From Liolophura sinensis (taxonomy: Eukaryota; Mollusca; Polyplacophora; Chitonida; Chitonidae): a stretch of 64,000 bases of DNA. Below are positions 1 through 64,000 of the stretch, piece after piece (within the stretch, counting starts at the first letter, position 1; every line of letters begins with the position of its first letter). The stretch spans positions 29,908,628 to 29,972,627 of the forward strand of contig NC_088305.1 of the NCBI RefSeq assembly GCF_032854445.1. The letters run 5' to 3'. The notes under the pieces were generated by a model, which was not told the origin of the DNA, searched no databases, and saw nothing but the letters and a program-made list of their open reading frames with translations. Both the position numbers and the translations under genes were made by a program.

Positions 1-1265
1 TGAGGCTGCGAGTGACGTCCCCTTGGCGTTGCTAGGCACACCTCCTAACTGCCGGCATAGAAAGGTCCAGATTTTGACAGTCAACCAAGATTTTAATGGT
101 TTCTTTCTCACAGACTGGGTCAGGTATGCACCAAAGCTTAATGGTCACGGAATGTTTGGGTCTGAGCTACAGCAATAAACGTTAACATTGTCGCTTATGG
201 AAAATTAATGGGAGTCTGTGGCCATCAGGAAAACAGGTACGTGACTTTCGACACGGCATTAGATTAATATTTTAGAATGGTTTGTCATAAAGAGATAGTA
301 ATGATGGTTATTTACAGATCTTTGCAAGAACCTGCAAGCCTCAAGACATGACAAAACTCACGGCAAATTCAACGGGTGGTGGATTGCAACACGCGACCCT
401 TCAGTCAAAGGCTAGTCAGTTGTCTTCCAAAAGAATCTATTACAGGTCGCGCTCAGATGGAAGCCGAATCACTCAGGCATAAAAAGTCAGTCAGTGCGTA
501 GTAATACGTTAGCTAGTGTGACGCACGTACGTATGTAGGTATGCATATAGTCATTGTGAGCAGTTATGATTGGTACTTCTACGTGTTTCTGCATATATAT
601 TTTGGATAAACATATTCGATGTATATTATTATCCAACAGCGTCCTGTCTGGCTCACTACATGAACTGTTACATGTCATTGTTGTTAAATATTTTTACTTA
701 TGCAGTTCACGAATCAATAACCGCATACAATGGTTTTTAATCGTGAATGAATGATTACGACTTTGAGATCACGCGCCATTCTACGTGACCTACGGTACCG
801 AGACAAGGCTCGTGTATGAATTGGCGCTATCAGCGGAGTGATTTCCACCAAAATTCGCATGCACCTGTACACCAAAAACGGCAGGCTGGCAGCAAGAAAA
901 GACTTTACACCCTAAAATACACAGAATTAAATTCCCTCCCGAAAAACGGAAGTTGTAATGGGGGTCTGTGTCCACATAAGGCGAAAGTAATCATGTCAGA
1001 TCAGGTGACGTAATGCACGAGCTTCGCTTTCGACGTCGCTGTTGTGAAAAGTATGGCTACCAAGTATATTAGAAACGTAATCTTGGCGGAGGCAGTAGGT
1101 ACATCTCTATTTTAGAATGTCATCATATCCTGACGAGTTGTCCATACGTAATATTAGATCTACTTTAAGTTAACTCGTGTTCAAATATTAAGTGCTTAAT
1201 AAACGGGCTCACGGCAGACCGTATCGTTGCTCGTGAATTAGCTATTCACTTATTGGTGTTTCTCA
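1..1265. other. Unique sequence, no gene seen
   Basis: Only short ORFs without recognisable protein features occur on either strand. No tandem repeat or SINE was seen. It could be intergenic or intron of a gene beyond the left edge. Confidence 0.5.
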
Positions 1266-1269
1266 CCGT

Positions 1270-1352
1270 GTTTGATTGGAGTTTTACGCCGTACTCAGGA
1301 AAATTTCACTTACACGACGGCGGCCGGCATTATGCTAAGGAGAGGAAGCCCC
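1270..1352 (-). mobile_element. SINE-A fragment
   Basis: GTTTTACGCCGTACTCAGG followed by the ACGACGGCGGCC core: the 3' half of the window's main SINE, read in reverse. Confidence 0.75.
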
Positions 1353-1497
1353 GGTAGGAGCAACAACAATGCATGTCCACACAGCCTACTGTGTGTCCAT
1401 GGGGCGTGTTACAACGTGCTTGGACTGCCCTTGTGGATCGCTTGGTCTACCTCCCCTAGCCCTGGGCATGGAACATGCCGCCACTACAGCCACTGAC

Positions 1498-1754
1498 CAT
1501 GAACAAAAACTGGATTTTTTTTTGTTCAATGGCAAAAGAGCAATCCGCCAATATTTAATTTGCTTTTGAAAAATTTGCATACTGATAATAGTGATAACTG
1601 GATAAACGGCTTAATTAGTCTGACTCCCTTCTCTTGGGACGGCACATACCGTGAATAAAACCTGAATATTTTTTGTTCGTTGGAAAAATAGCAAACCACC
1701 AATAATTAATTTGCATCTTAAAAAATTTGCATACAGATAATAGTGATAATCAGT
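1498..1754. repeat. Imperfect direct duplication, about 100-bp copies
   Basis: Copies at 1498-1603 and 1652-1754 share TTTTTTGTTC, an ATTTAATTTGC-like block and GATAATAGTGATAA in the same order, separated by about 50 bases. Confidence 0.7.
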
Positions 1755-2395
1755 CTTACGTGAGATATCTGGATTGTCTCTGTGTCACAGTAAACTGCAG
1801 GATCTCCCGTGGACAGCGCCGCAGTGAGCGTACTCGATACTAGATCAGACCGCTTCTTTTAAAGGCGCTGAAGTGCCACGCTCGATGCGCAGTAGACGTG
1901 GAAATATTACCCTTGGTCTAGTGCACGTAGTGAGAGCGTGATAAGCCATTAACCCCGGGGGCACGACTTTTCGACAACCAATACCCGGTCTCTTAGCACG
2001 TACACACCACAACGCATGGCTGACGACTGTGTAACCCTAGCTATATGTGGGTTAAATAACCCGTCTTCTGGTGTGAAAGACTGGATGGGCGACGCATGCT
2101 TTAAGATGGTTCGTCCGACCAAATGTTTCTAATACAATCAAGGCTGAGTAAAATGCAGTTAGCGCGACCATTTAGACGTTGACACTACTTTTTATTGCAT
2201 ATTAACAGATAAAATTTGTTGTGACCACTGAGATGATCGGCCTCATCAAATGTGTACAGATAAAATGAGATTGACGATCAACCTGATCAAATTTTAACAG
2301 ATAACGATCAGCCTGATCAAATGTTTTAGATAAAACAGGAGTCAGGGCTGAAGAGAAGATGGGGTCAGTGGGAGTGAGCAGAAGGAGTCAGGAGT
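1755..2395. other. Unique sequence with a three-copy GATCA...GATAAAA repeat
   Basis: Most of the stretch is featureless. Between about 2230 and 2335 a 30-45 nt unit (GATCAGCCTGATCAAATGTT type, ending AGATAA) appears three times. Confidence 0.5.
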
Positions 2396-3085
2396 GGTGA
2401 TCACCACTGACACTCGCCCCCCCCCCCCACAAAAGCCTTTTTCTCAACACCCCTGACTCCTTCTCACCACCCCTGAAAACTTCTCACCACGATTGAAACC
2501 CTTTTCTCACCACCCCTGAAACCTTCTTCCCACCACCACCCAAACCTTCAGATCACCACCCCTGAAACCTTCTTCTCATTTCCACTGAAATCTTTTCACC
2601 ACTCCTGACTCCATGTACTCATCAACACTGACTCCTTCTCCTCACCATCACTGACTCCTTCTTCCCACTACCACTGACAACCTTCTTCTCACCATCACCG
2701 ACTCCTTCTCACCATCACCGACTTCTTCTCACTACCGACTCCTTCTCACCGCCACTGAATTCTTCTCATCACCACTGAATTCTTCGCACCACCTCTGACT
2801 TCTTCTCACCACCCCTGACTCTTTTTCACCACCACTGACTCCTTCTCACTACGCCTGAAGCCCTTTTTTCACCACTATCGACTTCGTCTGGCTACCACCG
2901 ACGCCTTCTCACCACCACCGACCCCTTCGCACCACCATAGACTCCTTCTCACCACCGACTCCTTCTCACCACCACCGACTCCTTCTCACCACCACCGACT
3001 CCTTCTCACCGCTACTGACTTCGCCTCACAACCACTGACTCCTTCTCACTACCTCTGACTCCTTTTCACCACTACTGAATTCTGC
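2396..3085. repeat. Degenerate CACCAC/TGACTCCTTCT repeat region
   Basis: A pyrimidine-rich array of variable 15-30 nt units built on CTCACCACCACTGACTCCTT, preceded by a poly-C run near 2417. Strongly asymmetric strands (almost no G on plus). Confidence 0.85.
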
Positions 3086-3124
3086 GCCAAAGGTGGGGAA
3101 ATGAAAACATCCCACCGGTATACC

Positions 3125-3350
3125 TATGACTAACATATTTTAGTGGTGTGTTTTTTTCTTTGTATTGATGCGTGCATGTCTAATATGACTACCATTCTCT
3201 AGTCATGCGTTTTTCTGTGTTGATGCGTGTATTTCTAACATGACAACCACACTCTAGTCATGCGCTTTTCAGTATTGATGCATGCATTTCTAACATGACT
3301 ACCATTCTCTAATCATGCGTTTTTCTGTAGTGATGCGTATATTTCTTACA
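3125..3350. repeat. 58-nt minisatellite, 4 copies
   Basis: Unit built on ATGACTACCATTCTCTAGTC and ATGCGTTTTTCTGT, then TGATGCGTGTATTTCTAAC. Confidence 0.85.
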
Positions 3351-3702
3351 CAAAGCTAAAAAAATGGGGAAAAATCGGCACTAATGGGTTTTCAGTCATG
3401 TTGCGAAACAATAGATGTGTATGGTACAACGTGTTCTTACACTGGGCTATGTAACTAATTCAGCATTTATAATTACCTTTTTGTTTGGATATACATTACC
3501 TTTCAGAGGTTGTTGACCTGAAAATTGGGTGTTAATGCGTACAAAGAAGATACTGATTGTTTCTTTTTTTTCTAAATTAAAAATATCACTACAAACACTC
3601 TTTGTTACAGAGTACTAGGTGCTAGTATAATGCGCAGCGTTTTAAACAAATTATGCGCATGAGAAGAAATAGGTCATGTAGTTTAAGGTCATGACATTGA
3701 AT

Positions 3703-3775
3703 GAAAACAGTGAGTGAGTGCTTGGGGTTTAAGGTCGTACTTTACAATTTTTCAGTCATATGGCTGATGTGGACC
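3703..3775 (+). mobile_element. SINE-B (TGAGTGCTTGGGGTTTA) copy
   Basis: GTGAGTGAGTGCTTGGGGTT followed by TCGTACTTTACAATTTTTC. Related copies are at 4950, 7850 and 54637. Confidence 0.65.
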
Positions 3776-3837
3776 AATAGTTGCACTGTGCCCTTCATGC
3801 TGAACGACAAGCGAGGAACTTTCTTTTTTAAGGTCTT

Positions 3838-3912
3838 AGGTGTGACCAGACCCAGGATTGACCCGGGATCTTCCCGAAGCGGACGCTCTACCAACTGTGC
3901 TAGCGGGGCCGG
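3838..3912 (-). mobile_element. tRNA-derived element
   Basis: On the minus strand, TAGCACAGTTGGTAGAGCG resembles a tRNA A box, and GATCCCGGGTCAATCC downstream a B box. The arms do not pair well enough for a working tRNA, so a SINE head is more likely. Confidence 0.55.
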
Positions 3913-4187
3913 TCTGAATGAAAACAATTTTATTTCCTTGAGAAAGTCTTGTAAATTGTGTGCTTTTAGAAGCTTTGGAGGTTTTTCCTCCAGAACTAGG
4001 TCAGAATTAGTCTCAACTGAGTCTTAAGCCTTGTGCTCTTAATCTTAAACTAAGAATTGAACTTAAACGCTAATTTTCAATTTTGTCAAGAAAGTTTAAG
4101 ATAACTCTTTGTATTGAAATAATATGAATTCCTCAGGTAAGAGCTAGTCTAAATATTTAACTTACACGCTAATTTTGAACTGAGGGG

Positions 4188-4452
4188 CCTCTGCGGTCGA
4201 GGGGTCTAGCACGCCTGCGCGGCGAAATGATCCATGAATCTCTCACCAATGTGGTCGCTGTGAATTCAAATCCTGCTAATTCTGACTTCCTCTTCAGCAG
4301 CACGTGGGAAGGTGAACAAGCAGTCTGAGGATGGTCGTGGGTTTCTCCCTGGCTCTACCCCGTTTCCTCCCACCATAATGCTTGACGACGTCGTATAAAG
4401 TGAAGTATTCTTGAGCACGGCGTAAAGTACCAATCAAATAAATAAAAAAGTA
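4188..4452 (+). mobile_element. SINE-A, near full length
   Basis: Contains the tRNA-like head (GGGGCCTCTGCGGTCGAGG), central GTTTCCTCCCACCATAATGC and tail CCAATCAAATAAATAAA. It sits inside an AATTTTGAA-rich sequence that resumes after it. Confidence 0.85.
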
Positions 4453-5577
4453 AATAATTTTGAATTTCCTCAGGAAAATCGAAGACAACTCTTAATATTG
4501 AAATAATATTAAATCGTCTAAAGTTTTGCTCTGTTAGCTCTTTTGAAATTAAAACCAAGTCTGCCTTAAATCTAAGATAGCTTCGTGGTCCTGGGGCCGG
4601 TAGTGCCCTCCAATAAGTTGCCTACAGTTTTTCAGCTGTGAGAAGGTTGTTGCTTGTAGAAAGAACTTACACATAGCTGGCAGGGTGTGTATATGAATGG
4701 TTAAATGGCGGGAGGGTTTTTCCATGATAAGAAAATTATACACTGACCTCCATGCGGGAAGGTGTTTCCATGCATGAATAGAGAAAGTAGTTCTCACTGA
4801 ATGGTGGGTGAGAAGGTATTTCTGCCATAGAAAGCTGAAGTAAATGGTGAGGCAGTTGTTCTGTTGTACAAAGATTTATTCAGTACTGTGAATGATGAAT
4901 TAAGGTTTTCTATGATAGGAAGGATTATTCACTTGCAGGAAGATTGGAGTGAGTGAGTGCTTGGGGTTTAACGTAGTAATTAACAATTAGGAAGATGGGA
5001 AGAGTAATTGACTAACGGCGCCAAATGTTTTTATGATACACAAATGTGTATCTAAGTTAAAGTAGAAAAAAGTTAAAATATGTAAGGTTTATCATACAGA
5101 CCATTGAAAATAATGCTTAAAACATACCTTTTATTTTTTTTTTTTAGATTTTTTTATAAGTGTTAAATGGCACTCAAATATTTGAATACCATGGCGGGCT
5201 TTATGAGCCATAATGAAGGTATTTAGGAACTCTAACGTTACATCAACTTTTTTCCTGATGATCACCAGAAGGAAAGAAGTTTTGGGAACATTATTTCAGT
5301 AATCTTTTACTCATGGGTTAAAAGAGTTATTACAACATTCAGTGTCGTGGTTAAAGTTGGAAAAACTTCTTGTGAGTCGGCAAACTCTGATAGTATGGTC
5401 CATAAAGCCCACTTTAGAATTCAAAGATCTAAACGGCTTTAGCTCTCTTCACAACAATCCCCAAAATAAATGAAAGCATATTTGTGTATAGTTTTAAGTG
5501 GTCTGTATGATGAACCTTACTTCATATTTAAGCTTTCTTTTACTTTAAGTTTCTTGGAAACCGTACACATATAGTAC
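4453..5577. other. No gene seen; one SINE-B fragment
   Basis: A GTGAGTGAGTGCTTGGGGTT fragment occurs at about 4950-4992. Otherwise AT-rich unique sequence with only short ORFs. Confidence 0.5.
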
Positions 5578-5708
5578 TGGTGCGTGGGAAGGTCTGCCAG
5601 CAACCTGTGGATGGCCGTGGGTTTACTCCGGGCTCTGTCCGGTTTCCTCCCAGCATAACAAGTGAAATAAGTGTATAAGTGAAATATTCTTGAGTATTAA
5701 ATAAATCA
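5578..5708 (+). mobile_element. SINE-A, 5'-truncated
   Basis: GGAAGGTCTGCCAGCAACCT, GTTTCCTCCCAGCATAA and GAAATATTCTTGAGTA, followed by TAAATAAATCA. Confidence 0.8.
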
Positions 5709-5904
5709 TGTAGTACTGTGACAAAATGTCACGATGTATTCACAAAACCAGTGGACGTTTAAGCAAACTTAAAGAATCCAATTTCACAAGGGGGCCTACA
5801 ACTTTTTTCTTCAGAAATCACGTCGTTTGTCTACCTACATGTAGCTTATTTACTTGTCATTGACTTCACTTATTTCGCTTGATAAATGCAAGATATTATA
5901 GATA

Positions 5905-7550
5905 CATGAATACTTTGTGACAATACTAGTGTCTCTGTCTAGTTCCGGCATATGCATGAATACTGTGTCACAAACATAAACTAGTGCCTCTGCCTAGTTC
6001 TGGTATATGCATGAATACTTTGTGACAAATATATACTAGTGCCTCTGCCTAGTTCTGGTATATGCTTGAATACTTTGTGACAAATATATACTAGTGCCTC
6101 TGCCTAGTTCTGGTATATGCTTGAATACTTTGTGACAAAGATATACTAGTGCCTCTGCCTAGGTCTGGTATATACATGAATACTTTGTGACAAAGATATA
6201 CTAATGCCTCTGTCTAGTTATGGTATATACATGAATACTTTGTGACAAAGATATACTAGTGCCTCTGTCTAGGTCTGCTATATACATGAATACTTTGTGA
6301 CAAAGATATACTAGTGCCTCTGTCTAGGTCTGGTATATACATGAATACTTTATCACAAACATATACTAGTGCCTCTGTCTAGTTATGGTATATGCATGAA
6401 TACTTTGTGACAAACATATACTAGTGCCTCTGTCTTGGTCTGGTATATACATGAATACTTTGTGACAAACATATACTAGTGCCTCTGTCTAGGTCTGGTA
6501 TATACATGAATATTTTATCACAAACGTATTCAAGTGCCTCTGTCTAGATCTGGTATAAACATGAATACTTTGTGACAAAGATATACTAGTGCCTCTGCCT
6601 AGTTCTGGTATAAACATGAATACTTTGTGACAAAGATATACTAGTGCCTCTGCGTAGTTCTGGTATAAACATGAATACTTTGTGACAAAGATATACTAGT
6701 GCCTCTGCCTAGTTCTAGTATAAACATGAATACTTTGTGACAAAGATATACTAGTGCCTCTGCCTAGTTCTGGTATAAACATGAATACTTTGTGACAAAG
6801 ATATACTAGTGCCTCTGCCTAGGTCTGGTATATACATGAATACTTTGTGACAAAGATATACTAGTGCCTCTGCCTAGTTATGGTATATACATGAATACTT
6901 TGTGACAAACATATACTAGTGCCTCTGTCTAGGTCTCGTATATACATGAATACTTTGTGACAAAGATATACTAGTGCCTCTGTCTAGGTCTGGTATATAC
7001 ATGAATACTTTATCACAAACATATACTAGTGCCTCTGTGTAGTTATGGTATATACATGAATACTTTGTGACAAAGATATACTAGTGCCTCTGTCTAGGTC
7101 TCGTATATACATGAATACTTTATGACAAACATATACTAGTGCCTCTGTCTAGGTCTGGTATATACATGAATACTTTATCACAAACGTATTCAAGTGCCTC
7201 TGCCTAGATCTGGTATATACATGAATACTTTGTGACAAAGATATACTAGTGCCTCTGTCTAGGTCTCGTATATACATGAATACTTTATGACAAACATATA
7301 CTAGTGCCTCTGTCTAGGTCTGGTATATACATGAATACTTTATCACAAACGTATTCAAGTGCCTCTGCCTAGATCTGGTATATACATGAATACTTTGTGA
7401 CAAAGATATACTAGTGCCTCTGCCTAGTTCTGGTATAAACATGAATACTTTGTGACAAACATATACTAGTGCCTCTGCCTAATTCTGGTATAAACATGAA
7501 TACTTTGTGACAAAGATATACTAGCGCCTCTGCCTAGTTCTGGTCTATAC
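5905..7550. repeat. 55-nt minisatellite, about 30 copies
   Basis: Unit starts ATGAATACTTTGTGACAAAG and runs through ATATACTAGTGCCTCTG and CCTAGTTCTGGTATATAC. Variants (TATATAC or TAAACAC; TGTGACAAAG or TATCACAAAC) are grouped. A 165-nt, three-unit block from about 7101 recurs at 7266. No ORF persists. Confidence 0.95.
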
Positions 7551-7849
7551 AGCACTCTGGAGAGAATGTGATTTCCGACAAAAGCAAACAATACAAAAAA
7601 TATATGTTTTGTACCTGAACCTTTATTACCTCCTCAGTTTTACATACATATCACTGGGGTCAAGCGTCTGGCCTAGAAAAAATGATGATGATATGAAAGG
7701 TAGCTACTAATAACTGGTGTTTGTCAGTTATTAAATTTACAATAGACTAATATCATTTAGTTTTACTGCGCTTAACAGACTAAAATTTGGTGGTAGGGCA
7801 ATTTGATCCGAGAGGCGATTCGGGTGAGGATTCTTTGTTTGTTTGACTG

Positions 7850-8012
7850 GTGAGTGAATGAGTACTTGGGGTTTAACGTCGTACTTGACAATTTTTCAAG
7901 GTGTTTTACGCCATACTCAAGAACATTTCACCTATACAACAGCGGCCAGCATGAAGGTGGGATGAAATCAGGCAGAGCCAAGGGGGAAACACACAACCAT
8001 CCGGAGGTTGCT
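7850..8012. mobile_element. Composite: SINE-B joined to reversed SINE-A
   Basis: GAGTACTTGGGGTTTAACGTC and CTTGACAATTTTTCAAG run straight into GTGTTTTACGCCATACTCAA of a minus-oriented SINE-A at about 7900. Confidence 0.7.
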
Positions 8013-8820
8013 GCAAAGTTTACTAATGTTCAAGTCTTAGGAACGACTCGATTGTGAACAAGGTATCTTGCTCTCTTCGTCTTACGGATGGACAGATCCA
8101 ACAGGTCACACATCCACCTAGAGAGCATCCACCAGTTCAATGGCGTAGGACAATAATCCCACGTCTAAGACAACGAAGACAAACACTCATAGCTCAGATA
8201 AAACAGATTTTATTATTCACTGGGAACAAGAGTACGTTCCACAGTCATATTAAAAAAAAAACATTTTAGATCACAAAGCAGCTACATGCACATCTACTCA
8301 CAGTTTAAAAGCACACTCAGATTTGGTATTTTAAGAAATTATGGCTACCCAAATCACAAAAAATAAGGCAATTAGCGACCAAATTGAATCCATTAAAAAA
8401 GACATCCACACATGAACAACTCGATTTGTATATTTCTCATTTCACATACTACATGCCCGCACATCATTAATATATGTGGATAGTGTAGCTAAGATAGTGA
8501 AGGCTGAACACTAAAGTATACAGGAAATATAATAAGCGCTTTCTGGTTTCTGAAGATTTCGCAACCTTCCATGGTGGCCACACATGCAGGGATACATGTA
8601 CTTCAGGGGGTCCGAGGAATTCCCATGGAGCCTTCAAACCTTATGGACAACACACAGATCCACTGATGGCAACAAATTTTCACGAACGCTCACAAATGTT
8701 AACAACTCCAGAAACCCCATGTGCCCAACAGAACTCACCATTCCCACATGCTCCCATGGACCTGCCACTCTCCATACCCCGGGAATCCCTACGAAGGTCT
8801 TCAATGTATTGACACCACAC
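8013..8820. other. No gene supported
   Basis: Short ORFs only. A minus-strand AATAAT/AATAAA-like stretch near 8210 could be a 3' end of an unseen transcript, with no coding support. Confidence 0.4.
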
Positions 8821-8824
8821 ACTT

Positions 8825-9385
8825 CCATGGACCCATGGAACTCCATGGGCACTAACATTCTAATGGATCCCAGGAACTCCAGGGGCACTAACCAACTCAT
8901 GGACCCCAAGAACTCCATGGGCACCAACATACTCATGGATCCCAGGAACTTCATGGGCACTAACCAACTCATGGACCCCAAGAACTCCATGGGCACCAAA
9001 ATACTCATGGATCCCAGGAACTCCATGGGCACTAACATACTCATGGATCACAGGAACTCCATGGGCACCAACAAACTCATGGATCCCAGGAACTCCATGG
9101 GCACTAACATACTCATGGATCCCAGGAACTCCATGGGCACTAACATACTCATGGGTCCCAGGAACTCCATGGGCACTAACCTACTCAAGGATCCCAGGAA
9201 CTCCATGGGCACCAACAAACATATGGACCCCTAGAAACTCCATGGGCACCAACATACTCATGGACCCTACAAACTCCATGGGCACCAACATACTCATGGA
9301 CCCCACAAACTCCATGGGCACCAACATACTCATGGACCCCACAAACTCCATAGGCACTAACATACTCACGGAACCCAGACGTACA
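8825..9385. repeat. 36-nt minisatellite, about 15 copies
   Basis: Unit CATGGATCCCAGGAACTCC plus ATGGGCACTAACATACT. Length divisible by three keeps frames open on both strands, giving a 216-codon plus-strand ORF with a 12-residue period (NSMGTNILMDPR). I read this as a repeat artefact. Confidence 0.93.
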
Positions 9386-9389
9386 GAGG

Positions 9390-10090
9390 CCTTACCAGCT
9401 GAATGTACCCATCACTTTATCTGCGTCAAGACTTAAGCACCCTACTGACTTCCATGTCTTGCACACAGCAAGCTTCCATGGATTTCCATTGTATACAGAC
9501 ACCGACAATATCAACCACTTGGTGCACATCCTACAGTGTCATTCTCTACAATAGAGAGTGTACTGGGTAAAAGGCCTTTTAGGACAAAGAACCCAAAATC
9601 CTAAACAAAAATGAACACAATTTCTATATTAATATTTTAGAAAAAACAAAAAAACAAAAACACCAGCGTAATGAAAGCAATATTATAATACATATGGTAA
9701 AAGGGTAAAAATCATACTGATAAAATGAAGCATTGTCAATCAAGGCTTAATTATGTTAAATGTAACACAGAAAACATGAAAAAGGATGTGTAATAAAAAA
9801 CAGTCATGTAATCTCCAAATAGCTACAAATACTTTAAAATGGAAAACTTTCGACATATTGCTAAAATTCCTTAAAGTTAGGCATGGTCCCAAAGTTCATA
9901 TACATGTACAACTAACACCAAAGATGAATGGTCAACCTATAAATAATGTAATAACTTATGACATTTTTTACAACCCCATAAGTTTAATTTATGGCAATGT
10001 TCAAACCTGATCCATCTGTTTGTGACACAACTGTCAGTCATTGGTATGCTGAAAAATTACTGTTTGACAGATTCCTTACACATGCTGCAA
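9390..10090. other. AT-rich unique sequence, no gene seen
   Basis: One 74-codon ORF without recognisable features; no repeats. Confidence 0.45.
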
Positions 10091-10094
10091 TGCA

Positions 10095-10255
10095 ACTTGC
10101 AGTAGAGTCGTTATAGCATACAGTAGAGTCGTTATAGCATACAGTAGAGTCTTTATAGCATACAGTAGAGTCGTTATAGCATACAGTAGAGTCGTTATAG
10201 CATACAGTAGAGTCTTTATAGCATACAGTAGAGTCTTTATAGCATACAGTTTCAG
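10095..10255. repeat. 21-nt minisatellite, about 7 copies
   Basis: Unit TTATAGCATACAGTAGAGTC with one extra base (G or T variant). Confidence 0.92.
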
Positions 10256-10263
10256 CATTACAA

Positions 10264-10394
10264 CTTATTTATTTTTTAATTGACGGGCTCAAGAATATTT
10301 CACTTATATGACCTCGGCCAGCATTATGGTGGGAGGAAACCAGGCAGAGCGTGGGAGGAAACCAACAACCATCTGTTGGTTGCTGACAAACCAT
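10264..10394 (-). mobile_element. SINE-A, truncated
   Basis: Reversed TTTATTTTTTAATTG tail, CTCAAGAATATTTCACTT and GGCCAGCATTATGGTGGGAG. Confidence 0.8.
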
Positions 10395-11470
10395 TCCACG
10401 TAGCATTATAACTTACACTAATGGTGATATAACTAAGAGTTGCTATAACTTTAATATATAGTGCATGCGTTATATCTTAGAGTGATGGTGTTTTGAATTA
10501 CAGTGACAGCTTTATAATTTATATTATAGCTTTATAAGTTACATTATAACTTACAGAAATGGCACTTTAATTTACAGTGATGGCTTTATAACTTTCTGTG
10601 TAGGCATTACAACTTACAGTATCGGAAGGAGGTGCAAGAATTTCAGCTAAATGGCAAAACTCAACCCTGCAAAGCATCTGCTGAGAAGAAACCAACTTCC
10701 ATACAAAAATGAGATCTATGACTAGAAATATGGTGCATCGAACAAAAAAATGTTCTTTAAAGCTTCCTTGACTTGTGCAGGTAATAATAATTACTAATAA
10801 TCGTAAACTAAAAAAAAAAAAGAGAATATTTCAACCAATGTCCCCCATTATAATAATAATACTAAACTGAGGTACTCTACAAACATGAGTGGTGACAAAT
10901 ATTAATATGTCCAAGTCAAAACAAACCTGTTCTATTTTCATATAATAAACATCTCAACAGGATAATGGCCAAAATATGGGTAATGTAAACAATATTACCA
11001 TCCTCTCACTAAGTGGTCTTGATTGCAGTGTACATATATTTATTTTCACACCTATTTCATAATTACAGGTACATTAAAATGAACAGATAGGAAAATATAC
11101 AAATTATGAATTTTTCAATACTGTATTATGAGGCAAAAAATGTCCTGGGGAAAATGGCATAAATTGGCAGAAAAACAAGAAAGCAGTTTTACACTGAGAG
11201 TTGAGCGCACAATATTTTGTGAACCCCTTTATATGTAACATAAACAACTGAATATGATGGAAGAATCATGATGATTGGATTTTTAAACCGAAATGAAAGA
11301 AATCAACACATCACTAGCACAATTAACATCAGTTCATCACTAGCCAGCACACTTCTTGCATATACTATAACTATTCACCTAGCTTTCATAGGTAAGGGTA
11401 GAGTTATTTCTGTGGCCTGGTAAGATGGTGACCAGCAAACTAGACTATTACTCGTGTTCGCATTATATTA
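10395..11470. other. AT-rich sequence with a degenerate TTATAACTTACAG repeat
   Basis: Between about 10400 and 10620, short TTACAGTGATGGCTTTATAA-like motifs recur irregularly. The remainder shows nothing recognisable. Confidence 0.45.
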
Positions 11471-11479
11471 CCGACACAC

Positions 11480-12520
11480 TGCAGGCGCATTATAGATACA
11501 CCACAGGCACACCCGAAGTACAATGTAGATATATCAGAGGCACAGCACAAGTGCATCACAGACACACCACATGCGCACTAGAGGAACACCACGGGTTTCA
11601 TCACAGACACACCAGCGGCAAAAAAAGGTGCATTACAGGCACACTGCACGTGCACTAGAGGCACACCACGGGTTTCATCACAGACACACCAGAGGCAAAC
11701 CACAGGTGCATCACAAGCACACTGCACGCGCACTAGAGGCACACCACGGGTTTCATCACAGACACACCTGAGGCAAACCACAGGTGCATCACAGACGCAC
11801 CACACACACACTAGAGGCACACCACGGGTTTCATCACAGACACACCAGAGGCAAACCACAGGTGCATCACAGACACACCACATGCGCACTAGAGGCACAC
11901 CACGGGTTTCATCACAGACACACCAGAGGCAAACCACAGGTGCATCACAGACACACCACATGCGCACTAGAGGCACACCACGGGTTTCATCACAGACACA
12001 CCAGCGGCAAACCACAGGTGCATTACAGACACACCACACGTGCACTAGAGGCACACCACGGGTTTCATCACAGACACACCAGAGGCAAACCACAGGTGCA
12101 TCACAGACACACCACATGCGCACTAGAGGAACACCACGGGTTTCATCACAGACACACCAGCGGCAAACCACAGGTGCATTACAGACACACCACACGCGCA
12201 CTAGAGGCACACCACGGGTTTCATCACAGACACAACTGAGGCAAACCACAGGTGCATCACAGACACACCACACACACACTAGAGGCACACCACAGGTTTC
12301 ATCACAGACACACCAGCGGCAAACCACAGGTGCATCACAGACACACCACATGCGCACTAGAGGCACACCACGGGTTTCATCACAGACACACCAGAGGCAA
12401 ACCACAGGTGCATTACAGGCAAACCAACGGTGTATCACAGACACACCACAGACACACTAGAGGCAAACCACAGGTGTACCACAGGCACACCATAGACACA
12501 CTAGAGTGGCACTTTTCTTC
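11480..12520. repeat. 78-nt minisatellite, 11 main copies plus degenerate flanks
   Basis: ACCACGGGTTTCATCACAGA recurs every 78 bases from about 11590 to 12370. Because 78 is divisible by three, long ORFs persist on both strands (288 codons minus, 192 plus), rich in Cys/Val or His/Thr; these are not credible proteins. Confidence 0.95.
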
Positions 12521-12659
12521 ACCAGTTTAGTAATAGTTTTAGACGAGAAACATCAATGAAAGTAATTGTAAAAAGCCATAACATGAGGCAATCTACATAT
12601 GTACCTATATAATCTAAGTGTTGCTTTTAATGAAAATGTCTATAGGCTAAACAAACCTA

Positions 12660-13105
12660 TTACAACACTATAACTACGTATACAGCATGAGGCAAACAAG
12701 ACCTACTGTAACTACGTATACTGCATGAGGCAAACAAGACCTACTGCAACACTGTAACTACGTATACAGCATGAGGCAAACAAGACCTACTGTAACTATG
12801 TATACTGCATGAGGCAAACAAGACCTACTGTAACTACGTATACTGCATGAGGCAAACAAGACCTACTGTAACTACATATACTGCATGAGGCAAACAAGAC
12901 CTACTGCAACACTGTAACTACATATACAGCATGAGGCAAACAAGACCTACTGTAACTACGTATACTGCACGAGGCAAACAAGACCTACTGCAACACTGCA
13001 ACTACGTATACAGCATGAGGCAAACAAGACCTACTGTAACTACGTATACTGCATGAGGCAAACAAGAATTACTGCAACACTGTAACTACATATACTGCAT
13101 GAGTC
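12660..13105. repeat. 38-47 nt minisatellite, about 11 copies
   Basis: Unit GCATGAGGCAAACAAGACCT with ACTGTAACTACGTATACT; some copies carry an extra CAACACTG. Confidence 0.92.
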
Positions 13106-13267
13106 AGCCAATACTCTGCAGCATCAATGTTAAATGAAGCTATGAGCCACTGAGATTTATCCCACTATTCAAGCTAAGATTGAAAATCACTTGAAAACTG
13201 ATGATTTATCATTTATGGTAAATTTTTTCAGACATTATTCAGCTAACAAGTTCTTATATAAATAGAC

Positions 13268-13273
13268 TTTATT
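13268..13273 (-). terminator. Candidate polyadenylation signal for FTCD
   Basis: AATAAA on the minus strand, about 1.7 kb beyond the FTCD stop, is the first canonical hexamer I find in that direction. It implies a long 3' UTR; a variant hexamer nearer the stop could be used instead. Confidence 0.3.
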
Positions 13274-13969
13274 CCAGTTCAGCTAATACAATAATTATAC
13301 ATGTATATATGTAACAAAAATGGTTTTCAGATCACAACTAAATCTACAAAGCTGTGTACAAGTGAGAAAATTTTTGCTACATAAATTCGTACACTTTACA
13401 ATCACGTTCATGTTGGTCCGTCATCTCTGTCTTCACAGGAAAATACATCAAGCTTCATATTATCAAAAATACAAAATACACATTTACCATTTTAGGGTGG
13501 ATAGAATGTTCACATCTGATATCACAAAAAGCTCCTTCTTACCATAGTCTGATATTATGTCATCACAGTATTAGCTATATAAATGTGACCTAGGTAAGAC
13601 CTTTAGGCAGATATACCAGAGTTTCCTTTCATTTCTTTTTTACCTCACTCTGTTGCACATAACAGTCTACAAGCTACTCTCAACAACACAGCTGAAATGC
13701 ACTCAAGTGCGTTAAAACTGCAAGATTCGTTCAAAAAATTGCAGTTCCCTACTGCCTCTGATTAACTTCAATTCATACCTATTGCTTTACCAGGTCTTTT
13801 TGCAGTGCCTTATATTGTGTACATTCACAACACTGTGATGAAAGCTAAGCCATGTCAGTGTTCAAAAACATTTTATCATTTACTGTGAAAAACAGGACCT
13901 GGTAAAATACCCCTGTGGCAATTTTAAAACTACATGTAATTGGAGCAAGAAAATACCACGGGATAAAAC

Positions 13970-14360
13970 ATGATGCGGTAACCATAAAACCAGGTATCAG
14001 CCATAAATTCATGAGGCAGCCATAAAACAGGTATCAGCCATAAATTCATGAGGCAGCCATAAAACAGGTATCAGCCATAAATTCATGAGGCAGCCTTGAG
14101 ATCAGGTGGCAGAAATAAGATCACATGTCAACCCCGAGATCAAGAAGCAGCCATAAGATCATGTGGCTGTCCTGAAATCAAGCAGCACCTGAGATCAGGT
14201 GGCAGTCTGCGGATCACGTGGCAGCCGTGAGATAAGGTCGCAACCATAAGATCAGATGGCAGCCATAAAATCAGGTGGCAACCCAAAGGGCAGGTGGCAG
14301 AAATAAGATCATGAGGCAGAAAGATGATGTAGCAGAAATATGATTACGTGGCAACAATAA
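13970..14360. repeat. 36-nt repeat (3 clean copies) decaying into GGCAG...GATCA motifs
   Basis: GGTATCAGCCATAAATTCAT then GAGGCAGCCATAAAACA occurs three times near 13990-14095. Degenerate GTGGCAGCCATAAGATCA motifs continue to about 14360. Confidence 0.85.
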
Positions 14361-14959
14361 GATCAAATGGGCACTGGAGGGACTCCTAAATTTAGCTGTG
14401 TATACACAACACTCTGCTCCTTTCCTACATTCGCAACATTAAATGTGGAATCATATGGAACTGGTAAAGTCATGGAAAATACAAAATCAACAAACTTTCA
14501 TTCAAGAGTGTACAACTTACTACTAAAGCTCCAATCTCTATTTATATATGTCAATTTTCCGAAAACCCTTCTCATTTCTCCTATTGTCTTGGGAAAATTT
14601 AACCTAGAACATGTTCAAGTTTTTTGCCCTCCAAAAAAGTGCAAAAACTCACCAGCACTGGAAAATACAGACAATGACAGTTCTGAAAACTATGGATACC
14701 CAAATAATCATAAAATGCTCTGCACAGCTCTTGCAGTCAAATGCCTTAATGCTTCAGACAAACATTTCTTATGGCAGCAAGTGCCAGTCTATCTCATTTA
14801 CCATAAAAATCACATAAAAATATCCCTTTACTATATTCACATTCATACAGGATTGGCCATCACTTTTACAGAGTTAAAACTCCTTTTATGGGCCAGCATA
14901 ACAATGTTCCAACACTGGCAGACAGGGACACTATGTCTCTTTCACCAGGGGAGACAACT

Positions 14960-15046
14960 CTAGTCTTTCCTCTGGTCAAGGATTTTGAGCACGTCTGCAG
15001 AACCTTGCTGGGCTGTTTTCACAGCCTGGTCAATCTCTTCACGCAC
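14960..15046 (-). CDS. FTCD: FTCD exon 14, terminal (residues 513-540 and stop)
   Basis: Reads [20 protein letters not shown] and ends ILDQRKD-TAG. This matches the charged C-terminal helix of the family in length and character. Confidence 0.92.
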   Translation of the reverse strand: MREEIDQAVKTAQQGSADVLKILDQRKD

Positions 15047-18000
15047 CTGAAATAAAAACATAATGAAATAATTAAGGTAATTTACTTATAATAATAATAA
15101 TAATAATGATGTTCACATAAAAGGCTGTCATGCACCTATCATGGGAAGGTAATTTTTTCCAGAGCCAGGTGAAAACAAGAAGTTTTAACACACTATTCAA
15201 GGAAATTTCTAAAATGTTTGGGCCAAACTTCAGCATACCAAAACTACTTTTTGATGTTAATATTTTTATCTTTAGTTTTGTCTTTGCTCACCTTATTTTT
15301 GTAGCTTTCGTCTTTGATATCACTTAAGTTTGTTATCACATTATGAAAAGTTCCCCACACTCCCGTTTCCAGGCTACGGGCTCCCACCTGTGGAGAAAAG
15401 GAACAATGAGAATTAAAAAGTCAGCAATCACACATCACCCAGACTCATGCAAGGATATTCCCATCATCCTGTACAAAATTCACACAGAATATCCTGTAAC
15501 TATGCAAAATGTACCACACATGTATATGTCTAAAAAAAAAAGGCATCTCATCAATATCTTGGGCATTTTTGTCAGGAATGTACATGTAAAGTTTTGTGTA
15601 TATTTTATTGTGTCCTTTAAAATATCTTAGACCATCCTACCCGTAAGTCTGACATACAGCTGATGTTGCCCAACCGAGACTATCTTACCTGTTAGTCTGA
15701 CCTACAGTTGATGTTTCCCACCTGAGACTATCTTACCTGTAAGTCTGACATACAGCTGATGTCTACCTGAGACCATCTTACCTGTAAGTCTGACTTAGAG
15801 TTGATATTGCCCACCTGATACTGTCTTACCTGTAAGTGTGACCTATAGCTGATGTCTACCCGAGACCATCTTACCTGTAAGTCTGATCTACAGTTGATAT
15901 TGCCAACTTCAGCCAGTTCCTTCAGAGTGGGCCACAGGGAGTTAGCTATACGAGCTACAGTCAGGGGAACCTGGACAGCAGTTTGCAGACCCTGCTGCAT
16001 AGCCTGATCACGTCTGGAGATGATAAAAACACGGGGGCAATCAACAACAACAGTACAACCAGCAGAGCTTCATTTATGTCTGTACACACCTCTACCTTGT
16101 CAATCCTATCTCTTGCTCTCACTTGTAATAGAGGGGTATGCATGTGTGGTTAGTCCAAAGGGCCATAACCCTGAGTGTGGGAAGCTGGCCAGTAGAGGGC
16201 TCAGGGGAAGAGAGGAGCATGGGAGAGGGAGAGGATGACCAGCAGTTTTTATGTGTGTATGGTGGTGGCCACATGTGTTTTGTAGTGTCTTGTAAAGGAA
16301 GTCTTTTGTGGTGAATACAAGGATTACATGTACCCGTACTGGATGTGTTGTTGACTTTTTTCATGGTAGCAGAGCGAAACACAACACTCACCATGAAATG
16401 ACAGCGATACGCTGACATCCAAACCCACCCAAGAACACAATTCACAAGAATAATCCAATCCTGTTCATTCAGTTTTCTATATTTTACATACGATTCACAC
16501 TGGTAGACTGACTCTAACAACATCATGTTACAAATGGACATCACTCTCTTGCTGTAAGTTTGTATCTCGAAACCTGCGTACTGGAGGTCCGAGCTGCTTT
16601 CAGACAGGGGGTCATCAGGTACAATGTACATGTCAATAGTGTACTCCATGCACTTCCAACCCCCATAAGACAGATCAATGTCATATTAACTAAACAATAC
16701 TTTAATGCAGTCTTGCGCACTAAAAAAAATAACTGGTAGGTGGAAGGTCTGTCAGCAACCTGTGGATGGTTGTGGGTTTCCCCAGGGTTCTGTCCGGTTT
16801 CCTCCCAACATAATGCTGGCCATCGTCGTATAAATGAAATATTCTTGAGTACGGCGTAAAACACTGATCAAAAAAATAAATAAATAAATAAATAAATAAA
16901 TAGCTGAGAATACTCACACTTCTCTTTCTGCTTCTGTTTTCTGGGGCATTTTAAGAGCAAGCTACGGAAAAAAATAACCATGTATCAGTGGAGAATATGC
17001 TGGGAAATGTCGTTACTGCACTGACCTTGAATCTTCTAAAGCAAAAACTCACATTCAAGTCACTTATCAGTACTTTATTACACTTTTTGTAGATTTTATT
17101 TATTGGTGAGAACAGGATTTGAACTCTAATCTCTAGACACTAATTCAGGGCCCTGTTCCTCTATGCCAAGTACTAAATGTAATGATGCTAGCGTTACACT
17201 TACTACTGATGACATTAGTTAAATGACAATGTTTGACAGCTTTCAAATCACAGAAGCTTTGACAATTACCATGTATGTCCTTACCATGTATTCACTAAAA
17301 GCAGCTGCATCTGCGTCTATAAATGGCGTCAAATCCTTCATGGCTTTGTACAGAGGAGGTATCAATCCACGCATCTTCGTGTCCAGACTCGCAAACTTCT
17401 TGTTTCCATATGTCAGGAACCCAACCATACTGCCCAGTGCTGCCCCCTGGTAAAGGAAACACCACATGGGGCATAACTCCATGATCAGATGAAGTTGTTT
17501 CTTGTTCACAGGAAATGCTACTCATGTATTTAATTAATCACAAATTATTTCTGACACTATGACATAAAAATAAAATCTAGTAGACATTACATTTTCACTT
17601 CACCTAACACAACTTATGTGATATATGAGGTGCAAAATATCTCTGAAAATAAAAATCTAAAAATAAGTGAATTAAAGCAATTTAAAGGGATACAGAATCG
17701 ACACAATTAAACCCTGCAGCCTTGGTCACACTTGAATAAATCTGCCATACCTAGAATTCAGCTTAGGCGAGGCATAGCCTGGACTTGCCTATCTCTCAAG
17801 CCAGCCAACCAGAATTGATTCTGTATCCCCTTAAGTCAGACTTTTCAATTGGCAGATGATGATTTCTCAATTTTTAACTTTTCTTTACCTTAAAATCCAT
17901 AGCTTATCTGTTAGAAATCAGATATAAAGTGATAATCTTAATGACAAGATAACCTTAAATTAACCTCTGCTAGCATGTTAATAAAGCGGGGCCAAATAAC

Positions 18001-21000
18001 GGTCCACAGACAACCTACACGAAGGGAGGTAATTTAGTCATCCTTACCAAAGCTGCGGAAAGGGCTGCAACAGAGCCACCCCCAGGGGAAGGGGTGCGGG
18101 AACCCACTGTCAGGATAAACTCCTTCAGACCCATGGACACCAGGGGCCCCTCACGATCTTCCTGGACCATGTACCTGAAGTGTGTGATGTACTGACTGAT
18201 ATACACATATATGTAATTACACCAATACTCTTTATATGCCATCAAAATGTGATTACCATAAATAATCCAAAATTATACATACATTCAGAGCAATATCCAG
18301 AACAACTATTCAGGATTACACGTACATTCAGAGCAATATCCAGAACAACTATTCAGGATTACACATACATTCAGAGCAATATCCAGAACAACTATTCAGG
18401 GTTACACGTACATTCAGAGCAATATCCAGAACAACTATTCAGGATTACACGTACATTCAGAGCAATATCCAGAACAACTATTCAGGATTACACGTACATT
18501 CAGAGCAATATCCAGAACAACTATTCAGGATTACACGTACATTCAGAGCAATATCCAGAACAACTATTCAGGATTACACGTACATTCAGAGCAATATCCA
18601 GAACAACTATTCAGAATTACTTGTACATTTAGAGCAATATCCAGAACACCTATTCAGGATAACACGTACATTCAGAGCAATATCCAGAACAACTATTCAG
18701 AATTACTTGTACATTCAGAGCAATATCCAGAACAACTATTCAGGATTACACGTACATTCAGAGCAATATCCAGAACAACTATTCAGGATTACACGTACAT
18801 TCAGAGCAATATCCAGAACAACTATTCAGAATTACTTGTACATTTAGAGCAATATCCAGAACACCTATTCAGGCCTACCTTTACAGTTTAGCTGAAGAGC
18901 TCAAGAAAACACTAGTGTACTTACTCTATGATTCTCTCTTTGGGATTAAATGATCCAAAGGAATTAAGTCCTAATCTGTTAATTACCTGAAATAAAAAAT
19001 ATCACAAGGACTTCTATTCATATTAGGAAATGAACTGCTTATGTTATCATTACATTATCAGACAAAACTAAACTAAACTATGTATTGTAAACACATGATT
19101 ATTTCTCTCTCTCTTCATCTGTTTGAGGACTAAAGTCTTATTCCACAATATATCACTTATATCACAATGGTAAGTTTTATATGGGTGGAAGAAAGTAGTG
19201 GGGATGGGGGTGGGGGAGGGGGGTAGGCCCTTTGCAAGCAAGTGACCCACTTTCCCATGTCTCACCCGCTTATTTTCATCAAAGAGAGATCTCAACATGT
19301 ACATGTGTGCCACATTTGTGGACGGCAAGCGGTCTCCAAAAACTTTATCAAAGATCATCAAGCGAGCTCTGTCGACTGCTTATTGCCACCTGAACAAGGC
19401 CACGAGAAAACTGGAGGCCAGACAATCTCAGCAAATGCCTGTCAGGTCCTACACTACATTACACCTGAAAAAGGCCACGAGAAAACTGGAGGCCAGACAA
19501 TCTGAGCAAATGCCTGTAGGTCCTACGCTACACTACACACACTGAACAATATTTGTTCATATTTAGTCGTTTATGAAGCAGTGGACTGACCAGTGTAAGT
19601 TTTTGGTCCTCTTCCAGGATGAAGAGCTTCTCTTGCTCCATATAGTAGTCTGCCACCTGGAGTAAAGACTTGAGAGGGACCAGCCCCACGATCTGTGACC
19701 CAACCACTGCCAGATTCAGCTCCTGTCATCATCATGATAACATTTATCATCATCATCATAATATTTATGGTCATCACAATATTCATCATCATAACATTCA
19801 TCATCATCCTAGCATTCATCATCCTCATTCATCATCATCCTAACATTCAATGTCATCCTTAACATTCATCATCATCATAACATTCATCATCATCCTAGCA
19901 TTCATCATCACCATAACATTCATCATCATCCTAGCATTCATCATCATCCTAGCATTCATCATCATCCTCATTCCTCATCATCCTAACATTCAATATCATC
20001 CTTAACATTCATCATCATCATAGCATTCATCACCATCCTAGCATTCATCACCATCCTATCATTCATCATTCTATCATTGATCATCCTATCATTCATCATC
20101 ATCCTCATTCCTCATCATCCTAACATTCAATATCATCCTTAACATTCATCATCATAACATTCATCATCATCCTAGCATTCATCATCATCATCATAACATT
20201 CATCATCATCCTAGCATTCATCATCATCCTCATTCTTCATCATCCTAACATTCAATATCATCCTTAACATTCATCATCATCATAGCATTCATCATTATCC
20301 TAGCATTCATCACCATCCTATCATTCATCATTCTATCATTGATCATCCTATCATTCATCATCCTAAGATTCAATATCATCCTAAACATTCGTCATCATTC
20401 TAAAAATTCATCATCATCCTAACACTCATCAACATCATCACAGCATTCATCATCACTCTAACATTCATCACCATCCTAAAATTCAATATCGTCCTAACTT
20501 TCATCATCATCCTAAACTTCATCATCATCACAGCATTCATCATCATCATACTAACATTTATCATCATCATCACAACAATGCACCACACTTTGTAAATAGA
20601 AAATATGACAATAAATAATAATACCCTAAATGCTCAATTGCATACGTGTATGATATACGCTGAAGCAATCACAATTTTTCCCCCTTGTCAAAATAAAAAA
20701 CACACAAAAACACTAGTATATTAAAGACAGATGAATTCGCAAAATTCAAAGCTACAAAGAATGCTATTTTGATTGTCTAGACAGAAACAATATTCTTAAA
20801 ATTTGACAAAAACAACACTTTTTGGACAAAAGCAAAAATGGTGCATTTAGGGTAGACTAATGACCATTACTTCAGACAAAAACACATATGTATAGGAATC
20901 TCCTAAGATATAAAACATGTAGTTGAATAAATGAAAATTAATCAACAGTTTATATTCATAATATCCTATCATTAATGAATTCATAAAATATTACGTTTTA

Positions 21001-24000
21001 TAAATTCTTTAACATTTCAAGAGTATATGTATTACAAGGTACGGAATGTCACTATAAACTGCGATGCTCAGGAAATTAAAAAGTGACCGGCCAGTGTTTT
21101 ACAAGTTCTACAACACCACTATTCTCACCTGAGCATCTTTGAGAACCTCGTTATAGGCCTGGTGTATAGGTGTGACATCGTGGTCTGTCAGATTGAGTGA
21201 CACCTGCGCCATGTTACCTTCCTCTAGATACCAGCCAATCCCCTGTACTGACTTGAGCCGACCCGGCTGTAAAAGGGAACGTGATTAGAGGGTTGGTAAT
21301 AAAAAGTCTCACAATGATGATAGAGACACGGAGATTGGCTTAAAATAAAAACTTCAAAGTTGAAGAAGAAGAAGCTATTTCCAAGACTTTAACTGTGTCC
21401 CGTGATAAATGCAGGAAATTAAGCATGAATGATGTTGGTTTTCAAACTTGATCTGAGGGGGCAACAAAAAATTTTAGCGAAATTGGAGAATATTTGAAGT
21501 TAGTGCACCAAAGATTCTACAAAGTGAAGGAGCATATCAAAATCAGATAATACTTAAAGGAGTTATTGCAACAACGCCAAATCAGACAAATAAACAGACA
21601 GACAGACAGGCAGACCTAAATTAATATCCCTCCTTTTTCAAAAAAACATGTGGAATAAAGAAATTATGATGTACAGTTTTATATTTTTCAACACACATTA
21701 TCTGTGTTAAATTTAGTTAAAAGAGTCTCCCTAAACTTTGCACATCAGGGAGGTTACATGAACTTGCTTCTGACTCATCTTCCCCACCTCTTGCGGGCCT
21801 CTGCCCTGCTCTCTGATGTTCAGGGCAATCCTATGAGCCTGTTCTTTTGTCCCCAGCACGTTGATGTTGTAGGCAATCAGAAACTTTCGGGCACCAACTG
21901 CTGTGGCACCCCAACATGGAATGAACTCAGACGGGCCAAAATCTGGCTTCCACTCCTCTTGTACAATCTGTTACCATGGAAACAAACATAAATGATAAAC
22001 CTGAATTCTTTTCTTTGTTTATTTGAATGTTGTTTTCATGAATTAATGACATAATCAAGAATTTTTTTACTTCTTTGATGGTCGTCAGGTTGATGGGTTG
22101 AAAACTAACAATCTTTGGCACGCAACTGACAAACTTATCAACAGAACTGCATGCCATGCTGTTGGAAGACAAATCATCCTCAAAAAATATAGAGCCCTGT
22201 AAACAACCCTGCTAGCCCTGTAGCAGTAAAAAATCGAAAACGAAATAAAACTGAAAATCCACCTTTTTATTTTATCCAAGCTTAATTCTTTATATGATTT
22301 TCCTATTTTTCAAGGCTTTTCAATCATGTACAGATAATTTTGTCTTCTCAGGAACAATTGCCCCTGACTGTTTACATTTCCCACAAATCAGGTGATTTTT
22401 CAGTTTTATTTTTTTTTCATACCCTCCTACGACAATGAAAAAGATGCATTGTGCCTGTAAAACAAAAATCTAAATTGGTGTGGCCTTAGCACCTTACCAC
22501 AGAGCCAGCTCCAACCCTCCATGGCAAAAACAGTGAATTATCAAGATTAAAATATGTGGCGTGCATATTTATTTATTTATTTGATTGGAGTTGATCCGTC
22601 CTCAAATATATTTCACTTATATAACAGCGGCCAGAATTATGGTGGCAGCAAAATCCAAGACAATCCACAGGTTGCTGGCAGACCTTCTCTTGTACAGCAT
22701 GAGATAGACTTGAACTCACAGCTATCAAATTAGTGAGAGACTTCTTTATCTTTGTGCTGTGGTAATATAAGTGTATTTTTATGTAAGAAATGTCACGTGT
22801 TAGTACATCAGTACTCACTCTCTCTGTCAATCCTTCGTACTCTCCCTGTCGGACTTGAGGTAAAGTTTTACGGTGCTCCTGATTAGATGCCTCTCCGTAC
22901 AAGAACACTGTGAAAACCATTAACACCAATATTTATAATGTTTTTTCTTTTTTTTTTCTCACCCTATAGTCACACTTTACTCTGTGTGTAGGTTCATATC
23001 TACTCACTTTATTGTGTTAAATCATTCATTTTTCACAAGTTCCTTTCCAAGCTCTGTACAAGAGACCCTTGTACTATAATCTACAAACTACATGTTCAAG
23101 GCCAGGTTTGAACCTCCACCACATGTGTGAGTCAGCAGTTCAATGGCAAGCACCTGTAACCACTAGATGGCAGCCCATTCCCGCCCTACATGCAGTTTGA
23201 CACATACATGAATCATAGCTACAGACTGCATGGCATACCACCTAATTACATGTACCTATTCAAATGAGCGTCTCACTTATTCACCACAGGCAATTAGACA
23301 ACAGGTATATGCATAATGACAATGACAACCCAGCTGTGGACATTACATGCAAATGAGCAACTACAGGGTATTGTTCCCAGAACAGTATCACTTCACACAA
23401 ACATATCGTATTCATGGATTTAATTGGTGAAGGATACATGTATAATGTTTAAATTATGCGTGTGGAAGTCTAGAGTTATTTTCAGTCCACTGTTTAATAT
23501 CACTGATACATGTGTTACTTTCCGATCACCCTCAAGCCATTAAAATTTCTTCCCTGACAAAACTGTTCATTTTGTTGTATTCACAGACTTGTATTGACCC
23601 AAAGAGAAAAACATGATAAAAACCACAACAAAATAGAAATGGCAATAATTTTGTTGAAAATAGACAAAATGGCCAAATACTCAAATAAAGCCCGTACGTG
23701 TATTGAGTTTCACAGACGAATAACCAAACTGTTTGGTTAACTCTCTGCTCTGTAACTTGCACTAATGGTAAATCTACACACCAAGTTTCAATTTGATACA
23801 ACAAACCTTTCTAGAAAAGCGTTCAGCAAAACTACAAAAGTCCAAAACAAAAAGAGCCCCAATTTGAATAATTCAAACATGTAAGTTGTCATTGTTAAGC
23901 CATGAACAATTTCAATTTAATATTATGAATCGTTTCAAAAATAAAAAGTTTGGAAAAATTATTAGTGACAGGCTTACTTAGGAGATGTAAACTTGTAGTC

Positions 24001-27000
24001 CTCTCCAGTACTGGAATGGGACAACTGTATCTCACCTAAAGTTTGGTTCCCGAATTCCTCAACCATTTCCCCGTAGGAAAGGGCAAATTTCAGCGCAATT
24101 TATGCACACTTATAATTAGATTTTGGAGAGAAAACTTCATTGGTTGGACTGGCCAGTTTCCATGCTTCACAAACAGTATAATCTGATCAACCTACACAGG
24201 CTAATGCCTTCAGATTATACTTGAACACCTGCACACATGCGAAAAGGTTGAAGAATTACAGTATGGAAACTGCACTTTCAGAAGCATATGTAGGCCATAA
24301 AATGGCACTTTTGATGCGAACACGTAATTTTTCTGATAAAAAAAAAATTGATCAAACTTCACAAAAATCTCTTAATAAGGTAGATGAATCAGTCAGAATA
24401 AGGAAAATGCTTCACATGAAAACTGTTCAACTTTAGGTGAAATACAGTAACATGAATAATAAAGAAAAGAGACTCCAAGGCAACGCGCTTACAACTACAC
24501 ACATTGCACAAACACCTAGTAACTTGCGTTCATTTTTAAAAAGAGATCCATTTAATTCTAATTACATCCAAGAGAGATCCATTAATTCTAATTACATTCA
24601 TGTTTATGTACAATTTTTCAATGCCCAACACATGTAAAACACAGATATAAATGACGATGGCCTCACTTCTGTTGAACACGCAGAGTTCACAGCCATGTAC
24701 TTATGAGAGCAAACAGCGAGTGCGAGATAATTTATATACTTAAAGGGCACTCATGCGTGAAATGAACACTACAAAAGCGACTATTTAATCACACATGAAT
24801 TTGTTCAACAAAGTTGACACGTGTGTATGTGCATAGGTAAATAAAGTCCAATCTGCCCACACACTCATAATCAGTAGATCATCAAGATTGAAATTAAATC
24901 CCTGAACTGGATTTCTGAAGGTCAAACGGCACTATACAGCTCAAGGACAGTTTTGTTTGTCAGACTTCTTACACGTTCGATTTATGACCTAAAACTTCAA
25001 CCAAATTACAACGTTGCACATTTTACCTGATTCTGAGCTCATTTAGAAGCTGGGATGACGGGCCATTTGAAAAATGCAAATATCAGAACCAAAACTAACG
25101 TTTTATTACATTTATTTCATTCTAAAATGTATTTTTTGAGGCGAAAAATTTAGATCACTTACCCTATGCATTAGGGTTTACTTACTTGATAGGAGTTTTA
25201 CTTGTGCTCAGCCATAGTTCACTTAATACCAGTGAAAGGAAACCTTCGCATTAGGATAAGACTAACATTCCGGTGGAGGTTTCAACTGAATGAGGTATTC
25301 CAGTTTCAAAGTCTTACCTTTCAACTCATCAGGATGAAAATTATCTCAGTTTTATGCTCAACTCTTAAGAAATTTACACAATATCAATGTCTGTTTTTTG
25401 CATATATGCCCTAGCCTTTGACTCATTTAATTGTTGTTTTACACTGTACTCAAGAATATTTCACTAATACAACGACGGCCAGCATTATGGTGGGAGGAAA
25501 CCGGGCAGAGTCCGGGGTAAACTCCCAGCCATCTGTAGATTGCTGCCAGATCTTCCCAGGTATGGCCGAAGGGAAGCCAGTATGTGCTGGATATGTGTCC
25601 CAGAAGGATTTCTACTTTTCCTTAATGTTATATCATTCAAAAAGGCATCATGTCCCTGGTCATGCACACACCCAATGATACAGTGAAAAATGACGCTGCA
25701 CTTTGATGTACTGTACTTGTGATTGCTGCAAAACTGCCTTACATAATGTCTTCTCTGCTTTAACAATTTACATCAAGTAATCCAAGCATCTTATCTGACA
25801 ATATTCTGGTTAAGTTGCACCTCGATACAGACTTTATTTATTTCGCTGGTGTTTTACACCGTACTCAAGAATACTTCACTTGTATGACGACCAGCATTAT
25901 GGTGGGAGGAAACTAGGCAGAGCGGTACAGAGTTTAAGTTCTTAATAAAAAGTTTTTCAATATCTGTAGCAATCTTTATCCTTTTCTTCTATAGAGAAGA
26001 TCATAAACGATAGCATATTACATGTCATGTCCATAAATAATTTTACAGGCATGTTCTGCTGTTTTTTCTTTTCATATGGCTTTCATTTGTTTTGATATAT
26101 TTCCCGTTATGAGTGAAACACAAAAAAACAGTGCTGAAATTAAAAAAAGTTGTGTAGCATCACAAAATTACATTAAAATGAATCCTGGCAAGATAATAGA
26201 AGCAGGCATATGCATATAAACTAATTCTTTGATAAAGTTATGCGACATTAAGTCTTCTACATGTACCAGAGGTCACACTACATGTACCACAGGTCACACT
26301 ACATGTACCACAGGTCACACTACATGTACCACAGGTCACACTACATGTACCACAGGTCACACTACATGTACCACAGGTCACACTACATGTACCACAGGTC
26401 ACACTACATGTACCACAGGTCACTATACATGTACCACAGGTCACTATGTGCATCGAAGCCACTGAAGCGTTACTCGCACATAACCACCACTACAAGCATT
26501 TCCACTTCTGGTCGCTATCATACATCTAGTTACATGCACTAGCATTATAATGATTGCATGAAAGCACATCCAGGCCCCTGGATCATGAAGCTGTCTCAGA
26601 CATAAAGAATACATGAAAAGGTGTTATAAAAGTAATAGAGTACAATCGTCAAAAATAATGAAGACAGACATGCCAAAACAGTTTTCATTTGTGAGGCACA
26701 TTTTATATTTTGCCATAACCCCTCCATTTTAATAATGTGTATTTCTGTAAATGGTCAGAAATATTCGGAAATGATGTCATCAATGAACATTCATTATACA
26801 GGCAACGCGGGACTAGCTTAGCACCCCAAACACCCTCTACCCCCCACCCCGCCCCAACAAAAGCTGTTTTGACAGCTGTCATTATTGACGTCGTCATGGT
26901 AAGCTGATTAATGTACGGATTGACAGCTGGGGCTTTAGGTAATCTATAGGCTAAAGGCATCTTTACACCCAAAGAAGAAAGCTGAGAGGCTTTATTGTAC

Positions 27001-30000
27001 TTTTATATGTTAGGCCACATCCTGAAATACACATCTGGAAATAAAAGCATTTCATGTATCCTTTAATTCAGACTTAGGCTGAACATAAAAACTCTTTACT
27101 GCTCTACAATTATGAGTTACAGTGAAAATTGTTATTTTAGAACTTTAAGATATTTTAGACATTCATAACAAAAACTGAAAATTAGTGTTTTAAATTTAAA
27201 TCTAAGTTCAGGAATGATACCAGTAATTTAGACTGTCTGACTTAAGTCTCAAACAGCTCCTGGGGACGATGTCATTTTACATGAAGAATTCACATTATTA
27301 ACTCTAAGATAAAAACTTTCCTGTCTGCATGACAGTCGTCTGCACAGAGAACTGTTACAGATAGTGCTAGCCATATCTGTATCTTAACAACTATGATCAA
27401 TGATTGATAAAAGCTAATTTAAGACTACATCAGAACCACAGATCTCTGTCTCAACTATTTGATCATGAGGCAGATCAAAGCAGGGACTGCCTGGTATTTC
27501 ATGTCACATCAAGTGTTTGATCTAATGTCATGTAACACAAACCTCTCATGTATACTGCAAATCTCCAACACTTTCAAGCACTTTTTTCATTGGAATTTAT
27601 GCATTATACAACTGTTTTGAAAATGATGCCAAAATTAATTTATCTGTGTCATTAAAGATGCAAATTTCAAGAAACTGCAAATTATTTCTCTACGCCCAAT
27701 AGTACTCTCAGAATGTTTCGAAACGTTGGTTGCCGAGGCAGTTGAAAAGGTTACAGAATTAGGGTATGTGCATGCAATTTATTATACATTGTACCAACAC
27801 GTTTTCACATCTTAAACTTGAAAACAAATGGAAAGAATTTAAATTGTGGTTAGTACATCATTTTAATTGTAAGGAATCAGTGTATACATTTTGGGCAAAG
27901 CATTTTATTTGTATCTCTGACTGTATTTCTGACTTAAGTCTTAAGACATCTGATATATACGGGCCCAGGTATGGCTGAGGCTTTAAGTTGAGATACTTGT
28001 CAAGTACCCATCCGAAGGGCAATGGTTTATTCAGGGCAAGTCAAGCGTCAGACAGTTGCGGTGAGCTATTTTTCTGGACATTGTTCAATGGTCGTCTATC
28101 TGACATATTCTACATTTTGGTGTTTTGACATTAACACAACCCTGTGTGTCAGAGACACTTACCCGGGACGCCAAGTTCAGTGGCCAGCCTCTCTGCGAAT
28201 TCACGCGCACACTCCACACAGTCCTCCATGGTCACATTCTGTACGGGAATGAATGGGCACACGTCCAGCGCCCCCATACGAGGGTGCTCACCTGTGAAGA
28301 GGGACACAAGTTACGCACCTCACATAACAATCTTGATCAGAAACTTGATCAGACACAGGTTTTACACCTCAACTTGACTGACTTGATCTGACACAAGTCA
28401 TACACCTCAACATGATTGATTTGATCAGACACAAGGTATATCCTTCAACATCACAGACTTGATCAGACACAAGTCCTGTACACCTCAATATGACAGGCTT
28501 GCTCAGACAAGTCCAGTACACCTCAACATGACTGACTTGATCAGACACCAGCTATACACCTCAACATCACAGACTTGATCATACAAGAGTTATTTATTCA
28601 TTCACTTATTTACTTGACTGAAGTCATACAATGCATTCAGGAATATTACACTTATATGATGGCAGTCGGCATGACAGTGGGAGGAAACAGGTAGGGCAGA
28701 GCCTGGGGGAAACCCACAACCATCTTCCCATATAAGACCCAGTGTTCTATGGTTTGTAGGTTTGTAGGATTTTTTTTCTGTTGTTATTTCATGTCATACT
28801 GAAGATTTTCACTTATATGCTTAAATAATGGCCAGAGAATAGAGACTGTGGAGAGATTTATCACTTTGGAAGTTGACTGGGCAACTTCTGGGTGAAGATC
28901 ATGAAGAATTACATGTAGGTTGAACTGAGAGGATTGCGGGGAGTCTGGGCAGGGTCTGGGAGGAGAGTGAACAGAGACTGGGAGCAGTGAGCAGGCCTTG
29001 GGACGAGGAGTGTGTGGGAAGAATCTAAGCAGGGTGTGGGAAGAGATTGAACAGGGTCTGGGAGGAGACTGAACAGGGTCTGAGAGCAGTGAGCAGGGTC
29101 TGAGCAGACCAGGACAAAGTGTGGGGGGAGGCTTAGCAGGGCCTGAGAGGAGCCTCAGCAGGATCTTGGAGAAGACTTACACGGTCTGGGAGGAGACTGA
29201 TTAGGGTCTGGAGGTGACTAAGCAGGCACTAGGAGGGGCCTCAGTAGGATCTGGGAGAAGGGCTGGATGAGACGGATGAGTTCAACCATTCTGAGAGGAG
29301 ACTTTGAGGTAAAGCAGGGTACTAGGAGTATCTAACAAAGTACCAGTGAACTTACTGGTGAAATGTCACTGAAAAATGACAACCAATGCATCCTTACCAC
29401 TGTGTCGAGACATGTCAATAAGCTGATATGCAGCTCTGGCTCCACTTAAGGCACCCTCGACGATCGCCTCCGGAGGTCCAACAAAAGTGTAGACCGTCCG
29501 ATTGGTGGACATGCCTGGGTCTACATCCAGTAAATTGCATCCTTCTGTGGAACCAATAGCGTTGGCTATTGCCTCAATGACCTGAATAATAGACGGAAGG
29601 TAATTACATGCATTATAAAGTCAGAACAGTTACATTTGCCACTTTATACTTATACACAGATCAGCTATCCTTTGTGATGAGAGAAGAGAAGAGGCCAACT
29701 ACAATGTTTCACTGTGGTTTTTACCACACATACTACTGATTAAGCAATTAGAAAAAGCTATGGATTATATGTTGTCAAACGCAGGCTATATTTGCATATG
29801 CTGGAAGGTCATTCAGTTCATCTGGTTATCTTCATTATTCAATAAAATAAATAAATTGATAGTTTTCAGAAGAAAAAAAAAACAAATGAAACTTAAATAA
29901 ATTTAAATAATATTAGACATACATTCACAGCCACTCAACACTAAAATATTGTGACACACACTTTCTACCTTTAAATAATAAATCATGTACATATACATCT

Positions 30001-30425
30001 TTTGTCCATACTTTAAATTCTCCACATATACCCCATATTGTAGAACATTAAATAAAATCAAAGTTTATTTTTTATTGCACTGTTAAATTTAAAACACTGT
30101 CAGACATAATAAACTGAAGTAATGCACGCTTAAAACAGTGAAACTAGGCATACACGATGCCATTTTGTTGTATGTATGTATGTGTGCAGAACAACTGTTT
30201 ACAATAACCATGGCATTATTGATCAGGCCGCTAATAAGCATAGCGATAGGTAGCGTGCTCGGCCATAAGTCTGGCTACTGTATGCCAACACAGCCCGTAA
30301 TAACTGCAGACTATCGTGTCACTTTATCTGCCTATGTACACAAGTGACTCACTGCATATTTCAGCTCTCACCTCTTTATGTCGGCCCTCAGAAAAGTTAG
30401 GCACACATTCCACTATCCTTGCCAT
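14960..30425 (-). CDS. FTCD: Formimidoyltransferase-cyclodeaminase, 14 exons, complete
   Basis: The joined exons give 540 codons, close to the roughly 541 of vertebrate FTCD. The enzyme moves the formimino group of formiminoglutamate to tetrahydrofolate (N-terminal domain) and then releases ammonia to give methenyl-THF (C-terminal cyclodeaminase domain), the last steps of histidine breakdown in the cytosol. The start [14 protein letters not shown] matches the family N-terminus without gaps. [17 protein letters not shown] carries the His at residue 82 known as the transferase catalytic base. Further family blocks are [31 protein letters not shown] and [10 protein letters not shown]; then, in the cyclodeaminase half, [10 protein letters not shown] (near 350) and FIDADAAAF (near 409). 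All splice phases agree. Introns are loaded with SINEs and minisatellites. The gene is head to head with the Acl4-like gene. No break or missing key residue was seen. Confidence 0.95.
15292..15387 (-). CDS. FTCD: FTCD exon 13 (residues 481-512)
   Basis: Reads [20 protein letters not shown], then [12 protein letters not shown], matching the helix after GNLACRSDLQ in the family. Acceptor CTCCACAG, donor GTGAGC, phase 0. Confidence 0.92.
15639..15874 (-). repeat. Exon-derived array: repeated FTCD exon 12 end and donor
   Basis: On the minus strand, AGACTTACAG followed by GTAAGA recurs with spacing of 45 or 48 bases; donor copies sit at about 15829, 15781, 15736, 15688 and 15640, after the real one at 15874. 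The frame of exon 12 stays open through three units before a TAG at 15728-15730. Two alternating unit types give a 93-nt dimer. Confidence 0.93.
15875..16013 (-). CDS. FTCD: FTCD exon 12 (residues 434-480)
   Basis: Reads [20 protein letters not shown] and [10 protein letters not shown], matching VPLTLAE...GNLACRSDLQ of the family. The donor GTAAGA is followed by a tandem array that repeats the exon's own end and donor. Confidence 0.94.
16736..16903 (+). mobile_element. SINE-A, 5'-truncated
   Basis: GGTGGAAGGTCTGTCAGCAA, GTTTCCTCCCAACATAATGC, and a tail of repeated AAATA ending about 16 bases from the FTCD exon 11 donor. Confidence 0.88.
16918..16961 (-). CDS. FTCD: FTCD exon 11 (residues 420-433)
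   Basis: A 44-nt exon reading [14 protein letters not shown] plus two bases that join the next exon as Val. Matches the family's LPKNTPEEKDRR stretch. A plus-oriented SINE ends about 16 bases beyond the donor, inside the intron. Confidence 0.88.
17285..17446 (-). CDS. FTCD: FTCD exon 10 (residues 366-419)
   Basis: Reads [18 protein letters not shown] and [13 protein letters not shown]. The DAD motif (residues 409-411) is where the family's catalytic aspartate lies. Donor GTAAGG, phase 0. Confidence 0.95.
18048..18174 (-). CDS. FTCD: FTCD exon 9 (residues 323-365)
   Basis: Completes the split codon to [12 protein letters not shown], then [19 protein letters not shown]. The PGGGSVAA block opens the cyclodeaminase four-helix domain. 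Confidence 0.94.
18280..18880. repeat. 43-nt minisatellite, about 14 copies, in FTCD intron 8
   Basis: Unit GTACATTCAGAGCAATATCC then AGAACAACTATTCAGGATTACAC in two parts. The period is not a multiple of three, so the plus-strand ORF cycles through three frames of the same unit. Confidence 0.95.
18925..18986 (-). CDS. FTCD: FTCD exon 8 (residues 303-322)
   Basis: Reads [20 protein letters not shown] and ends in phase 2 at GTAAGT. It corresponds to the linker between the transferase and cyclodeaminase domains. Confidence 0.9.
19396..19545. repeat. 75-bp tandem duplication in FTCD intron 7
   Basis: AAGGCCACGAGAAAACTGGA begins at 19396 and again at 19471, with the rest of the unit well conserved. 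Confidence 0.85.
19591..19722 (-). CDS. FTCD: FTCD exon 7 (residues 259-302)
   Basis: Reads [20 protein letters not shown] and ends [11 protein letters not shown]. The coding part is normal, but the acceptor lies directly against a GAT/ATC microsatellite (GATGATGACAG) and has no pyrimidine tract. Confidence 0.92.
19723..20585. repeat. ATC/GAT microsatellite abutting the FTCD exon 7 acceptor
   Basis: About 860 bases of CATCATCATCCTAACATT-type units, with longer blocks (from about 19970 and 20105) themselves repeated. It starts at the first intron base next to exon 7. Confidence 0.93.
20586..21128. other. FTCD intron 6 remainder, AT-rich, nothing recognised
   Basis: No repeat of known type and no coding signal on either strand up to exon 6. 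Confidence 0.5.
21129..21266 (-). CDS. FTCD: FTCD exon 6 (residues 213-258)
   Basis: Reads [18 protein letters not shown] and [17 protein letters not shown], a signature block of the transferase C-subdomain. Acceptor TTTTACAG, donor GTGAGA, phase 0 throughout. Confidence 0.94.
21788..21967 (-). CDS. FTCD: FTCD exon 5 (residues 153-212)
   Basis: Phase 0 at both ends. Reads [36 protein letters not shown] and [11 protein letters not shown]. The donor is the somewhat weak GTGGGG; the next exon starts exactly at the expected family residue, which supports it. Confidence 0.92.
22567..22743 (-). mobile_element. SINE-A, long copy
   Basis: Reversed TTTATTTATTTGATTGGAG tail, CAGCGGCCAGAATTATGGTG core, and GACTTGAACTCACAGC from the tRNA-like half. 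Confidence 0.85.
22819..22907 (-). CDS. FTCD: FTCD exon 4 (residues 123-152)
   Basis: Acceptor TTTTCACAG, donor GTGAGT. Reads [16 protein letters not shown] and GEYEGLTER, matching the family's VYLYGEAA...RAGEYE segment. Separated from exon 3 by a 5.3 kb intron. Confidence 0.93.
24230..24440 (+). repeat. Dispersed repeat D1, copy 1
   Basis: Shares TTTCAGAAGCA, TTTTGATGC, AATC-AAAC and GATGAATCAG blocks in the same order with 52590-52785. Not related to SINE-A. Type of element unknown. Confidence 0.65.
25430..25575 (-). mobile_element. SINE-A, truncated
   Basis: Reversed GTACTCAAGAATATTTCACT, GGCCAGCATTATGGTGGGAG and CGGGCAGAGTCCGGGG. Confidence 0.87.
25837..25925 (-). mobile_element. SINE-A 3' fragment
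   Basis: Reversed TTTATTTCGCTGGTGTTTTA then CCAGCATTATGGTGGGAG. Confidence 0.85.
26258..26450. repeat. 21-nt minisatellite, about 9 copies
   Basis: Unit ACATGTACCACAGGTCACACT, nearly perfect. Open in several frames because 21 is a multiple of three. Confidence 0.95.
28163..28291 (-). CDS. FTCD: FTCD exon 3 (residues 80-122)
   Basis: Acceptor CTTCACAG, donor GTAAGT, phase 1 at both ends. Encodes [18 protein letters not shown], including the catalytic His82. A minisatellite lies about 30 bases beyond the acceptor on the intron side. Confidence 0.95.
28316..28592. repeat. 34-38 nt minisatellite upstream of the FTCD exon 3 acceptor
   Basis: Unit TTGATCAGACACAAGT plus ACACCTCAACATGACTGAC, about 7 copies, starting about 25-30 bases from the exon 3 acceptor. 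Confidence 0.88.
28596..28738 (-). mobile_element. SINE-A, diverged
   Basis: Reversed TTCAGGAATATTACACTTAT, GGCATGACAGTGGGAGGAAA and GGGGGAAACCCACAACCATC. A more degraded fragment follows at about 28770-28830. Confidence 0.75.
28920..29325. repeat. Purine-rich degenerate repeat (GGGTCTGGGAGGAGACTGA)
   Basis: Irregular 20-35 nt units rich in G and A on plus, in FTCD intron 2 about 70 bases from the exon 2 donor. On the transcribed strand it reads as a pyrimidine tract. Confidence 0.8.
29398..29581 (-). CDS. FTCD: FTCD exon 2 (residues 19-79)
   Basis: Phase 0 in, phase 1 out; acceptor TTATTCAG, donor GTAAGG. Encodes [18 protein letters not shown] and LIDMSRHS, part of the substrate and folate site of the transferase domain. 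Confidence 0.94.
30372..30425 (-). CDS. FTCD: FTCD exon 1 (residues 1-18)
   Basis: ATG reads [18 protein letters not shown] and ends at a GTGAG donor in phase 0. The start is fixed by alignment with the conserved N-terminus; the frame stays open a little way upstream, but no family sequence is seen there. Confidence 0.93.
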
Positions 30426-30730
30426 TGCAATCCGCCCGTAACGATGTCTGTTTTCCAAAAGTTTCACATCTAAAGACAGGTGTCAAAACAGTTTTCGTTC
30501 CCACGGTCACAACTTCGACCAACGCATGTCGCTTTCCAAAATGCTGTCTGCTATAAACGTCTTGGTTTTACGCCAACACTTCTTGGTGACGTCACATGAT
30601 CTGTGTTCTTTAAAGAGTAACTCGTATCTTGTTTTCTAGCAGAATTGTTGATGTTGTATACACGTGGTTTGGAGTTGTGTCACATTTTCCTTTCCCATAA
30701 CATTTAGTTACAATACATGATTACCTAGTC
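30426..30730. promoter_or_regulatory. Shared promoter region between FTCD and the Acl4-like gene
   Basis: The two start codons point away from each other across about 305 bases, so both promoters and 5' UTRs must lie here unless unseen upstream exons exist. I see no clear TATA box. The palindromic CRE described separately is the strongest motif. Confidence 0.7.
30587..30594. promoter_or_regulatory. Palindromic CRE (TGACGTCA)
   Basis: A perfect TGACGTCA, the full CREB/ATF site, runs directly into CATGAT, so an E-box-like TCACATGA overlaps it. It sits about 160 bases from the FTCD start and 140 from the Acl4-like start, a typical distance for a proximal site in a bidirectional promoter. Binding itself is inferred. 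Confidence 0.5.
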
Positions 30731-30773
30731 ATGGGCAAACGCAAATTTAAGAAAACAGTGGCTGGAACAGCAG
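30731..30773 (+). CDS. Acl4-like exon 1 (residues 1-14)
   Basis: ATG in a good context, MGKRKFKKTVAGTA, then donor GTAATC in phase 1. The basic run could serve nuclear import or RNA contact (inference). Confidence 0.85.
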
Positions 30774-33700
30774 GTAATCCTTGTGTATTATCTGATGATC
30801 GTTCTGTTTTTCATGAAAAATGATAAGAGCGACGTTTTTAGACATTATGACGACAACAACGTAACATATTTTAGAATAGTGAAATTTATTAATAAACATT
30901 CCCTGCACACGTTGCCATGATATTAAGGGGAGATGATCAGGTGCCAGTGATGTATTTATTTTGTCCTTATGTATATAAATATAAGGTACGATATGCTCAT
31001 TCGACGTGAATTGTCTTAATCAAAAGTTTCCAGACATTTGTACTGTACTCTGGAGTGAAGGCATTCAGAAAATTAACTAGGCCTTGCTATCAAAACGAAG
31101 CCGTGTGCCATATTAACATTTTGATATTTGTTGTTGTCACATACGCAGCAAAGCTTGGTACAAGTGTCTCATTTTTTTTTCCTCGCAGTCATTACACTCA
31201 AACTTATCCCCGTGATCTGGGGGCCACTGTTGTATAAGTGAAATACTCTTGAGTAGAGCGTAAAACACTAATCAAATAAAATAAATAAATAAATTGGACA
31301 AGTGACAAGTGTGCTCTCACTAATGGGTCATTCCCTGTCTTTTCAGTCGGCTGTTGTTGTGATTCTCTTGGATTTTGCTGAAAAAATTCTTAAAAATTCC
31401 TTGACATATATGAGGAAGGTTTCCCAAGTTATAGCCCCAAATTCCAAGTAGTTTTTGAGATATGACCATCTAAAAACACCCTGTAAAGCTCATTTTCAAC
31501 AGTCATGAATAGAATATCTGTTCTGGAGGCATTTTTGGATGACCATAACTTCCAATGCAATCGGCCTAGAAGTCTGAAAATCTACCTACAGGGCATTTTC
31601 TACCCTGGCTTTCAGAATGTGCTATCAAAAAATAAATATCTTCAATACTTTTTGAGATATGTACCCCTAAAAATCGTGTTTCGTTCAATGCATATGCTCT
31701 ATTTTGCATTTTCAGTGAGCTGCCATAGGTCATGTGATAAATTTAGGAGATACTTGTTGCCTGATTAATATTATTGATGTATATGACAATTTGCAGAAGA
31801 AAGTCTGACCACTTTGAGGTATTATTATTCATGTAATTGGTGTCTGAACTTTGCTCCATGACAAAAAATCGGACATTTTACCTTGTTTTTCTCTTAACTG
31901 ATCCCCAATTTGACAGTTAAACACCTCTTTGAAATTTTTTCAATTCCAAATTATTCTGGCTTCATCTTCAGTTATGCATGGAAGGTCTACCAAAAACGTA
32001 CGGATGGTTGTGGGTTTCCTCTGGGTTCTGTCTGGTTTCTCATGGGCTCTTCCCGGGTTTCTCACATCACAAAAACCACCTGCAGTACATTGTATATGTG
32101 AAAGTATGAAGTAAAACACCAAATAAATAAATAAATAAATTAATGTGTCTTAAGAAAATTTACTCTTCTAATTTTCACAGAAATTATATTGCCAGTGCTT
32201 GGATGGAAAATGTCATTGATTTTCTCTTACAGTTGCGAGAAAGAAAACAGAAGTTAATTCAAAAGAAAATGCCACAAAGAAGACTGCTGCAAAATACAAA
32301 ATCGACCAACTGTTAGATAAGGTAAACAGTCAAGGACATTCTTTTCAAAGTTTATCATTTTTATGTAATTGTTTAATAATGTATAGAGAATGAACACACT
32401 ACAGTCAGATAAATAAATTGCTTTTTATAGAATTGTAGAAAATTAAAGTAGAGGCAAAAAAAACGTGTCTTAAGCACAATATGCCCATTTTTGATAAAAT
32501 TTTGTTGTAAGCATGAGTATGTAAAGAAAAAAAAAGGAAAGAATGCACCAAGGTTTGATGTAGTTTTTGGAAAATCAATTTGTCAAAAATGTTCAGGTCA
32601 AGTGGAGCATTTGACCTTTTGGGTGGCGAAAGCTGCAGGTGCAAAGAATTAAAAAGAAATGTCTTGTCATTTACATATACATGTGCAGAATTTAAATTCA
32701 GGTGTGGAAGTACATGTATTGAAGGTGGCAATACATGTACATCTGTGAACAATGATACTACATATAGATGTAGTAACCCCCAGAAACATCAAAAGGAATT
32801 TACATTTTAGTTTGCAGCAGCTATGAAACCGCCATAGTATAAGAAGAATCACATCATTTCGTCACCTTTCACGATATTCCCCCCATGTGAAAGCACTATT
32901 TTGCATTAAAAACCACAAAGGTTAATGTGCTATTTGATACATTTTCCAAATTGACAGTGTACTTTCGAAAGTCAGATATGAAATTCTGCCGGTAGTTATC
33001 AAAAGCATTTTAATGGTAAATTACCCCAAATGACCATAAATTTTGTCCATGACTAACTTGCCTATATCTCCTGATTCTGGGAGTTTTGTTGAGTTTGGAA
33101 AGGTGTTTTGAAGTTTGGTTGGAACATGGAATGATATTCTATTAAAAAATTGTAAGTTGAGAGTTGTAATTGAGAGTTCTATTGATCTTTGAAAGGTGTT
33201 TTAAGCTTTGTTTGGAAAGTAAGACAGATAAGGGCAAAATGTAAATTTCTGAACCAAAACCAATGTTTTGTTTCCTTTATTTGCCTTGAAAGATGCACTT
33301 TTTTCAGTGAATCTTTAGGGCAAATACTGTAAAATTCATGCATTTTGATATGTTAATAATGACAAACATCATCTTATGTATCTTAATGTAAAGGTAATTT
33401 CTTTCTCAAAGGCAGATTTTTTTTGTATCTTTGCAGGCCCAGGATTGTATAGACAGATTTGAATATGAAGTAGCACAGAAATTTTGTCAACGAGCTCTGG
33501 AGTTGGAGCCAGACAATGTACGAGTCTTAGAAACAACAGGGACTCTTCTCTTGGAGCTTGGAAACCCAGAATCTGCCAGACAGGTGAAGAGAGAACCAAT
33601 GAAATAGAAGGTTACATGTTTTGTGCTGGTGACCAATCAGATTGCAGAATAGTACAACTGAGGTTAATCAGATGGAAGCTTATGGAAATAATATATCCAG

Positions 33701-36700
33701 GCAATAGGTTTAAATAGGCACTAGATTATATTGACCTCCCTATCTGACCTCTGTCATTGGCAAACATCAGTTGGCCAAAATATTTATTCGATGGGTAGAT
33801 CTTTATTATCTGGGGAATAAATGTATTAATTTGGATCTGGTCATCCGTCTGTCTGTCTGCCTGTATGTGACGCTTTTCTTTGCGTGCAAAAACTTCTCCA
33901 AATGTTGGCTAAATTGGATTTTTTTTTTTTTTTTTTTTTGATTGGTGTTTTACGCCGTACTCAAGAATATTTTTACTTATATGACGGTGGCCAGCATTAT
34001 GGTGGGTGGAAACTGGGCAGAAACCGGAGGAAACCCACGACCATCCGCAGGTTGCTGACATACCTTCCCACGTACGGCCGGAGAGGAAGGGAGCATGGGC
34101 TGGTCTTGAACTCACAGCGACCGCATTGGTGAGAGGCTTCTGGGTCATTACGCTGCGCTAGCGCGCTAACCGACTGAGCCACGGAGGCCCCGGCTAAATT
34201 TGACAAAACATTGCTAATAATAGGGTTCTATTCATAAGTTTTGCATATTATACAATCTTCTTGATTCTGATTGGTTGTTGATTTGTGTGCAATAATGGCT
34301 TTCATATAAAGTCCAATTTTGATAAAATATTGTGTGTGGATTTGTTTTGTGACCTCTCAGATGACGTTCATTGCCCAGCTTTCTCCATGCGTACCTTATG
34401 AATATTGAACATGGGATGTAATTTTTGTGCTTTTTCCTTGCAGTGTTTTGGGCGGGCAGTAGAAGTAAGTCCGGACACAGGTTACTCTAAGTACATGTAC
34501 TTAGGGCAGCTGTTTGAAGGAGCTCAGGCTGTTCAGTGCTTCCAGAAGGGGATAGAGCTGATGGTGGCTGAGAAAGAGGCCAAGGAAGCTCTGGAGGTAA
34601 GGCAAGACTGTTACACAAAGTATACATATACAGGTGATTTATTGATTGATTAACTGATTGTGTTATGCCTTACTCAAGAATTTTTCACATGAGTTTTCTG
34701 GGGGGAGGAAATGCGAGGTCTCTGGATAAACCACTGACCTTTGGCCAGATACTGATGATCTTACCAGTGTGTGACAGACTCACAGGCCACATTGGTAAAG
34801 AAACAGGGCATTTTGAGCAAATGTAAGACTTTGCAAGTGACCATACAAGCACAGTGAACAGATCATTGTCTCTGAGGCCCCGAAAATTTGTGACAGCGCT
34901 GGTATATAATAATAACCAATAGCATGAACTTCTTCTTGAAGATTTGCCTTTTGACAAGATCATGAACACATGAAAATGATGCAAACTTTAGACGAAAAGC
35001 TGAAAAACTGAATTGTAAATATGGTCTTCAAAAATTTTTTCGTGGAGAAATGGATATTAGAAACTAACTTTGTGTAATTTTGAACTAAATAACATGTAAC
35101 TTGTGTTTGTGATTTTTTTTTGGCATTTAGTAGAAACAGAAAATGTTCTATATATTCGACTTTTGGAGAAGTAGTTTGTTCATTTGTTCAGTTCACATGA
35201 TTCAGACAGTGTCAGTTAATGAAATGCTGTTTAGGTAAGCTGTTGTTCAACTTGAAAGTTTCTGAAAAGTGGAATGCATCTGTTTGATTCAGTCAGTGTC
35301 AATGGAATGCTGTTTAAGTAGGGTGGTATTGAACAAATAATGCATCTAATTGTTTGGTGATGCTTGCAGGTAGCGGCTGCATGTGCATCTGGAGACGGGA
35401 GGACGATCTCAGAACGAGACATCTCTAGTGCCTACTGTTCCATAGCAGAGATTTATATGACGGATTCGTGGTGAGTTGTTGTTGTATCAGATGGGCTCAG
35501 TCTGTGTACTGAAGAACAGGGTGTAGTCAAGATTAGAAATTGTGTTAATTTGATTGGCAGAAAATACAACATCTACTGAGACACAGTTCTACAATTCTGC
35601 AAAGAAATGAGATGACGATGTCAAAACATGATTGCGACTGTATTGTGAAAAAATATTTTTGCATGGTTGATCGCTAAAAGGCTTAAGTTGCATTTTCTGG
35701 TAAGAAATGTAGACTGGGTCTGTCTGTAAGCTGTTCTACATGGTATTGTCCCTAGAGGAATGAAAGCAAAGTGATTGATAAGGTTTTTAATTGTGACAGT
35801 TTTGAAGAGAATGCCGAAGAACTGTGTAAAACAGCTGTGGAGAAAGCCATAGAAGCAGATGGAGAAAACCCTGAGGCGTATCAGCTCATGGCCAGTTTAC
35901 AGTTGTCACAACAACAAACACAGGTGAGGCACGAGTGGATTATTGTGTTTGTAGCATGGGTATTGAGGGCTTCAAAACATTTCCTCCGTTAATGTTTATT
36001 TCCATCTGATTCATGTTTTATTCCATTCTGGCAACATCTGTGTTCACACGCCAGCGTGGCACAATGACCCAGGAGCCTCCAACCAATGCGGTTGCTGTGA
36101 GTTCAAGTCCAGCTCATGCTGGCTTCCCCACTGGATGTACATGGGATGATCTTCCAGCAACCTGCAGATGGTTGTGGGTTTCCCCCTGAGCTTTACACGG
36201 TTTCCTCCCACCATAATGCTGGGCGCTGGCATTTAAGTGAAATATTCTTGACTACGGCGCAAAGCACCAATCAAATAAATTCTATCCAAAGAAATCATAT
36301 GAGATCTTCTTTCAGATCTTGGTAAATTTACTTTGCATAGAACCAGGTACAGGAGCTGAAATATCAGTGATAATTCTGAGCTAAAAAAAGCTGGGTGCAA
36401 ATGAGAAGGGGGATATAAACCACCTAAAATAAATTGGTTTATTATAAGCACTGTATTCTTTTGTTTATTGAGTTGTTTAGATCACACTTTTTTATCAGCA
36501 GAAAATTATGTGAAAACTTGTGTGAAATCTTGGTAAATTTATTTATTTATTTGATCTGTGTTTTACCCTGTATTCAAGAGTATTTCACTTTTACAACTGC
36601 GGCCATCATTATGGGGGGTGGAAACCTGTCAGAGACCAGGGGAACCCATGACCATCCGCAGGTTGCTGACAAACCTTCCCACACCGACATCTTGGTAAAG

Positions 36701-39700
36701 ATACCTGCGTAAAATAAGATCAGTGGTATCATATCTGAAATATTAGTGATATGTCTGAAGTCAAATTCAGGGGCCTCTGTGGCTCAGTCGGTTAGCGCGC
36801 TAGCGCAGCGTAATGACCCAGGAGCCTCTCACCAATGCGGTCGCTGTGAGTTCAAATCCAGCTCATGCTGGCTTCCTCTCAGGCCGTAAGTGGGAAGGTC
36901 TGCCAGCAACCTGCGGATGGTCGTGGGTTTCCCCCGGGCTCTGCCCAGTTTCCACCCACCATAATGCTGGCCGCCGTCGACGGAAAAAAAAGAAGTCAAA
37001 TTCAAATGAGCAATTCAAAAGGAGAACATAACCTGACTTAAAGGGAAAGATAAAACTAAAGTCAAGTATTCATCAGATGAAAGACCATTGAACGCTGTCC
37101 AAGCAAATAATTGGACTTATTTTTTTAGAATTTTTCAACCGACTGAAATGCATTTAAAACATTGGATTCTGTGGTGGTCGATTGGGACCCAGAGGGTATC
37201 TATGACGTCACAGCAATGTTTTTGACTTGAAATAGTTTGTTTCATGGTTCATTTGAATGAAAATGCATTTTGAATGATGAGAAATGACCCGAAGATATCA
37301 AATTTATTAAACAAGAGAAGTAGTTTTCATTTGTTTATTTCGAAGAAAAATGAAAGCTACTTTCACGTGCACCGAGTACAAGCCGTGCAACTTTCGAAAC
37401 ACAACTGACAGTTTATCTTAATGAAGGTTGAACAAGCGAAACAGTCTACAGAGTTGTAATGGCTAATTGGAATTTCGGTATCAGCTAGTGTTCTTGTGAA
37501 GATTCAGATGACTGTCATGTCAATAATACAAACTCGTCGCCGTTTGGGTACTTCGTGATTGTAATGAACATGCATGTGAAAGACGCCGCCCGATAGGGGA
37601 CCGCAAAATATCGGCGCCATTACTTAGCCTTCGTGGCGATAGCTCTATGTCGTCGTCAATGCTGAGGATTTCCACATTGATTCGATTATCTCTTGTCACA
37701 TTTATAACTCTGGCGCGTCCTTTTTTGTCAATTTGAATGATATCTCCTCTCCGAAAGTTGCCCATGTTGACATTTGCAGACAACAGGAAAAAGTTGTGAA
37801 AAAAAAAGTAGTGCCTGTACAGCCAAGTTGTAACTTTTGATTGGTTGATTTGATGAATGAAAAGATACACGAACCAATCAAAATGTCGGAATTTATATTA
37901 CACTGGTGCATATCAAAACGATAGGTCATGCCTTTATTACCCGGAAAAATGAACATTTATGAGATAAAGCAATGTATGTGTGTCAAGTAACAAAAAAACT
38001 GAAGGGAGATTACTCTTCCTAGTATGGTCAGAAAATGCCACAGTAGAGTCCAAAGTTTGGGTCGAATAACATTCTGAAAAAATAAATAAAAAATAAATCA
38101 AACTATTTTTCTGGACACTGTTTAATGGTGTTTCATTTGTCATGTACTTCATGCTAGTGTGTTCTTTGCCTTTAAACAAGTTGGTCCAAGCAGTGTACTA
38201 TAATTTTACTGTGTTTTTTCCTATAATACATCTCTGATAATGGTGTGGTCTGCATTTGAAATGTTTCCATAAACTGTGTTCCAGCTTGCCAAAGAAAATA
38301 TCAACAAAAGTGTGTCGTTATGGTTACCAAAGTATCGCTGTTCCCAGAATGCAGAGGAGCCATCGGAACAGATTGATCCACTTCAGGTAAAAAGAAAAGT
38401 TGAAATAAAGAAATTAGTTTAATTTAAAGGACACATATCTACAGCGAGTTACAGTTGACAATCAGTTTACAAAAGACAAAACAACAAACAAAAACAGCAA
38501 CACTAGATTTTTATTATTGCCTTTATGTGACAAAACATTTACAAGTATCTATAATTGATATTCTTATGGTTGTACATATAGTGAACACATTTATGAAGGG
38601 GGCTAAAACCGGTAAATACATGTAAGTCCAGAGAGTAGCCACACGAGGCTTCAATGGAAACAGGATACTGTGGCAATTGGGTCAAATTATTTACAAAATT
38701 TACGTCTTATGTGGCTAAATCAAGAAAAAATGATTTTATCATGCTAGCAGGAGGGAGTGTGTACCCCAAGAATCCCAGTATCTGGTAAAAGGAGCATACT
38801 CTTAGCAGCGCATGCCCTGCTCTCTACATGCGCTTTACATCTCTGCTACCACCAGCAGAGATTGAACATAACTCTTGAACAGTGCAAGGGTCACTGAGGT
38901 GAGAGTTATTATTAATACAGTACATATATATTTCAGTAGTGTGGGGGGGGGGGAATTAAAGCAAATCTACATGTGTCACACAGGGTAATAATCTTGTCTA
39001 GTGGTGGCAGTGATATGAAGCTTGTGTGGAGAGCACTGTGAGGAGTATGTGCCTGCAACAAAACTTTGTGAAGTTTGGGCAAGACACAAGCTCCCTAAAA
39101 AGTGCATGTGAGGTTTGCCAAGGAAAGAAAATGGAATGTGAGAAAGTTGGTCGGTCAAGTTTACCAGATGTTATATTTGTCTCCATTTCAGATGTGCCCT
39201 TTGACATTTGAAACAAGAATGGCAGCTTCAAAGATTTTGATAGAAGTTGAAGAGTTTGAGGTGAATGTTTTTTTTTATTTTCTTGAAAGAAGATGACATT
39301 TTTGTTTGAAAAACATTGTTAAACAGAGATTCTTTTAACATATAACTTCATTATCAATATTTTTGGGATCATGTGACAGGTGTTCTAAATACGCAGTGTT
39401 GATAACCTGAAGTTATCTGGAGGAAGTTTTCTCAGTAGGGATTTAAGTCGCAGACTTAGGCCCTTCTCAAGTCATAAAATTTACAACGTGAACATTTCTC
39501 AAAATAAAATTTATGCCTTCCACAAGGTCACAAATTTTGCATCCACATTGAGGTGTGGTAGTTTGGTCGTAACAATGGAAAATCTGCAAATATGTCAGTA
39601 AATGTGCTCCAGGGTGCTGCAATAAGCACCTGTCAAGACATTATCTATGTTTCAGTACCCTGTTTCATCTTCATCATTTCTCAAAACAAATTTACGCACT

Positions 39701-42700
39701 CCACAGGTCATAGATTTTTTGCCCTTGATAGGGTTATAGGAGCTGTTGTAACAATGAAAACGTTATGTAGTTGTTGTCTTCTCTACGTCAGTGCGAGTAC
39801 ATTTTTTTCAGTACATATTTTAATTGAAGAGTTCCAGTACTTGTCCAGAACTGGGTTGCTGATAGGTTGTAGAAGTTTGGCTCACAGGAGAGATTAAAGA
39901 TGTTCTTTGAGAAACCGATGTAGTGAAAAAAGTTAGCCTGTCCAAAATACCCTTTGCCGTGGTAAAGTCAAAATTGAGGAACGGTCCCCTGGGCTTAAAT
40001 CTTATTCCTGGTCTCATCTCACAAAGCTAATGTTATAACCAGGCTTACATCTATGTCCTAATTAAGATCAATTTGCGCTATTTGATTTTTGTTTGTTTGT
40101 TTTCTCAGACTGCTTCAGAAATTTTGGAAGGTTTACTGGACGAAAATGATGAGGAGACAGAAGTTTGGTATCTGCTGGGTTGGTTGAACTACCTGCAGGG
40201 GGAAGAATATAGGGGTAACGCAAGGTACTACCTGAGGAAGGCAGCACAGGTAAATATAGAGGAGGGGGCAGAAGTGTGGTACTTACTGGGCTGACTGAAC
40301 TACCAACATGGGGAGGAATATAGGGATAGCACTTGGTACTACCTGATGAAGGCAGCACAGGTAAATATAGAGGAGGGGGCAGAAGTGTGGTACTTACTGG
40401 GCTGACTGAACTACCAACATGGGGAGAAATATAGGGATAGCACTAGGTACTACCTGAGGAAGGCAGCACAGGTAAATATAGAGGAGGGGGCAGAAGTGTG
40501 GTACTTACTGGGCTGACTGAACTACCAACATGGGGAGGAATATAGGGATAGCACTAGGTACTACCTGAGGAAGGCAGCACAGGTAAATATAGAGGAGGGG
40601 ACAGAAGTGTGGTACTTACTGGGCTGACTGAACTACCAACATGGGGAGGAATATAGGGATAGCACTAGGTACTACCTGAGGAAGGCAGCACAGGTAAATA
40701 TAGAGGAGGGGGCAGAAGTGTGGTACTTACTGGGCTGACTGAACTACCAACATGGGGAGGAATACCTGAGGAAGGCAGCACAGGTAAATATAGAGGAGGG
40801 GGCAGAAGTGTGGTACTTACTGGGCTGACTGAACTACCAACATGGGGAGGAATATAGGGATAGCACTAGGTACTACCTGAGGAAGGCAGCACAGGTAAAT
40901 ATAGAGGAGGGGGCAGAAGTGTGGTACTTACTGGACTGACTGAACTACCAACATGGGGAGGAATATAGGAATAGCACTAGGTTCTACCTGAGGAAGGCAG
41001 CACAGGTAAATATAGAGGAGGGGGCAGAAGTGTGGTACTTACTGGGCTGACTGAACTACCAACATGGGGAGGAATATAGGGATAGCACTAGGTACTACCT
41101 GAGGAAGGCAGCACGGGTAAATATAGAGGAGGGGGTAGAAGTGTGGTACTTACTGGGCTGACTGAACTACCAACATGGGGAGGAATATAGGGATAGCACT
41201 AGGTACTACCTGAGGAAGGCAGCACGGGTAAATATAGAGGAGGGGGTAGAAGTGTGGTACTTACTGGGCTGACTGAACTACCAACATGGGGAGGAATACC
41301 TGAGGAAGGCAGCACAGGTAAATATAGAGGAGGGGACAGAAGTGTGATACGTACTGGCCTGACTGAACTACCTGCATGGGGGTGGGGAAGGAGATATAAG
41401 GGTAAGGAGGAAATATAGGTCACATTTCATTCTTTTCTCATTTCAGAAATCATAGTTCTTGAAGTTCGTACATAATTGACAATTATAGAAAAATATTTAA
41501 AAAACATCTGGACTGGCCATTGCTAAATGTGTTAAAATCAAAAGACCTTAATGTAGAAATTTTTATGGTTTCCTTAGAAATAGTCAATTTTTTTTTGTCC
41601 AAGTGGTAGCTATAAATGGTAAAACTGATGCTAATTAGATTTGCTACTGCTGTTGAGAGCTGTGGTAATTTGCCTTTTCCCTCCTATAGACAAGCCACAT
41701 GTACATTCGTGTGCATTCATTCATTCATTTGTGACGACAATGGGTCAACACAGCAATTATATTGTATTGTTATATTAATATTCAACATCCAAATGTTTCT
41801 TTTCTCAAGAACACGCCATTTTGCACATATGTGCAGTTCAGATGAGGAATGAAACTGCAATAAGTTACCTGTGGAAATGAAAGCAAATTGGGTGAATGTC
41901 TTGTGTTCCAGGTGTACAAGAAGACAAAATGTGAAGACAAACCATTGTTGAAGCACACAGAGGAGCTGCTGGTAGAATTAGGACCTGGTGAGTCTGGAAC
42001 ACAATGCGTTTGGAAGAAAGAACTGGAGTGTAGATATATCTCACAATGGGTTTACTTAAAAGTTAGCTCTAGATAGCTCTCTACCTTCACTAACAATACG
42101 GGGGTAGAGCTGTAGAACGTTCTGTTTGATTCTTCTGCAAGAGTGCTTCGAAGATCATTGCCACATGTTACAACGCAACCTGTCATGATGGCCGTGGTGA
42201 GTGTAAACAATGTCACCTCCAGTGTGTGGAGAGTGGTGAGTGTAAACAATGTCACCTCCAGTGTGTGGAGAGTGGTGAGTGTAAACAATGTCACCTCCAG
42301 TGTGTGGAGAGTTCCACTGAAGCTGCCTGAATGTAGTTCATTGTTAACCTACAAGTTCTGCAGTAGTTCACTAAAACAGATAAGAACTAATAGCCAAAAA
42401 AAGCTGGTCCACCTGTGAAGTCAATTATTCAGTTCTGCAAAGTTTTAAACGTGGCCAAAGGCTCTGGAAGTCACTAGTTTTTGTTGACATACAGAACACG
42501 GCTGTCATTACAGGCTGGTTTAATTTTAACATGAGGCAATGATCTTTGAGGCTGGCAGTCTTTTAAGAACTGAAGGTAAGAGAACCGATTTGTAGCGTGT
42601 TGGCATGTACTTTTAAAGGAGCCATGAGGAAAATGCCTGAGGTGAGAGTTGATAGAACTCCGGCAGTACTGCAAGAGAATAAAATAGACCGTTCTGTATC

Positions 42701-43173
42701 TCTACCCCGTAGTGTTTGTTAAGGTGTGGAGGTATCTAAAGCTACTTAAAAGTAAAGTAATTTAAATTTGTCTCCCAGGTATTTGTAAACTCAAGCCAAG
42801 ATTTCAAGCTTCTGACACTGAAAAAAGAAGGACTTTTGGTGGAATTTATACTGTATTTGTACACCTCCTTAAATACTCCATTGTTACATATGGTATAGTT
42901 TAGAGATTTATAGAAATAGTGTGTAGATTTTGTCAACATTTTACTTTTAGTTTGTTATAAACTGGGAGGAGAAAATATCAAGCATGACAATGTGTGATAA
43001 ACTGGTGAGGTCTGGCTAAATAGTGTTCAGTTAATCTAAATTATTACTTTACAGGTGAGGAGGAAGAAAATGAGGATGATGGGGATTGTGTTGATAACAG
43101 TGTTGAGGATAACATGGAGGATGAGGAGAACTGGGAAACAGATTCTGAGGATGAAGAGAGAATGGATCATTAG
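30731..43173 (+). CDS. Acl4-like TPR protein (probable assembly chaperone of RPL4), 11 exons, complete
   Basis: The joined exons give 387 codons starting MGKRKFKKTVAG. The order is: a short basic N-terminus; a linker (to about residue 44); TPR-type helical repeats (about 45-330, for example CQRALELEPDNVRVLETTG, AVEKAIEADGENPEAYQLMA and VWYLLGWLNYLQGEEY); and a very acidic tail (about 349-387, EEEENEDDGD). This plan and length match Acl4, which in yeast holds newly made ribosomal protein uL4 (RPL4) until it joins the pre-60S particle. The family call rests on my reading of the repeat sequences and acidic tail; a different TPR protein is less likely. The gene is driven from a region shared with FTCD. 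Intron 6 has three SINEs and an antisense ORF. Exons 9 and 11 have spawned tandem arrays. Confidence 0.85.
31200..31292 (+). mobile_element. SINE-A 3' fragment
   Basis: GTATAAGTGAAATACTCTTG, GCGTAAAACACTAATCAAAT and an AAATA tail, in Acl4-like intron 1. Confidence 0.82.
31975..32142 (+). mobile_element. SINE-A, 5'-truncated and diverged
   Basis: GGATGGTTGTGGGTTTCCTC, a missing CCACCATAATG core, then AAACACCAAATAAATAAATA. Confidence 0.72.
32233..32321 (+). CDS. Acl4-like exon 2 (residues 15-44)
   Basis: Acceptor CTCTTACAG; reads VARKKTEVNSKENATKKTAA then KYKIDQLLDK; donor GTAAAC, phase 0. Confidence 0.87.
33437..33583 (+). CDS. Acl4-like exon 3 (residues 45-93)
   Basis: Reads AQDCIDRFEYEVAQKFCQRA then LELEPDNVRVLETTGTLLLE, a clear TPR helix pair. 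Donor GTGAAG, phase 0. Confidence 0.92.
33920..34195 (-). mobile_element. SINE-A, full length
   Basis: Reversed poly-T, GATTGGTGTTTTACGCCGTA, CAGCATTATGGTGGGTGGAA, GAACTCACAGCGACCGCATT and the tRNA-like head GCGCTAACCGACTGAGCCAC. The best-preserved head, with an A-box-like motif on minus. Confidence 0.92.
34444..34596 (+). CDS. Acl4-like exon 4 (residues 94-144)
   Basis: Reads CFGRAVEVSPDTGYSKYMYL then GQLFEGAQAVQCFQKGIELM, a second TPR unit typical of the Acl4 family. Confidence 0.92.
34640..34800 (-). mobile_element. SINE-A, very diverged
   Basis: Reversed ATGCCTTACTCAAGAATTTTT, GGGGGGAGGAAATG and a degraded head (ACAGGCCACATTGGTAA). Confidence 0.5.
35370..35470 (+). CDS. Acl4-like exon 5 (residues 145-177)
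   Basis: Reads DISSAYCSIAEIYMTDS and ends in phase 2 at GTGAGT. Fits the SxAYCSIAEIYMTD block of Acl4-type proteins. Confidence 0.92.
35800..35923 (+). CDS. Acl4-like exon 6 (residues 178-219)
   Basis: Completes Cys at the junction, then FEENAEELCKTAVEKAIEAD and PEAYQLMASLQLSQQQTQ, another TPR unit. Donor GTGAGG, phase 0. Confidence 0.92.
36050..36288 (+). mobile_element. SINE-A, near full length
   Basis: ACAATGACCCAGGAGCCTCC, GAGTTCAAGTCCAGCTCATG, GTTTCCTCCCACCATAATGC and CAATCAAATAAA. Confidence 0.9.
36536..36690 (-). mobile_element. SINE-A, truncated
   Basis: Reversed TTTATTTATTTATTTGATC, TATTCAAGAGTATTTCACTT and CATGACCATCCGCAGGTTGC. Confidence 0.88.
36770..36988 (+). mobile_element. 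SINE-A, 3'-truncated, intact tRNA-like head
   Basis: GGCCTCTGTGGCTCAGTCGG, TTAGCGCGCTAGCGCAGCG and GTGAGTTCAAATCCAGC give clear A- and B-box-like motifs. Ends abruptly in ACGGAAAAAAAAG. Confidence 0.9.
37520..37765 (-). CDS. Hypothetical 81-residue ORF, antisense in Acl4-like intron 6
   Basis: Starts MGNFRRGDIIQIDKKGRARV, continues INVEILSIDDDIELSPRRLS, and ends in a Ser/Thr-rich tail. The first half could form a small beta-barrel like those at the ends of integrases or KOW-type domains, but I do not recognise the family. The frame is also open upstream, with low-complexity residues. It may be a single-exon gene, a degraded mobile-element fragment or chance. Confidence 0.3.
   Translation of the reverse strand: MGNFRRGDIIQIDKKGRARVINVTRDNRINVEILSIDDDIELSPRRLSNGADILRSPIGRRLSHACSLQSRSTQTATSLYY
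38285..38386 (+). CDS. Acl4-like exon 7 (residues 220-253)
   Basis: Reads LAKENINKSVSLWLPKY, followed by an acidic linker ending EQIDPLQ. Donor GTAAAA, phase 0. Confidence 0.9.
39192..39260 (+). CDS. Acl4-like exon 8 (residues 254-276)
   Basis: Reads MCPLTFETRMAASKILIEVE then EFE; acceptor CCATTTCAG, donor GTGAAT, phase 0. Confidence 0.9.
40109..40249 (+). CDS. Acl4-like exon 9 (residues 277-323)
   Basis: Reads TASEILEGLLDENDEETEVW, then YLLGWLNYLQGEEY and RYYLRKAAQ, the last TPR unit. Donor GTAAAT. Its last 111 bases are the first unit of the tandem array that follows. Confidence 0.93.
40250..41345 (+). repeat. Exon-derived array: 10 extra copies of Acl4-like exon 9 with donor
   Basis: Exon 9's last 111 bases form unit one. 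Further donor copies (CACAG or CACGG, then GTAAAT) begin at 40361, 40472, 40583, 40694, 40784, 40895, 41006, 41117, 41228 and 41318. Spacing is 111, or 90 in two units lacking the same 21 bases; both keep frame. Every copy has TGA where the exon has TGG (LLGWLN), so reading past the true donor ends within 15 codons. Confidence 0.95.
41912..41987 (+). CDS. Acl4-like exon 10 (residues 324-348)
   Basis: Reads VYKKTKCEDKPLLKHTEELL then VELGP; acceptor GTTCCAG, donor GTGAGT, phase 1 out. Confidence 0.9.
42193..42311. repeat. 39-nt minisatellite, 3 copies, Acl4-like intron 10
   Basis: Unit GTGAGTGTAAACAATGTCAC plus CTCCAGTGTGTGGAGAGTG. Each copy offers a consensus donor (GTGAGT). It does not match exon 10. 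Confidence 0.9.
43055..43173 (+). CDS. Acl4-like exon 11, terminal (residues 349-387 and stop)
   Basis: Acidic tail starting GEEEENEDDGDCVDNSVEDN and ending ERMDH-TAG. Acid-rich C-termini are characteristic of Acl4 proteins. Two degenerate tandem copies of this exon lie just downstream. Confidence 0.88.
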
Positions 43174-43177
43174 GCAG

Positions 43178-43290
43178 ATATGGTTGTGGGCTTGCCCCGG
43201 GCTCTGCCTGGTTTCCTACCACCATAATGCTGGCCGCCATCGTATGGGTGAAATATTCTGAGTACAGCGTAAAACACCAATCAAATCAAA
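43178..43290 (+). mobile_element. SINE-A, 5'-truncated, within the exon 11 array
   Basis: TGGTTGTGGGCTTGCCCCGG, TTTCCTACCACCATAATGC and AAACACCAATCAAATCAAAT. It lies 5 bases past the Acl4-like stop codon. Confidence 0.88.
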
Positions 43291-43299
43291 TGAGATCAA

Positions 43300-43512
43300 A
43301 TTAGTCAGATAAGGAGGATGGGTTGATAAGAGTGGCGAGGATGAGGAGAATTGGGAGACAAACTCTGAGGATGAAGAGAGGATGGATCATTAAGCAGATA
43401 AGGAGGATGGGTTGATAAGAAAGGCGAGGATGAGGAGGATTGGGAGACAGACGATGAGAGAGAGTGCAGCATTATGCAGATGAGGTGGATAGGTGACGAT
43501 AACATTAGGAAT
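43300..43512 (+). repeat. Two degenerate copies of Acl4-like exon 11
   Basis: Units starting ATTAGTCAGATAAGG (43300), ATTAAGCAGATAAGG (43389) and ATTATGCAGATG (43471) repeat the exon text GATGAGGAGAATTGGGAGAC and TCTGAGGATGAAGAGAG. The exon itself is the first unit, the SINE lying between it and the second. Confidence 0.85.
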
Positions 43513-44049
43513 GAGGATTATTGAGAATCCTACTTGAAGGAGGAGCAAACGACTTAGTAGACCAGTTGACCAGTAGATCAATAGTTAAGGGTGACAGGCT
43601 GTTAACTGACAGTAACTTAACAGGCTTATGGACTGGAAAACAGACTCTAAGAGTGAAAAGTTATTAATGTATGGCTTCTCTTTGGGCAGACATTGAAACT
43701 TTGATTTTCAAAGTGTATGTTATGCATGATACTGCACCCTATAGCTGCACAATTAAATGACAGCGCTGTTTTCATATGTAAATTCGTGTTACTCATTTAT
43801 TTCTCCAATCCTGATGTGCTGCTGTACACAAAGCTTGATTTCTGTATATGTGAACAAATTTTCAGTGTATGTTATGCTGATCATTTAATGAAAACAATGT
43901 TGAAAATAAGAGAACTAAATGTACCAGAATCATGCAATTCAGAGTTGTGTTTAAAAGTAATAATAGTATCTTGTTCTTTCAGTTTCAAAAGCAAATTAAT
44001 CTCATGTTTGGCCTGTATTTTATTGACTTCCGAAGAGATTTATTTATCT

Positions 44050-44140
44050 ATTAATTAAACAGGTGTTTTATGTTGTACTTAAGAAAACAGCAGCCAGCAT
44101 TATGGTGGGAAGAAAACCAAGCAGAACCCAGGGGAAACCC
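44050..44140 (-). mobile_element. SINE-A fragment
   Basis: Reversed GTGTTTTATGTTGTACTTAA, AGCCAGCATTATGGTGGG and CAGGGGAAACCC. Confidence 0.75.
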
Positions 44141-44339
44141 TTACAATAAGAATCTATGAATATCCATTTAGATTGCTTCATGTATTTAGCGGAATTGAAT
44201 GTGTTGTTGTTTTGCCTTATCTCTTATAAATAATACAGTTTATTTTCTAGTATCAAAACAAGACATTCTGATTTTGTATTTACCAATAATGCAACAATGC
44301 TCAATGAATTAGACATTGTAATACATGGCTCCGTTGAAG

Positions 44340-44345
44340 AATAAA
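44340..44345 (+). terminator. Candidate polyadenylation signal for the Acl4-like gene
   Basis: AATAAA followed within 20 bases by a T-rich stretch, about 1.2 kb past the stop codon. Earlier ATTAAA variants occur near 43753 and 44056, so the true end is uncertain. Confidence 0.3.
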
Positions 44346-44784
44346 CGTTGCTGCTTTATATAATGCGTATATGATAATGAAAGTTCATGTGATAAACATG
44401 TATGTACTACATGTAATACCAGTCTTTTTGTCTTTGTTCTTTGATTTATTTATTTGATTGTTGTTTCACTGGTTAAAAATGCAGAAGATGAAGCATTAGC
44501 TATGTAGGCCCTATAGATCTAATAATGTGGTTTGGTTTATCCCTAGCAACAAGGTGAATGGTTTTTATAGCATAAAACAACAGTCCTGTTATTCGGGAAA
44601 TAAGACCATGTCACCTTACATGAACTACAACATGCTCTCAGCTTCAGCAGCATGTAAGTCAAGCCCTGGAATGGTTCTACGGATTTCATGTTCAAGGTTT
44701 TTTTCCTTTCTGTGTAAATTGCCAGTCATGTGTAATTAATGTAAATCAGTTGATTTGTACATGTATATATTTCATGGGACTAGC

Positions 44785-44995
44785 AATTCATTTATTTGAT
44801 TTGAGTGTTATGCAAAGAATATTTCACTAATATGAGGGCGTCCAGCACTATGGTGGGAGAAAAACGGGCAGAATCTAGGGGAAACCCACAACCATCCGCA
44901 GGCTTCTGCCACGCCTTCCAGCCGGGTAGGAAATCACCGGTCACACCAGCCTGTCACCATCACTATCAGCAACGATTCTGTAGGCCATAAACCGG
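44785..44995 (-). mobile_element. SINE-A, diverged
   Basis: Reversed ATTTATTTGATTTGAGTG, CCAGCACTATGGTGGGAG and AACCCACAACCATCCGCAGG. Confidence 0.8.
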
Positions 44996-46514
44996 GCCTT
45001 AGAGTGGGAAGAAAACTACCCCCCATCGTCAAGTGGCAAAGATACCATCTGACTGAAAGTTCCAACAAAACCAGTCAATGTTGACCTTCCTTTCAGCCAA
45101 GTGAATTCGAATTTAACGGGTCAGTCCGATTTCGTTAATAATCAGTCATTTTTTACACACCCGCCCCCGATTGGCGCATGGCAGTTGAGAATGTTATGAT
45201 TTACACTGAACTGTCAAGCGGTATCCAAAGTCGTGCATTATCACTGCACAGACTTACTTTCAGAAAAGTTTGATTCAAGGCTTGTAGAGGTTGAAAAGCG
45301 TGCATTTTGTATTGTGAAGATACCAAAGTACTAACAGTCATATGGTCATTCCAAATGAGACACCTGCATGTGTGGCGATATTTGGCACCCTAGTGATTCG
45401 TTGAGCCTTGAAGGCATCCTGTCCAGGTAAATTTCTTATTTAGATAAGTTTGATGAATTTAAGTTGGCTTCCCAGTAGAGTATGACAAAATTTACACAAT
45501 GTTAAACTGTTGTTCACACGTGAATGAAAACATATTATCACCAAGCTTGAATGATTTATACTTCATGGGTACCGGTACTCTCAGAGTAGTCGGAGATTGC
45601 TCAAACTAGCCTCCCCCCACCGCCCACTGGCTTCAAACCAGCGCCAGAGCGCTCTACATTTGAAAATCTGATGAAGTTGTCTGCCCTAGTTTGGTAATGT
45701 TGAGGCTGTCAGTAAGCCGTTCGCTTTCAGCGTCACCAAGGAATCTCGAGCTCACACAGCATCGAAAATAACGGATCAACGTTGTGCTTGTGATACATCA
45801 ACAGACGAAAAGATAATTAACACAAGTGTCTGCAAACTGAAGTTCGTGGAGATGTATTTGATAAGTAATTTTTTTTTCTCAAACGTAGTGCCAACCTGCC
45901 AAGAACACAGCATCAGATTTTTAAATGGTGCATGCTCTGACATTGGTTTGGGACCATTGGCACCATCAAGTCGACAGACAGATCTATATTCAGTCTAGCA
46001 ACTATCATAAAATCATGCCTTTTACCAACCTGGTACAATAGTTTGCGAGAGCCCCGACCTTCTCTCGTCTGCATCTGTGTGATTGGGCTTCATTATTCAA
46101 GATTCAAACACTCATGTCGAAGCATAAGGACAAAGGCCCATATTCGCCAGTCCCTCAGCCTTTAGTAATGTCCTGGTTGTACAAGAAAATATCATATAAA
46201 CTCTACAGAAATACTCAGACTATCTGGAGAGCTGAAAATTATGCAAATCCAACAAATACAAATAGCAGTTTGCTATAACATTACAAAGACATTTCCACCC
46301 CCACCCACCCACCCCCCCCCCTCACATCAAGAAAAAAAATACCAAGAAAACCATGTGGTCTCTAGCTTCTGGGTTGTCTTATAATTTCATAAACATGTTA
46401 CACCCTTAGTAAATAATATTAATTAATGCTCACTTTCACATCAAACAGTGTGAACTGTGGGCAGAAAGATATGTTTCATTCTTAAATTTATCTGATTTCA
46501 CATTCAACACTAAC
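44996..46514. other. Intergenic or SNX13 5' region
   Basis: Mostly unique sequence; a poly-C/CCCACC run lies at about 46300-46322. Contains the candidate first-exon donor at 45427. Confidence 0.4.
45090..45426 (+). promoter_or_regulatory. Candidate SNX13 promoter and 5' UTR exon
   Basis: The SNX13 start codon follows a splice acceptor, so a noncoding first exon must exist upstream. A good donor (TCCAG followed by GTAAAT) ends at 45426 in a stretch free of recognised repeats, 1.3 kb upstream. Promoter and exon start are not resolved; other donors upstream are possible. Confidence 0.25.
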
Positions 46515-46655
46515 TCGGTCTGCCAGCAACCTGTGGATGGTCATGGGTTTCCAGCGGGCTTTGCCCAGTTTCCTCCCACCATGATCCTGGCCGCTGTCGT
46601 ATAAGTGAAATATTCTTGATTACAGCATAAAACACTAATCAAATAAATAAATAAA
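46515..46655 (+). mobile_element. SINE-A, 5'-truncated
   Basis: GGTCTGCCAGCAACCTGTGG, GTTTCCTCCCACCATGATCC and CACTAATCAAATAAATAAAT, ending about 80 bases before SNX13 coding exon 1. Confidence 0.9.
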
Positions 46656-46732
46656 TCAATGAAAACTGAAACAGCACGATACTAATTATTCTACATAATG
46701 TCATGATCTGCTTTCGTTTTTCCTGGTTGTAG

Positions 46733-46833
46733 ATGACAATGGAAAGCTGGCACTGGGCAGCCCTGGGGGTGTTGCTGTTCCTTACCACGTTCGGTTTCCT
46801 AGGGGCAACCTATGTCATCCTTACACTGGCTGG
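46733..46833 (+). CDS. SNX13: SNX13 coding exon 1 (residues 1-33)
   Basis: TTGTAG acceptor lies directly before ATG; reads MTMESWHWAALGVLLFLTTF and continues hydrophobic. Donor GTGAGT, phase 2. The second Met (residue 3) is an alternative start. Confidence 0.88.
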
Positions 46834-49800
46834 GTGAGTTTGAAGTATAAATGCTGTCGTTGCACACAGGATGTATTTTAGTGCTTAGCGCCTTGTTATT
46901 AAATGAGGGATCATCCCAGCTATTAGCTTCAGGTCCAGGCTGTGTAGTCTGTTGTTCATTCCTGTTAGCGTTTGTGGACTACTTTGCATGACACTTTGCT
47001 GGTCAAGCAAATTTTTTTATATTGTGCTTATGGGGAACTCGTAAAACTCCTTCCCACCTGTAATAAAAGGGTCCAAAGCTGTTAACTTGTCCTTGCTTCC
47101 TTTATTTCATCATTCTTATTGATGTATGTGTGCTAATAAAACACCTAGGAATACAACAGCACTGCATCATCACAAAGGAAAATGATGCGTTCTGCTGTGG
47201 TTTAGACCGTTTTAAGTAGCCTGTCTGTGAATCTCCCATTCTGTATGGTTATTCTCACTTAAGGGAAATCCTTGATGACTTAAATCAAAATTTCTTCTGC
47301 AGGCTTCCTACGAGAGAAATTTGATTATCAACTATATCTTGACTTTGTCCTTTTCCAAGGGAGTAAAAAAATATAAAAATTTCTTGTTTGCTGATTTCTT
47401 TCTATAGCCTAGTTTATAAATTCAAACCATGAATCTAGTCTACCATATGAATGTAAAACAAATGAAAGACCAGTTGTGAATTCTGATCCCACCTATTCAT
47501 TTTGTCAGCGGCTGTACCATAGCGTACCACTATGGTAAACAGAAGTCCCTACAGATACTGGCCACTCGCTACACCCGGCTCGAGGGTCCTCACCCGGGCA
47601 TCGACAAGGTACGTCCCTTAGACGAAAGTGACTTCTAGGATTTTATGCTGTGAAATTTTGTTTCAAAAGTCCAAGAATCTCTTGTTATTAGGAAATATTT
47701 GCATCTCTGTGAAAATGCCGTATGTCCCTGTAAGTTTCTAGGGTAACATCATATATTCAGGAAAATTTGGTAAAAGTAGACCTAGTTCTAAAGATATAAT
47801 TGTCGGAAATTTGTTCATTTTATTTGAGAAGTATTCATGATTATCATTTTGAATTGTTTGGTTTTACTTTAGTAGTCTGAGTGGCTTCTGTGACAATTAA
47901 TTTTGTGCAAATTTTAATTTTTTTTTTTCTGAAAACTTTTAAAAGATTATTTTGTATACTTTTCTGGAAGGAAATAAAATTAAAACAGAAACAAATTTAC
48001 TGAATAAACTTTCATTATGTGGCCTTGCCTTCATCAAGTGTACAAAGTCAACTCTACATGTGGATAAAAGAAAATAAAATCCTCCCAAAAATTAATTGAA
48101 TTAATAACTGAATGATTATGGCTTTACACCAAACGAATTGAATAGCTATTTTTAAAATAAATTATTGCGATCTTTATCTGACTTTTTCTAGCTCATGGAT
48201 TGAATTAACTGTTGTGAAAAATGTGTTCCAGGAAATTACAGACATGTGCACCTCCATGTTGTTTTGTATTCCTTGTAGATCTCAGAAAAACTTGAGAAGT
48301 CCACAAAGAGTAAGAATTTTGATAGAAGAATGACAGGAGCAGCCACCATGGATGCTATTCTTCAAGAGGTCAGTCCTGTATCTGATTGAATAATGATTAG
48401 AATGGCTGAGACTAAAGACAAAGAGGAGAAAGTTTTTAGAAGCTACATGACAGAGAAACTGTGTGTTGCTCGCTCTTGTACCATACATGTACACATGTCA
48501 GGGGATTGGGTTATGTCATGCAGCGGGGGGCCTCTGTGGGTGAAGTGGCTAGCACACCAGTGCTGCACAGTGACCCAGGCTTAGACTGCTTCTTATCCAG
48601 GCGTATGTGGGAGGTCTGACAGCAGCCTCAGGATGGTTGTGGGTTTTGCCTGGTTTCCTCTCACCATAATGGACGCTGTCGTATAAGTGGAATATTCTTA
48701 GTACCGCGTAAAACACCAGTCAAGTAAATAAATAAAATATATCATGCAGCTGAGCCTGAGTTTTATAGTGACACTGAAATTTATAGATTCAGCTTGGTTT
48801 TGAAATGACTAGATTCTTTAAGGGTGAAGCAGAAAAAGGGTCGAAAAAAATAGGTAATTGAATACCGGAATATTATAGCGACTCATTTACTTAGTCAGGT
48901 GTTTACAGGCAAATCCTTTTCTGTGTACTGACAGGTACTGGAGTATGCAATAAGGGATTACATCAAAACCTGGTACAGGCAAGTGTCTGAACATGACGGT
49001 TTCCTGGTGGAGATCCAGCAATGTGTACAGCAGGTTGTCATCATGTTTGCTCACAGGTAAATGACAGATTGTCATCGTTTTTGCTTAAAGGTAAACAACG
49101 TATTGTTGTCATGTTTGTTCAAAGGTGAACAGTGTGTATAACAGTGTGTATAGCAGATTGTCATCATGTTTGCTCTCGGGTAAACAGTTTTAAGCTGATT
49201 GTCATCATGTTTGCTCACAGGTAAACACTTTACATCAGATTGTCAGAATGTTTGTTCACAGGTAAACAACAGATTGTCATCAGGTTTGCTTATAGGTAAA
49301 CAACTGATTGTCATCATGTTTGCTCTCAGGTAAACACTGTACATTAGATTGTCATGTTTGCTCACAGGTAAACAACAGATTGTCATCAGGTTTGCTTACA
49401 GGTAAACAACTGATTGTCATCATGTTTGCTCACAGGTAAACACTGTGTTTAGCAGATTGTCATCATGATTTCAACATGCACAGCTTTTTAATGTATGTGT
49501 ATGTCTTCTTGCTTCAGGACGAAGTCTATTGATTGGCTGCCTTACTTCACCAATCGCATGGTAGACGACTTCGCCTCTCACATTCGGCTTTACCGGAGAG
49601 CATTGGATCTGTCACGCATTTCAAAAGATGGTAAACAAATATTCATACTGTTTGGTTTGAGTTGACTGGATGTATGTGTGTTGTTCAAGTAGACCATGAC
49701 CATCGAAAGGTGGTGAATAAAATATGAAATATACTCATATTGTTTGGTTGGAGTTGACTGCAGGTAACTGTTGTCTGAGTTGACTGCAGGTAAATGTTGT

Positions 49801-52800
49801 TTGAGTTGACTGCAGGTAAATGTTATTTGAGTTGACTGCAGGTAAATGTTATTTGAGTTGACTGCAGGTAAATGTTGTTCGAGTAGACTGCAGGTAAATG
49901 TTGCCATACACATTTTTTTGTGTAACTATGACCTAAAGTGTTTTCCAAAAAAGTGAGTTTTTAAAGGCAAATGGATGTCATAAAGTATTACTTTTGGTGC
50001 TGTAACTTCCATTTTCCCAACAGGATGCCATACTATCTTCAAACAAACCCGAAAACACCTTTCTATGATCAGTAGAACTCTCACAATCATAAATAAATAA
50101 TGTTGAATATAACATAACACATCAAGTTCAAATATAAAACTCGCTTCACAAGCACTGTAACTGAAATATCATTGACTATTGTATCAACCATAATGGTTGT
50201 ATTAAAAAATATGTATAAAATAGAGATGTAATTAACAGAAATAAAAAATACCCCAAAAATGAGAAGTAAAAAAAATAAATTTTTTCCACAATTTTGTTTA
50301 TTTGGCTTAGAGACATAATAAAGGGTTCCTTTTCGTTTATCCTGAATAGGAGCTGGACCTTGACCAAAATAGGTACAGCGCCATCTGGAAATAAAGGGAG
50401 ATAACTTAGTAATGTAGCCCATAATTGTGCATTCTTTCCCATTACAGAGGAGAAAGATGAGGAGAGTTTTTTCTTTGATCTGGAGCTGGAAATGGAGAAC
50501 AGTGTGTGCCGAGATTTGATCAGTACAAGTGCTGAAGATGAACGACGTAAGTATGAGCTTTTGTACCAAGGACATGATTTTTCTTGAAAGTGAGCGTGAA
50601 AGTGCTCAGTAATCAACAGGCAGATCAAAAAGACTTATTTAAGTGTTAAATGTAGCATTCATTTAGTACAAGGTAGTTTGGTTGTTGCATTCTGTGGCCT
50701 AATGGTTAGAGCGTCTGCCTTAAAGTCGGAAAACCTGAGATCAATCACATACATACATACATACATATATCTTTGTTACATTGGCAGTGGTGCAACAAGG
50801 AATACCACATTCATAAGAAATAGGGACTGGCTGGCTCAGTCAAAAGAAATAGGGACTCATGTTGGCTCGGTCTGAAAAAATATGCAGCCTTACTGGGACA
50901 GTCAAAAGAAATATGCACTCTTGGTTGCTCAGTTAAAACCTTGCTGGCTGATCAGAAGAAATATGCCGCCTTTGTTAGTCAGTCAGTAGGCATTTTATGT
51001 TCAGGAGCGGTTCTACCATCCGTACTCAAGAATATTTCACTGACACAACAGTGGCAGGGAAAGCATACAGAGTGGAGGGGCAGAGCCATATCTTGGGTCA
51101 TCTCCATTCTGGAAAACATTTGGGCTCCCAAACTGTCAGCTTCACAAACGAAACAAGCTGTACCAACACTAACACGGGAATTGAACAAAAATATGATGGT
51201 TTACTGATGACAAATTAAATTTTCATACAAATATCTTTCAGTTGCAGACTTTCAGGCTCTCAGAAGGCATCATTTTGAGTTGCGTTTTGAAATTTCTTTA
51301 TGCACAGTCACTATGTCACCATCAAGTTTGGGATCAGAGCCTTTAATGTTTTTCTAAATATATCCTTGGGGGGAACCCACAACCATCTGCAAGTTGCTGC
51401 CAGACCTTCCCATGTGGGACTGGACAGAAAGCCAGCATAAGTTCACAGCAATCGCATTGACGAGAGGCTCGTTGGCCATTGTTCTATGTTAACCACTCAG
51501 GCACAGAGGCCCACAATGCTAGCCGTAAGATGATCACATAAAAATGGTTTGCATAAATGAATAACTCATAAATGAATAAGATGTACATGTAACTTTTCTG
51601 GTCTAATGTTACAGAATATCTGCAGGATCTGAGTGAGGTGTTGTTGTTTTTACTGCTACCACAATCGGACTTCCAGAACAAACCATTCCGGTATATAGTC
51701 AGGGTGCGTTTCCATGAATATCTTCAATTCTCATGTGTCTGTTTTCTGCAGTAGAAACTTTAAAAAAAAAATTAAAGCTTTTTAAAAAACTAAAGACAAA
51801 GCTTTAATAACATAAATGACATGTATTTAATTCTTTCTGAATGAGCAGGTAATATTTAATCGCCTGTTATGCATAGTAATCCAAAGGAAGAAAACTGTAC
51901 AGTACCGAGTGGCAACATCCTGTCATAGTAGGGCTCATGCAGCTATCATATTGCACTAGTGGAATCATGGAATTTCAAGTTCAAACTCTTTTGTCGCTTT
52001 TTATAAAAAAAAGTTTCAGAAAAAATGATTTAGACTAGACGAACGATGAAGAAAATTGAGGAACTGAACATTTGTGAACATCAGAAGTTCCTAAGGTAAA
52101 GTTTCGCAGGGAAACAGGTGATCATTAAGTTAAGGTTGCCAAGACAAATATTGCCCTACAGTTTTCACAAATCACATGATATGGTTTGAACTGGAAACTC
52201 CCCTATTGCATTTTCTTTAAAGAACCTCCCTGCATGTAACACGGCCCTAGAACACAAAGATACACTTGTAAATAATTGTTCTCCTCTTTTTCTTTTCCTC
52301 ATTCTCGCCCTGTTCGCCACAGGAAGTGTTGGTCAATGGTATATTTATCCCAACTATTGACTTAGCCTCAGACCCAGATTACATCAATCAGACAATCGCC
52401 TGGTGGGTAAGTACATGTGCACCGAACTCTGTCAGGGGAGATAACTCCTGAGTGTAACACTCTTGTAAGATTTTTTATACCCTTATGTACTTATATGTTG
52501 CTACACAATTTCTGTTTACAGTTACCCTTTTGTGGCAACTGGAAACCATTTTGTAGTGTTTTGACACAAGTTGCTGTATTATACCAAAGGTTTGGTATGC
52601 AAGACAGCATTTTCAGAAGCACATTAAAGCCTTAAAATGATTCTTTTGATGCCAACACACATTTTTCTATCAAAATTTAATCAAACACAAAAAGTTTTAA
52701 GTGGCCTTATAAGGTGATGAATCAGCCAAGATCAAGCAGACTGTGTCACTTAAATAATGTTAAACTTAAGGCGAAATGCTTTAAATGAATTCATGCAGCA

Positions 52801-55800
52801 CAGCTTCTACCAAGAATGCCAAGTTTTCATAGTTGTTTGTTTGCTTTCAATTTGTTATTCTCTGACATCCATAAAATTTTGAATTTCTATCAAAGAAATG
52901 GTTTGTTTTAGTTTATAAAGATAGATCGGGATGTTTTCAGAAGTAAAATTGAATAAAGATTCTTCCAGTAGTCACAATGTGATCAATTTCTGTGACCGTG
53001 AAAGATTGATTATGGCTTAACACCAGAATGGGCAGTATTGCAGCTATATCGTGGCTTTCTGTTTCTGTATCTGTGTATGTACATATATCCCAAAACTTCT
53101 GTAAGACTGAAATTTTCAGAAGATATACACAGATAATGATAATGTGTTTGATATATATATTTCAATATCTGTGAATTGTTTTTCTCTGTTTCGTAATAGA
53201 TTTTCTAAAAGAACTGTGTAATTTTCTTTTCTTACAGTGTAAAGAGACAAGTTTCAGTAATGAAACATTCATGAGTGTGCTGAAAACGACGGAGAATATT
53301 GAGGAATTAACGGCTGTTAAAGAGAAGGTGCAGCGAGATATTTTCAAGTGGCGGTCCAAAGACTCTGGTGGCGATGATGGTTAGGTTTAGTTCGCTTCTT
53401 CAGAGTGACACAGAAATTCTCAGAGAACGACCTTAAAAATTGCATCAAATTAACAAAAGTGATAGAATAAACAGTTTTGGTAGTTGTTTTTTTTGTGTGT
53501 GTTTTCTCATCACATTTTCTGGCTGGTTTTGAAAATTATGGTTAATTGGTGGAGAATTGAACTAATATTTTTTTAATTTGCATAGCTAAGTTTTAAAGTA
53601 CACGTAATCTTTATTAAAGAAAAAGATTGGTTAAAAATCAGGAGAAGGCTAATTGAATACTGTCTCTAAAAATTTGTTTATTTACTGTTATTTTTTTTTT
53701 AATTGAACAGAGTAAGGTTTGTGAATTAAATGATGTCAAATTTCTAAATAAAAATTTGGCATTTATGAACCATGCTGCCAGTATCAGTATCATACTATGA
53801 TGTTACATAACTCTGTTTTTGTTATATTCAGCTACTGGAGAATTTTTTGATTACAGTATTAAAGTAATAAGGGTTTAATTTAATAAAGATGGGTAATAAG
53901 AACTACTCCAATGCAGAAAATTGAGCTTAAAGTGGGAAGAAAGCTCTTGTGAGCCTCAGAGTACTGTACCTAAATGCTGGCTATATGGTTCATACAGCCA
54001 CCATAGAATTCAAATAGCTAAAAATAAAAAAAAAAATAATTGAAAGCATCTTTATGCTCAGTTTTCAGTTGTCTGTTGGCTGAGCCTTAATTCATTTTTA
54101 GTTTTACATTTTAAAGCACCTTGGCTGAAGAAAAGCATACGCTGTTTTCCTTCTCAGATACTGTGATAAAGCAGAACCTGAGTAGTTTACTGTTTGTGAA
54201 GGATGTGTGTGAGAAAAGGACAAAGAGGCTTCAAGAGGGTCCAGATGATGCTGACAATGATGTGAGTTATCTCCCCTGGCTTTCCCCTGATATTAATGAT
54301 GCTTTATCATCTATCTGTATTAGTGTTGTGTATCAAGTAACTTGGAGTGCCCAGGTTAAATCAGTGGCTCTTGGCAAGCTACTTATGAGCTTTATTCACA
54401 GGTGACAGTCAGAATTGATCTTGTGCGAATGTTACATTGTGCACATGACCACGTATTGTAACCAAAGCCACTGTGAACATTGGGAAAGGGGGAATCTACA
54501 GATCCTTTACCCAAGGGCTGTGTTGACCCCTGGACCCCGTAGAGAAGCAGATAACATTAGTGTTACTAATGTATGCTGTCATTTGATCTGCCTGTCTCCT
54601 TGTAGCAGCTGTGTTTCTGCTATATTGTAGGAATAATATTGAGTGAGTGAGTGAGTGAGTGATTGGGGTTTTAAGTTGTAGGAATGGTATAGCACGGATG
54701 TGTTATGTGTGGCGAAATTAAAGGTTCTTATTTGATTTGAGAAACTAGAGAAAAGTTTTGTATTTTCTTCAGAATTGTGAACTGTAAATAAAGCACCTTT
54801 TGTCTGAATTACAGGATCCTGAGTTTTGCCGAGTCATGTCAGCAGGATCCCACCTCTTTATCATGTCTCTTGATGATGTCATCAACAACAACATAGCCTT
54901 ACAGTATTTTATTGGTAAGAGTTACCGAGGCAATCTGATGGAATTTTGAAGGCTGTCTTCCAGAATTGGTTCCAGAAGTTCCAGAACTTTTCCACCAGCA
55001 TTCACAGATTCAAATTGATGTACATTTACTTATATTTTCTAGCTCATTTTCTCAAAAGTAACTGAGCAAGATCCAGGTACATGTAATTATGGGAAAGTTT
55101 TCATTCCAAAAAACAAAAAAAAAAACAACAAAAAAAATTAAGTGAAAGTTTTTTATATTTTTTTTCAAATTCTTTAAACTCAGTGGTGTAGCTTTAACTA
55201 AAGTTTGTTTACAGTAATTGTTAATACAATGTACTTTTTTTTTTTAAAATTTGGATCCTTGTTTGTAATTTCTTATCTCTTTCATTTTTGTCAGTTACGT
55301 TTGACCTTTATTTGCAGAATTTTTAAGCAGCAGGGGTGGACAGCAGTATTTATTCTTTTATTTAAATGTTGAGGTAAGGCTTACTAAATAAAGTAACGTT
55401 GAAGATTAATTTCACAGTCCATTTGGTTTAGCTACAAATATGACAGAATCCCTAGACTTTTTTTTACTTACGTCATCCTCGGAGCATCAACAGCCAATAT
55501 CACTTGCATATAACTTACTTAGGTAAGTAAAGTTTAGCATAAAATCTTTCCAGGTAAATGTATATATATACTGAAAATCTAGTACTATTATTGGCTGAAT
55601 CAGTTGCATGTCAGAAGTATGTGTATCATAAAAATGTTAAAACAGACAGTTATACCAAATTCATTTCCGTAAGAATCATGGACGTGTAAAATTGAAAAAA
55701 ATAACCCATGGTTCACATTCAAAATTTTTTAAATCCTTTTTTTTTTAATCCAGTTGATAGAAAAGATACACAACAATCTAAGATCATAAAACATTACATT

Positions 55801-58800
55801 TGGTGCTGAAATTGTCTTATTGAAAGATTTCTGAGGTTTGTTTGGAATGCAGAGTGATATTCATCAAAAGTAATACTTGACATTTTATTTGCCTTGATGA
55901 AGTTTAGGTCATTTACATGTTACATGTTATTTATTATCTTACATGTTTCCAGGGTTACAGAACAGCAGCCGAGCAGCAGATAGTGATAGCTCAGGAGGAG
56001 AAGAAGAAAGACGCTCAGGCACTAAAGCCAGACTTGGAGTCTCTGAGACGTTTGGCGTCCATTATATATGACCAGTACCTTTCTGACAAGGTATTTATTT
56101 ATTTATTTATTTGGCTGGTGTTTCATGCCAGATTCAAGAATATCTCTCTGTTTTTACAATGGCAGCCAGAAGTATGGTGACAAGAAACTTGGCAAAGATT
56201 GAAGGAAACAAACAACCATTTTAGAGGCCAAAAAATGTCCAAAAAATATTCCTTTTCAGATCTTAAATGATTTTAGATCATTTACGGATTGCAAAATTGT
56301 GTTAAGAATTTCCCCAAAATGGTTTTCCCTTTGCATTTTTCTTTCCTCCACCCATAAACCTGACTGCTTTTATATAAGTGAAAAATGTTTAAATGCTGCA
56401 ATAATACACCAATCAAAGAAATAAATTAATACAGAAATTTGTCACTAAATTCCCCGTGATTCTTGATAGTTATTGGCTGATTAGACTTTGATTTATTTAT
56501 TTGATTGGTGTTTTACGCCATACTCAAGAATATTTCACTTATACGACGGCGGCGTGAAAACCGGGCAGAGCCCGGGGGAAACCCACGACCATCCGCAGGT
56601 TGCTGGCAGACCTTCCCCACTTACGGCCGGAGAGGAAGCCAGCATGAGCTGGACTTGAACTCACAGCGACTGCATTGGTGAGAGGCTCCTAAGTCATTAC
56701 GCTGCGCTAGCGCGCTAACCGACTGAGCCACGGAGGCCTCGGCTGATTAGACAAGTCCAAATACCAACATACAGATATCAATGTATGTGAGGATTTTAAC
56801 CCTGGGTTTGACATTATAATCCTGAATCGCAGGTGTTCCCAACAAGGGGACAACTAATACTACACAGTACATATTGTACAGATGTACACTGTATGTGCTT
56901 CATAAATGTTTCATCACAGTTTTTGGTTGACAGACATCGCTCTCTCTCTCTTTTTCCCATGAAGGCAACAGAAAGAATCCGAGTGGATGATCCGGCAGTT
57001 AGAAGAACTCATCAACAAATCAAAAACAAGATGTTGTCAGAAGATGTATTTGATGAGGTCCAGTCTAGGGTAAGTAGATGATATGTTTGAACTGAACATC
57101 TGGGGCCTGGATGATACAACCGGTTTTGGCTTTTGTCTTGGCCTTGTAATTACTGACTGATTATGGCTGAACAAAACACCGTGGAGAAAAAACTATCAAT
57201 ACCCAGTAAAAATTAAAATGATTCAGGTACAGCTACAATTTGAAAGAGATGAAAACTTATTAAAACTTATTAAAAGTCACAACTGCTGGCCATTTAATTT
57301 TCGAACTGACCCCTAGGACCTTGGGGAAAGTGTAGTTTTTGATGCATTTTTACTGCTAAGAAACAATTCTGAGCATTTTTTTTTATATATTAGGACACAT
57401 TCTTAACTGCATCTTAAGAAACTAAAACCATATATTTGATATATCCTTTGACCTATTGTTATGAAAGAATGAAGGAATGGCTTTTGATGTTGTAGGTGTA
57501 CCAGAAGAGATAGCTTTGCAATTTGATGTTGTAAGTGTACCAGAAGAGATAGCCTTGCAGTTTGATGTTGTAGGTGTATCAGAAGAGATAGCTTTGCAAT
57601 TTGATGTTGTAGGTGTACCAGAAGAGATAGCCTTGCAGTTTGATGTTGTAGGTGTACCAGAAGAGATAGCCTTGCAGTTTGATGTTGTAGGTGTACCAGA
57701 AGAGATAGCTTTGCAATTTGATGTTGTAAGTGTACCAGAAGAGATAGCCTTGCAGTTTGATGTTGTAGGTGTATCAGAAGAGATAGCTTTGCAATTTGAT
57801 GTTGTAGGTGTACCAGAAGAGATAGTCTTGCAATTTGATGTTGTAGGTGTACCAGAAGAGATAGCTTTGCAATTTGATGTTGTAGGTGTACCAGAAGAGA
57901 TAGCTTTGCCGTTTCCTGTTGTAGGTGAACCAAAAGAGACAGCATTGCAATTTGATGTTGTAGGTGTACCAGAAGAGATAGCTTTGCAATTTGATGTTGT
58001 AAGTGTACCAGAAGAGATAGCTTTGCAATTTGATGTTGTAGGTGTACCAGAACAGGTAGCTTTGCCGTTTCCTGTTGTAGGTGAACCAGAAGAGACAACA
58101 TTGCAATTTGATGTTGTAGGTGTACCAGAAGAGATAGCTTTGCAATTTGATGTTGTAGGTGTACCAGAAGAGATAGCTTTGCAGTTTGATGTTGTAAGTG
58201 TACCAGAAGAGGTAGCTTTGCAATTTGATGTTGTAGGTGTACCAGAAGAGGTAGCCTTGCAGTTTGATGTTGTAGGTGTACCAGAAGAGATAGCTTTGCA
58301 GTTTGATGTTGTAAGTGTACCAGAAGAGGTAGCTTTGCAATTTGATGTTTTAGGTGTACCAGAAGAGATAGCTTTGCAATTTGATGTTGTAAGTGTACCA
58401 GAAGCGGTAGCTTTGCAATTTGATGTTTTAGGTGTACCAGATTTTACATGGAGAGAAGTATTATGAAGCCTTCCTGCAGAGCAGTCAGTACATCAAGCTT
58501 CTGTACGACCTCAACCTTCTTCCCACAGACGGGAATAGGGACGAGGAAGAGGATAGAGATGACGTCAGCCTCAGTGATGGTAAGTCTACAGCATTTGATT
58601 GGTCAGTTGTTGATAACTAAGGGGTCTGTAGGGTTACACCTCGTCTGTCAGCTATTGATAACTAAGGGGTCTGTAGGGTTACACTTCATCTGTCAGCTAT
58701 TGATAACTAAGGGGTCTGTAGGATTACACCTCGTCTGTCAGCTATTGATCCCTAAGGGGTCTGTAGGGTTACACCTCGTCTGTCAGCTTTGGATAACTAA

Positions 58801-61059
58801 GGGGTCTGTAGGGTTACACTTCGCCTGAGAGCCGTTAATAACTAAGGGTTCTGTAGGGTTACACTTCGTCTGCCAGCTGTTGATAACTAAGGGGTCTGTA
58901 GGGTTACACCTCGTCTGTCAGCTATTGATACCTAAGGGGTCTGTAGGGTTACACCTCATCTGCCTGCTCTTGATAACTAAGGGGTCTGTAGGGTTACACT
59001 TCATCTGTCAGCTATTGATAACTAAGGGGTCTGTAGGATTACATGTCGTCTATCAGCTATTAATACCTAAGGGGTCTGTAGGGTTACACCTCGTCTGTCA
59101 GCTGCTGATACCTAAGGGGTCTGTAGCGTTACACCTCATCTGTCAGTTCATTAATATGTCACAGAACAGTTTTTCAGACTTTTTTTCAGCATGGATCGTA
59201 ATGAATTGAAACATGTTACATGGCTTCAGCATGAAAAAAGGTTACAGATCATGTTCAAGGCCTGGGCCGTTTTAGCTAATGGCAACAAATTTATGGTTTT
59301 TTCCTACTTCTGGACATTAAAGGTTTTCCAGTCCTATTTATGAAAATGGTTCAATGGATTAAGACCTTTGCATAGCTTCAATATGACAAGATAAAGATCA
59401 AATTTATGCCATTTTAGCCAGTGTAAACAAAATTATGGTAATATTTGTGGTCATGTTTTGGTCTTTCACACATTTTCCAACTTATTTAAATGGTTGGTTT
59501 TGGTGAATTGATACCGTCTTATTGCGTGGCATCACTTTAACAAGTTGCAAATCAAGTTCAAGTGCTGATCTGTTTTGTGCATTTTTCAACACAATTCTGA
59601 CCGATTTTGTACCTGAAGCTATTGTTCTGATGACTCAAAGGGGTAGGGAATGTATTGGTTTTTGCAGGACTCTCAGAATGCTTGTTTACATTTTTTTTTT
59701 TGTTAAAAAAAGACTTCAGCCAGGGACAAATTTAATCTTAACTCCTGAGTGGTATGTATGAACAAATACTCACTGAAAGGCAATCTATTAAAAGTACATT
59801 AAAGTACATGAAGTTGTTGAATATGAGCATTTTTAGATCAGCATTTGGATGTTGGATTTAAAGAGTGTGAAACAGTGATATATCAGACTGTTGAAGTTTG
59901 TGTTAAACCTATGAAGATTGCTGTGTGATCGTGAGGCTGGTGGACTGATACAGGTCAGGCTAAGTGAAAAGAGAGCCTCTGGAAACCATTGATGTGTCAG
60001 TGATGTGCACATAGTTTTGAAACTCTTGACAGATTGCTCAATTGATCAACGTATGAGATGAATACAAATCAAATGGTAGTGGAATGCTAGAAGCCTGCTA
60101 AAAGCCTGCTAAAAGCCTGCTACAAGCGCACTAGTAAGTCACAAGACACTAAGGACCTGTCTCTTGGTTGGTTCATGAACAGTGAACTGTTTAAGTGTTC
60201 CTTACACACTGGATCAGAAGACATCTTAGCAGAAAGGCTTTAAGTGTTCCTTACACCCTGGATCAGAAGACATCTTAGCAGAAAGGCTTTAAGTGTTCCT
60301 TACACACTGGATCAGAAGACATCTTAGCAGAAAGGCTTTAAGTGTTCCTTACACACTGGATCAGAAGACATCTTAGCAGAAAGGCTTTAAGCGTTCCTTA
60401 CACACTGGATCAGAAGACATCTTAGCAGAAAGGCTTTAAGTGTTCCTTACACACTGGATCAGAAGACATCTTAGCAGAAAGGCTTTAAGTGTTCCTTACA
60501 CACTGGATCAGAAGACATCTTAGCAGAAAGGCTTTATGTGTTCCTTACACACTGGATCAGAAGACATCTTAGCAGAAAGGCTTTAAGTGTTCCTTACACA
60601 CTGGATCAGAAGACATCTTAGCAGAAAGGCTTTAAGTGTTCCTTACACACTGGATCAGAAGACATCTTAGCAGAAAGGCTTTACATATTGTCTGCAAATG
60701 TGTCTTGGCTACAGTGGCCACGATATGGGTGAAATATTTGTTTATGTGGCGTTAAGCCATAATCATTCATTCATTCATTCATTCATTCTTGGCAACAGTT
60801 CTTTGTTTATTTAGTGGGAACAGTGATGTAGCTACACTGCAGTCTCTTCTTGTACTAAACCAAAATGTGCCGGTGAAAGTGAAACTTGTCAGAATATTCC
60901 TTTGTGAGACATTTTCCTGTACGTTATTCTTTTAAAGACGAGTTCAAATTCAGCATTTGGTGAAAATTAGAATAAATACCAGAAAATATTCTACTGATAC
61001 ATTGCATTTTCCTGATGTTTTCAGTTACAGATCTGCAGGTTTTGGCCACTAAAAAGAAA
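46733..61059 (+). CDS. SNX13: SNX13-type sorting nexin (PXA and RGS part), 16 coding exons, 3' end outside window
   Basis: Joined exons give 542 codons in one frame. The N-terminus (residues 6-40) is strongly hydrophobic, a membrane anchor. A PXA domain follows (about 95-285: VLEYAIRDYIKTWYRQVSEH, IDWLPYFTNRMVDDFASHIR, LLLPQSDFQNKPFRYIVR, SDPDYINQTIAWW), then NLSSLLFVKDVCEKR. An RGS domain follows (about 349-495: DDVINNNIALQYFI, GGQQYLFFYLNVEGYR, IIYDQYLSDKA, RIRVDDPAV, DEVQSRVYQIL). Order and spacing match SNX13, an ER, lipid-droplet and endosome tether whose RGS acts on G-alpha-s. SNX14 and SNX25 share the layout but match less well in the blocks I can compare from memory. The PX and nexin-C domains must lie to the right. 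An acceptor directly before the ATG implies an upstream 5' UTR exon. Confidence 0.93.
47509..47608 (+). CDS. SNX13: SNX13 coding exon 2 (residues 34-67)
   Basis: Completes Gly, then GCTIAYHYGKQKSLQIL and YTRLEGPHPGIDK, the link from the membrane anchor to the PXA domain. Donor GTACGT, phase 0. Confidence 0.88.
48279..48368 (+). CDS. SNX13: SNX13 coding exon 3 (residues 68-97)
   Basis: Reads ISEKLEKSTKSKNFDRRMTG then AATMDAILQE; the RRLTGAN-like motif just before the PXA domain is conserved in SNX13. Donor GTCAGT. Confidence 0.92.
48529..48738 (+). mobile_element. SINE-A, diverged full-length copy
   Basis: GGGGCCTCTGTGGGTGAAGT head, CAGTGACCCAGG, GTTTCCTCTCACCATAATGG and ACCAGTCAAGTAAATAAATA. 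Confidence 0.85.
48935..49056 (+). CDS. SNX13: SNX13 coding exon 4 (residues 98-137)
   Basis: Start of PXA: VLEYAIRDYIKTWYRQVSEH; ends QQVVIMFAHR in phase 2 at GTAAAT. The exon end and donor are repeated in the following array. Confidence 0.94.
49057..49465 (+). repeat. Exon-derived array: 10 copies of SNX13 exon 4 end with donor
   Basis: ATTGTCATCATGTTTGCTCA then CAG and GTAAAC repeats the exon's last bases plus donor. Decoy donors begin at 49091, 49125, 49180, 49221, 49262, 49296, 49330, 49368, 49402 and 49436; the usual spacing is 34, with 38, 41 and 55 variants, so frame is not kept. Confidence 0.94.
49518..49630 (+). CDS. SNX13: SNX13 coding exon 5 (residues 138-175)
   Basis: PXA core, IDWLPYFTNRMVDDFASHIR; donor GTAAAC, phase 1. 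Confidence 0.94.
49650..49905 (+). repeat. 26-nt minisatellite with donor-like CAG-GTAAAT, SNX13 intron 5
   Basis: Unit GAGTTGACTGCAGGTAAATG plus TTGTTT, about 6 clean copies after two diverged ones near 49655 and 49745. It begins about 25 bases beyond the exon 5 donor and seems to come from intron sequence. Confidence 0.9.
50448..50546 (+). CDS. SNX13: SNX13 coding exon 6 (residues 176-208)
   Basis: Reads EEKDEESFFFDLELEMENSV then CRDLISTSAEDER; phase 1 in and out, donor GTAAGT. Confidence 0.93.
50688..50748 (+). mobile_element. tRNA-derived element
   Basis: GTGGCCTAATGGTTAGAGCG (A-box-like), then CTTAAAGTCGGAAAACC and GAGATCAATC. Looks like a tRNA gene head, but lacks good acceptor pairing and is followed by ACATACATAC repeats. 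Confidence 0.55.
51010..51055 (-). mobile_element. SINE-A small fragment
   Basis: Reversed CCGTACTCAAGAATATTTCA followed by CTGACACAACAGTGGC. Confidence 0.65.
51365..51515 (-). mobile_element. SINE-A head half
   Basis: Reversed GGGGGGAACCCACAACCATC, GTTGCTGCCAGACCTTCCCA and the head ACTCAGGCACAGAGGCCC. Confidence 0.82.
51615..51703 (+). CDS. SNX13: SNX13 coding exon 7 (residues 209-238)
   Basis: Reads QYLQDLSEVLLFLLLPQSDF then QNKPFRYIVR, a PXA signature. Donor GTGCGT, phase 0. Confidence 0.94.
52323..52406 (+). CDS. SNX13: SNX13 coding exon 8 (residues 239-266)
   Basis: Reads EVLVNGIFIPTIDLASDPDY then INQTIAWW, the end of the PXA core. Donor GTAAGT, phase 0. Confidence 0.94.
52590..52785 (+). 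repeat. Dispersed repeat D1, copy 2 (SNX13 intron 8)
   Basis: Same order of blocks as 24230-24440 (TTTCAGAAGCA, CTTTTGATGC, AATCAAAC, GATGAATCAGCC). Element type unknown. Confidence 0.65.
53238..53379 (+). CDS. SNX13: SNX13 coding exon 9 (residues 267-313)
   Basis: Reads CKETSFSNETFMSVLKTTEN and ends SKDSGGDD. Donor GTTAGG is weak, but phase and homology continue exactly into the next exon. Confidence 0.9.
54158..54261 (+). CDS. SNX13: SNX13 coding exon 10 (residues 314-348)
   Basis: Reads DTVIKQNLSSLLFVKDVCEK then RTKRLQEGPDDADND, matching the NSLLFVKKVC segment of SNX13 before RGS. Donor GTGAGT. Confidence 0.93.
54637..54690 (+). mobile_element. SINE-B fragment
   Basis: Repeated GAGTGAGTGAGTG followed by ATTGGGGTTTTAAGTTGTAGG. 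Confidence 0.55.
54815..54914 (+). CDS. SNX13: SNX13 coding exon 11 (residues 349-381)
   Basis: Reads DPEFCRVMSAGSHLF and SLDDVINNNIALQYFI; start of the RGS fold. Donor GTAAGA, phase 1. Confidence 0.92.
55318..55373 (+). CDS. SNX13: SNX13 coding exon 12 (residues 382-400)
   Basis: A 56-nt exon, EFLSSRGGQQYLFFYLNVE, matching the RGS helix with GGQAHLFFW-like sequence. Donor GTAAGG, phase 0. Confidence 0.92.
55953..56090 (+). CDS. SNX13: SNX13 coding exon 13 (residues 401-446)
   Basis: Reads GYRTAAEQQIVIAQEEKKK and LASIIYDQYLSDK. The donor GTATTT is the first base run of a minus-oriented SINE tail. Confidence 0.93.
56091..56218 (-). mobile_element. SINE-A starting at the SNX13 exon 13 donor
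   Basis: GTATTTATTTATTTATTTGG is both donor and reversed SINE tail, followed by TTTCATGCCAGATTCAAGAA and GCCAGAAGTATGGTGAC. Confidence 0.82.
56338..56434 (+). mobile_element. SINE-A 3' fragment, diverged
   Basis: TTTCCTCCACCCATAAACC, TATAAGTGAAAAATG and ACACCAATCAAAGAAATAAA, opposite in orientation to its neighbours. Confidence 0.65.
56490..56745 (-). mobile_element. SINE-A, full length
   Basis: Reversed TTTATTTATTTGATTGGTGT, GAGCCCGGGGGAAACCCACG, GAACTCACAGCGACTGCATT and head CTAACCGACTGAGCCACGG. Confidence 0.93.
56965..57069 (+). CDS. SNX13: SNX13 coding exon 14 (residues 447-481)
   Basis: Reads ATERIRVDDPAVRRTHQQIK and ends EDVFDEVQSR; end of the RGS domain. Donor GTAAGT, phase 0. Confidence 0.93.
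57484..58431 (+). repeat. Exon-derived array: 24 decoy acceptors of SNX13 exon 15
   Basis: A 39-nt unit (GATGTTGTAGGTGTACCAGA plus AGAGATAGCTTTGCAATTT) repeats 24 times and runs without a break into the true acceptor and first bases of exon 15 (GTTTTAG, GTGTACCAGA). The unit therefore contains the acceptor and the first 10 exon bases. Any decoy used in the correct phase meets a stop, usually after VYQKR. A 329-codon ORF in another frame is a by-product of the 39-nt period. Confidence 0.95.
58432..58579 (+). CDS. SNX13: SNX13 coding exon 15 (residues 482-530)
   Basis: Reads VYQILHGEKYYEAFLQSSQY then IKLLYDLNLLP and an acidic end; matches the last RGS helices. Its acceptor GTTTTAG is the last of 25 near-identical junctions. 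Donor GTAAGT, phase 1. Confidence 0.92.
58600..59150 (+). repeat. 45-nt minisatellite, 12 copies, just after SNX13 exon 15
   Basis: TAACTAAGGGGTCTGTAGGG recurs every 45 bases from about 58617 to 59114. It starts about 20 bases past the exon 15 donor and shows no exon sequence. Confidence 0.95.
59151..60189 (+). other. SNX13 intron 15 unique part
   Basis: Only short ORFs and no known repeat between the 45-nt and 49-nt arrays. Confidence 0.5.
60190..60685 (+). repeat. 49-nt minisatellite, 10 copies
   Basis: Unit TTTAAGTGTTCCTTACACAC then TGGATCAGAAGACATCTTAG and CAGAAAGGC; copies are almost identical, suggesting recent expansion. Confidence 0.96.
60690..60790 (+). mobile_element. SINE tail of a third type (GTGGCGTTAAGCC, CATTCATTC)
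   Basis: TATGGGTGAAATATTTGTTT, GTGGCGTTAAGCCATAATC and then (ATTC)n, the ending of a second tRNA-type SINE family seen in molluscs (from memory). Confidence 0.5.
61025..61059 (+). CDS. SNX13: SNX13 coding exon 16, 35-nt microexon (residues 531-542)
   Basis: TGTTTTCAG acceptor, GTAAGT donor, and phases (1 in, 0 out) that fit exactly, encoding VTDLQVLATKKK. It falls in the variable linker before PX, so homology cannot confirm it. Confidence 0.6.
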
Positions 61060-61439
61060 GTAAGTAGCAGGAATAAAAAGACATCTCAGAAGAGAGTGGT
61101 CTGAAGTGGAAATTTTAATGGTATTTTTCTCTTTCAGTTTTGTGTCTGTGGCAAGTTGATGGAAGAAAACATAATATTGCTTTTAACCTTTTTCTCAACA
61201 GCTTTCTGTCTTTCAGAGGCCATGACTTTGCCAAAGCTTTTTGACTTCGCAGCTGTCTGCAAACATGATTTATCTTTTTAGCACTTTTTGCCAAATCGGA
61301 GAGATTTCTTATAATCTTTTGTCGGTTAAGCAGAATCTTGCATTTTCTTGTCATTGAAGGACAAATGGGTATTTGTTTGTCATTTAATAACAATCTTGCA
61401 TTCTCCTTATTTTTTTGGCGAATGAGCCATATTTGGTGT

Positions 61440-61705
61440 TATGTAGTGAGAGGCTTGCTGTTTTGTTCTTTGTTTTAATGACACGCTTGCATTTTTGTTA
61501 ATGACAAGCTTGCATTTTTTGTTACTTAATGACAAGCTCAAATTCTTTGTTAGGCAATGACAAGCTGCATTTTTATTTATTGAAGAGCTTGTATACTTTG
61601 TTATTTGATGATAAGCTTGCATTTTTTTATTTATTGAAGAGCTTGCATTTTTATTATTTAATGTCAAGCTTGCATTTTTTTTTAAGTTAATGACATGCTT
61701 GCATT
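61440..61705. repeat. Degenerate GACAAGCTTGCATTTTT repeat, about 8 units
   Basis: Units of 25-40 bases with TTAATGACAAGCTTGCATTT; variants include ATTGAAGAGCTTG. Confidence 0.8.
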
Positions 61706-62654
61706 GATTTCTGTCTGCTGATCTGTGATGTACTCCCTTTGTTCTTTGGCTTAGATTTCTCAAGCAAGGCAAGTACAGCTTCTGTTTATTCTCTTGAGTT
61801 CAGACACCGCACGGTCTGTGTTACAGTTGTTTCCCCTTGATTTTTCCTCGCCTGCATAATGATGCATGTCTCTTCTCATGCCAGTAATCTGAGTGCTAAG
61901 CGATCCTGCATTCTAAGGCTATCTTGGGATTAGCTTATACAGGATTCCCACATGCCTGGAAAACATGGAAGAAAAGCCTGGAAATAGCTGGATAACATGG
62001 TCAAATCCCAGTTCCTGCCAATAATTTTAGAGTTTTGGTTGCAGGTCTGGAATATCAGTGATATAATAACAAAAATTCGCTTGAGTTCCTAGTCATATAG
62101 TCATTGCGAAATGTATTTATCAAAATTTCCTTTAAAACGGAAATTGTGGAAAAAATTCTTCACGGATGATGAACCACTAAGCTTTGTTTAAAAAATGCGT
62201 TGATCAAAGCATCTGTCAAAAGGAAATTTTTTTTAATGGAAAGAAATGATTTGCAAGTGGGAACCCTGCCATAAATGTTCCAAAATAGTTAATTCTTCAG
62301 CATTTACAGAATTCACTGCATGTTAGTTGCATGCTGACTTTTGTTTTTACTAGTCATCAATGTAATTTTTTATTTTTTTTGTGTAGTTATTCTAATTCTT
62401 CAACCTTTTCACCCACCACGACAAGCAATATTTTTTGAAACATTCTGACAACTATGGTGTGTAGAGCAATGATACGCACATTTTTTTTTATGGTGTTTGT
62501 ATCTTTACTGACACAAAGAAATCATTTTTAACGTCATTTTCATAGTAATTTTATGCATAAATTCCACTGAAAAAGGTGTTTTAGGGGTTGAAAAGGTTGA
62601 AGATTTACTGTAGTTATAATGTACTGAACATAAAGCAAGTATAAGTGGAAAGGC

Positions 62655-62800
62655 TAAAAGAACCTGCTGATGGTCGTGGGTTTTCCCCTGGGTTTCTGTC
62701 CGGTTTCCTCCCACCATAATGTTGACTGCCGTTGTAAAAGTGAATTATTTTTGGGTATGGCATGAAACACCTATCAAATAAATAAATAAATAAATGAATG
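62655..62800 (+). mobile_element. SINE-A, 5'-truncated
   Basis: GATGGTCGTGGGTTTTCCCC, GTTTCCTCCCACCATAATG and AACACCTATCAAATAAATAA. Confidence 0.9.
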
Positions 62801-64000
62801 AATATGAAACTTTGTAGCTGGAGCAAATGAGTACCTGTGTCTACAGGAATATGTTTTCTGGGCACTTAATATTTGCTCAGAAAATAGATGTATGTGTGGG
62901 TGAGCCTACATGTAAATTAATACTCATAGTTTTAGTTCTTGCATTTTCCTAATAGCTAGATTAGAAATACATGCAGTGCGTATGGGGCCTTGATACAAAC
63001 AGGATCCTATTAAAAAGCCATTTTAGCACTGGATATCTTACAAAAAAAAGGAAAGTTTTTCCTCGGGTATAATGACTCTTATAGGAAAATATGATATCAC
63101 TATAATTTTTAACTCCTATGAAAAGAGTAGTGCATGCTTTTTCAAAATGTTTTTGTATGACGCAGACTATGCAGTTTTGACTGTGCACAGGTAACAAAAG
63201 GTTGAAAAGTTTGTGTTTGAATGTGATCTTCAACAAATGAAAGAAGCAAGTGGATTTGATACATTCTGTGATGTCATGCTTGGTGTCCTTGACATAACAT
63301 TACAATAAGGCAGCATGTTAGGGTTAAGACCATCCTGCCGCACATATGCGTGCATTTGGAATCAAACTCTCCAGCAAGGAATTGTTACCAATTATAACCT
63401 CTTCCATTATTCATGGAAAACTCTTATTCTTTTTGCTTATACTTGCATATTATTCAAGATATTAAAACTAACTGTCTAATAATACATGGGTCACAAATCA
63501 ACTGTAGGAAATGAAACGATTGATGTCAAACTATTTACATATATTTCTTGTTCTCTTGCAGTTTTAGCTGTTGTCATTTGAAATCTAAGCCTTCTCACAT
63601 GAAATTATGCCACAGATTTTTGAGGGACAAGATTTGATTCGCGTTTAACTGATTGCGTGCTGTAGCAAAGGCTACACTGTATTATAAAAGGAAATGTCGT
63701 ATGTAGCTGGTATCAGCACCTTTGTATGATTTTAGTTTAAACCCTGACATTCATGTAAGATCATAGAGAGACTAAATTGGCTCTGTAGAACGGGATCCTT
63801 TTCTGGAAGAGCTTTACCAGTTCTGAAGAAAGTAGACTGAAAAGTTTATGAAACAATGCTAGAATCATGGTTCAAGAAAAATAAAATCTTTCAATGGCTG
63901 TGTCCTCAAGTGTCCTCAGCAAGCAAAAGCTTTGGTGTAAATATATATCGTGCAAATCTGGCATATTCCCAATGTCGAGCTGACATGGTGTCGAAAACCA

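Follow-up and report, generated by a model that had tools for sequence, protein, structure and literature searches.

Minisatellite-like tandem duplications that run across exon–intron boundaries have been described in amphioxus under the name of mirages, in Adh3, the globins BflGb6 and BflGb9, PGBD5 and TnC, with units between 10 and 160 bp long (PMC3087553, PMC3902484). These papers present boundary-spanning units at 5′ and 3′ boundaries of several genes, with many copies that carry AG/GT (PMC3087553, PMC3902484); mirages are discussed as a feature of cephalochordates that might supply material for new introns (PMC3087553). Tandem duplication involving splice words is also the basis of the Rogers model, in which introns are gained by duplication of AG/GT sites (cited in PMC3087553), and potato RdRp is given as a case of intron gain by tandem duplication (PMC4974935). 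Human genes in segmental duplications contain internal tandem repeats, some of them at exon–intron boundaries (PMC2812944).

Comparable arrays were found in a chiton. The window, a stretch of 64,000 nucleotides, belongs to Liolophura sinensis, whose genome was published under the name L. japonica and assembled from PacBio HiFi reads with a mean of 8.3 kb at 14x coverage (PMC11068029). Gene models, deposited at figshare, and RNA-seq sets for five tissues were published with it (PMC11068029). The chiton arrays have a tandem unit that crosses the exon–intron boundary and includes the splice dinucleotide, and they occur at donors and acceptors in several genes; they are mirage-type minisatellites, a kind already described in lancelets. 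The difference in host, cephalochordate for the mirages reported earlier and mollusc here, is taxonomic and not mechanistic. That the host is not a cephalochordate agrees with its mitochondrial gene order, which we take to be molluscan in character. A search for the GFP family, meant to show whether the host was a lancelet, gave no match, a result of no discriminating value since the control genomes gave none either. Literature searches found no molluscan mirage. Amphioxus mirages, as far as the accessible text goes, are backed by cited RT-PCR and length-instability evidence and are described gene by gene, whereas the chiton arrays are known from one assembled sequence and their placement was compared with random intron positions. 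Rogers-type gain makes a new intron, whereas the chiton arrays lengthen existing ones. The human case resembles them in that minisatellite expansions alter exon–intron structure, but it concerns recent paralogs and new introns with transcript support, and arrays of junction copies retained in the intron, present in the chiton, are absent from the available part of its description (PMC2812944).

Arrays at exon edges in the window

The window contains three genes with such arrays. Alignments to 1tt9, an FTCD chain, confirmed one of them as FTCD; sequence support consists of TPR matches for the Acl4-like gene and of weak PXA matches for the SNX13-like gene. The provisional labels Acl4 and SNX13 also follow the naming in the earlier note. 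Rfam and tRNA scans of the whole window gave zero matches.

Four arrays, three at donors and one at an acceptor, carry the exon edge together with the GT or AG, as the earlier note had described; each was seen by direct reading and by TRF. The FTCD exon 12 array (15629..15904, minus strand; exon at 15875..16013) has a unit of 48/45 bp, composed of the last 30 exon bases and the GT donor, and five further copies of GATCAGACTTACAG followed by gtaaga are spaced at 45–48 bp, all with GT. Exon 9 of the Acl4-like gene (40109..40249, plus strand) gives rise to a donor array at 40151..41381 with a unit of 111/90 bp, which includes 99 exon bases and the donor; 15 changes relative to the exon are common to all 8 intron copies compared, and in the copies read by eye the exon TGG is TGA. 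The donor array of SNX13-like exon 4 (49031..49467, plus strand) has a unit of ~34 bp with 26 exon bases and a GTAAA-type donor, repeated in nine further copies with GT in 9/9; the exon was read directly at 48935..49056, and a separate exon placement recovered its acceptor and missed its donor. The single acceptor array, at SNX13-like exon 15 (array 57483..58441, exon 58432..58579, plus strand), has a unit of 39 bp with a TTGTAG acceptor and about 10 exon bases only, and AG is intact in 18 of the 24 copies recovered.

A fifth array was likewise borne out. The terminal coding exon of the Acl4-like gene, read by eye at 43055..43174 (plus strand), ends in DEERMDH followed by TAG, and degraded copies of its end lie in the 3′UTR at about 43308..43480 on the same strand (TRF and by eye), across the stop codon, so that the boundary duplicated is the stop codon and not a splice site. 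Separate exon placement also put an exon at 43055..43174, in another frame.

Three further arrays, which contain no exon bases, had been placed within about 30 bases of exons, a description that proved too tight for most of them. On the minus strand, TRF located one (28336..28593) upstream of FTCD exon 3, at a distance of 44 bp from its acceptor; an ATGATG-type array (19726..20570) does stop 3 bp short of the acceptor of FTCD exon 7, and a second array lies 52 bp past the donor of that exon. The array 3′ of SNX13-like exon 5 (49747..49903, plus strand), with a unit containing TGCAGGTAAATG, lies, according to TRF, 116 bp past the donor, and a partial unit is visible by eye ~20 bp from the exon.

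Tandem arrays are generally error-prone in assembly, but an assembly error is scarcely credible here: the assembly is built from HiFi reads at 14x (PMC11068029), the copies differ among themselves, and a like pattern is found in unrelated genes. The mean HiFi read length also exceeds every junction array described here, which counts in favour of the origin by duplication set out below.

Placement relative to random intron positions

The position of arrays relative to exons was tested against random placement with TRF in 177 introns (of 197 tried) from other genes of seven protein families. For CCT, 61 neighbouring match pairs were considered, 16 were skipped because gaps or overlaps were too large, and 44 of the 45 tried were modelled, one low-score intron being dropped later; 9 were skipped in the second batch, where 64 of 69 tried were modelled, and 1 in the dynein set, where 70 of 83 were. 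Near-intronless or fragmentary CCT-family matches were left out (on C5, at C6:7942446, on C4 and at C11:16419765), as were kinesin matches and some myosin pairs (e.g., C8:20021696). Fairly compact exon pairs were chosen for the second batch, so very long introns are under-represented.

Arrays make up 21% of the intron bases in this sample; in Acanthochiton rubrolineatus, tandem repeats found by TRF account for 9.21% of the genome (PMC11545220). Of the 47 arrays in the sample 11 span a junction, where 4.0–5.5 would do so if placed at random (P 0.0004 to 0.008). The spanning arrays, 6 at donors and 5 at acceptors, each come from a different fetched region and lengthen about 1/16 of the sampled introns, so that the phenomenon extends, as had been suggested, beyond the three genes of the window. 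Arrays near but not across exons were in no significant excess (6 against 5.2–5.7), also when only arrays of at least 60 or at least 100 bases were counted (expected 4.0–4.6, P 0.19–0.30). The proposed preference for exon edges is thus supported for spanning arrays, at 2 to 2.7 times the random level, and is not supported for arrays that are only nearby. In the 31 modelled introns of the window, spanning arrays number 4 out of 15, where random placement gives 1.4 (P = 0.03, a post hoc figure), and 1 lies near without spanning against 2.2; two Acl4-like exon ends were 2–3 bases off in this test (exon 9 as 40251, the next 41990), with no effect on the spanning counts.

Exon edges were also followed as words. 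For 24-mers made of 12 exon bases followed or preceded by 12 of the intron, a further match with at most 5 mismatches lies within the intron concerned at 14 of 354 edges, where 4.7 are expected if calculated per intron (P 0.0003) and 7.8 if pooled; at least one of these matches (L065) is a single copy only. Donor-side exon words taken 18–48 bases inside the exon recur in 9–12 of 321 cases, not far below the 9–10 of 214 at edges, which implies that the copying extends beyond the junction.

With minisatellites this dense, some would be expected to cover junctions without any preference. The first 52 introns (44 CCT, 8 FTCD) are in line with such chance overlap, with 3 of 104 edges against 3.0–4.0 expected and no excess, and so is the dynein set by itself, where 3 spanning arrays against 1.3–2.1 are not significant by placement (P 0.11–0.36); the edge-word test in the latter gave 5 of 140 against 1.5 (per intron, P 0.013) or 3.0 (pooled). 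The combined 11 of 47 argues against it, as does, post hoc, the window, and we consider chance overlap as the whole explanation possible though doubtful. The earlier note goes too far in assuming that exon edges should not be copied by ordinary intronic minisatellites, because the exon is unharmed when a duplication crosses its junction, and chance should produce several arrays of this sort.

Ancestry of the copies, splice words and reading frame

In 12 of 14 arrays the mean identity of the intron copies to the exon edge equals or exceeds that among the copies (two are ties to two decimals), a comparison biased upward because the copies were recovered by similarity to the edge. Values are 0.89 versus 0.80 in cctC1a and 0.84 versus 0.72 in L046; the opposite is seen in Acl4-like exon 9 (0.98 among copies, 0.84 to the exon) and L066 (0.89 and 0.80), whose values would fit concerted evolution, a fit that the other 12 lack on this measure. 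The exon edge is therefore probably the conserved ancestor of the intron copies, and the derivation of the arrays from exon edges proposed in the earlier note looks right.

An exon edge that looks ancestral, and a significant excess limited to arrays that include the junction, would also fit a boundary-tied factor, such as splice words, co-transcriptional structure or exon composition, that actively raises the rate of duplication. This is unlikely: among 30 non-junction arrays there is no sense-strand excess of acceptor-like words (4 sense, 3 antisense) or of strong donor-like words (4 each), the latter count speaking against the splice motif itself as the seed, and the Acl4-like 3′UTR case copies a stop-codon boundary instead. 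The same lack of sense-strand excess in these 30 arrays led us to reject them as old mirages. A second copy of a dynein exon, in L072, resembled a mirage but was discarded since it fits an alternative exon.

GT or AG is intact in 184 of 209 copies, and 9 of the 11 arrays or candidates at donors have a splice core better kept than its flanks, as would be expected if copies were retained by selection as extra splice sites that tune splicing or yield unproductive transcripts. Such selected decoys are very improbable: overall retention is 0.90 for splice words and 0.88 for flanking bases, only 4 of 7 acceptor cases have the better-kept core, and a first extension by a multiple of three is found in 4 of 15 arrays (FTCD exon 12, Acl4-like exon 9, SNX13-like exon 15 and cctC8), about the chance rate of one third, a count on which a frame preference of the units was also rejected. 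Part of the donor contrast seems due to units that end just beyond +6.

In 13 of the 15 junction arrays, splicing at the first recovered copy would cause a frameshift or introduce a stop, so that the authentic site would have to be used in most of them; for 6 of the 15 the exon frame is ambiguous, with consequences for cctC8 only. Splicing of the copies into the mRNA as additional in-frame repeats could be envisaged for FTCD exon 12, where lengthening by 45, 93 or 138 nt keeps the frame and meets no stop, and for cctC8, whose 66-nt units read through in one of the two frames possible for the exon, but the other 13 arrays make it most improbable in general.

Origin of the arrays and consequences for introns

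We favour, with a probability of roughly 0.8, a mirage-type origin, in which a junction-straddling stretch was duplicated, amplified and tolerated. A short stretch across the junction would first duplicate in tandem, with slippage or unequal exchange as the presumed mechanism, and the resulting unit would then be amplified. With a splice site in each unit, the copy adjoining the main part of the exon should still work and splicing there would proceed normally, while further copies would fall inside the intron, downstream of the donor or upstream of the acceptor. Because the extra copies land in the intron, junction duplications would be tolerated like intronic ones, and duplications wholly within exons would mostly be purged by selection; the Acl4-like copies past the stop codon would be covered by the same logic. 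Pure tolerance predicts no excess and so does not explain the roughly twofold one.

It is conceivable, and rather doubtful, that tandem duplications in minisatellite-rich animal genomes arise preferentially at exon–intron junctions, with independent recurrence in lancelets and chitons, longer introns and a continual supply of spare splice sites as the outcome. If so, new introns or exons could draw on these sites. Molluscan mirages, with a measurable rate and an excess in the sample, open the idea that introns grow through duplicated junctions to counts in many genomes and to tests with the RNA-seq and long reads that already exist.

Junction arrays in three chiton genes

The genome searched (632 contigs, 609,464,459 bases; window at C11:29908628-29972627) was assembled from PacBio HiFi reads at 14x with a mean length of 8,347 bases, according to the accessible text of PMC11068029, for whose chiton Liolophura sinensis is the corrected species name. 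In the mitochondrial contig, the genes stand in the order ancestral to molluscs. The FTCD gene, on the minus strand, was confirmed exon by exon by alignment with PDB chain 1tt9. The TPR gene (Acl4-like) and the PXA-domain gene (SNX13-like), both on the plus strand, have weaker domain support than FTCD; their exons were modelled with a small gene finder trained on the L. sinensis genome itself, with amendments by eye to the donor of SNX13-like exon 4 and to the last Acl4-like exons.

The earlier note had described arrays whose unit carries an exon edge together with its splice dinucleotide, and this arrangement is present at all four junctions that it named: the donors of FTCD exon 12 (minus strand), Acl4-like exon 9 and SNX13-like exon 4 (both plus strand), and the acceptor of SNX13-like exon 15 (plus strand), where only about 10 exon bases are included. 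The copies that it reported of the Acl4-like terminal coding exon were also found, in degraded form, in the 3'UTR of that gene. Within the 31 modelled introns of the window, 4 of 15 arrays span a junction, where random placement would give 1.4 (P = 0.03), a test that is post hoc because an earlier reader picked the case; one array is near a junction without spanning it, versus 2.2 expected.

Four long minisatellites are linked to no modelled exon, with units of 55 bp (window 5902-7551), 78 bp (11535-12501), 45 bp (58602-59146) and 49 bp (60190-60683), the third beginning 23 bases past SNX13-like exon 15, in an intron outside the modelled set. An ATGATG-type array stops 3 bp short of FTCD exon 7, whose acceptor region adjoins it (19722-19740), and may therefore supply part of that region.

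Placement of arrays outside the window

The genome was searched with seven protein families, regions with adjacent exon matches were extracted, and introns were modelled by combining the positions of the matches with the reading frame and the scores of splice sites. The sample comprises 177 of the 197 introns tried; TRF arrays occupy 21% of its intron bases, with 47 arrays in 34 introns. A spanning array is one that crosses the junction and includes 8 or more exon bases; a near array lies within 30 bases without spanning.

The earlier claim that arrays prefer exon edges was supported for spanning arrays but not for near ones. Eleven of the 47 span a junction, against 5.5 (P = 0.008) or 4.0 (P = 0.0004) expected under uniform placement, depending on the repeat period chosen as unit. 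The first set (107 introns) contributes eight, versus 2.7-3.3 expected, and the dynein set (70 introns) three, versus 1.3-2.1, which is not significant. Near arrays number 6, versus 5.2-5.7 expected, or 4.0-4.6 (P 0.19-0.30) when short arrays are excluded. On 11 arrays in all, a roughly twofold excess of junction-spanning arrays is suggested.

The second measure was the recurrence, within the same intron, of 24-base words taken across the edge. With up to 5 mismatches, 14 of 354 edges recur, versus 4.7 (per intron) or 7.8 (pooled) expected, and with up to 7, 16 recur, versus 7.4 or 10.6; the dynein set gives 5 of 140, versus 1.5 or 3.0. As a control in the first set, words lying 18-48 bases into the exon on the donor side recurred in 9-12 of 321 cases, and edges in 9-10 of 214. 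An earlier set of 52 introns, eight of them from FTCD, gave no excess.

Three further features were observed elsewhere in the assembly. Contig C99 has COX1 matches, one of the seven partial, at 8348, 23885, 39496, 54929, 70450, 85975 and 101504, a spacing of about 15.5 kb; it is either an assembly concatemer of mitochondrial DNA or a tandem nuclear copy, and a separate mitochondrial contig (C632) has 15,209 bases. In a dynein heavy chain gene (region L072), one exon has a second, diverged copy (2103-2292 and 2810-2878, near C1:54196082 and 54196681; 85.5% over 69 bases), which may be an alternative exon of the mutually exclusive kind. Region L065 (C2:23754450-23761450) holds an intronic array of 2.5 kb; the antisense strand of its 55-bp unit has the score of a strong donor.

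Ancestry and reading frame of the copies

The splice dinucleotide is retained in 184 of the 209 copies from 18 established or candidate arrays, and copy identity is 0.90 in the splice core and 0.88 in the flanks. For 12 of the 14 arrays compared, two of them ties, the intron copies resemble the exon-edge copy at least as much as one another, which fits the exon edge as their ancestor, in a comparison tilted towards that outcome because copies were retrieved by similarity to the edge. Acl4-like exon 9 is an exception: its eight compared copies share 15 changes relative to the exon, which points to probable re-amplification of an old degenerate copy. The proposal that the splice motif itself seeds amplification was unsupported, as splice-like words were not enriched on the sense strand of 30 non-junction arrays.

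Splicing at the first recovered copy, in place of the authentic site, would break the frame or run into a stop codon in 13 of 15 arrays; FTCD exon 12 would stay open, as would cctC8, a junction array outside the window, in one of its two possible frames.

Relation to amphioxus mirages

Tandem duplications of this kind, spanning exon-intron boundaries with their splice signals, have already been named mirages in amphioxus, as the accessible parts of PMC3087553 and PMC3902484 state. No molluscan case was found in the literature searched, mostly outside subscription journals. The portions available of three molluscan accounts, covering a 27-bp minisatellite within an intron of abalone TSSK1-like (PMC6905558), simple repeats in Conus introns (PMC3862624) and tandem repeats across the genome of another chiton (PMC11545220), do not mention exon-edge copies. 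Repeats at exon-intron boundaries are reported for human genes (PMC2812944, in part). Earthworm metallothionein genes have intronic minisatellites and tandem exon duplications, and the available text of PMC12783039 describes no splice-junction arrays.

The chiton arrays are genuine mirage-type minisatellites, and they would exist because junction-spanning duplications are tolerated.

What the first reader, a model, noticed from the sequence alone, without database searches (positions are those of the whole stretch)
57484..58579. SNX13 exon 15 preceded by 24 decoy 3' splice sites, all ending in stops
The 39-nt unit contains TTGTAG and then GTGTACCAGA, identical to the start of exon 15. If a decoy is joined to exon 14 in phase 0, the reading is GTG TAC CAG AAG AGA TAG or a close variant; the two diverged copies stop at the next TTG TAG. 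The real site, at the far 3' end, is the only one that gives protein. Spliceosomes often choose the first AG after the branch point, so the true site must be favoured somehow, or part of the RNA is sent to nonsense-mediated decay.
Basis: partly seen in the sequence, partly recalled or inferred. Interest (0 to 1): 0.87.

Follow-up and report, generated by a model that had tools for sequence, protein, structure and literature searches.

The report
Chiton gene's repeated intron-end copies
In a chiton gene (SNX13) the last bases of one intron plus the first ten of the next exon have been copied 24 extra times in a row, so the cell must find the one splice site that yields protein among many lookalikes; such "mirage" repeats are already known from lancelets, and here five sit within about 52 kilobases of a mollusc genome.

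Summary
Window 57483-58441 is a 39-nt minisatellite, 24.6 copies. Its last copy runs 10 nt into exon 15 (58432-58579) of an SNX13 orthologue. The source is chiton assembly GCA_032854445.1, Liolophura sinensis, published as L. japonica.

Corrections: 18 of 24 decoys keep AG|GTG; 6 read TAAGTG, donor-like. All 123 other AGs in the array lead to a stop, 30 of them only inside exon 15. For in-frame decoys this is automatic: the intron is phase 0 and the real acceptor is TAG. By a recalled weight matrix the real acceptor (4.2) is the weakest of the window's 15 SNX13 exons; 17 of 18 AG|GTG decoys score higher.

This is a "mirage", a tandem repeat spanning an exon-intron boundary, named in amphioxus. 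Four more lie within 52 kb: SNX13 exons 4 and 17, FTCD, and a TPR gene. Junction overlap is not significantly above chance (5 of 18 arrays, 3.1 expected, P 0.18). Best reading: a neutral minisatellite tolerated because exon definition picks the exon-proximal site. No RNA evidence was available.

The parts
57483..58441 (+). 39-nt minisatellite, 24.6 copies: 24 intronic units plus a last partial unit with the real acceptor and the first 10 nt of exon 15
   Evidence: all 14 matches of a double unit in the 609-Mb assembly lie inside the array (that search skips very common words and counts are lower bounds)
58432..58579 (+). SNX13 exon 15 (real acceptor TTTTAG|GTGTACCAG, donor GATG|GTAAGT)
   Evidence: tblastn of P0001 and P0004 both start at 58432
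56965..57069 (+). SNX13 exon 14, ends in phase 0 at AGG|GTAAGT
57912..57950 (+). diverged unit 12 (TTTCCTGTTGTAG|GTGAAC), with unit 16 the best acceptor score in the array (8.8), donor-like 5.7
58068..58106 (+). diverged unit 16, as unit 12
58341..58379 (+). unit 23, the only decoy with TTTTAG as in the real site
57465..58466 (+). 333-codon open frame across the array (13-aa repeat FDVVGVPEEIALQ); no coding signal found
46733..57069 (+). SNX13 exons 1-14 (46733-46833, 47509-47608, 48279-48368, 48935-49056, 49518-49630, 50448-50546, 51615-51703, 52323-52406, 53238-53379, 54158-54261, 54815-54914, 55318-55373, 55953-56090, 56965-57069); start of exon 1 approximate
49031..49467 (+). second mirage in SNX13: 34-nt unit spanning the exon 4 donor (49056), CACAG|GTAAAT/C; 10 further donors scoring 5 or more, all after a stop
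40151..41381 (+). mirage at the donor (40249) of a TPR-protein exon 40109-40249, 111-nt unit; 10 copies of the donor plus one other donor scoring 5 or more, all after a stop
15629..15904 (-). mirage at the donor (15875) of FTCD exon 12, 45/48-nt units; three exact decoy donors at +45, +93, +138 are in frame and open
49747..49903 (+). 26-nt array in SNX13 intron 5, units with CAG|GTAAAT or near variants; does not touch an exon

Best explanation
It is a mirage-type minisatellite: a 39-nt segment spanning the intron 14/exon 15 boundary (29 nt intron, 10 nt exon) that expanded by unequal exchange or slippage in a minisatellite-rich chiton genome. Shown: the anatomy, the protein junction, the stops, the similar arrays at other junctions. 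Inferred: the array is neutral and tolerated because the spliceosome defines exon 15 from its strong donor at 58580 and takes the nearest upstream acceptor, giving a 148-nt exon, while decoys would give exons longer by 39n. Any leak to a decoy gives an early stop and, by the usual exon-junction rule, probably NMD.
For: Array spans the boundary. Junction VQSR|VYQIL without gap in 25 of 25 aligned homologues, and tblastn with SNX13 proteins places exons on both sides. The donor of exon 15 scores 9.8, third highest of 15 in the window. In the five boundary arrays the site taken as real from protein homology is the exon-proximal one: the last in the acceptor array, the first in the four donor arrays. 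Arrays are common everywhere: 41 in 20 sampled stretches of 10 kb, 9.6% of bases; 24 in the window, 17.3%. Their overlap with junctions is not significantly above placement by chance: 5 of 18 gene-body arrays, 3.1 expected, P(>=5) 0.18. No coding signal in any frame, lowest p 0.14. In amphioxus such arrays reportedly do not disturb regular splicing of Adh3 and globin genes (PMC3087553, passages).
Against: No RNA was seen: use of 58432 rests on protein homology only. The real acceptor is the weakest of the 15 exons in the window, and two decoys score 8.8, so leakage could be large. The purine-rich GAAGAG in most units could act as an enhancer for decoys (inference). The PWMs are recalled human-like frequencies, not trained on chitons. 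The null models assume uniform placement and, a 110-nt limit on exon overlap; both constrained nulls expect fewer boundary arrays than seen (2.4 against 4, 3.1 against 5), so a mild bias towards junctions is not excluded.
Confidence: 0.72

Rival explanations
1. Regulated unproductive splicing: the array is kept as a sink of decoy acceptors (or poison exons made from array acceptors and array donors) that sends a set share of SNX13 RNA to NMD, length setting the dose.
For: All 123 AGs before the real one lead to a stop. 101 of 101 possible 30-300 nt internal exons from array sites (32 acceptors >=4, 11 donors >=5) hold an in-frame stop. The real acceptor is weak. A C. elegans minisatellite is over-represented near alternative splicing regions (PMC4039745, abstract).
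Against: Stops follow automatically from a phase-0 intron ending in TAG and a 39-nt unit. Six of 24 units have lost the AG at the site. Similar arrays lie at unrelated genes. Five of 9 FTCD decoy donors are open and in frame, so stops are not a rule of the class.
Confidence: 0.12
2. Ladder of dual-specific (AG|GT) or recursive splice sites: a decoy used as acceptor recreates a donor at the junction (AGG|GTG...), so the extra piece is removed in a second step and the final mRNA is normal.
For: 18 of 24 decoys and the real site are AGGT. Units 12 and 16 combine the best acceptor (8.8) with a recreated donor of 5.5. AGGT tandem arrays in human UBC are spliced stochastically in unit steps (PMC10809524, abstract and section 7).
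Against: The recreated donor of the common unit is weak (AGG|GTGTAC, 2.5). The real junction carries the same donor. Units 12 and 16 lack the TTGAT motif. No RNA seen.
Confidence: 0.08
3. The array is coding: an open 333-codon frame (57465-58466), or a 13-residue repeat isoform through GAG|ATA or TTGCAG|TTT acceptors.
For: Frame open across all 25 units; 30 AGs read it. Pfam's DUF1648 reaches 63.9 bits (cut-off 28.7) on the whole repeat but with 0 stretches passing on their own.
Against: 3 of 17 distinct variants synonymous, 3.9 expected, p 0.81; two of the three minus frames are open across the array as well and the third is interrupted little, so openness says nothing. It ends out of frame in exon 15, and none of the 25 homologues aligned has an insert at the junction.
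Confidence: 0.03
4. The copy number is an assembly product; a short array was over-expanded.
For: Minisatellites are hard to assemble; the coverage was 14x HiFi, mean read 8,347 bp (PMC11068029, passages).
Against: The whole array (959 nt) fits in one HiFi read, and units carry distinct variants. Existence is not in doubt, exact number may vary by allele. No reads were seen.
Confidence: 0.05

Closest known systems
Amphioxus 'mirages' (Adh3, globin BflGb6/BflGb9, TnC, PGBD5)
   Different: A chiton, not a cephalochordate; 24 extra acceptor copies, against 6 and 3 repeat units in the two BflGb6 haplotypes; three in one gene. Length instability and regular splicing were reported there, untested here
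Tandem array of dual-specific splice sites in human UBC (PMC10809524; abstract and section 7)
   Same: AGGT once per unit in a tandem array; unit length a multiple of three (228 nt there, 39 here)
   Different: UBC units are coding ubiquitin monomers; here units are intronic with in-frame stops; use as both sites is shown there, not here
Intron gain by tandem duplication of an AGGT segment (PMC3443670, passages; PMC4974935, search listing only)
   Same: AGGT-bearing segment duplicated in tandem
   Different: Here an existing intron end is duplicated; no new intron is shown
Human internal tandem repeats at exon-intron boundaries (PMC2812944, passages)
   Same: Variable repeats at boundaries may activate cryptic sites
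   Different: Those were studied in recent human segmental duplicates; at least half change coding sequence
Intronic minisatellites in other lophotrochozoans (abalone TSSK1-like intron 3, 27-bp unit, PMC6905558; earthworm metallothionein intron, PMC12783039; passages)
   Same: Length-variable or repeat-rich introns with minisatellite units
   Different: In the passages seen the repeats are described as intronic, not as spanning a splice junction

Membership tests
Mirage minisatellite | Tandem repeat whose unit spans an exon-intron boundary | tested here: met
   29 nt intron + 10 nt exon per unit; boundary set by protein homology
Mirage minisatellite | Copies carry the splice signal of the boundary (many, not all, in the amphioxus cases) | tested here: met
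   18 of 24 decoys AG|GTG; 6 of 24 TAAGTG
Mirage minisatellite | Regular splicing not disturbed | not testable with these tools
Mirage minisatellite | Length instability between alleles or somatic | not testable with these tools
   one assembly only; units differ by 0-6 changes from consensus
Mirage minisatellite | Found in cephalochordates (where the name was coined; not a sequence feature) | tested here: not met
   chiton assembly
Dual-specific splice-site array | AGGT motif in each unit | tested here: inconclusive
   present in 18 of 24 decoys plus the real site, absent in 6: most units, not each
Dual-specific splice-site array | Sites used both as donor and acceptor | not testable with these tools
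   needs RNA-seq or lariat reads
Intron gain by tandem duplication | New intron lies between duplicated AGGT copies | tested here: inconclusive
   protein joins without a gap at one intron; intron position in other chitons not seen
Poison exon / unproductive splicing | Alternative splice forms with premature stops | tested here: inconclusive
   all forms examined have stops; use not testable

The most novel reading that the evidence does not exclude
Chiton genes tolerate long mirages because the copied AG|GT boundary is self-correcting: splicing to a copy recreates a donor at the junction, so re-splicing steps down the ladder to the last copy. SNX13 exon 15 would be a natural ladder of dual-specific sites, visible as 39-nt steps in nascent RNA, with units 12 and 16 as main stepping stones.
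Probability: 0.06. Interest if true: 0.8.

Novelty: new member of a known kind. Interest (0 to 1): 0.5.

Why it matters
In the papers found here mirages are reported from amphioxus. A mollusc with five boundary-spanning arrays within about 52 kb suggests that a minisatellite-rich genome makes them, without need for a splice-site-directed process. They are natural experiments on splice-site choice: 24 near-identical units before one exon, decoy donors equal in score to the real one at three other junctions (SNX13 exon 17, TPR, FTCD), and in FTCD decoys that would add 15, 31 or 46 codons in frame. RNA-seq of five tissues of this species has been deposited (PMC11068029), so the question can be tested directly.

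Tried and rejected
Amphioxus as source: first guess from the mirage literature.

Coding array: no excess of synonymous changes in any of six frames; rejected.

Arrays aimed at splice sites: free placement of 24 arrays covers 10.5 of 62 junctions on average (95% 4-19) against 4 seen, and 5.8 arrays touch a junction (2-9) against 4. With overlap limits, 2.4 of 23 arrays expected against 4, P 0.20. In gene bodies of the extended region, 3.1 against 5 of 18, P 0.18. So free placement expects more than seen and the limited versions expect fewer; neither is significant for an excess.

The 45-nt array 58602-59146 as a mirage of the exon 15 donor: pairwise alignment weak; not claimed.

AGGT in array units: listed with shuffles, not tested formally.

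A survey of mirages over the whole genome: not done. Protein search with exons 14-15 alone found nothing; that tool only admits proteins of 0.55-1.75 times the query length.

Papers: PMC3087553, PMC3902484, PMC2812944, PMC3443670, PMC11068029, PMC6905558, PMC12783039 seen as passages; PMC4039745 abstract and section list; PMC10809524 abstract and section 7; PMC12441733 whole text; PMC4974935 search listing only. Searches that could have shown earlier reports in molluscs or chitons: (lists capped in 13: 20 of 56, 41: 10 of 83, 59: 8 of 157). I saw no report of boundary-spanning repeats in molluscs among the listed titles, abstract starts and the passages opened; two listed mollusc papers, PMC3862624 and PMC5780484, were not opened. 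That is a statement about these lists only.

Full report
What is there. Window 57483-58441 is a tandem array of a 39-nt unit, consensus TTTGATGTTGTAGGTGTACCAGAAGAGATAGCTTTGCAA, 24.6 copies, 90% matches, no indels. Twenty-four units precede the one that holds the real acceptor; they are 33 to 39 of 39 identical to the consensus and show 17 distinct variants. The last unit runs into exon 15: TTTGATGTTTTAG|GTGTACCAGATTTT, exon start 58432. A search of the own assembly with a double unit gave 14 matches, all inside this array; that search skips very common words, so its count is a lower bound.

The gene. Twelve exons joined by phase give an open frame, and exons 13-15 continue it. The product matches sorting nexin-13 of molluscs and vertebrates (77 proteins at E <= 0.001, candidates limited by length and to 8000), the solved RGS domain of SNX13 7wf6 (E 3.3e-28) and Pfam PXA and RGS. 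In an alignment of 25 chosen of these 77 proteins there is no gap column at the exon 14/15 junction VQSR|VYQIL. The first residue after it is V in 23 of 25, and V-Y/F-Q follows in 12 of 25. With 30 kb fetched downstream, tblastn finds further SNX13 exons up to about 73.9 kb in extended coordinates (two of four queries printed).

The organism. The assembly has 609,464,459 bases in 632 contigs, contig C1 96,433,062 and C9 37,343,639 bases. The published chiton assembly GCA_032854445.1 has 632 scaffolds, longest 96,433,062, N50 37,343,639, total 609,495,693 (PMC11068029, passages). The species was corrected from Liolophura japonica to L. sinensis (PMC12441733). The small difference in total was not followed up.

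The decoys. Of 24 decoy units, 17 read TTGTAGGTG, 1 TTTTAGGTG, 6 TTGTAAGTG. The 18 with AG|GTG are in frame with exon 15 and stop at codon 6 or 13; the 6 others are out of frame and stop at codon 10. Counting every AG in the array, 123 precede the real one: 93 stop inside the array, 30 inside exon 15, none gives protein. The in-frame part of this is automatic. Intron 14 is phase 0 and ends in TAG, so the real acceptor itself is a stop for anything upstream read in frame. Only 2 of the 14 acceptors of exons 2-15 end in TAG.

Strength. With recalled human-like weight matrices the real acceptor scores 4.2. Sixteen AG|GTG decoys score 4.2-6.4 and the two diverged units 8.8, so 17 of 18 score above the real site and one equals it. 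At the other 14 exons of the window (exon 1 counted with its upstream AG) the scores are 5.7-10.0. So nothing in the acceptor core singles out 58432. The donor of exon 15 scores 9.8. The only yUnAy-like branch-point match inside the decoy units is TTGAT, in 22 of 24; for the real site it lies 8 and 47 nt upstream. These scores are a rough yardstick only.

Not alone. Four more arrays span a junction: SNX13 exon 4 donor (49031-49467, 34 nt), SNX13 exon 17 donor (66694-67776 in extended coordinates, 61 nt, 17.8 copies), the donor of a TPR-protein exon (40151-41381, 111 nt), and FTCD exon 12 donor on the minus strand (15629-15904, 45/48 nt). FTCD was confirmed by alignment over 513 residues to 1tt9, E 6.7e-213, with the exon 12/13 junction SDLQ|V free of insertion. 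Decoy donors scoring 5 or more: SNX13 exon 4, 10 of 10 after a stop; TPR, 11 of 11 after a stop; SNX13 exon 17, 31 of 32 after a stop (the stop flags for exon 17 used a wrong frame). In FTCD 5 of 9 are open, among them three exact copies of the real donor in frame. So stops are not a rule of such arrays. A further array, 72642-73018 in extended coordinates, carries CCCATTTCAG|C units and ends 21 nt before the real acceptor at 73040.

Chance or targeting. The window has 24 arrays on 17.3% of its bases. Twenty stretches of 10 kb of the same assembly, taken at fixed round positions, have 41 arrays on 9.6% of bases, that is 13 per 64 kb. Free random placement covers more junctions than seen (10.5 against 4 of 62). 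Placement that may not cover whole exons or more than 110 nt of one gives somewhat fewer boundary arrays than seen (2.4 against 4, P 0.20; 3.1 against 5 of 18, P 0.18). Neither shows a significant excess. Boundary arrays can thus be the by-product of a minisatellite-rich genome, filtered by selection for one working site next to the exon; a mild bias towards junctions is not excluded.

Reading. The structure meets the sequence definition of a mirage (PMC3087553). There, RT-PCR suggested that mirages do not disturb regular splicing, and length instability was seen. I infer the same here and that exon definition keeps the choice: in the five boundary arrays the site taken as real from protein homology is the exon-proximal one. 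The untested alternatives are a decoy sink with NMD, and a ladder of dual-specific AG|GT sites as in UBC (PMC10809524). The last is my most novel reading: weak in the common unit (recreated donor 2.5), more plausible at units 12 and 16 (5.5), which however lack the TTGAT motif.

Limits. No RNA, one haplotype, one species. Splice matrices are recalled. Exon borders of TPR and downstream SNX13 exons are approximate. A survey over the whole genome was not done.

Noticed in passing
window 15629-15904 (minus strand): FTCD exon 12 donor is repeated; three exact decoy donors score the same as the real one (10.9) and would add 15, 31 or 46 codons in frame without a stop.
   Followed up: partly
extended coordinates 66694-67776 (G000:C11:29975321-29976403, locus L029): SNX13 exon 17 donor repeated 17.8 times in a 61-nt unit, most copies keeping AAAG|GTGAGG (score 11.7).
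   Followed up: partly
window 40151-41381: 111-nt array at the donor of a TPR-protein exon, with 90-nt variants; its first unit takes in 99 nt of the coding exon.
   Followed up: partly
window 49747-49903: 26-nt array in SNX13 intron 5, units with CAG|GTAAAT or near variants, not attached to any exon: a bare array of dual-specific-like sites.
   Followed up: no
extended coordinates 72642-73018 (L029): 22/44-nt array with TTTCAG|C acceptors ending 21 nt before the acceptor of an SNX13 exon at 73040.
   Followed up: partly
window 58602-59146: 45-nt array starting at base 23 of intron 15, so exon 15 is flanked by arrays on both sides.
   Followed up: partly
window 5902-7551: 55-nt array of 30 copies outside the three genes modelled here; nature unknown.
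   Followed up: no
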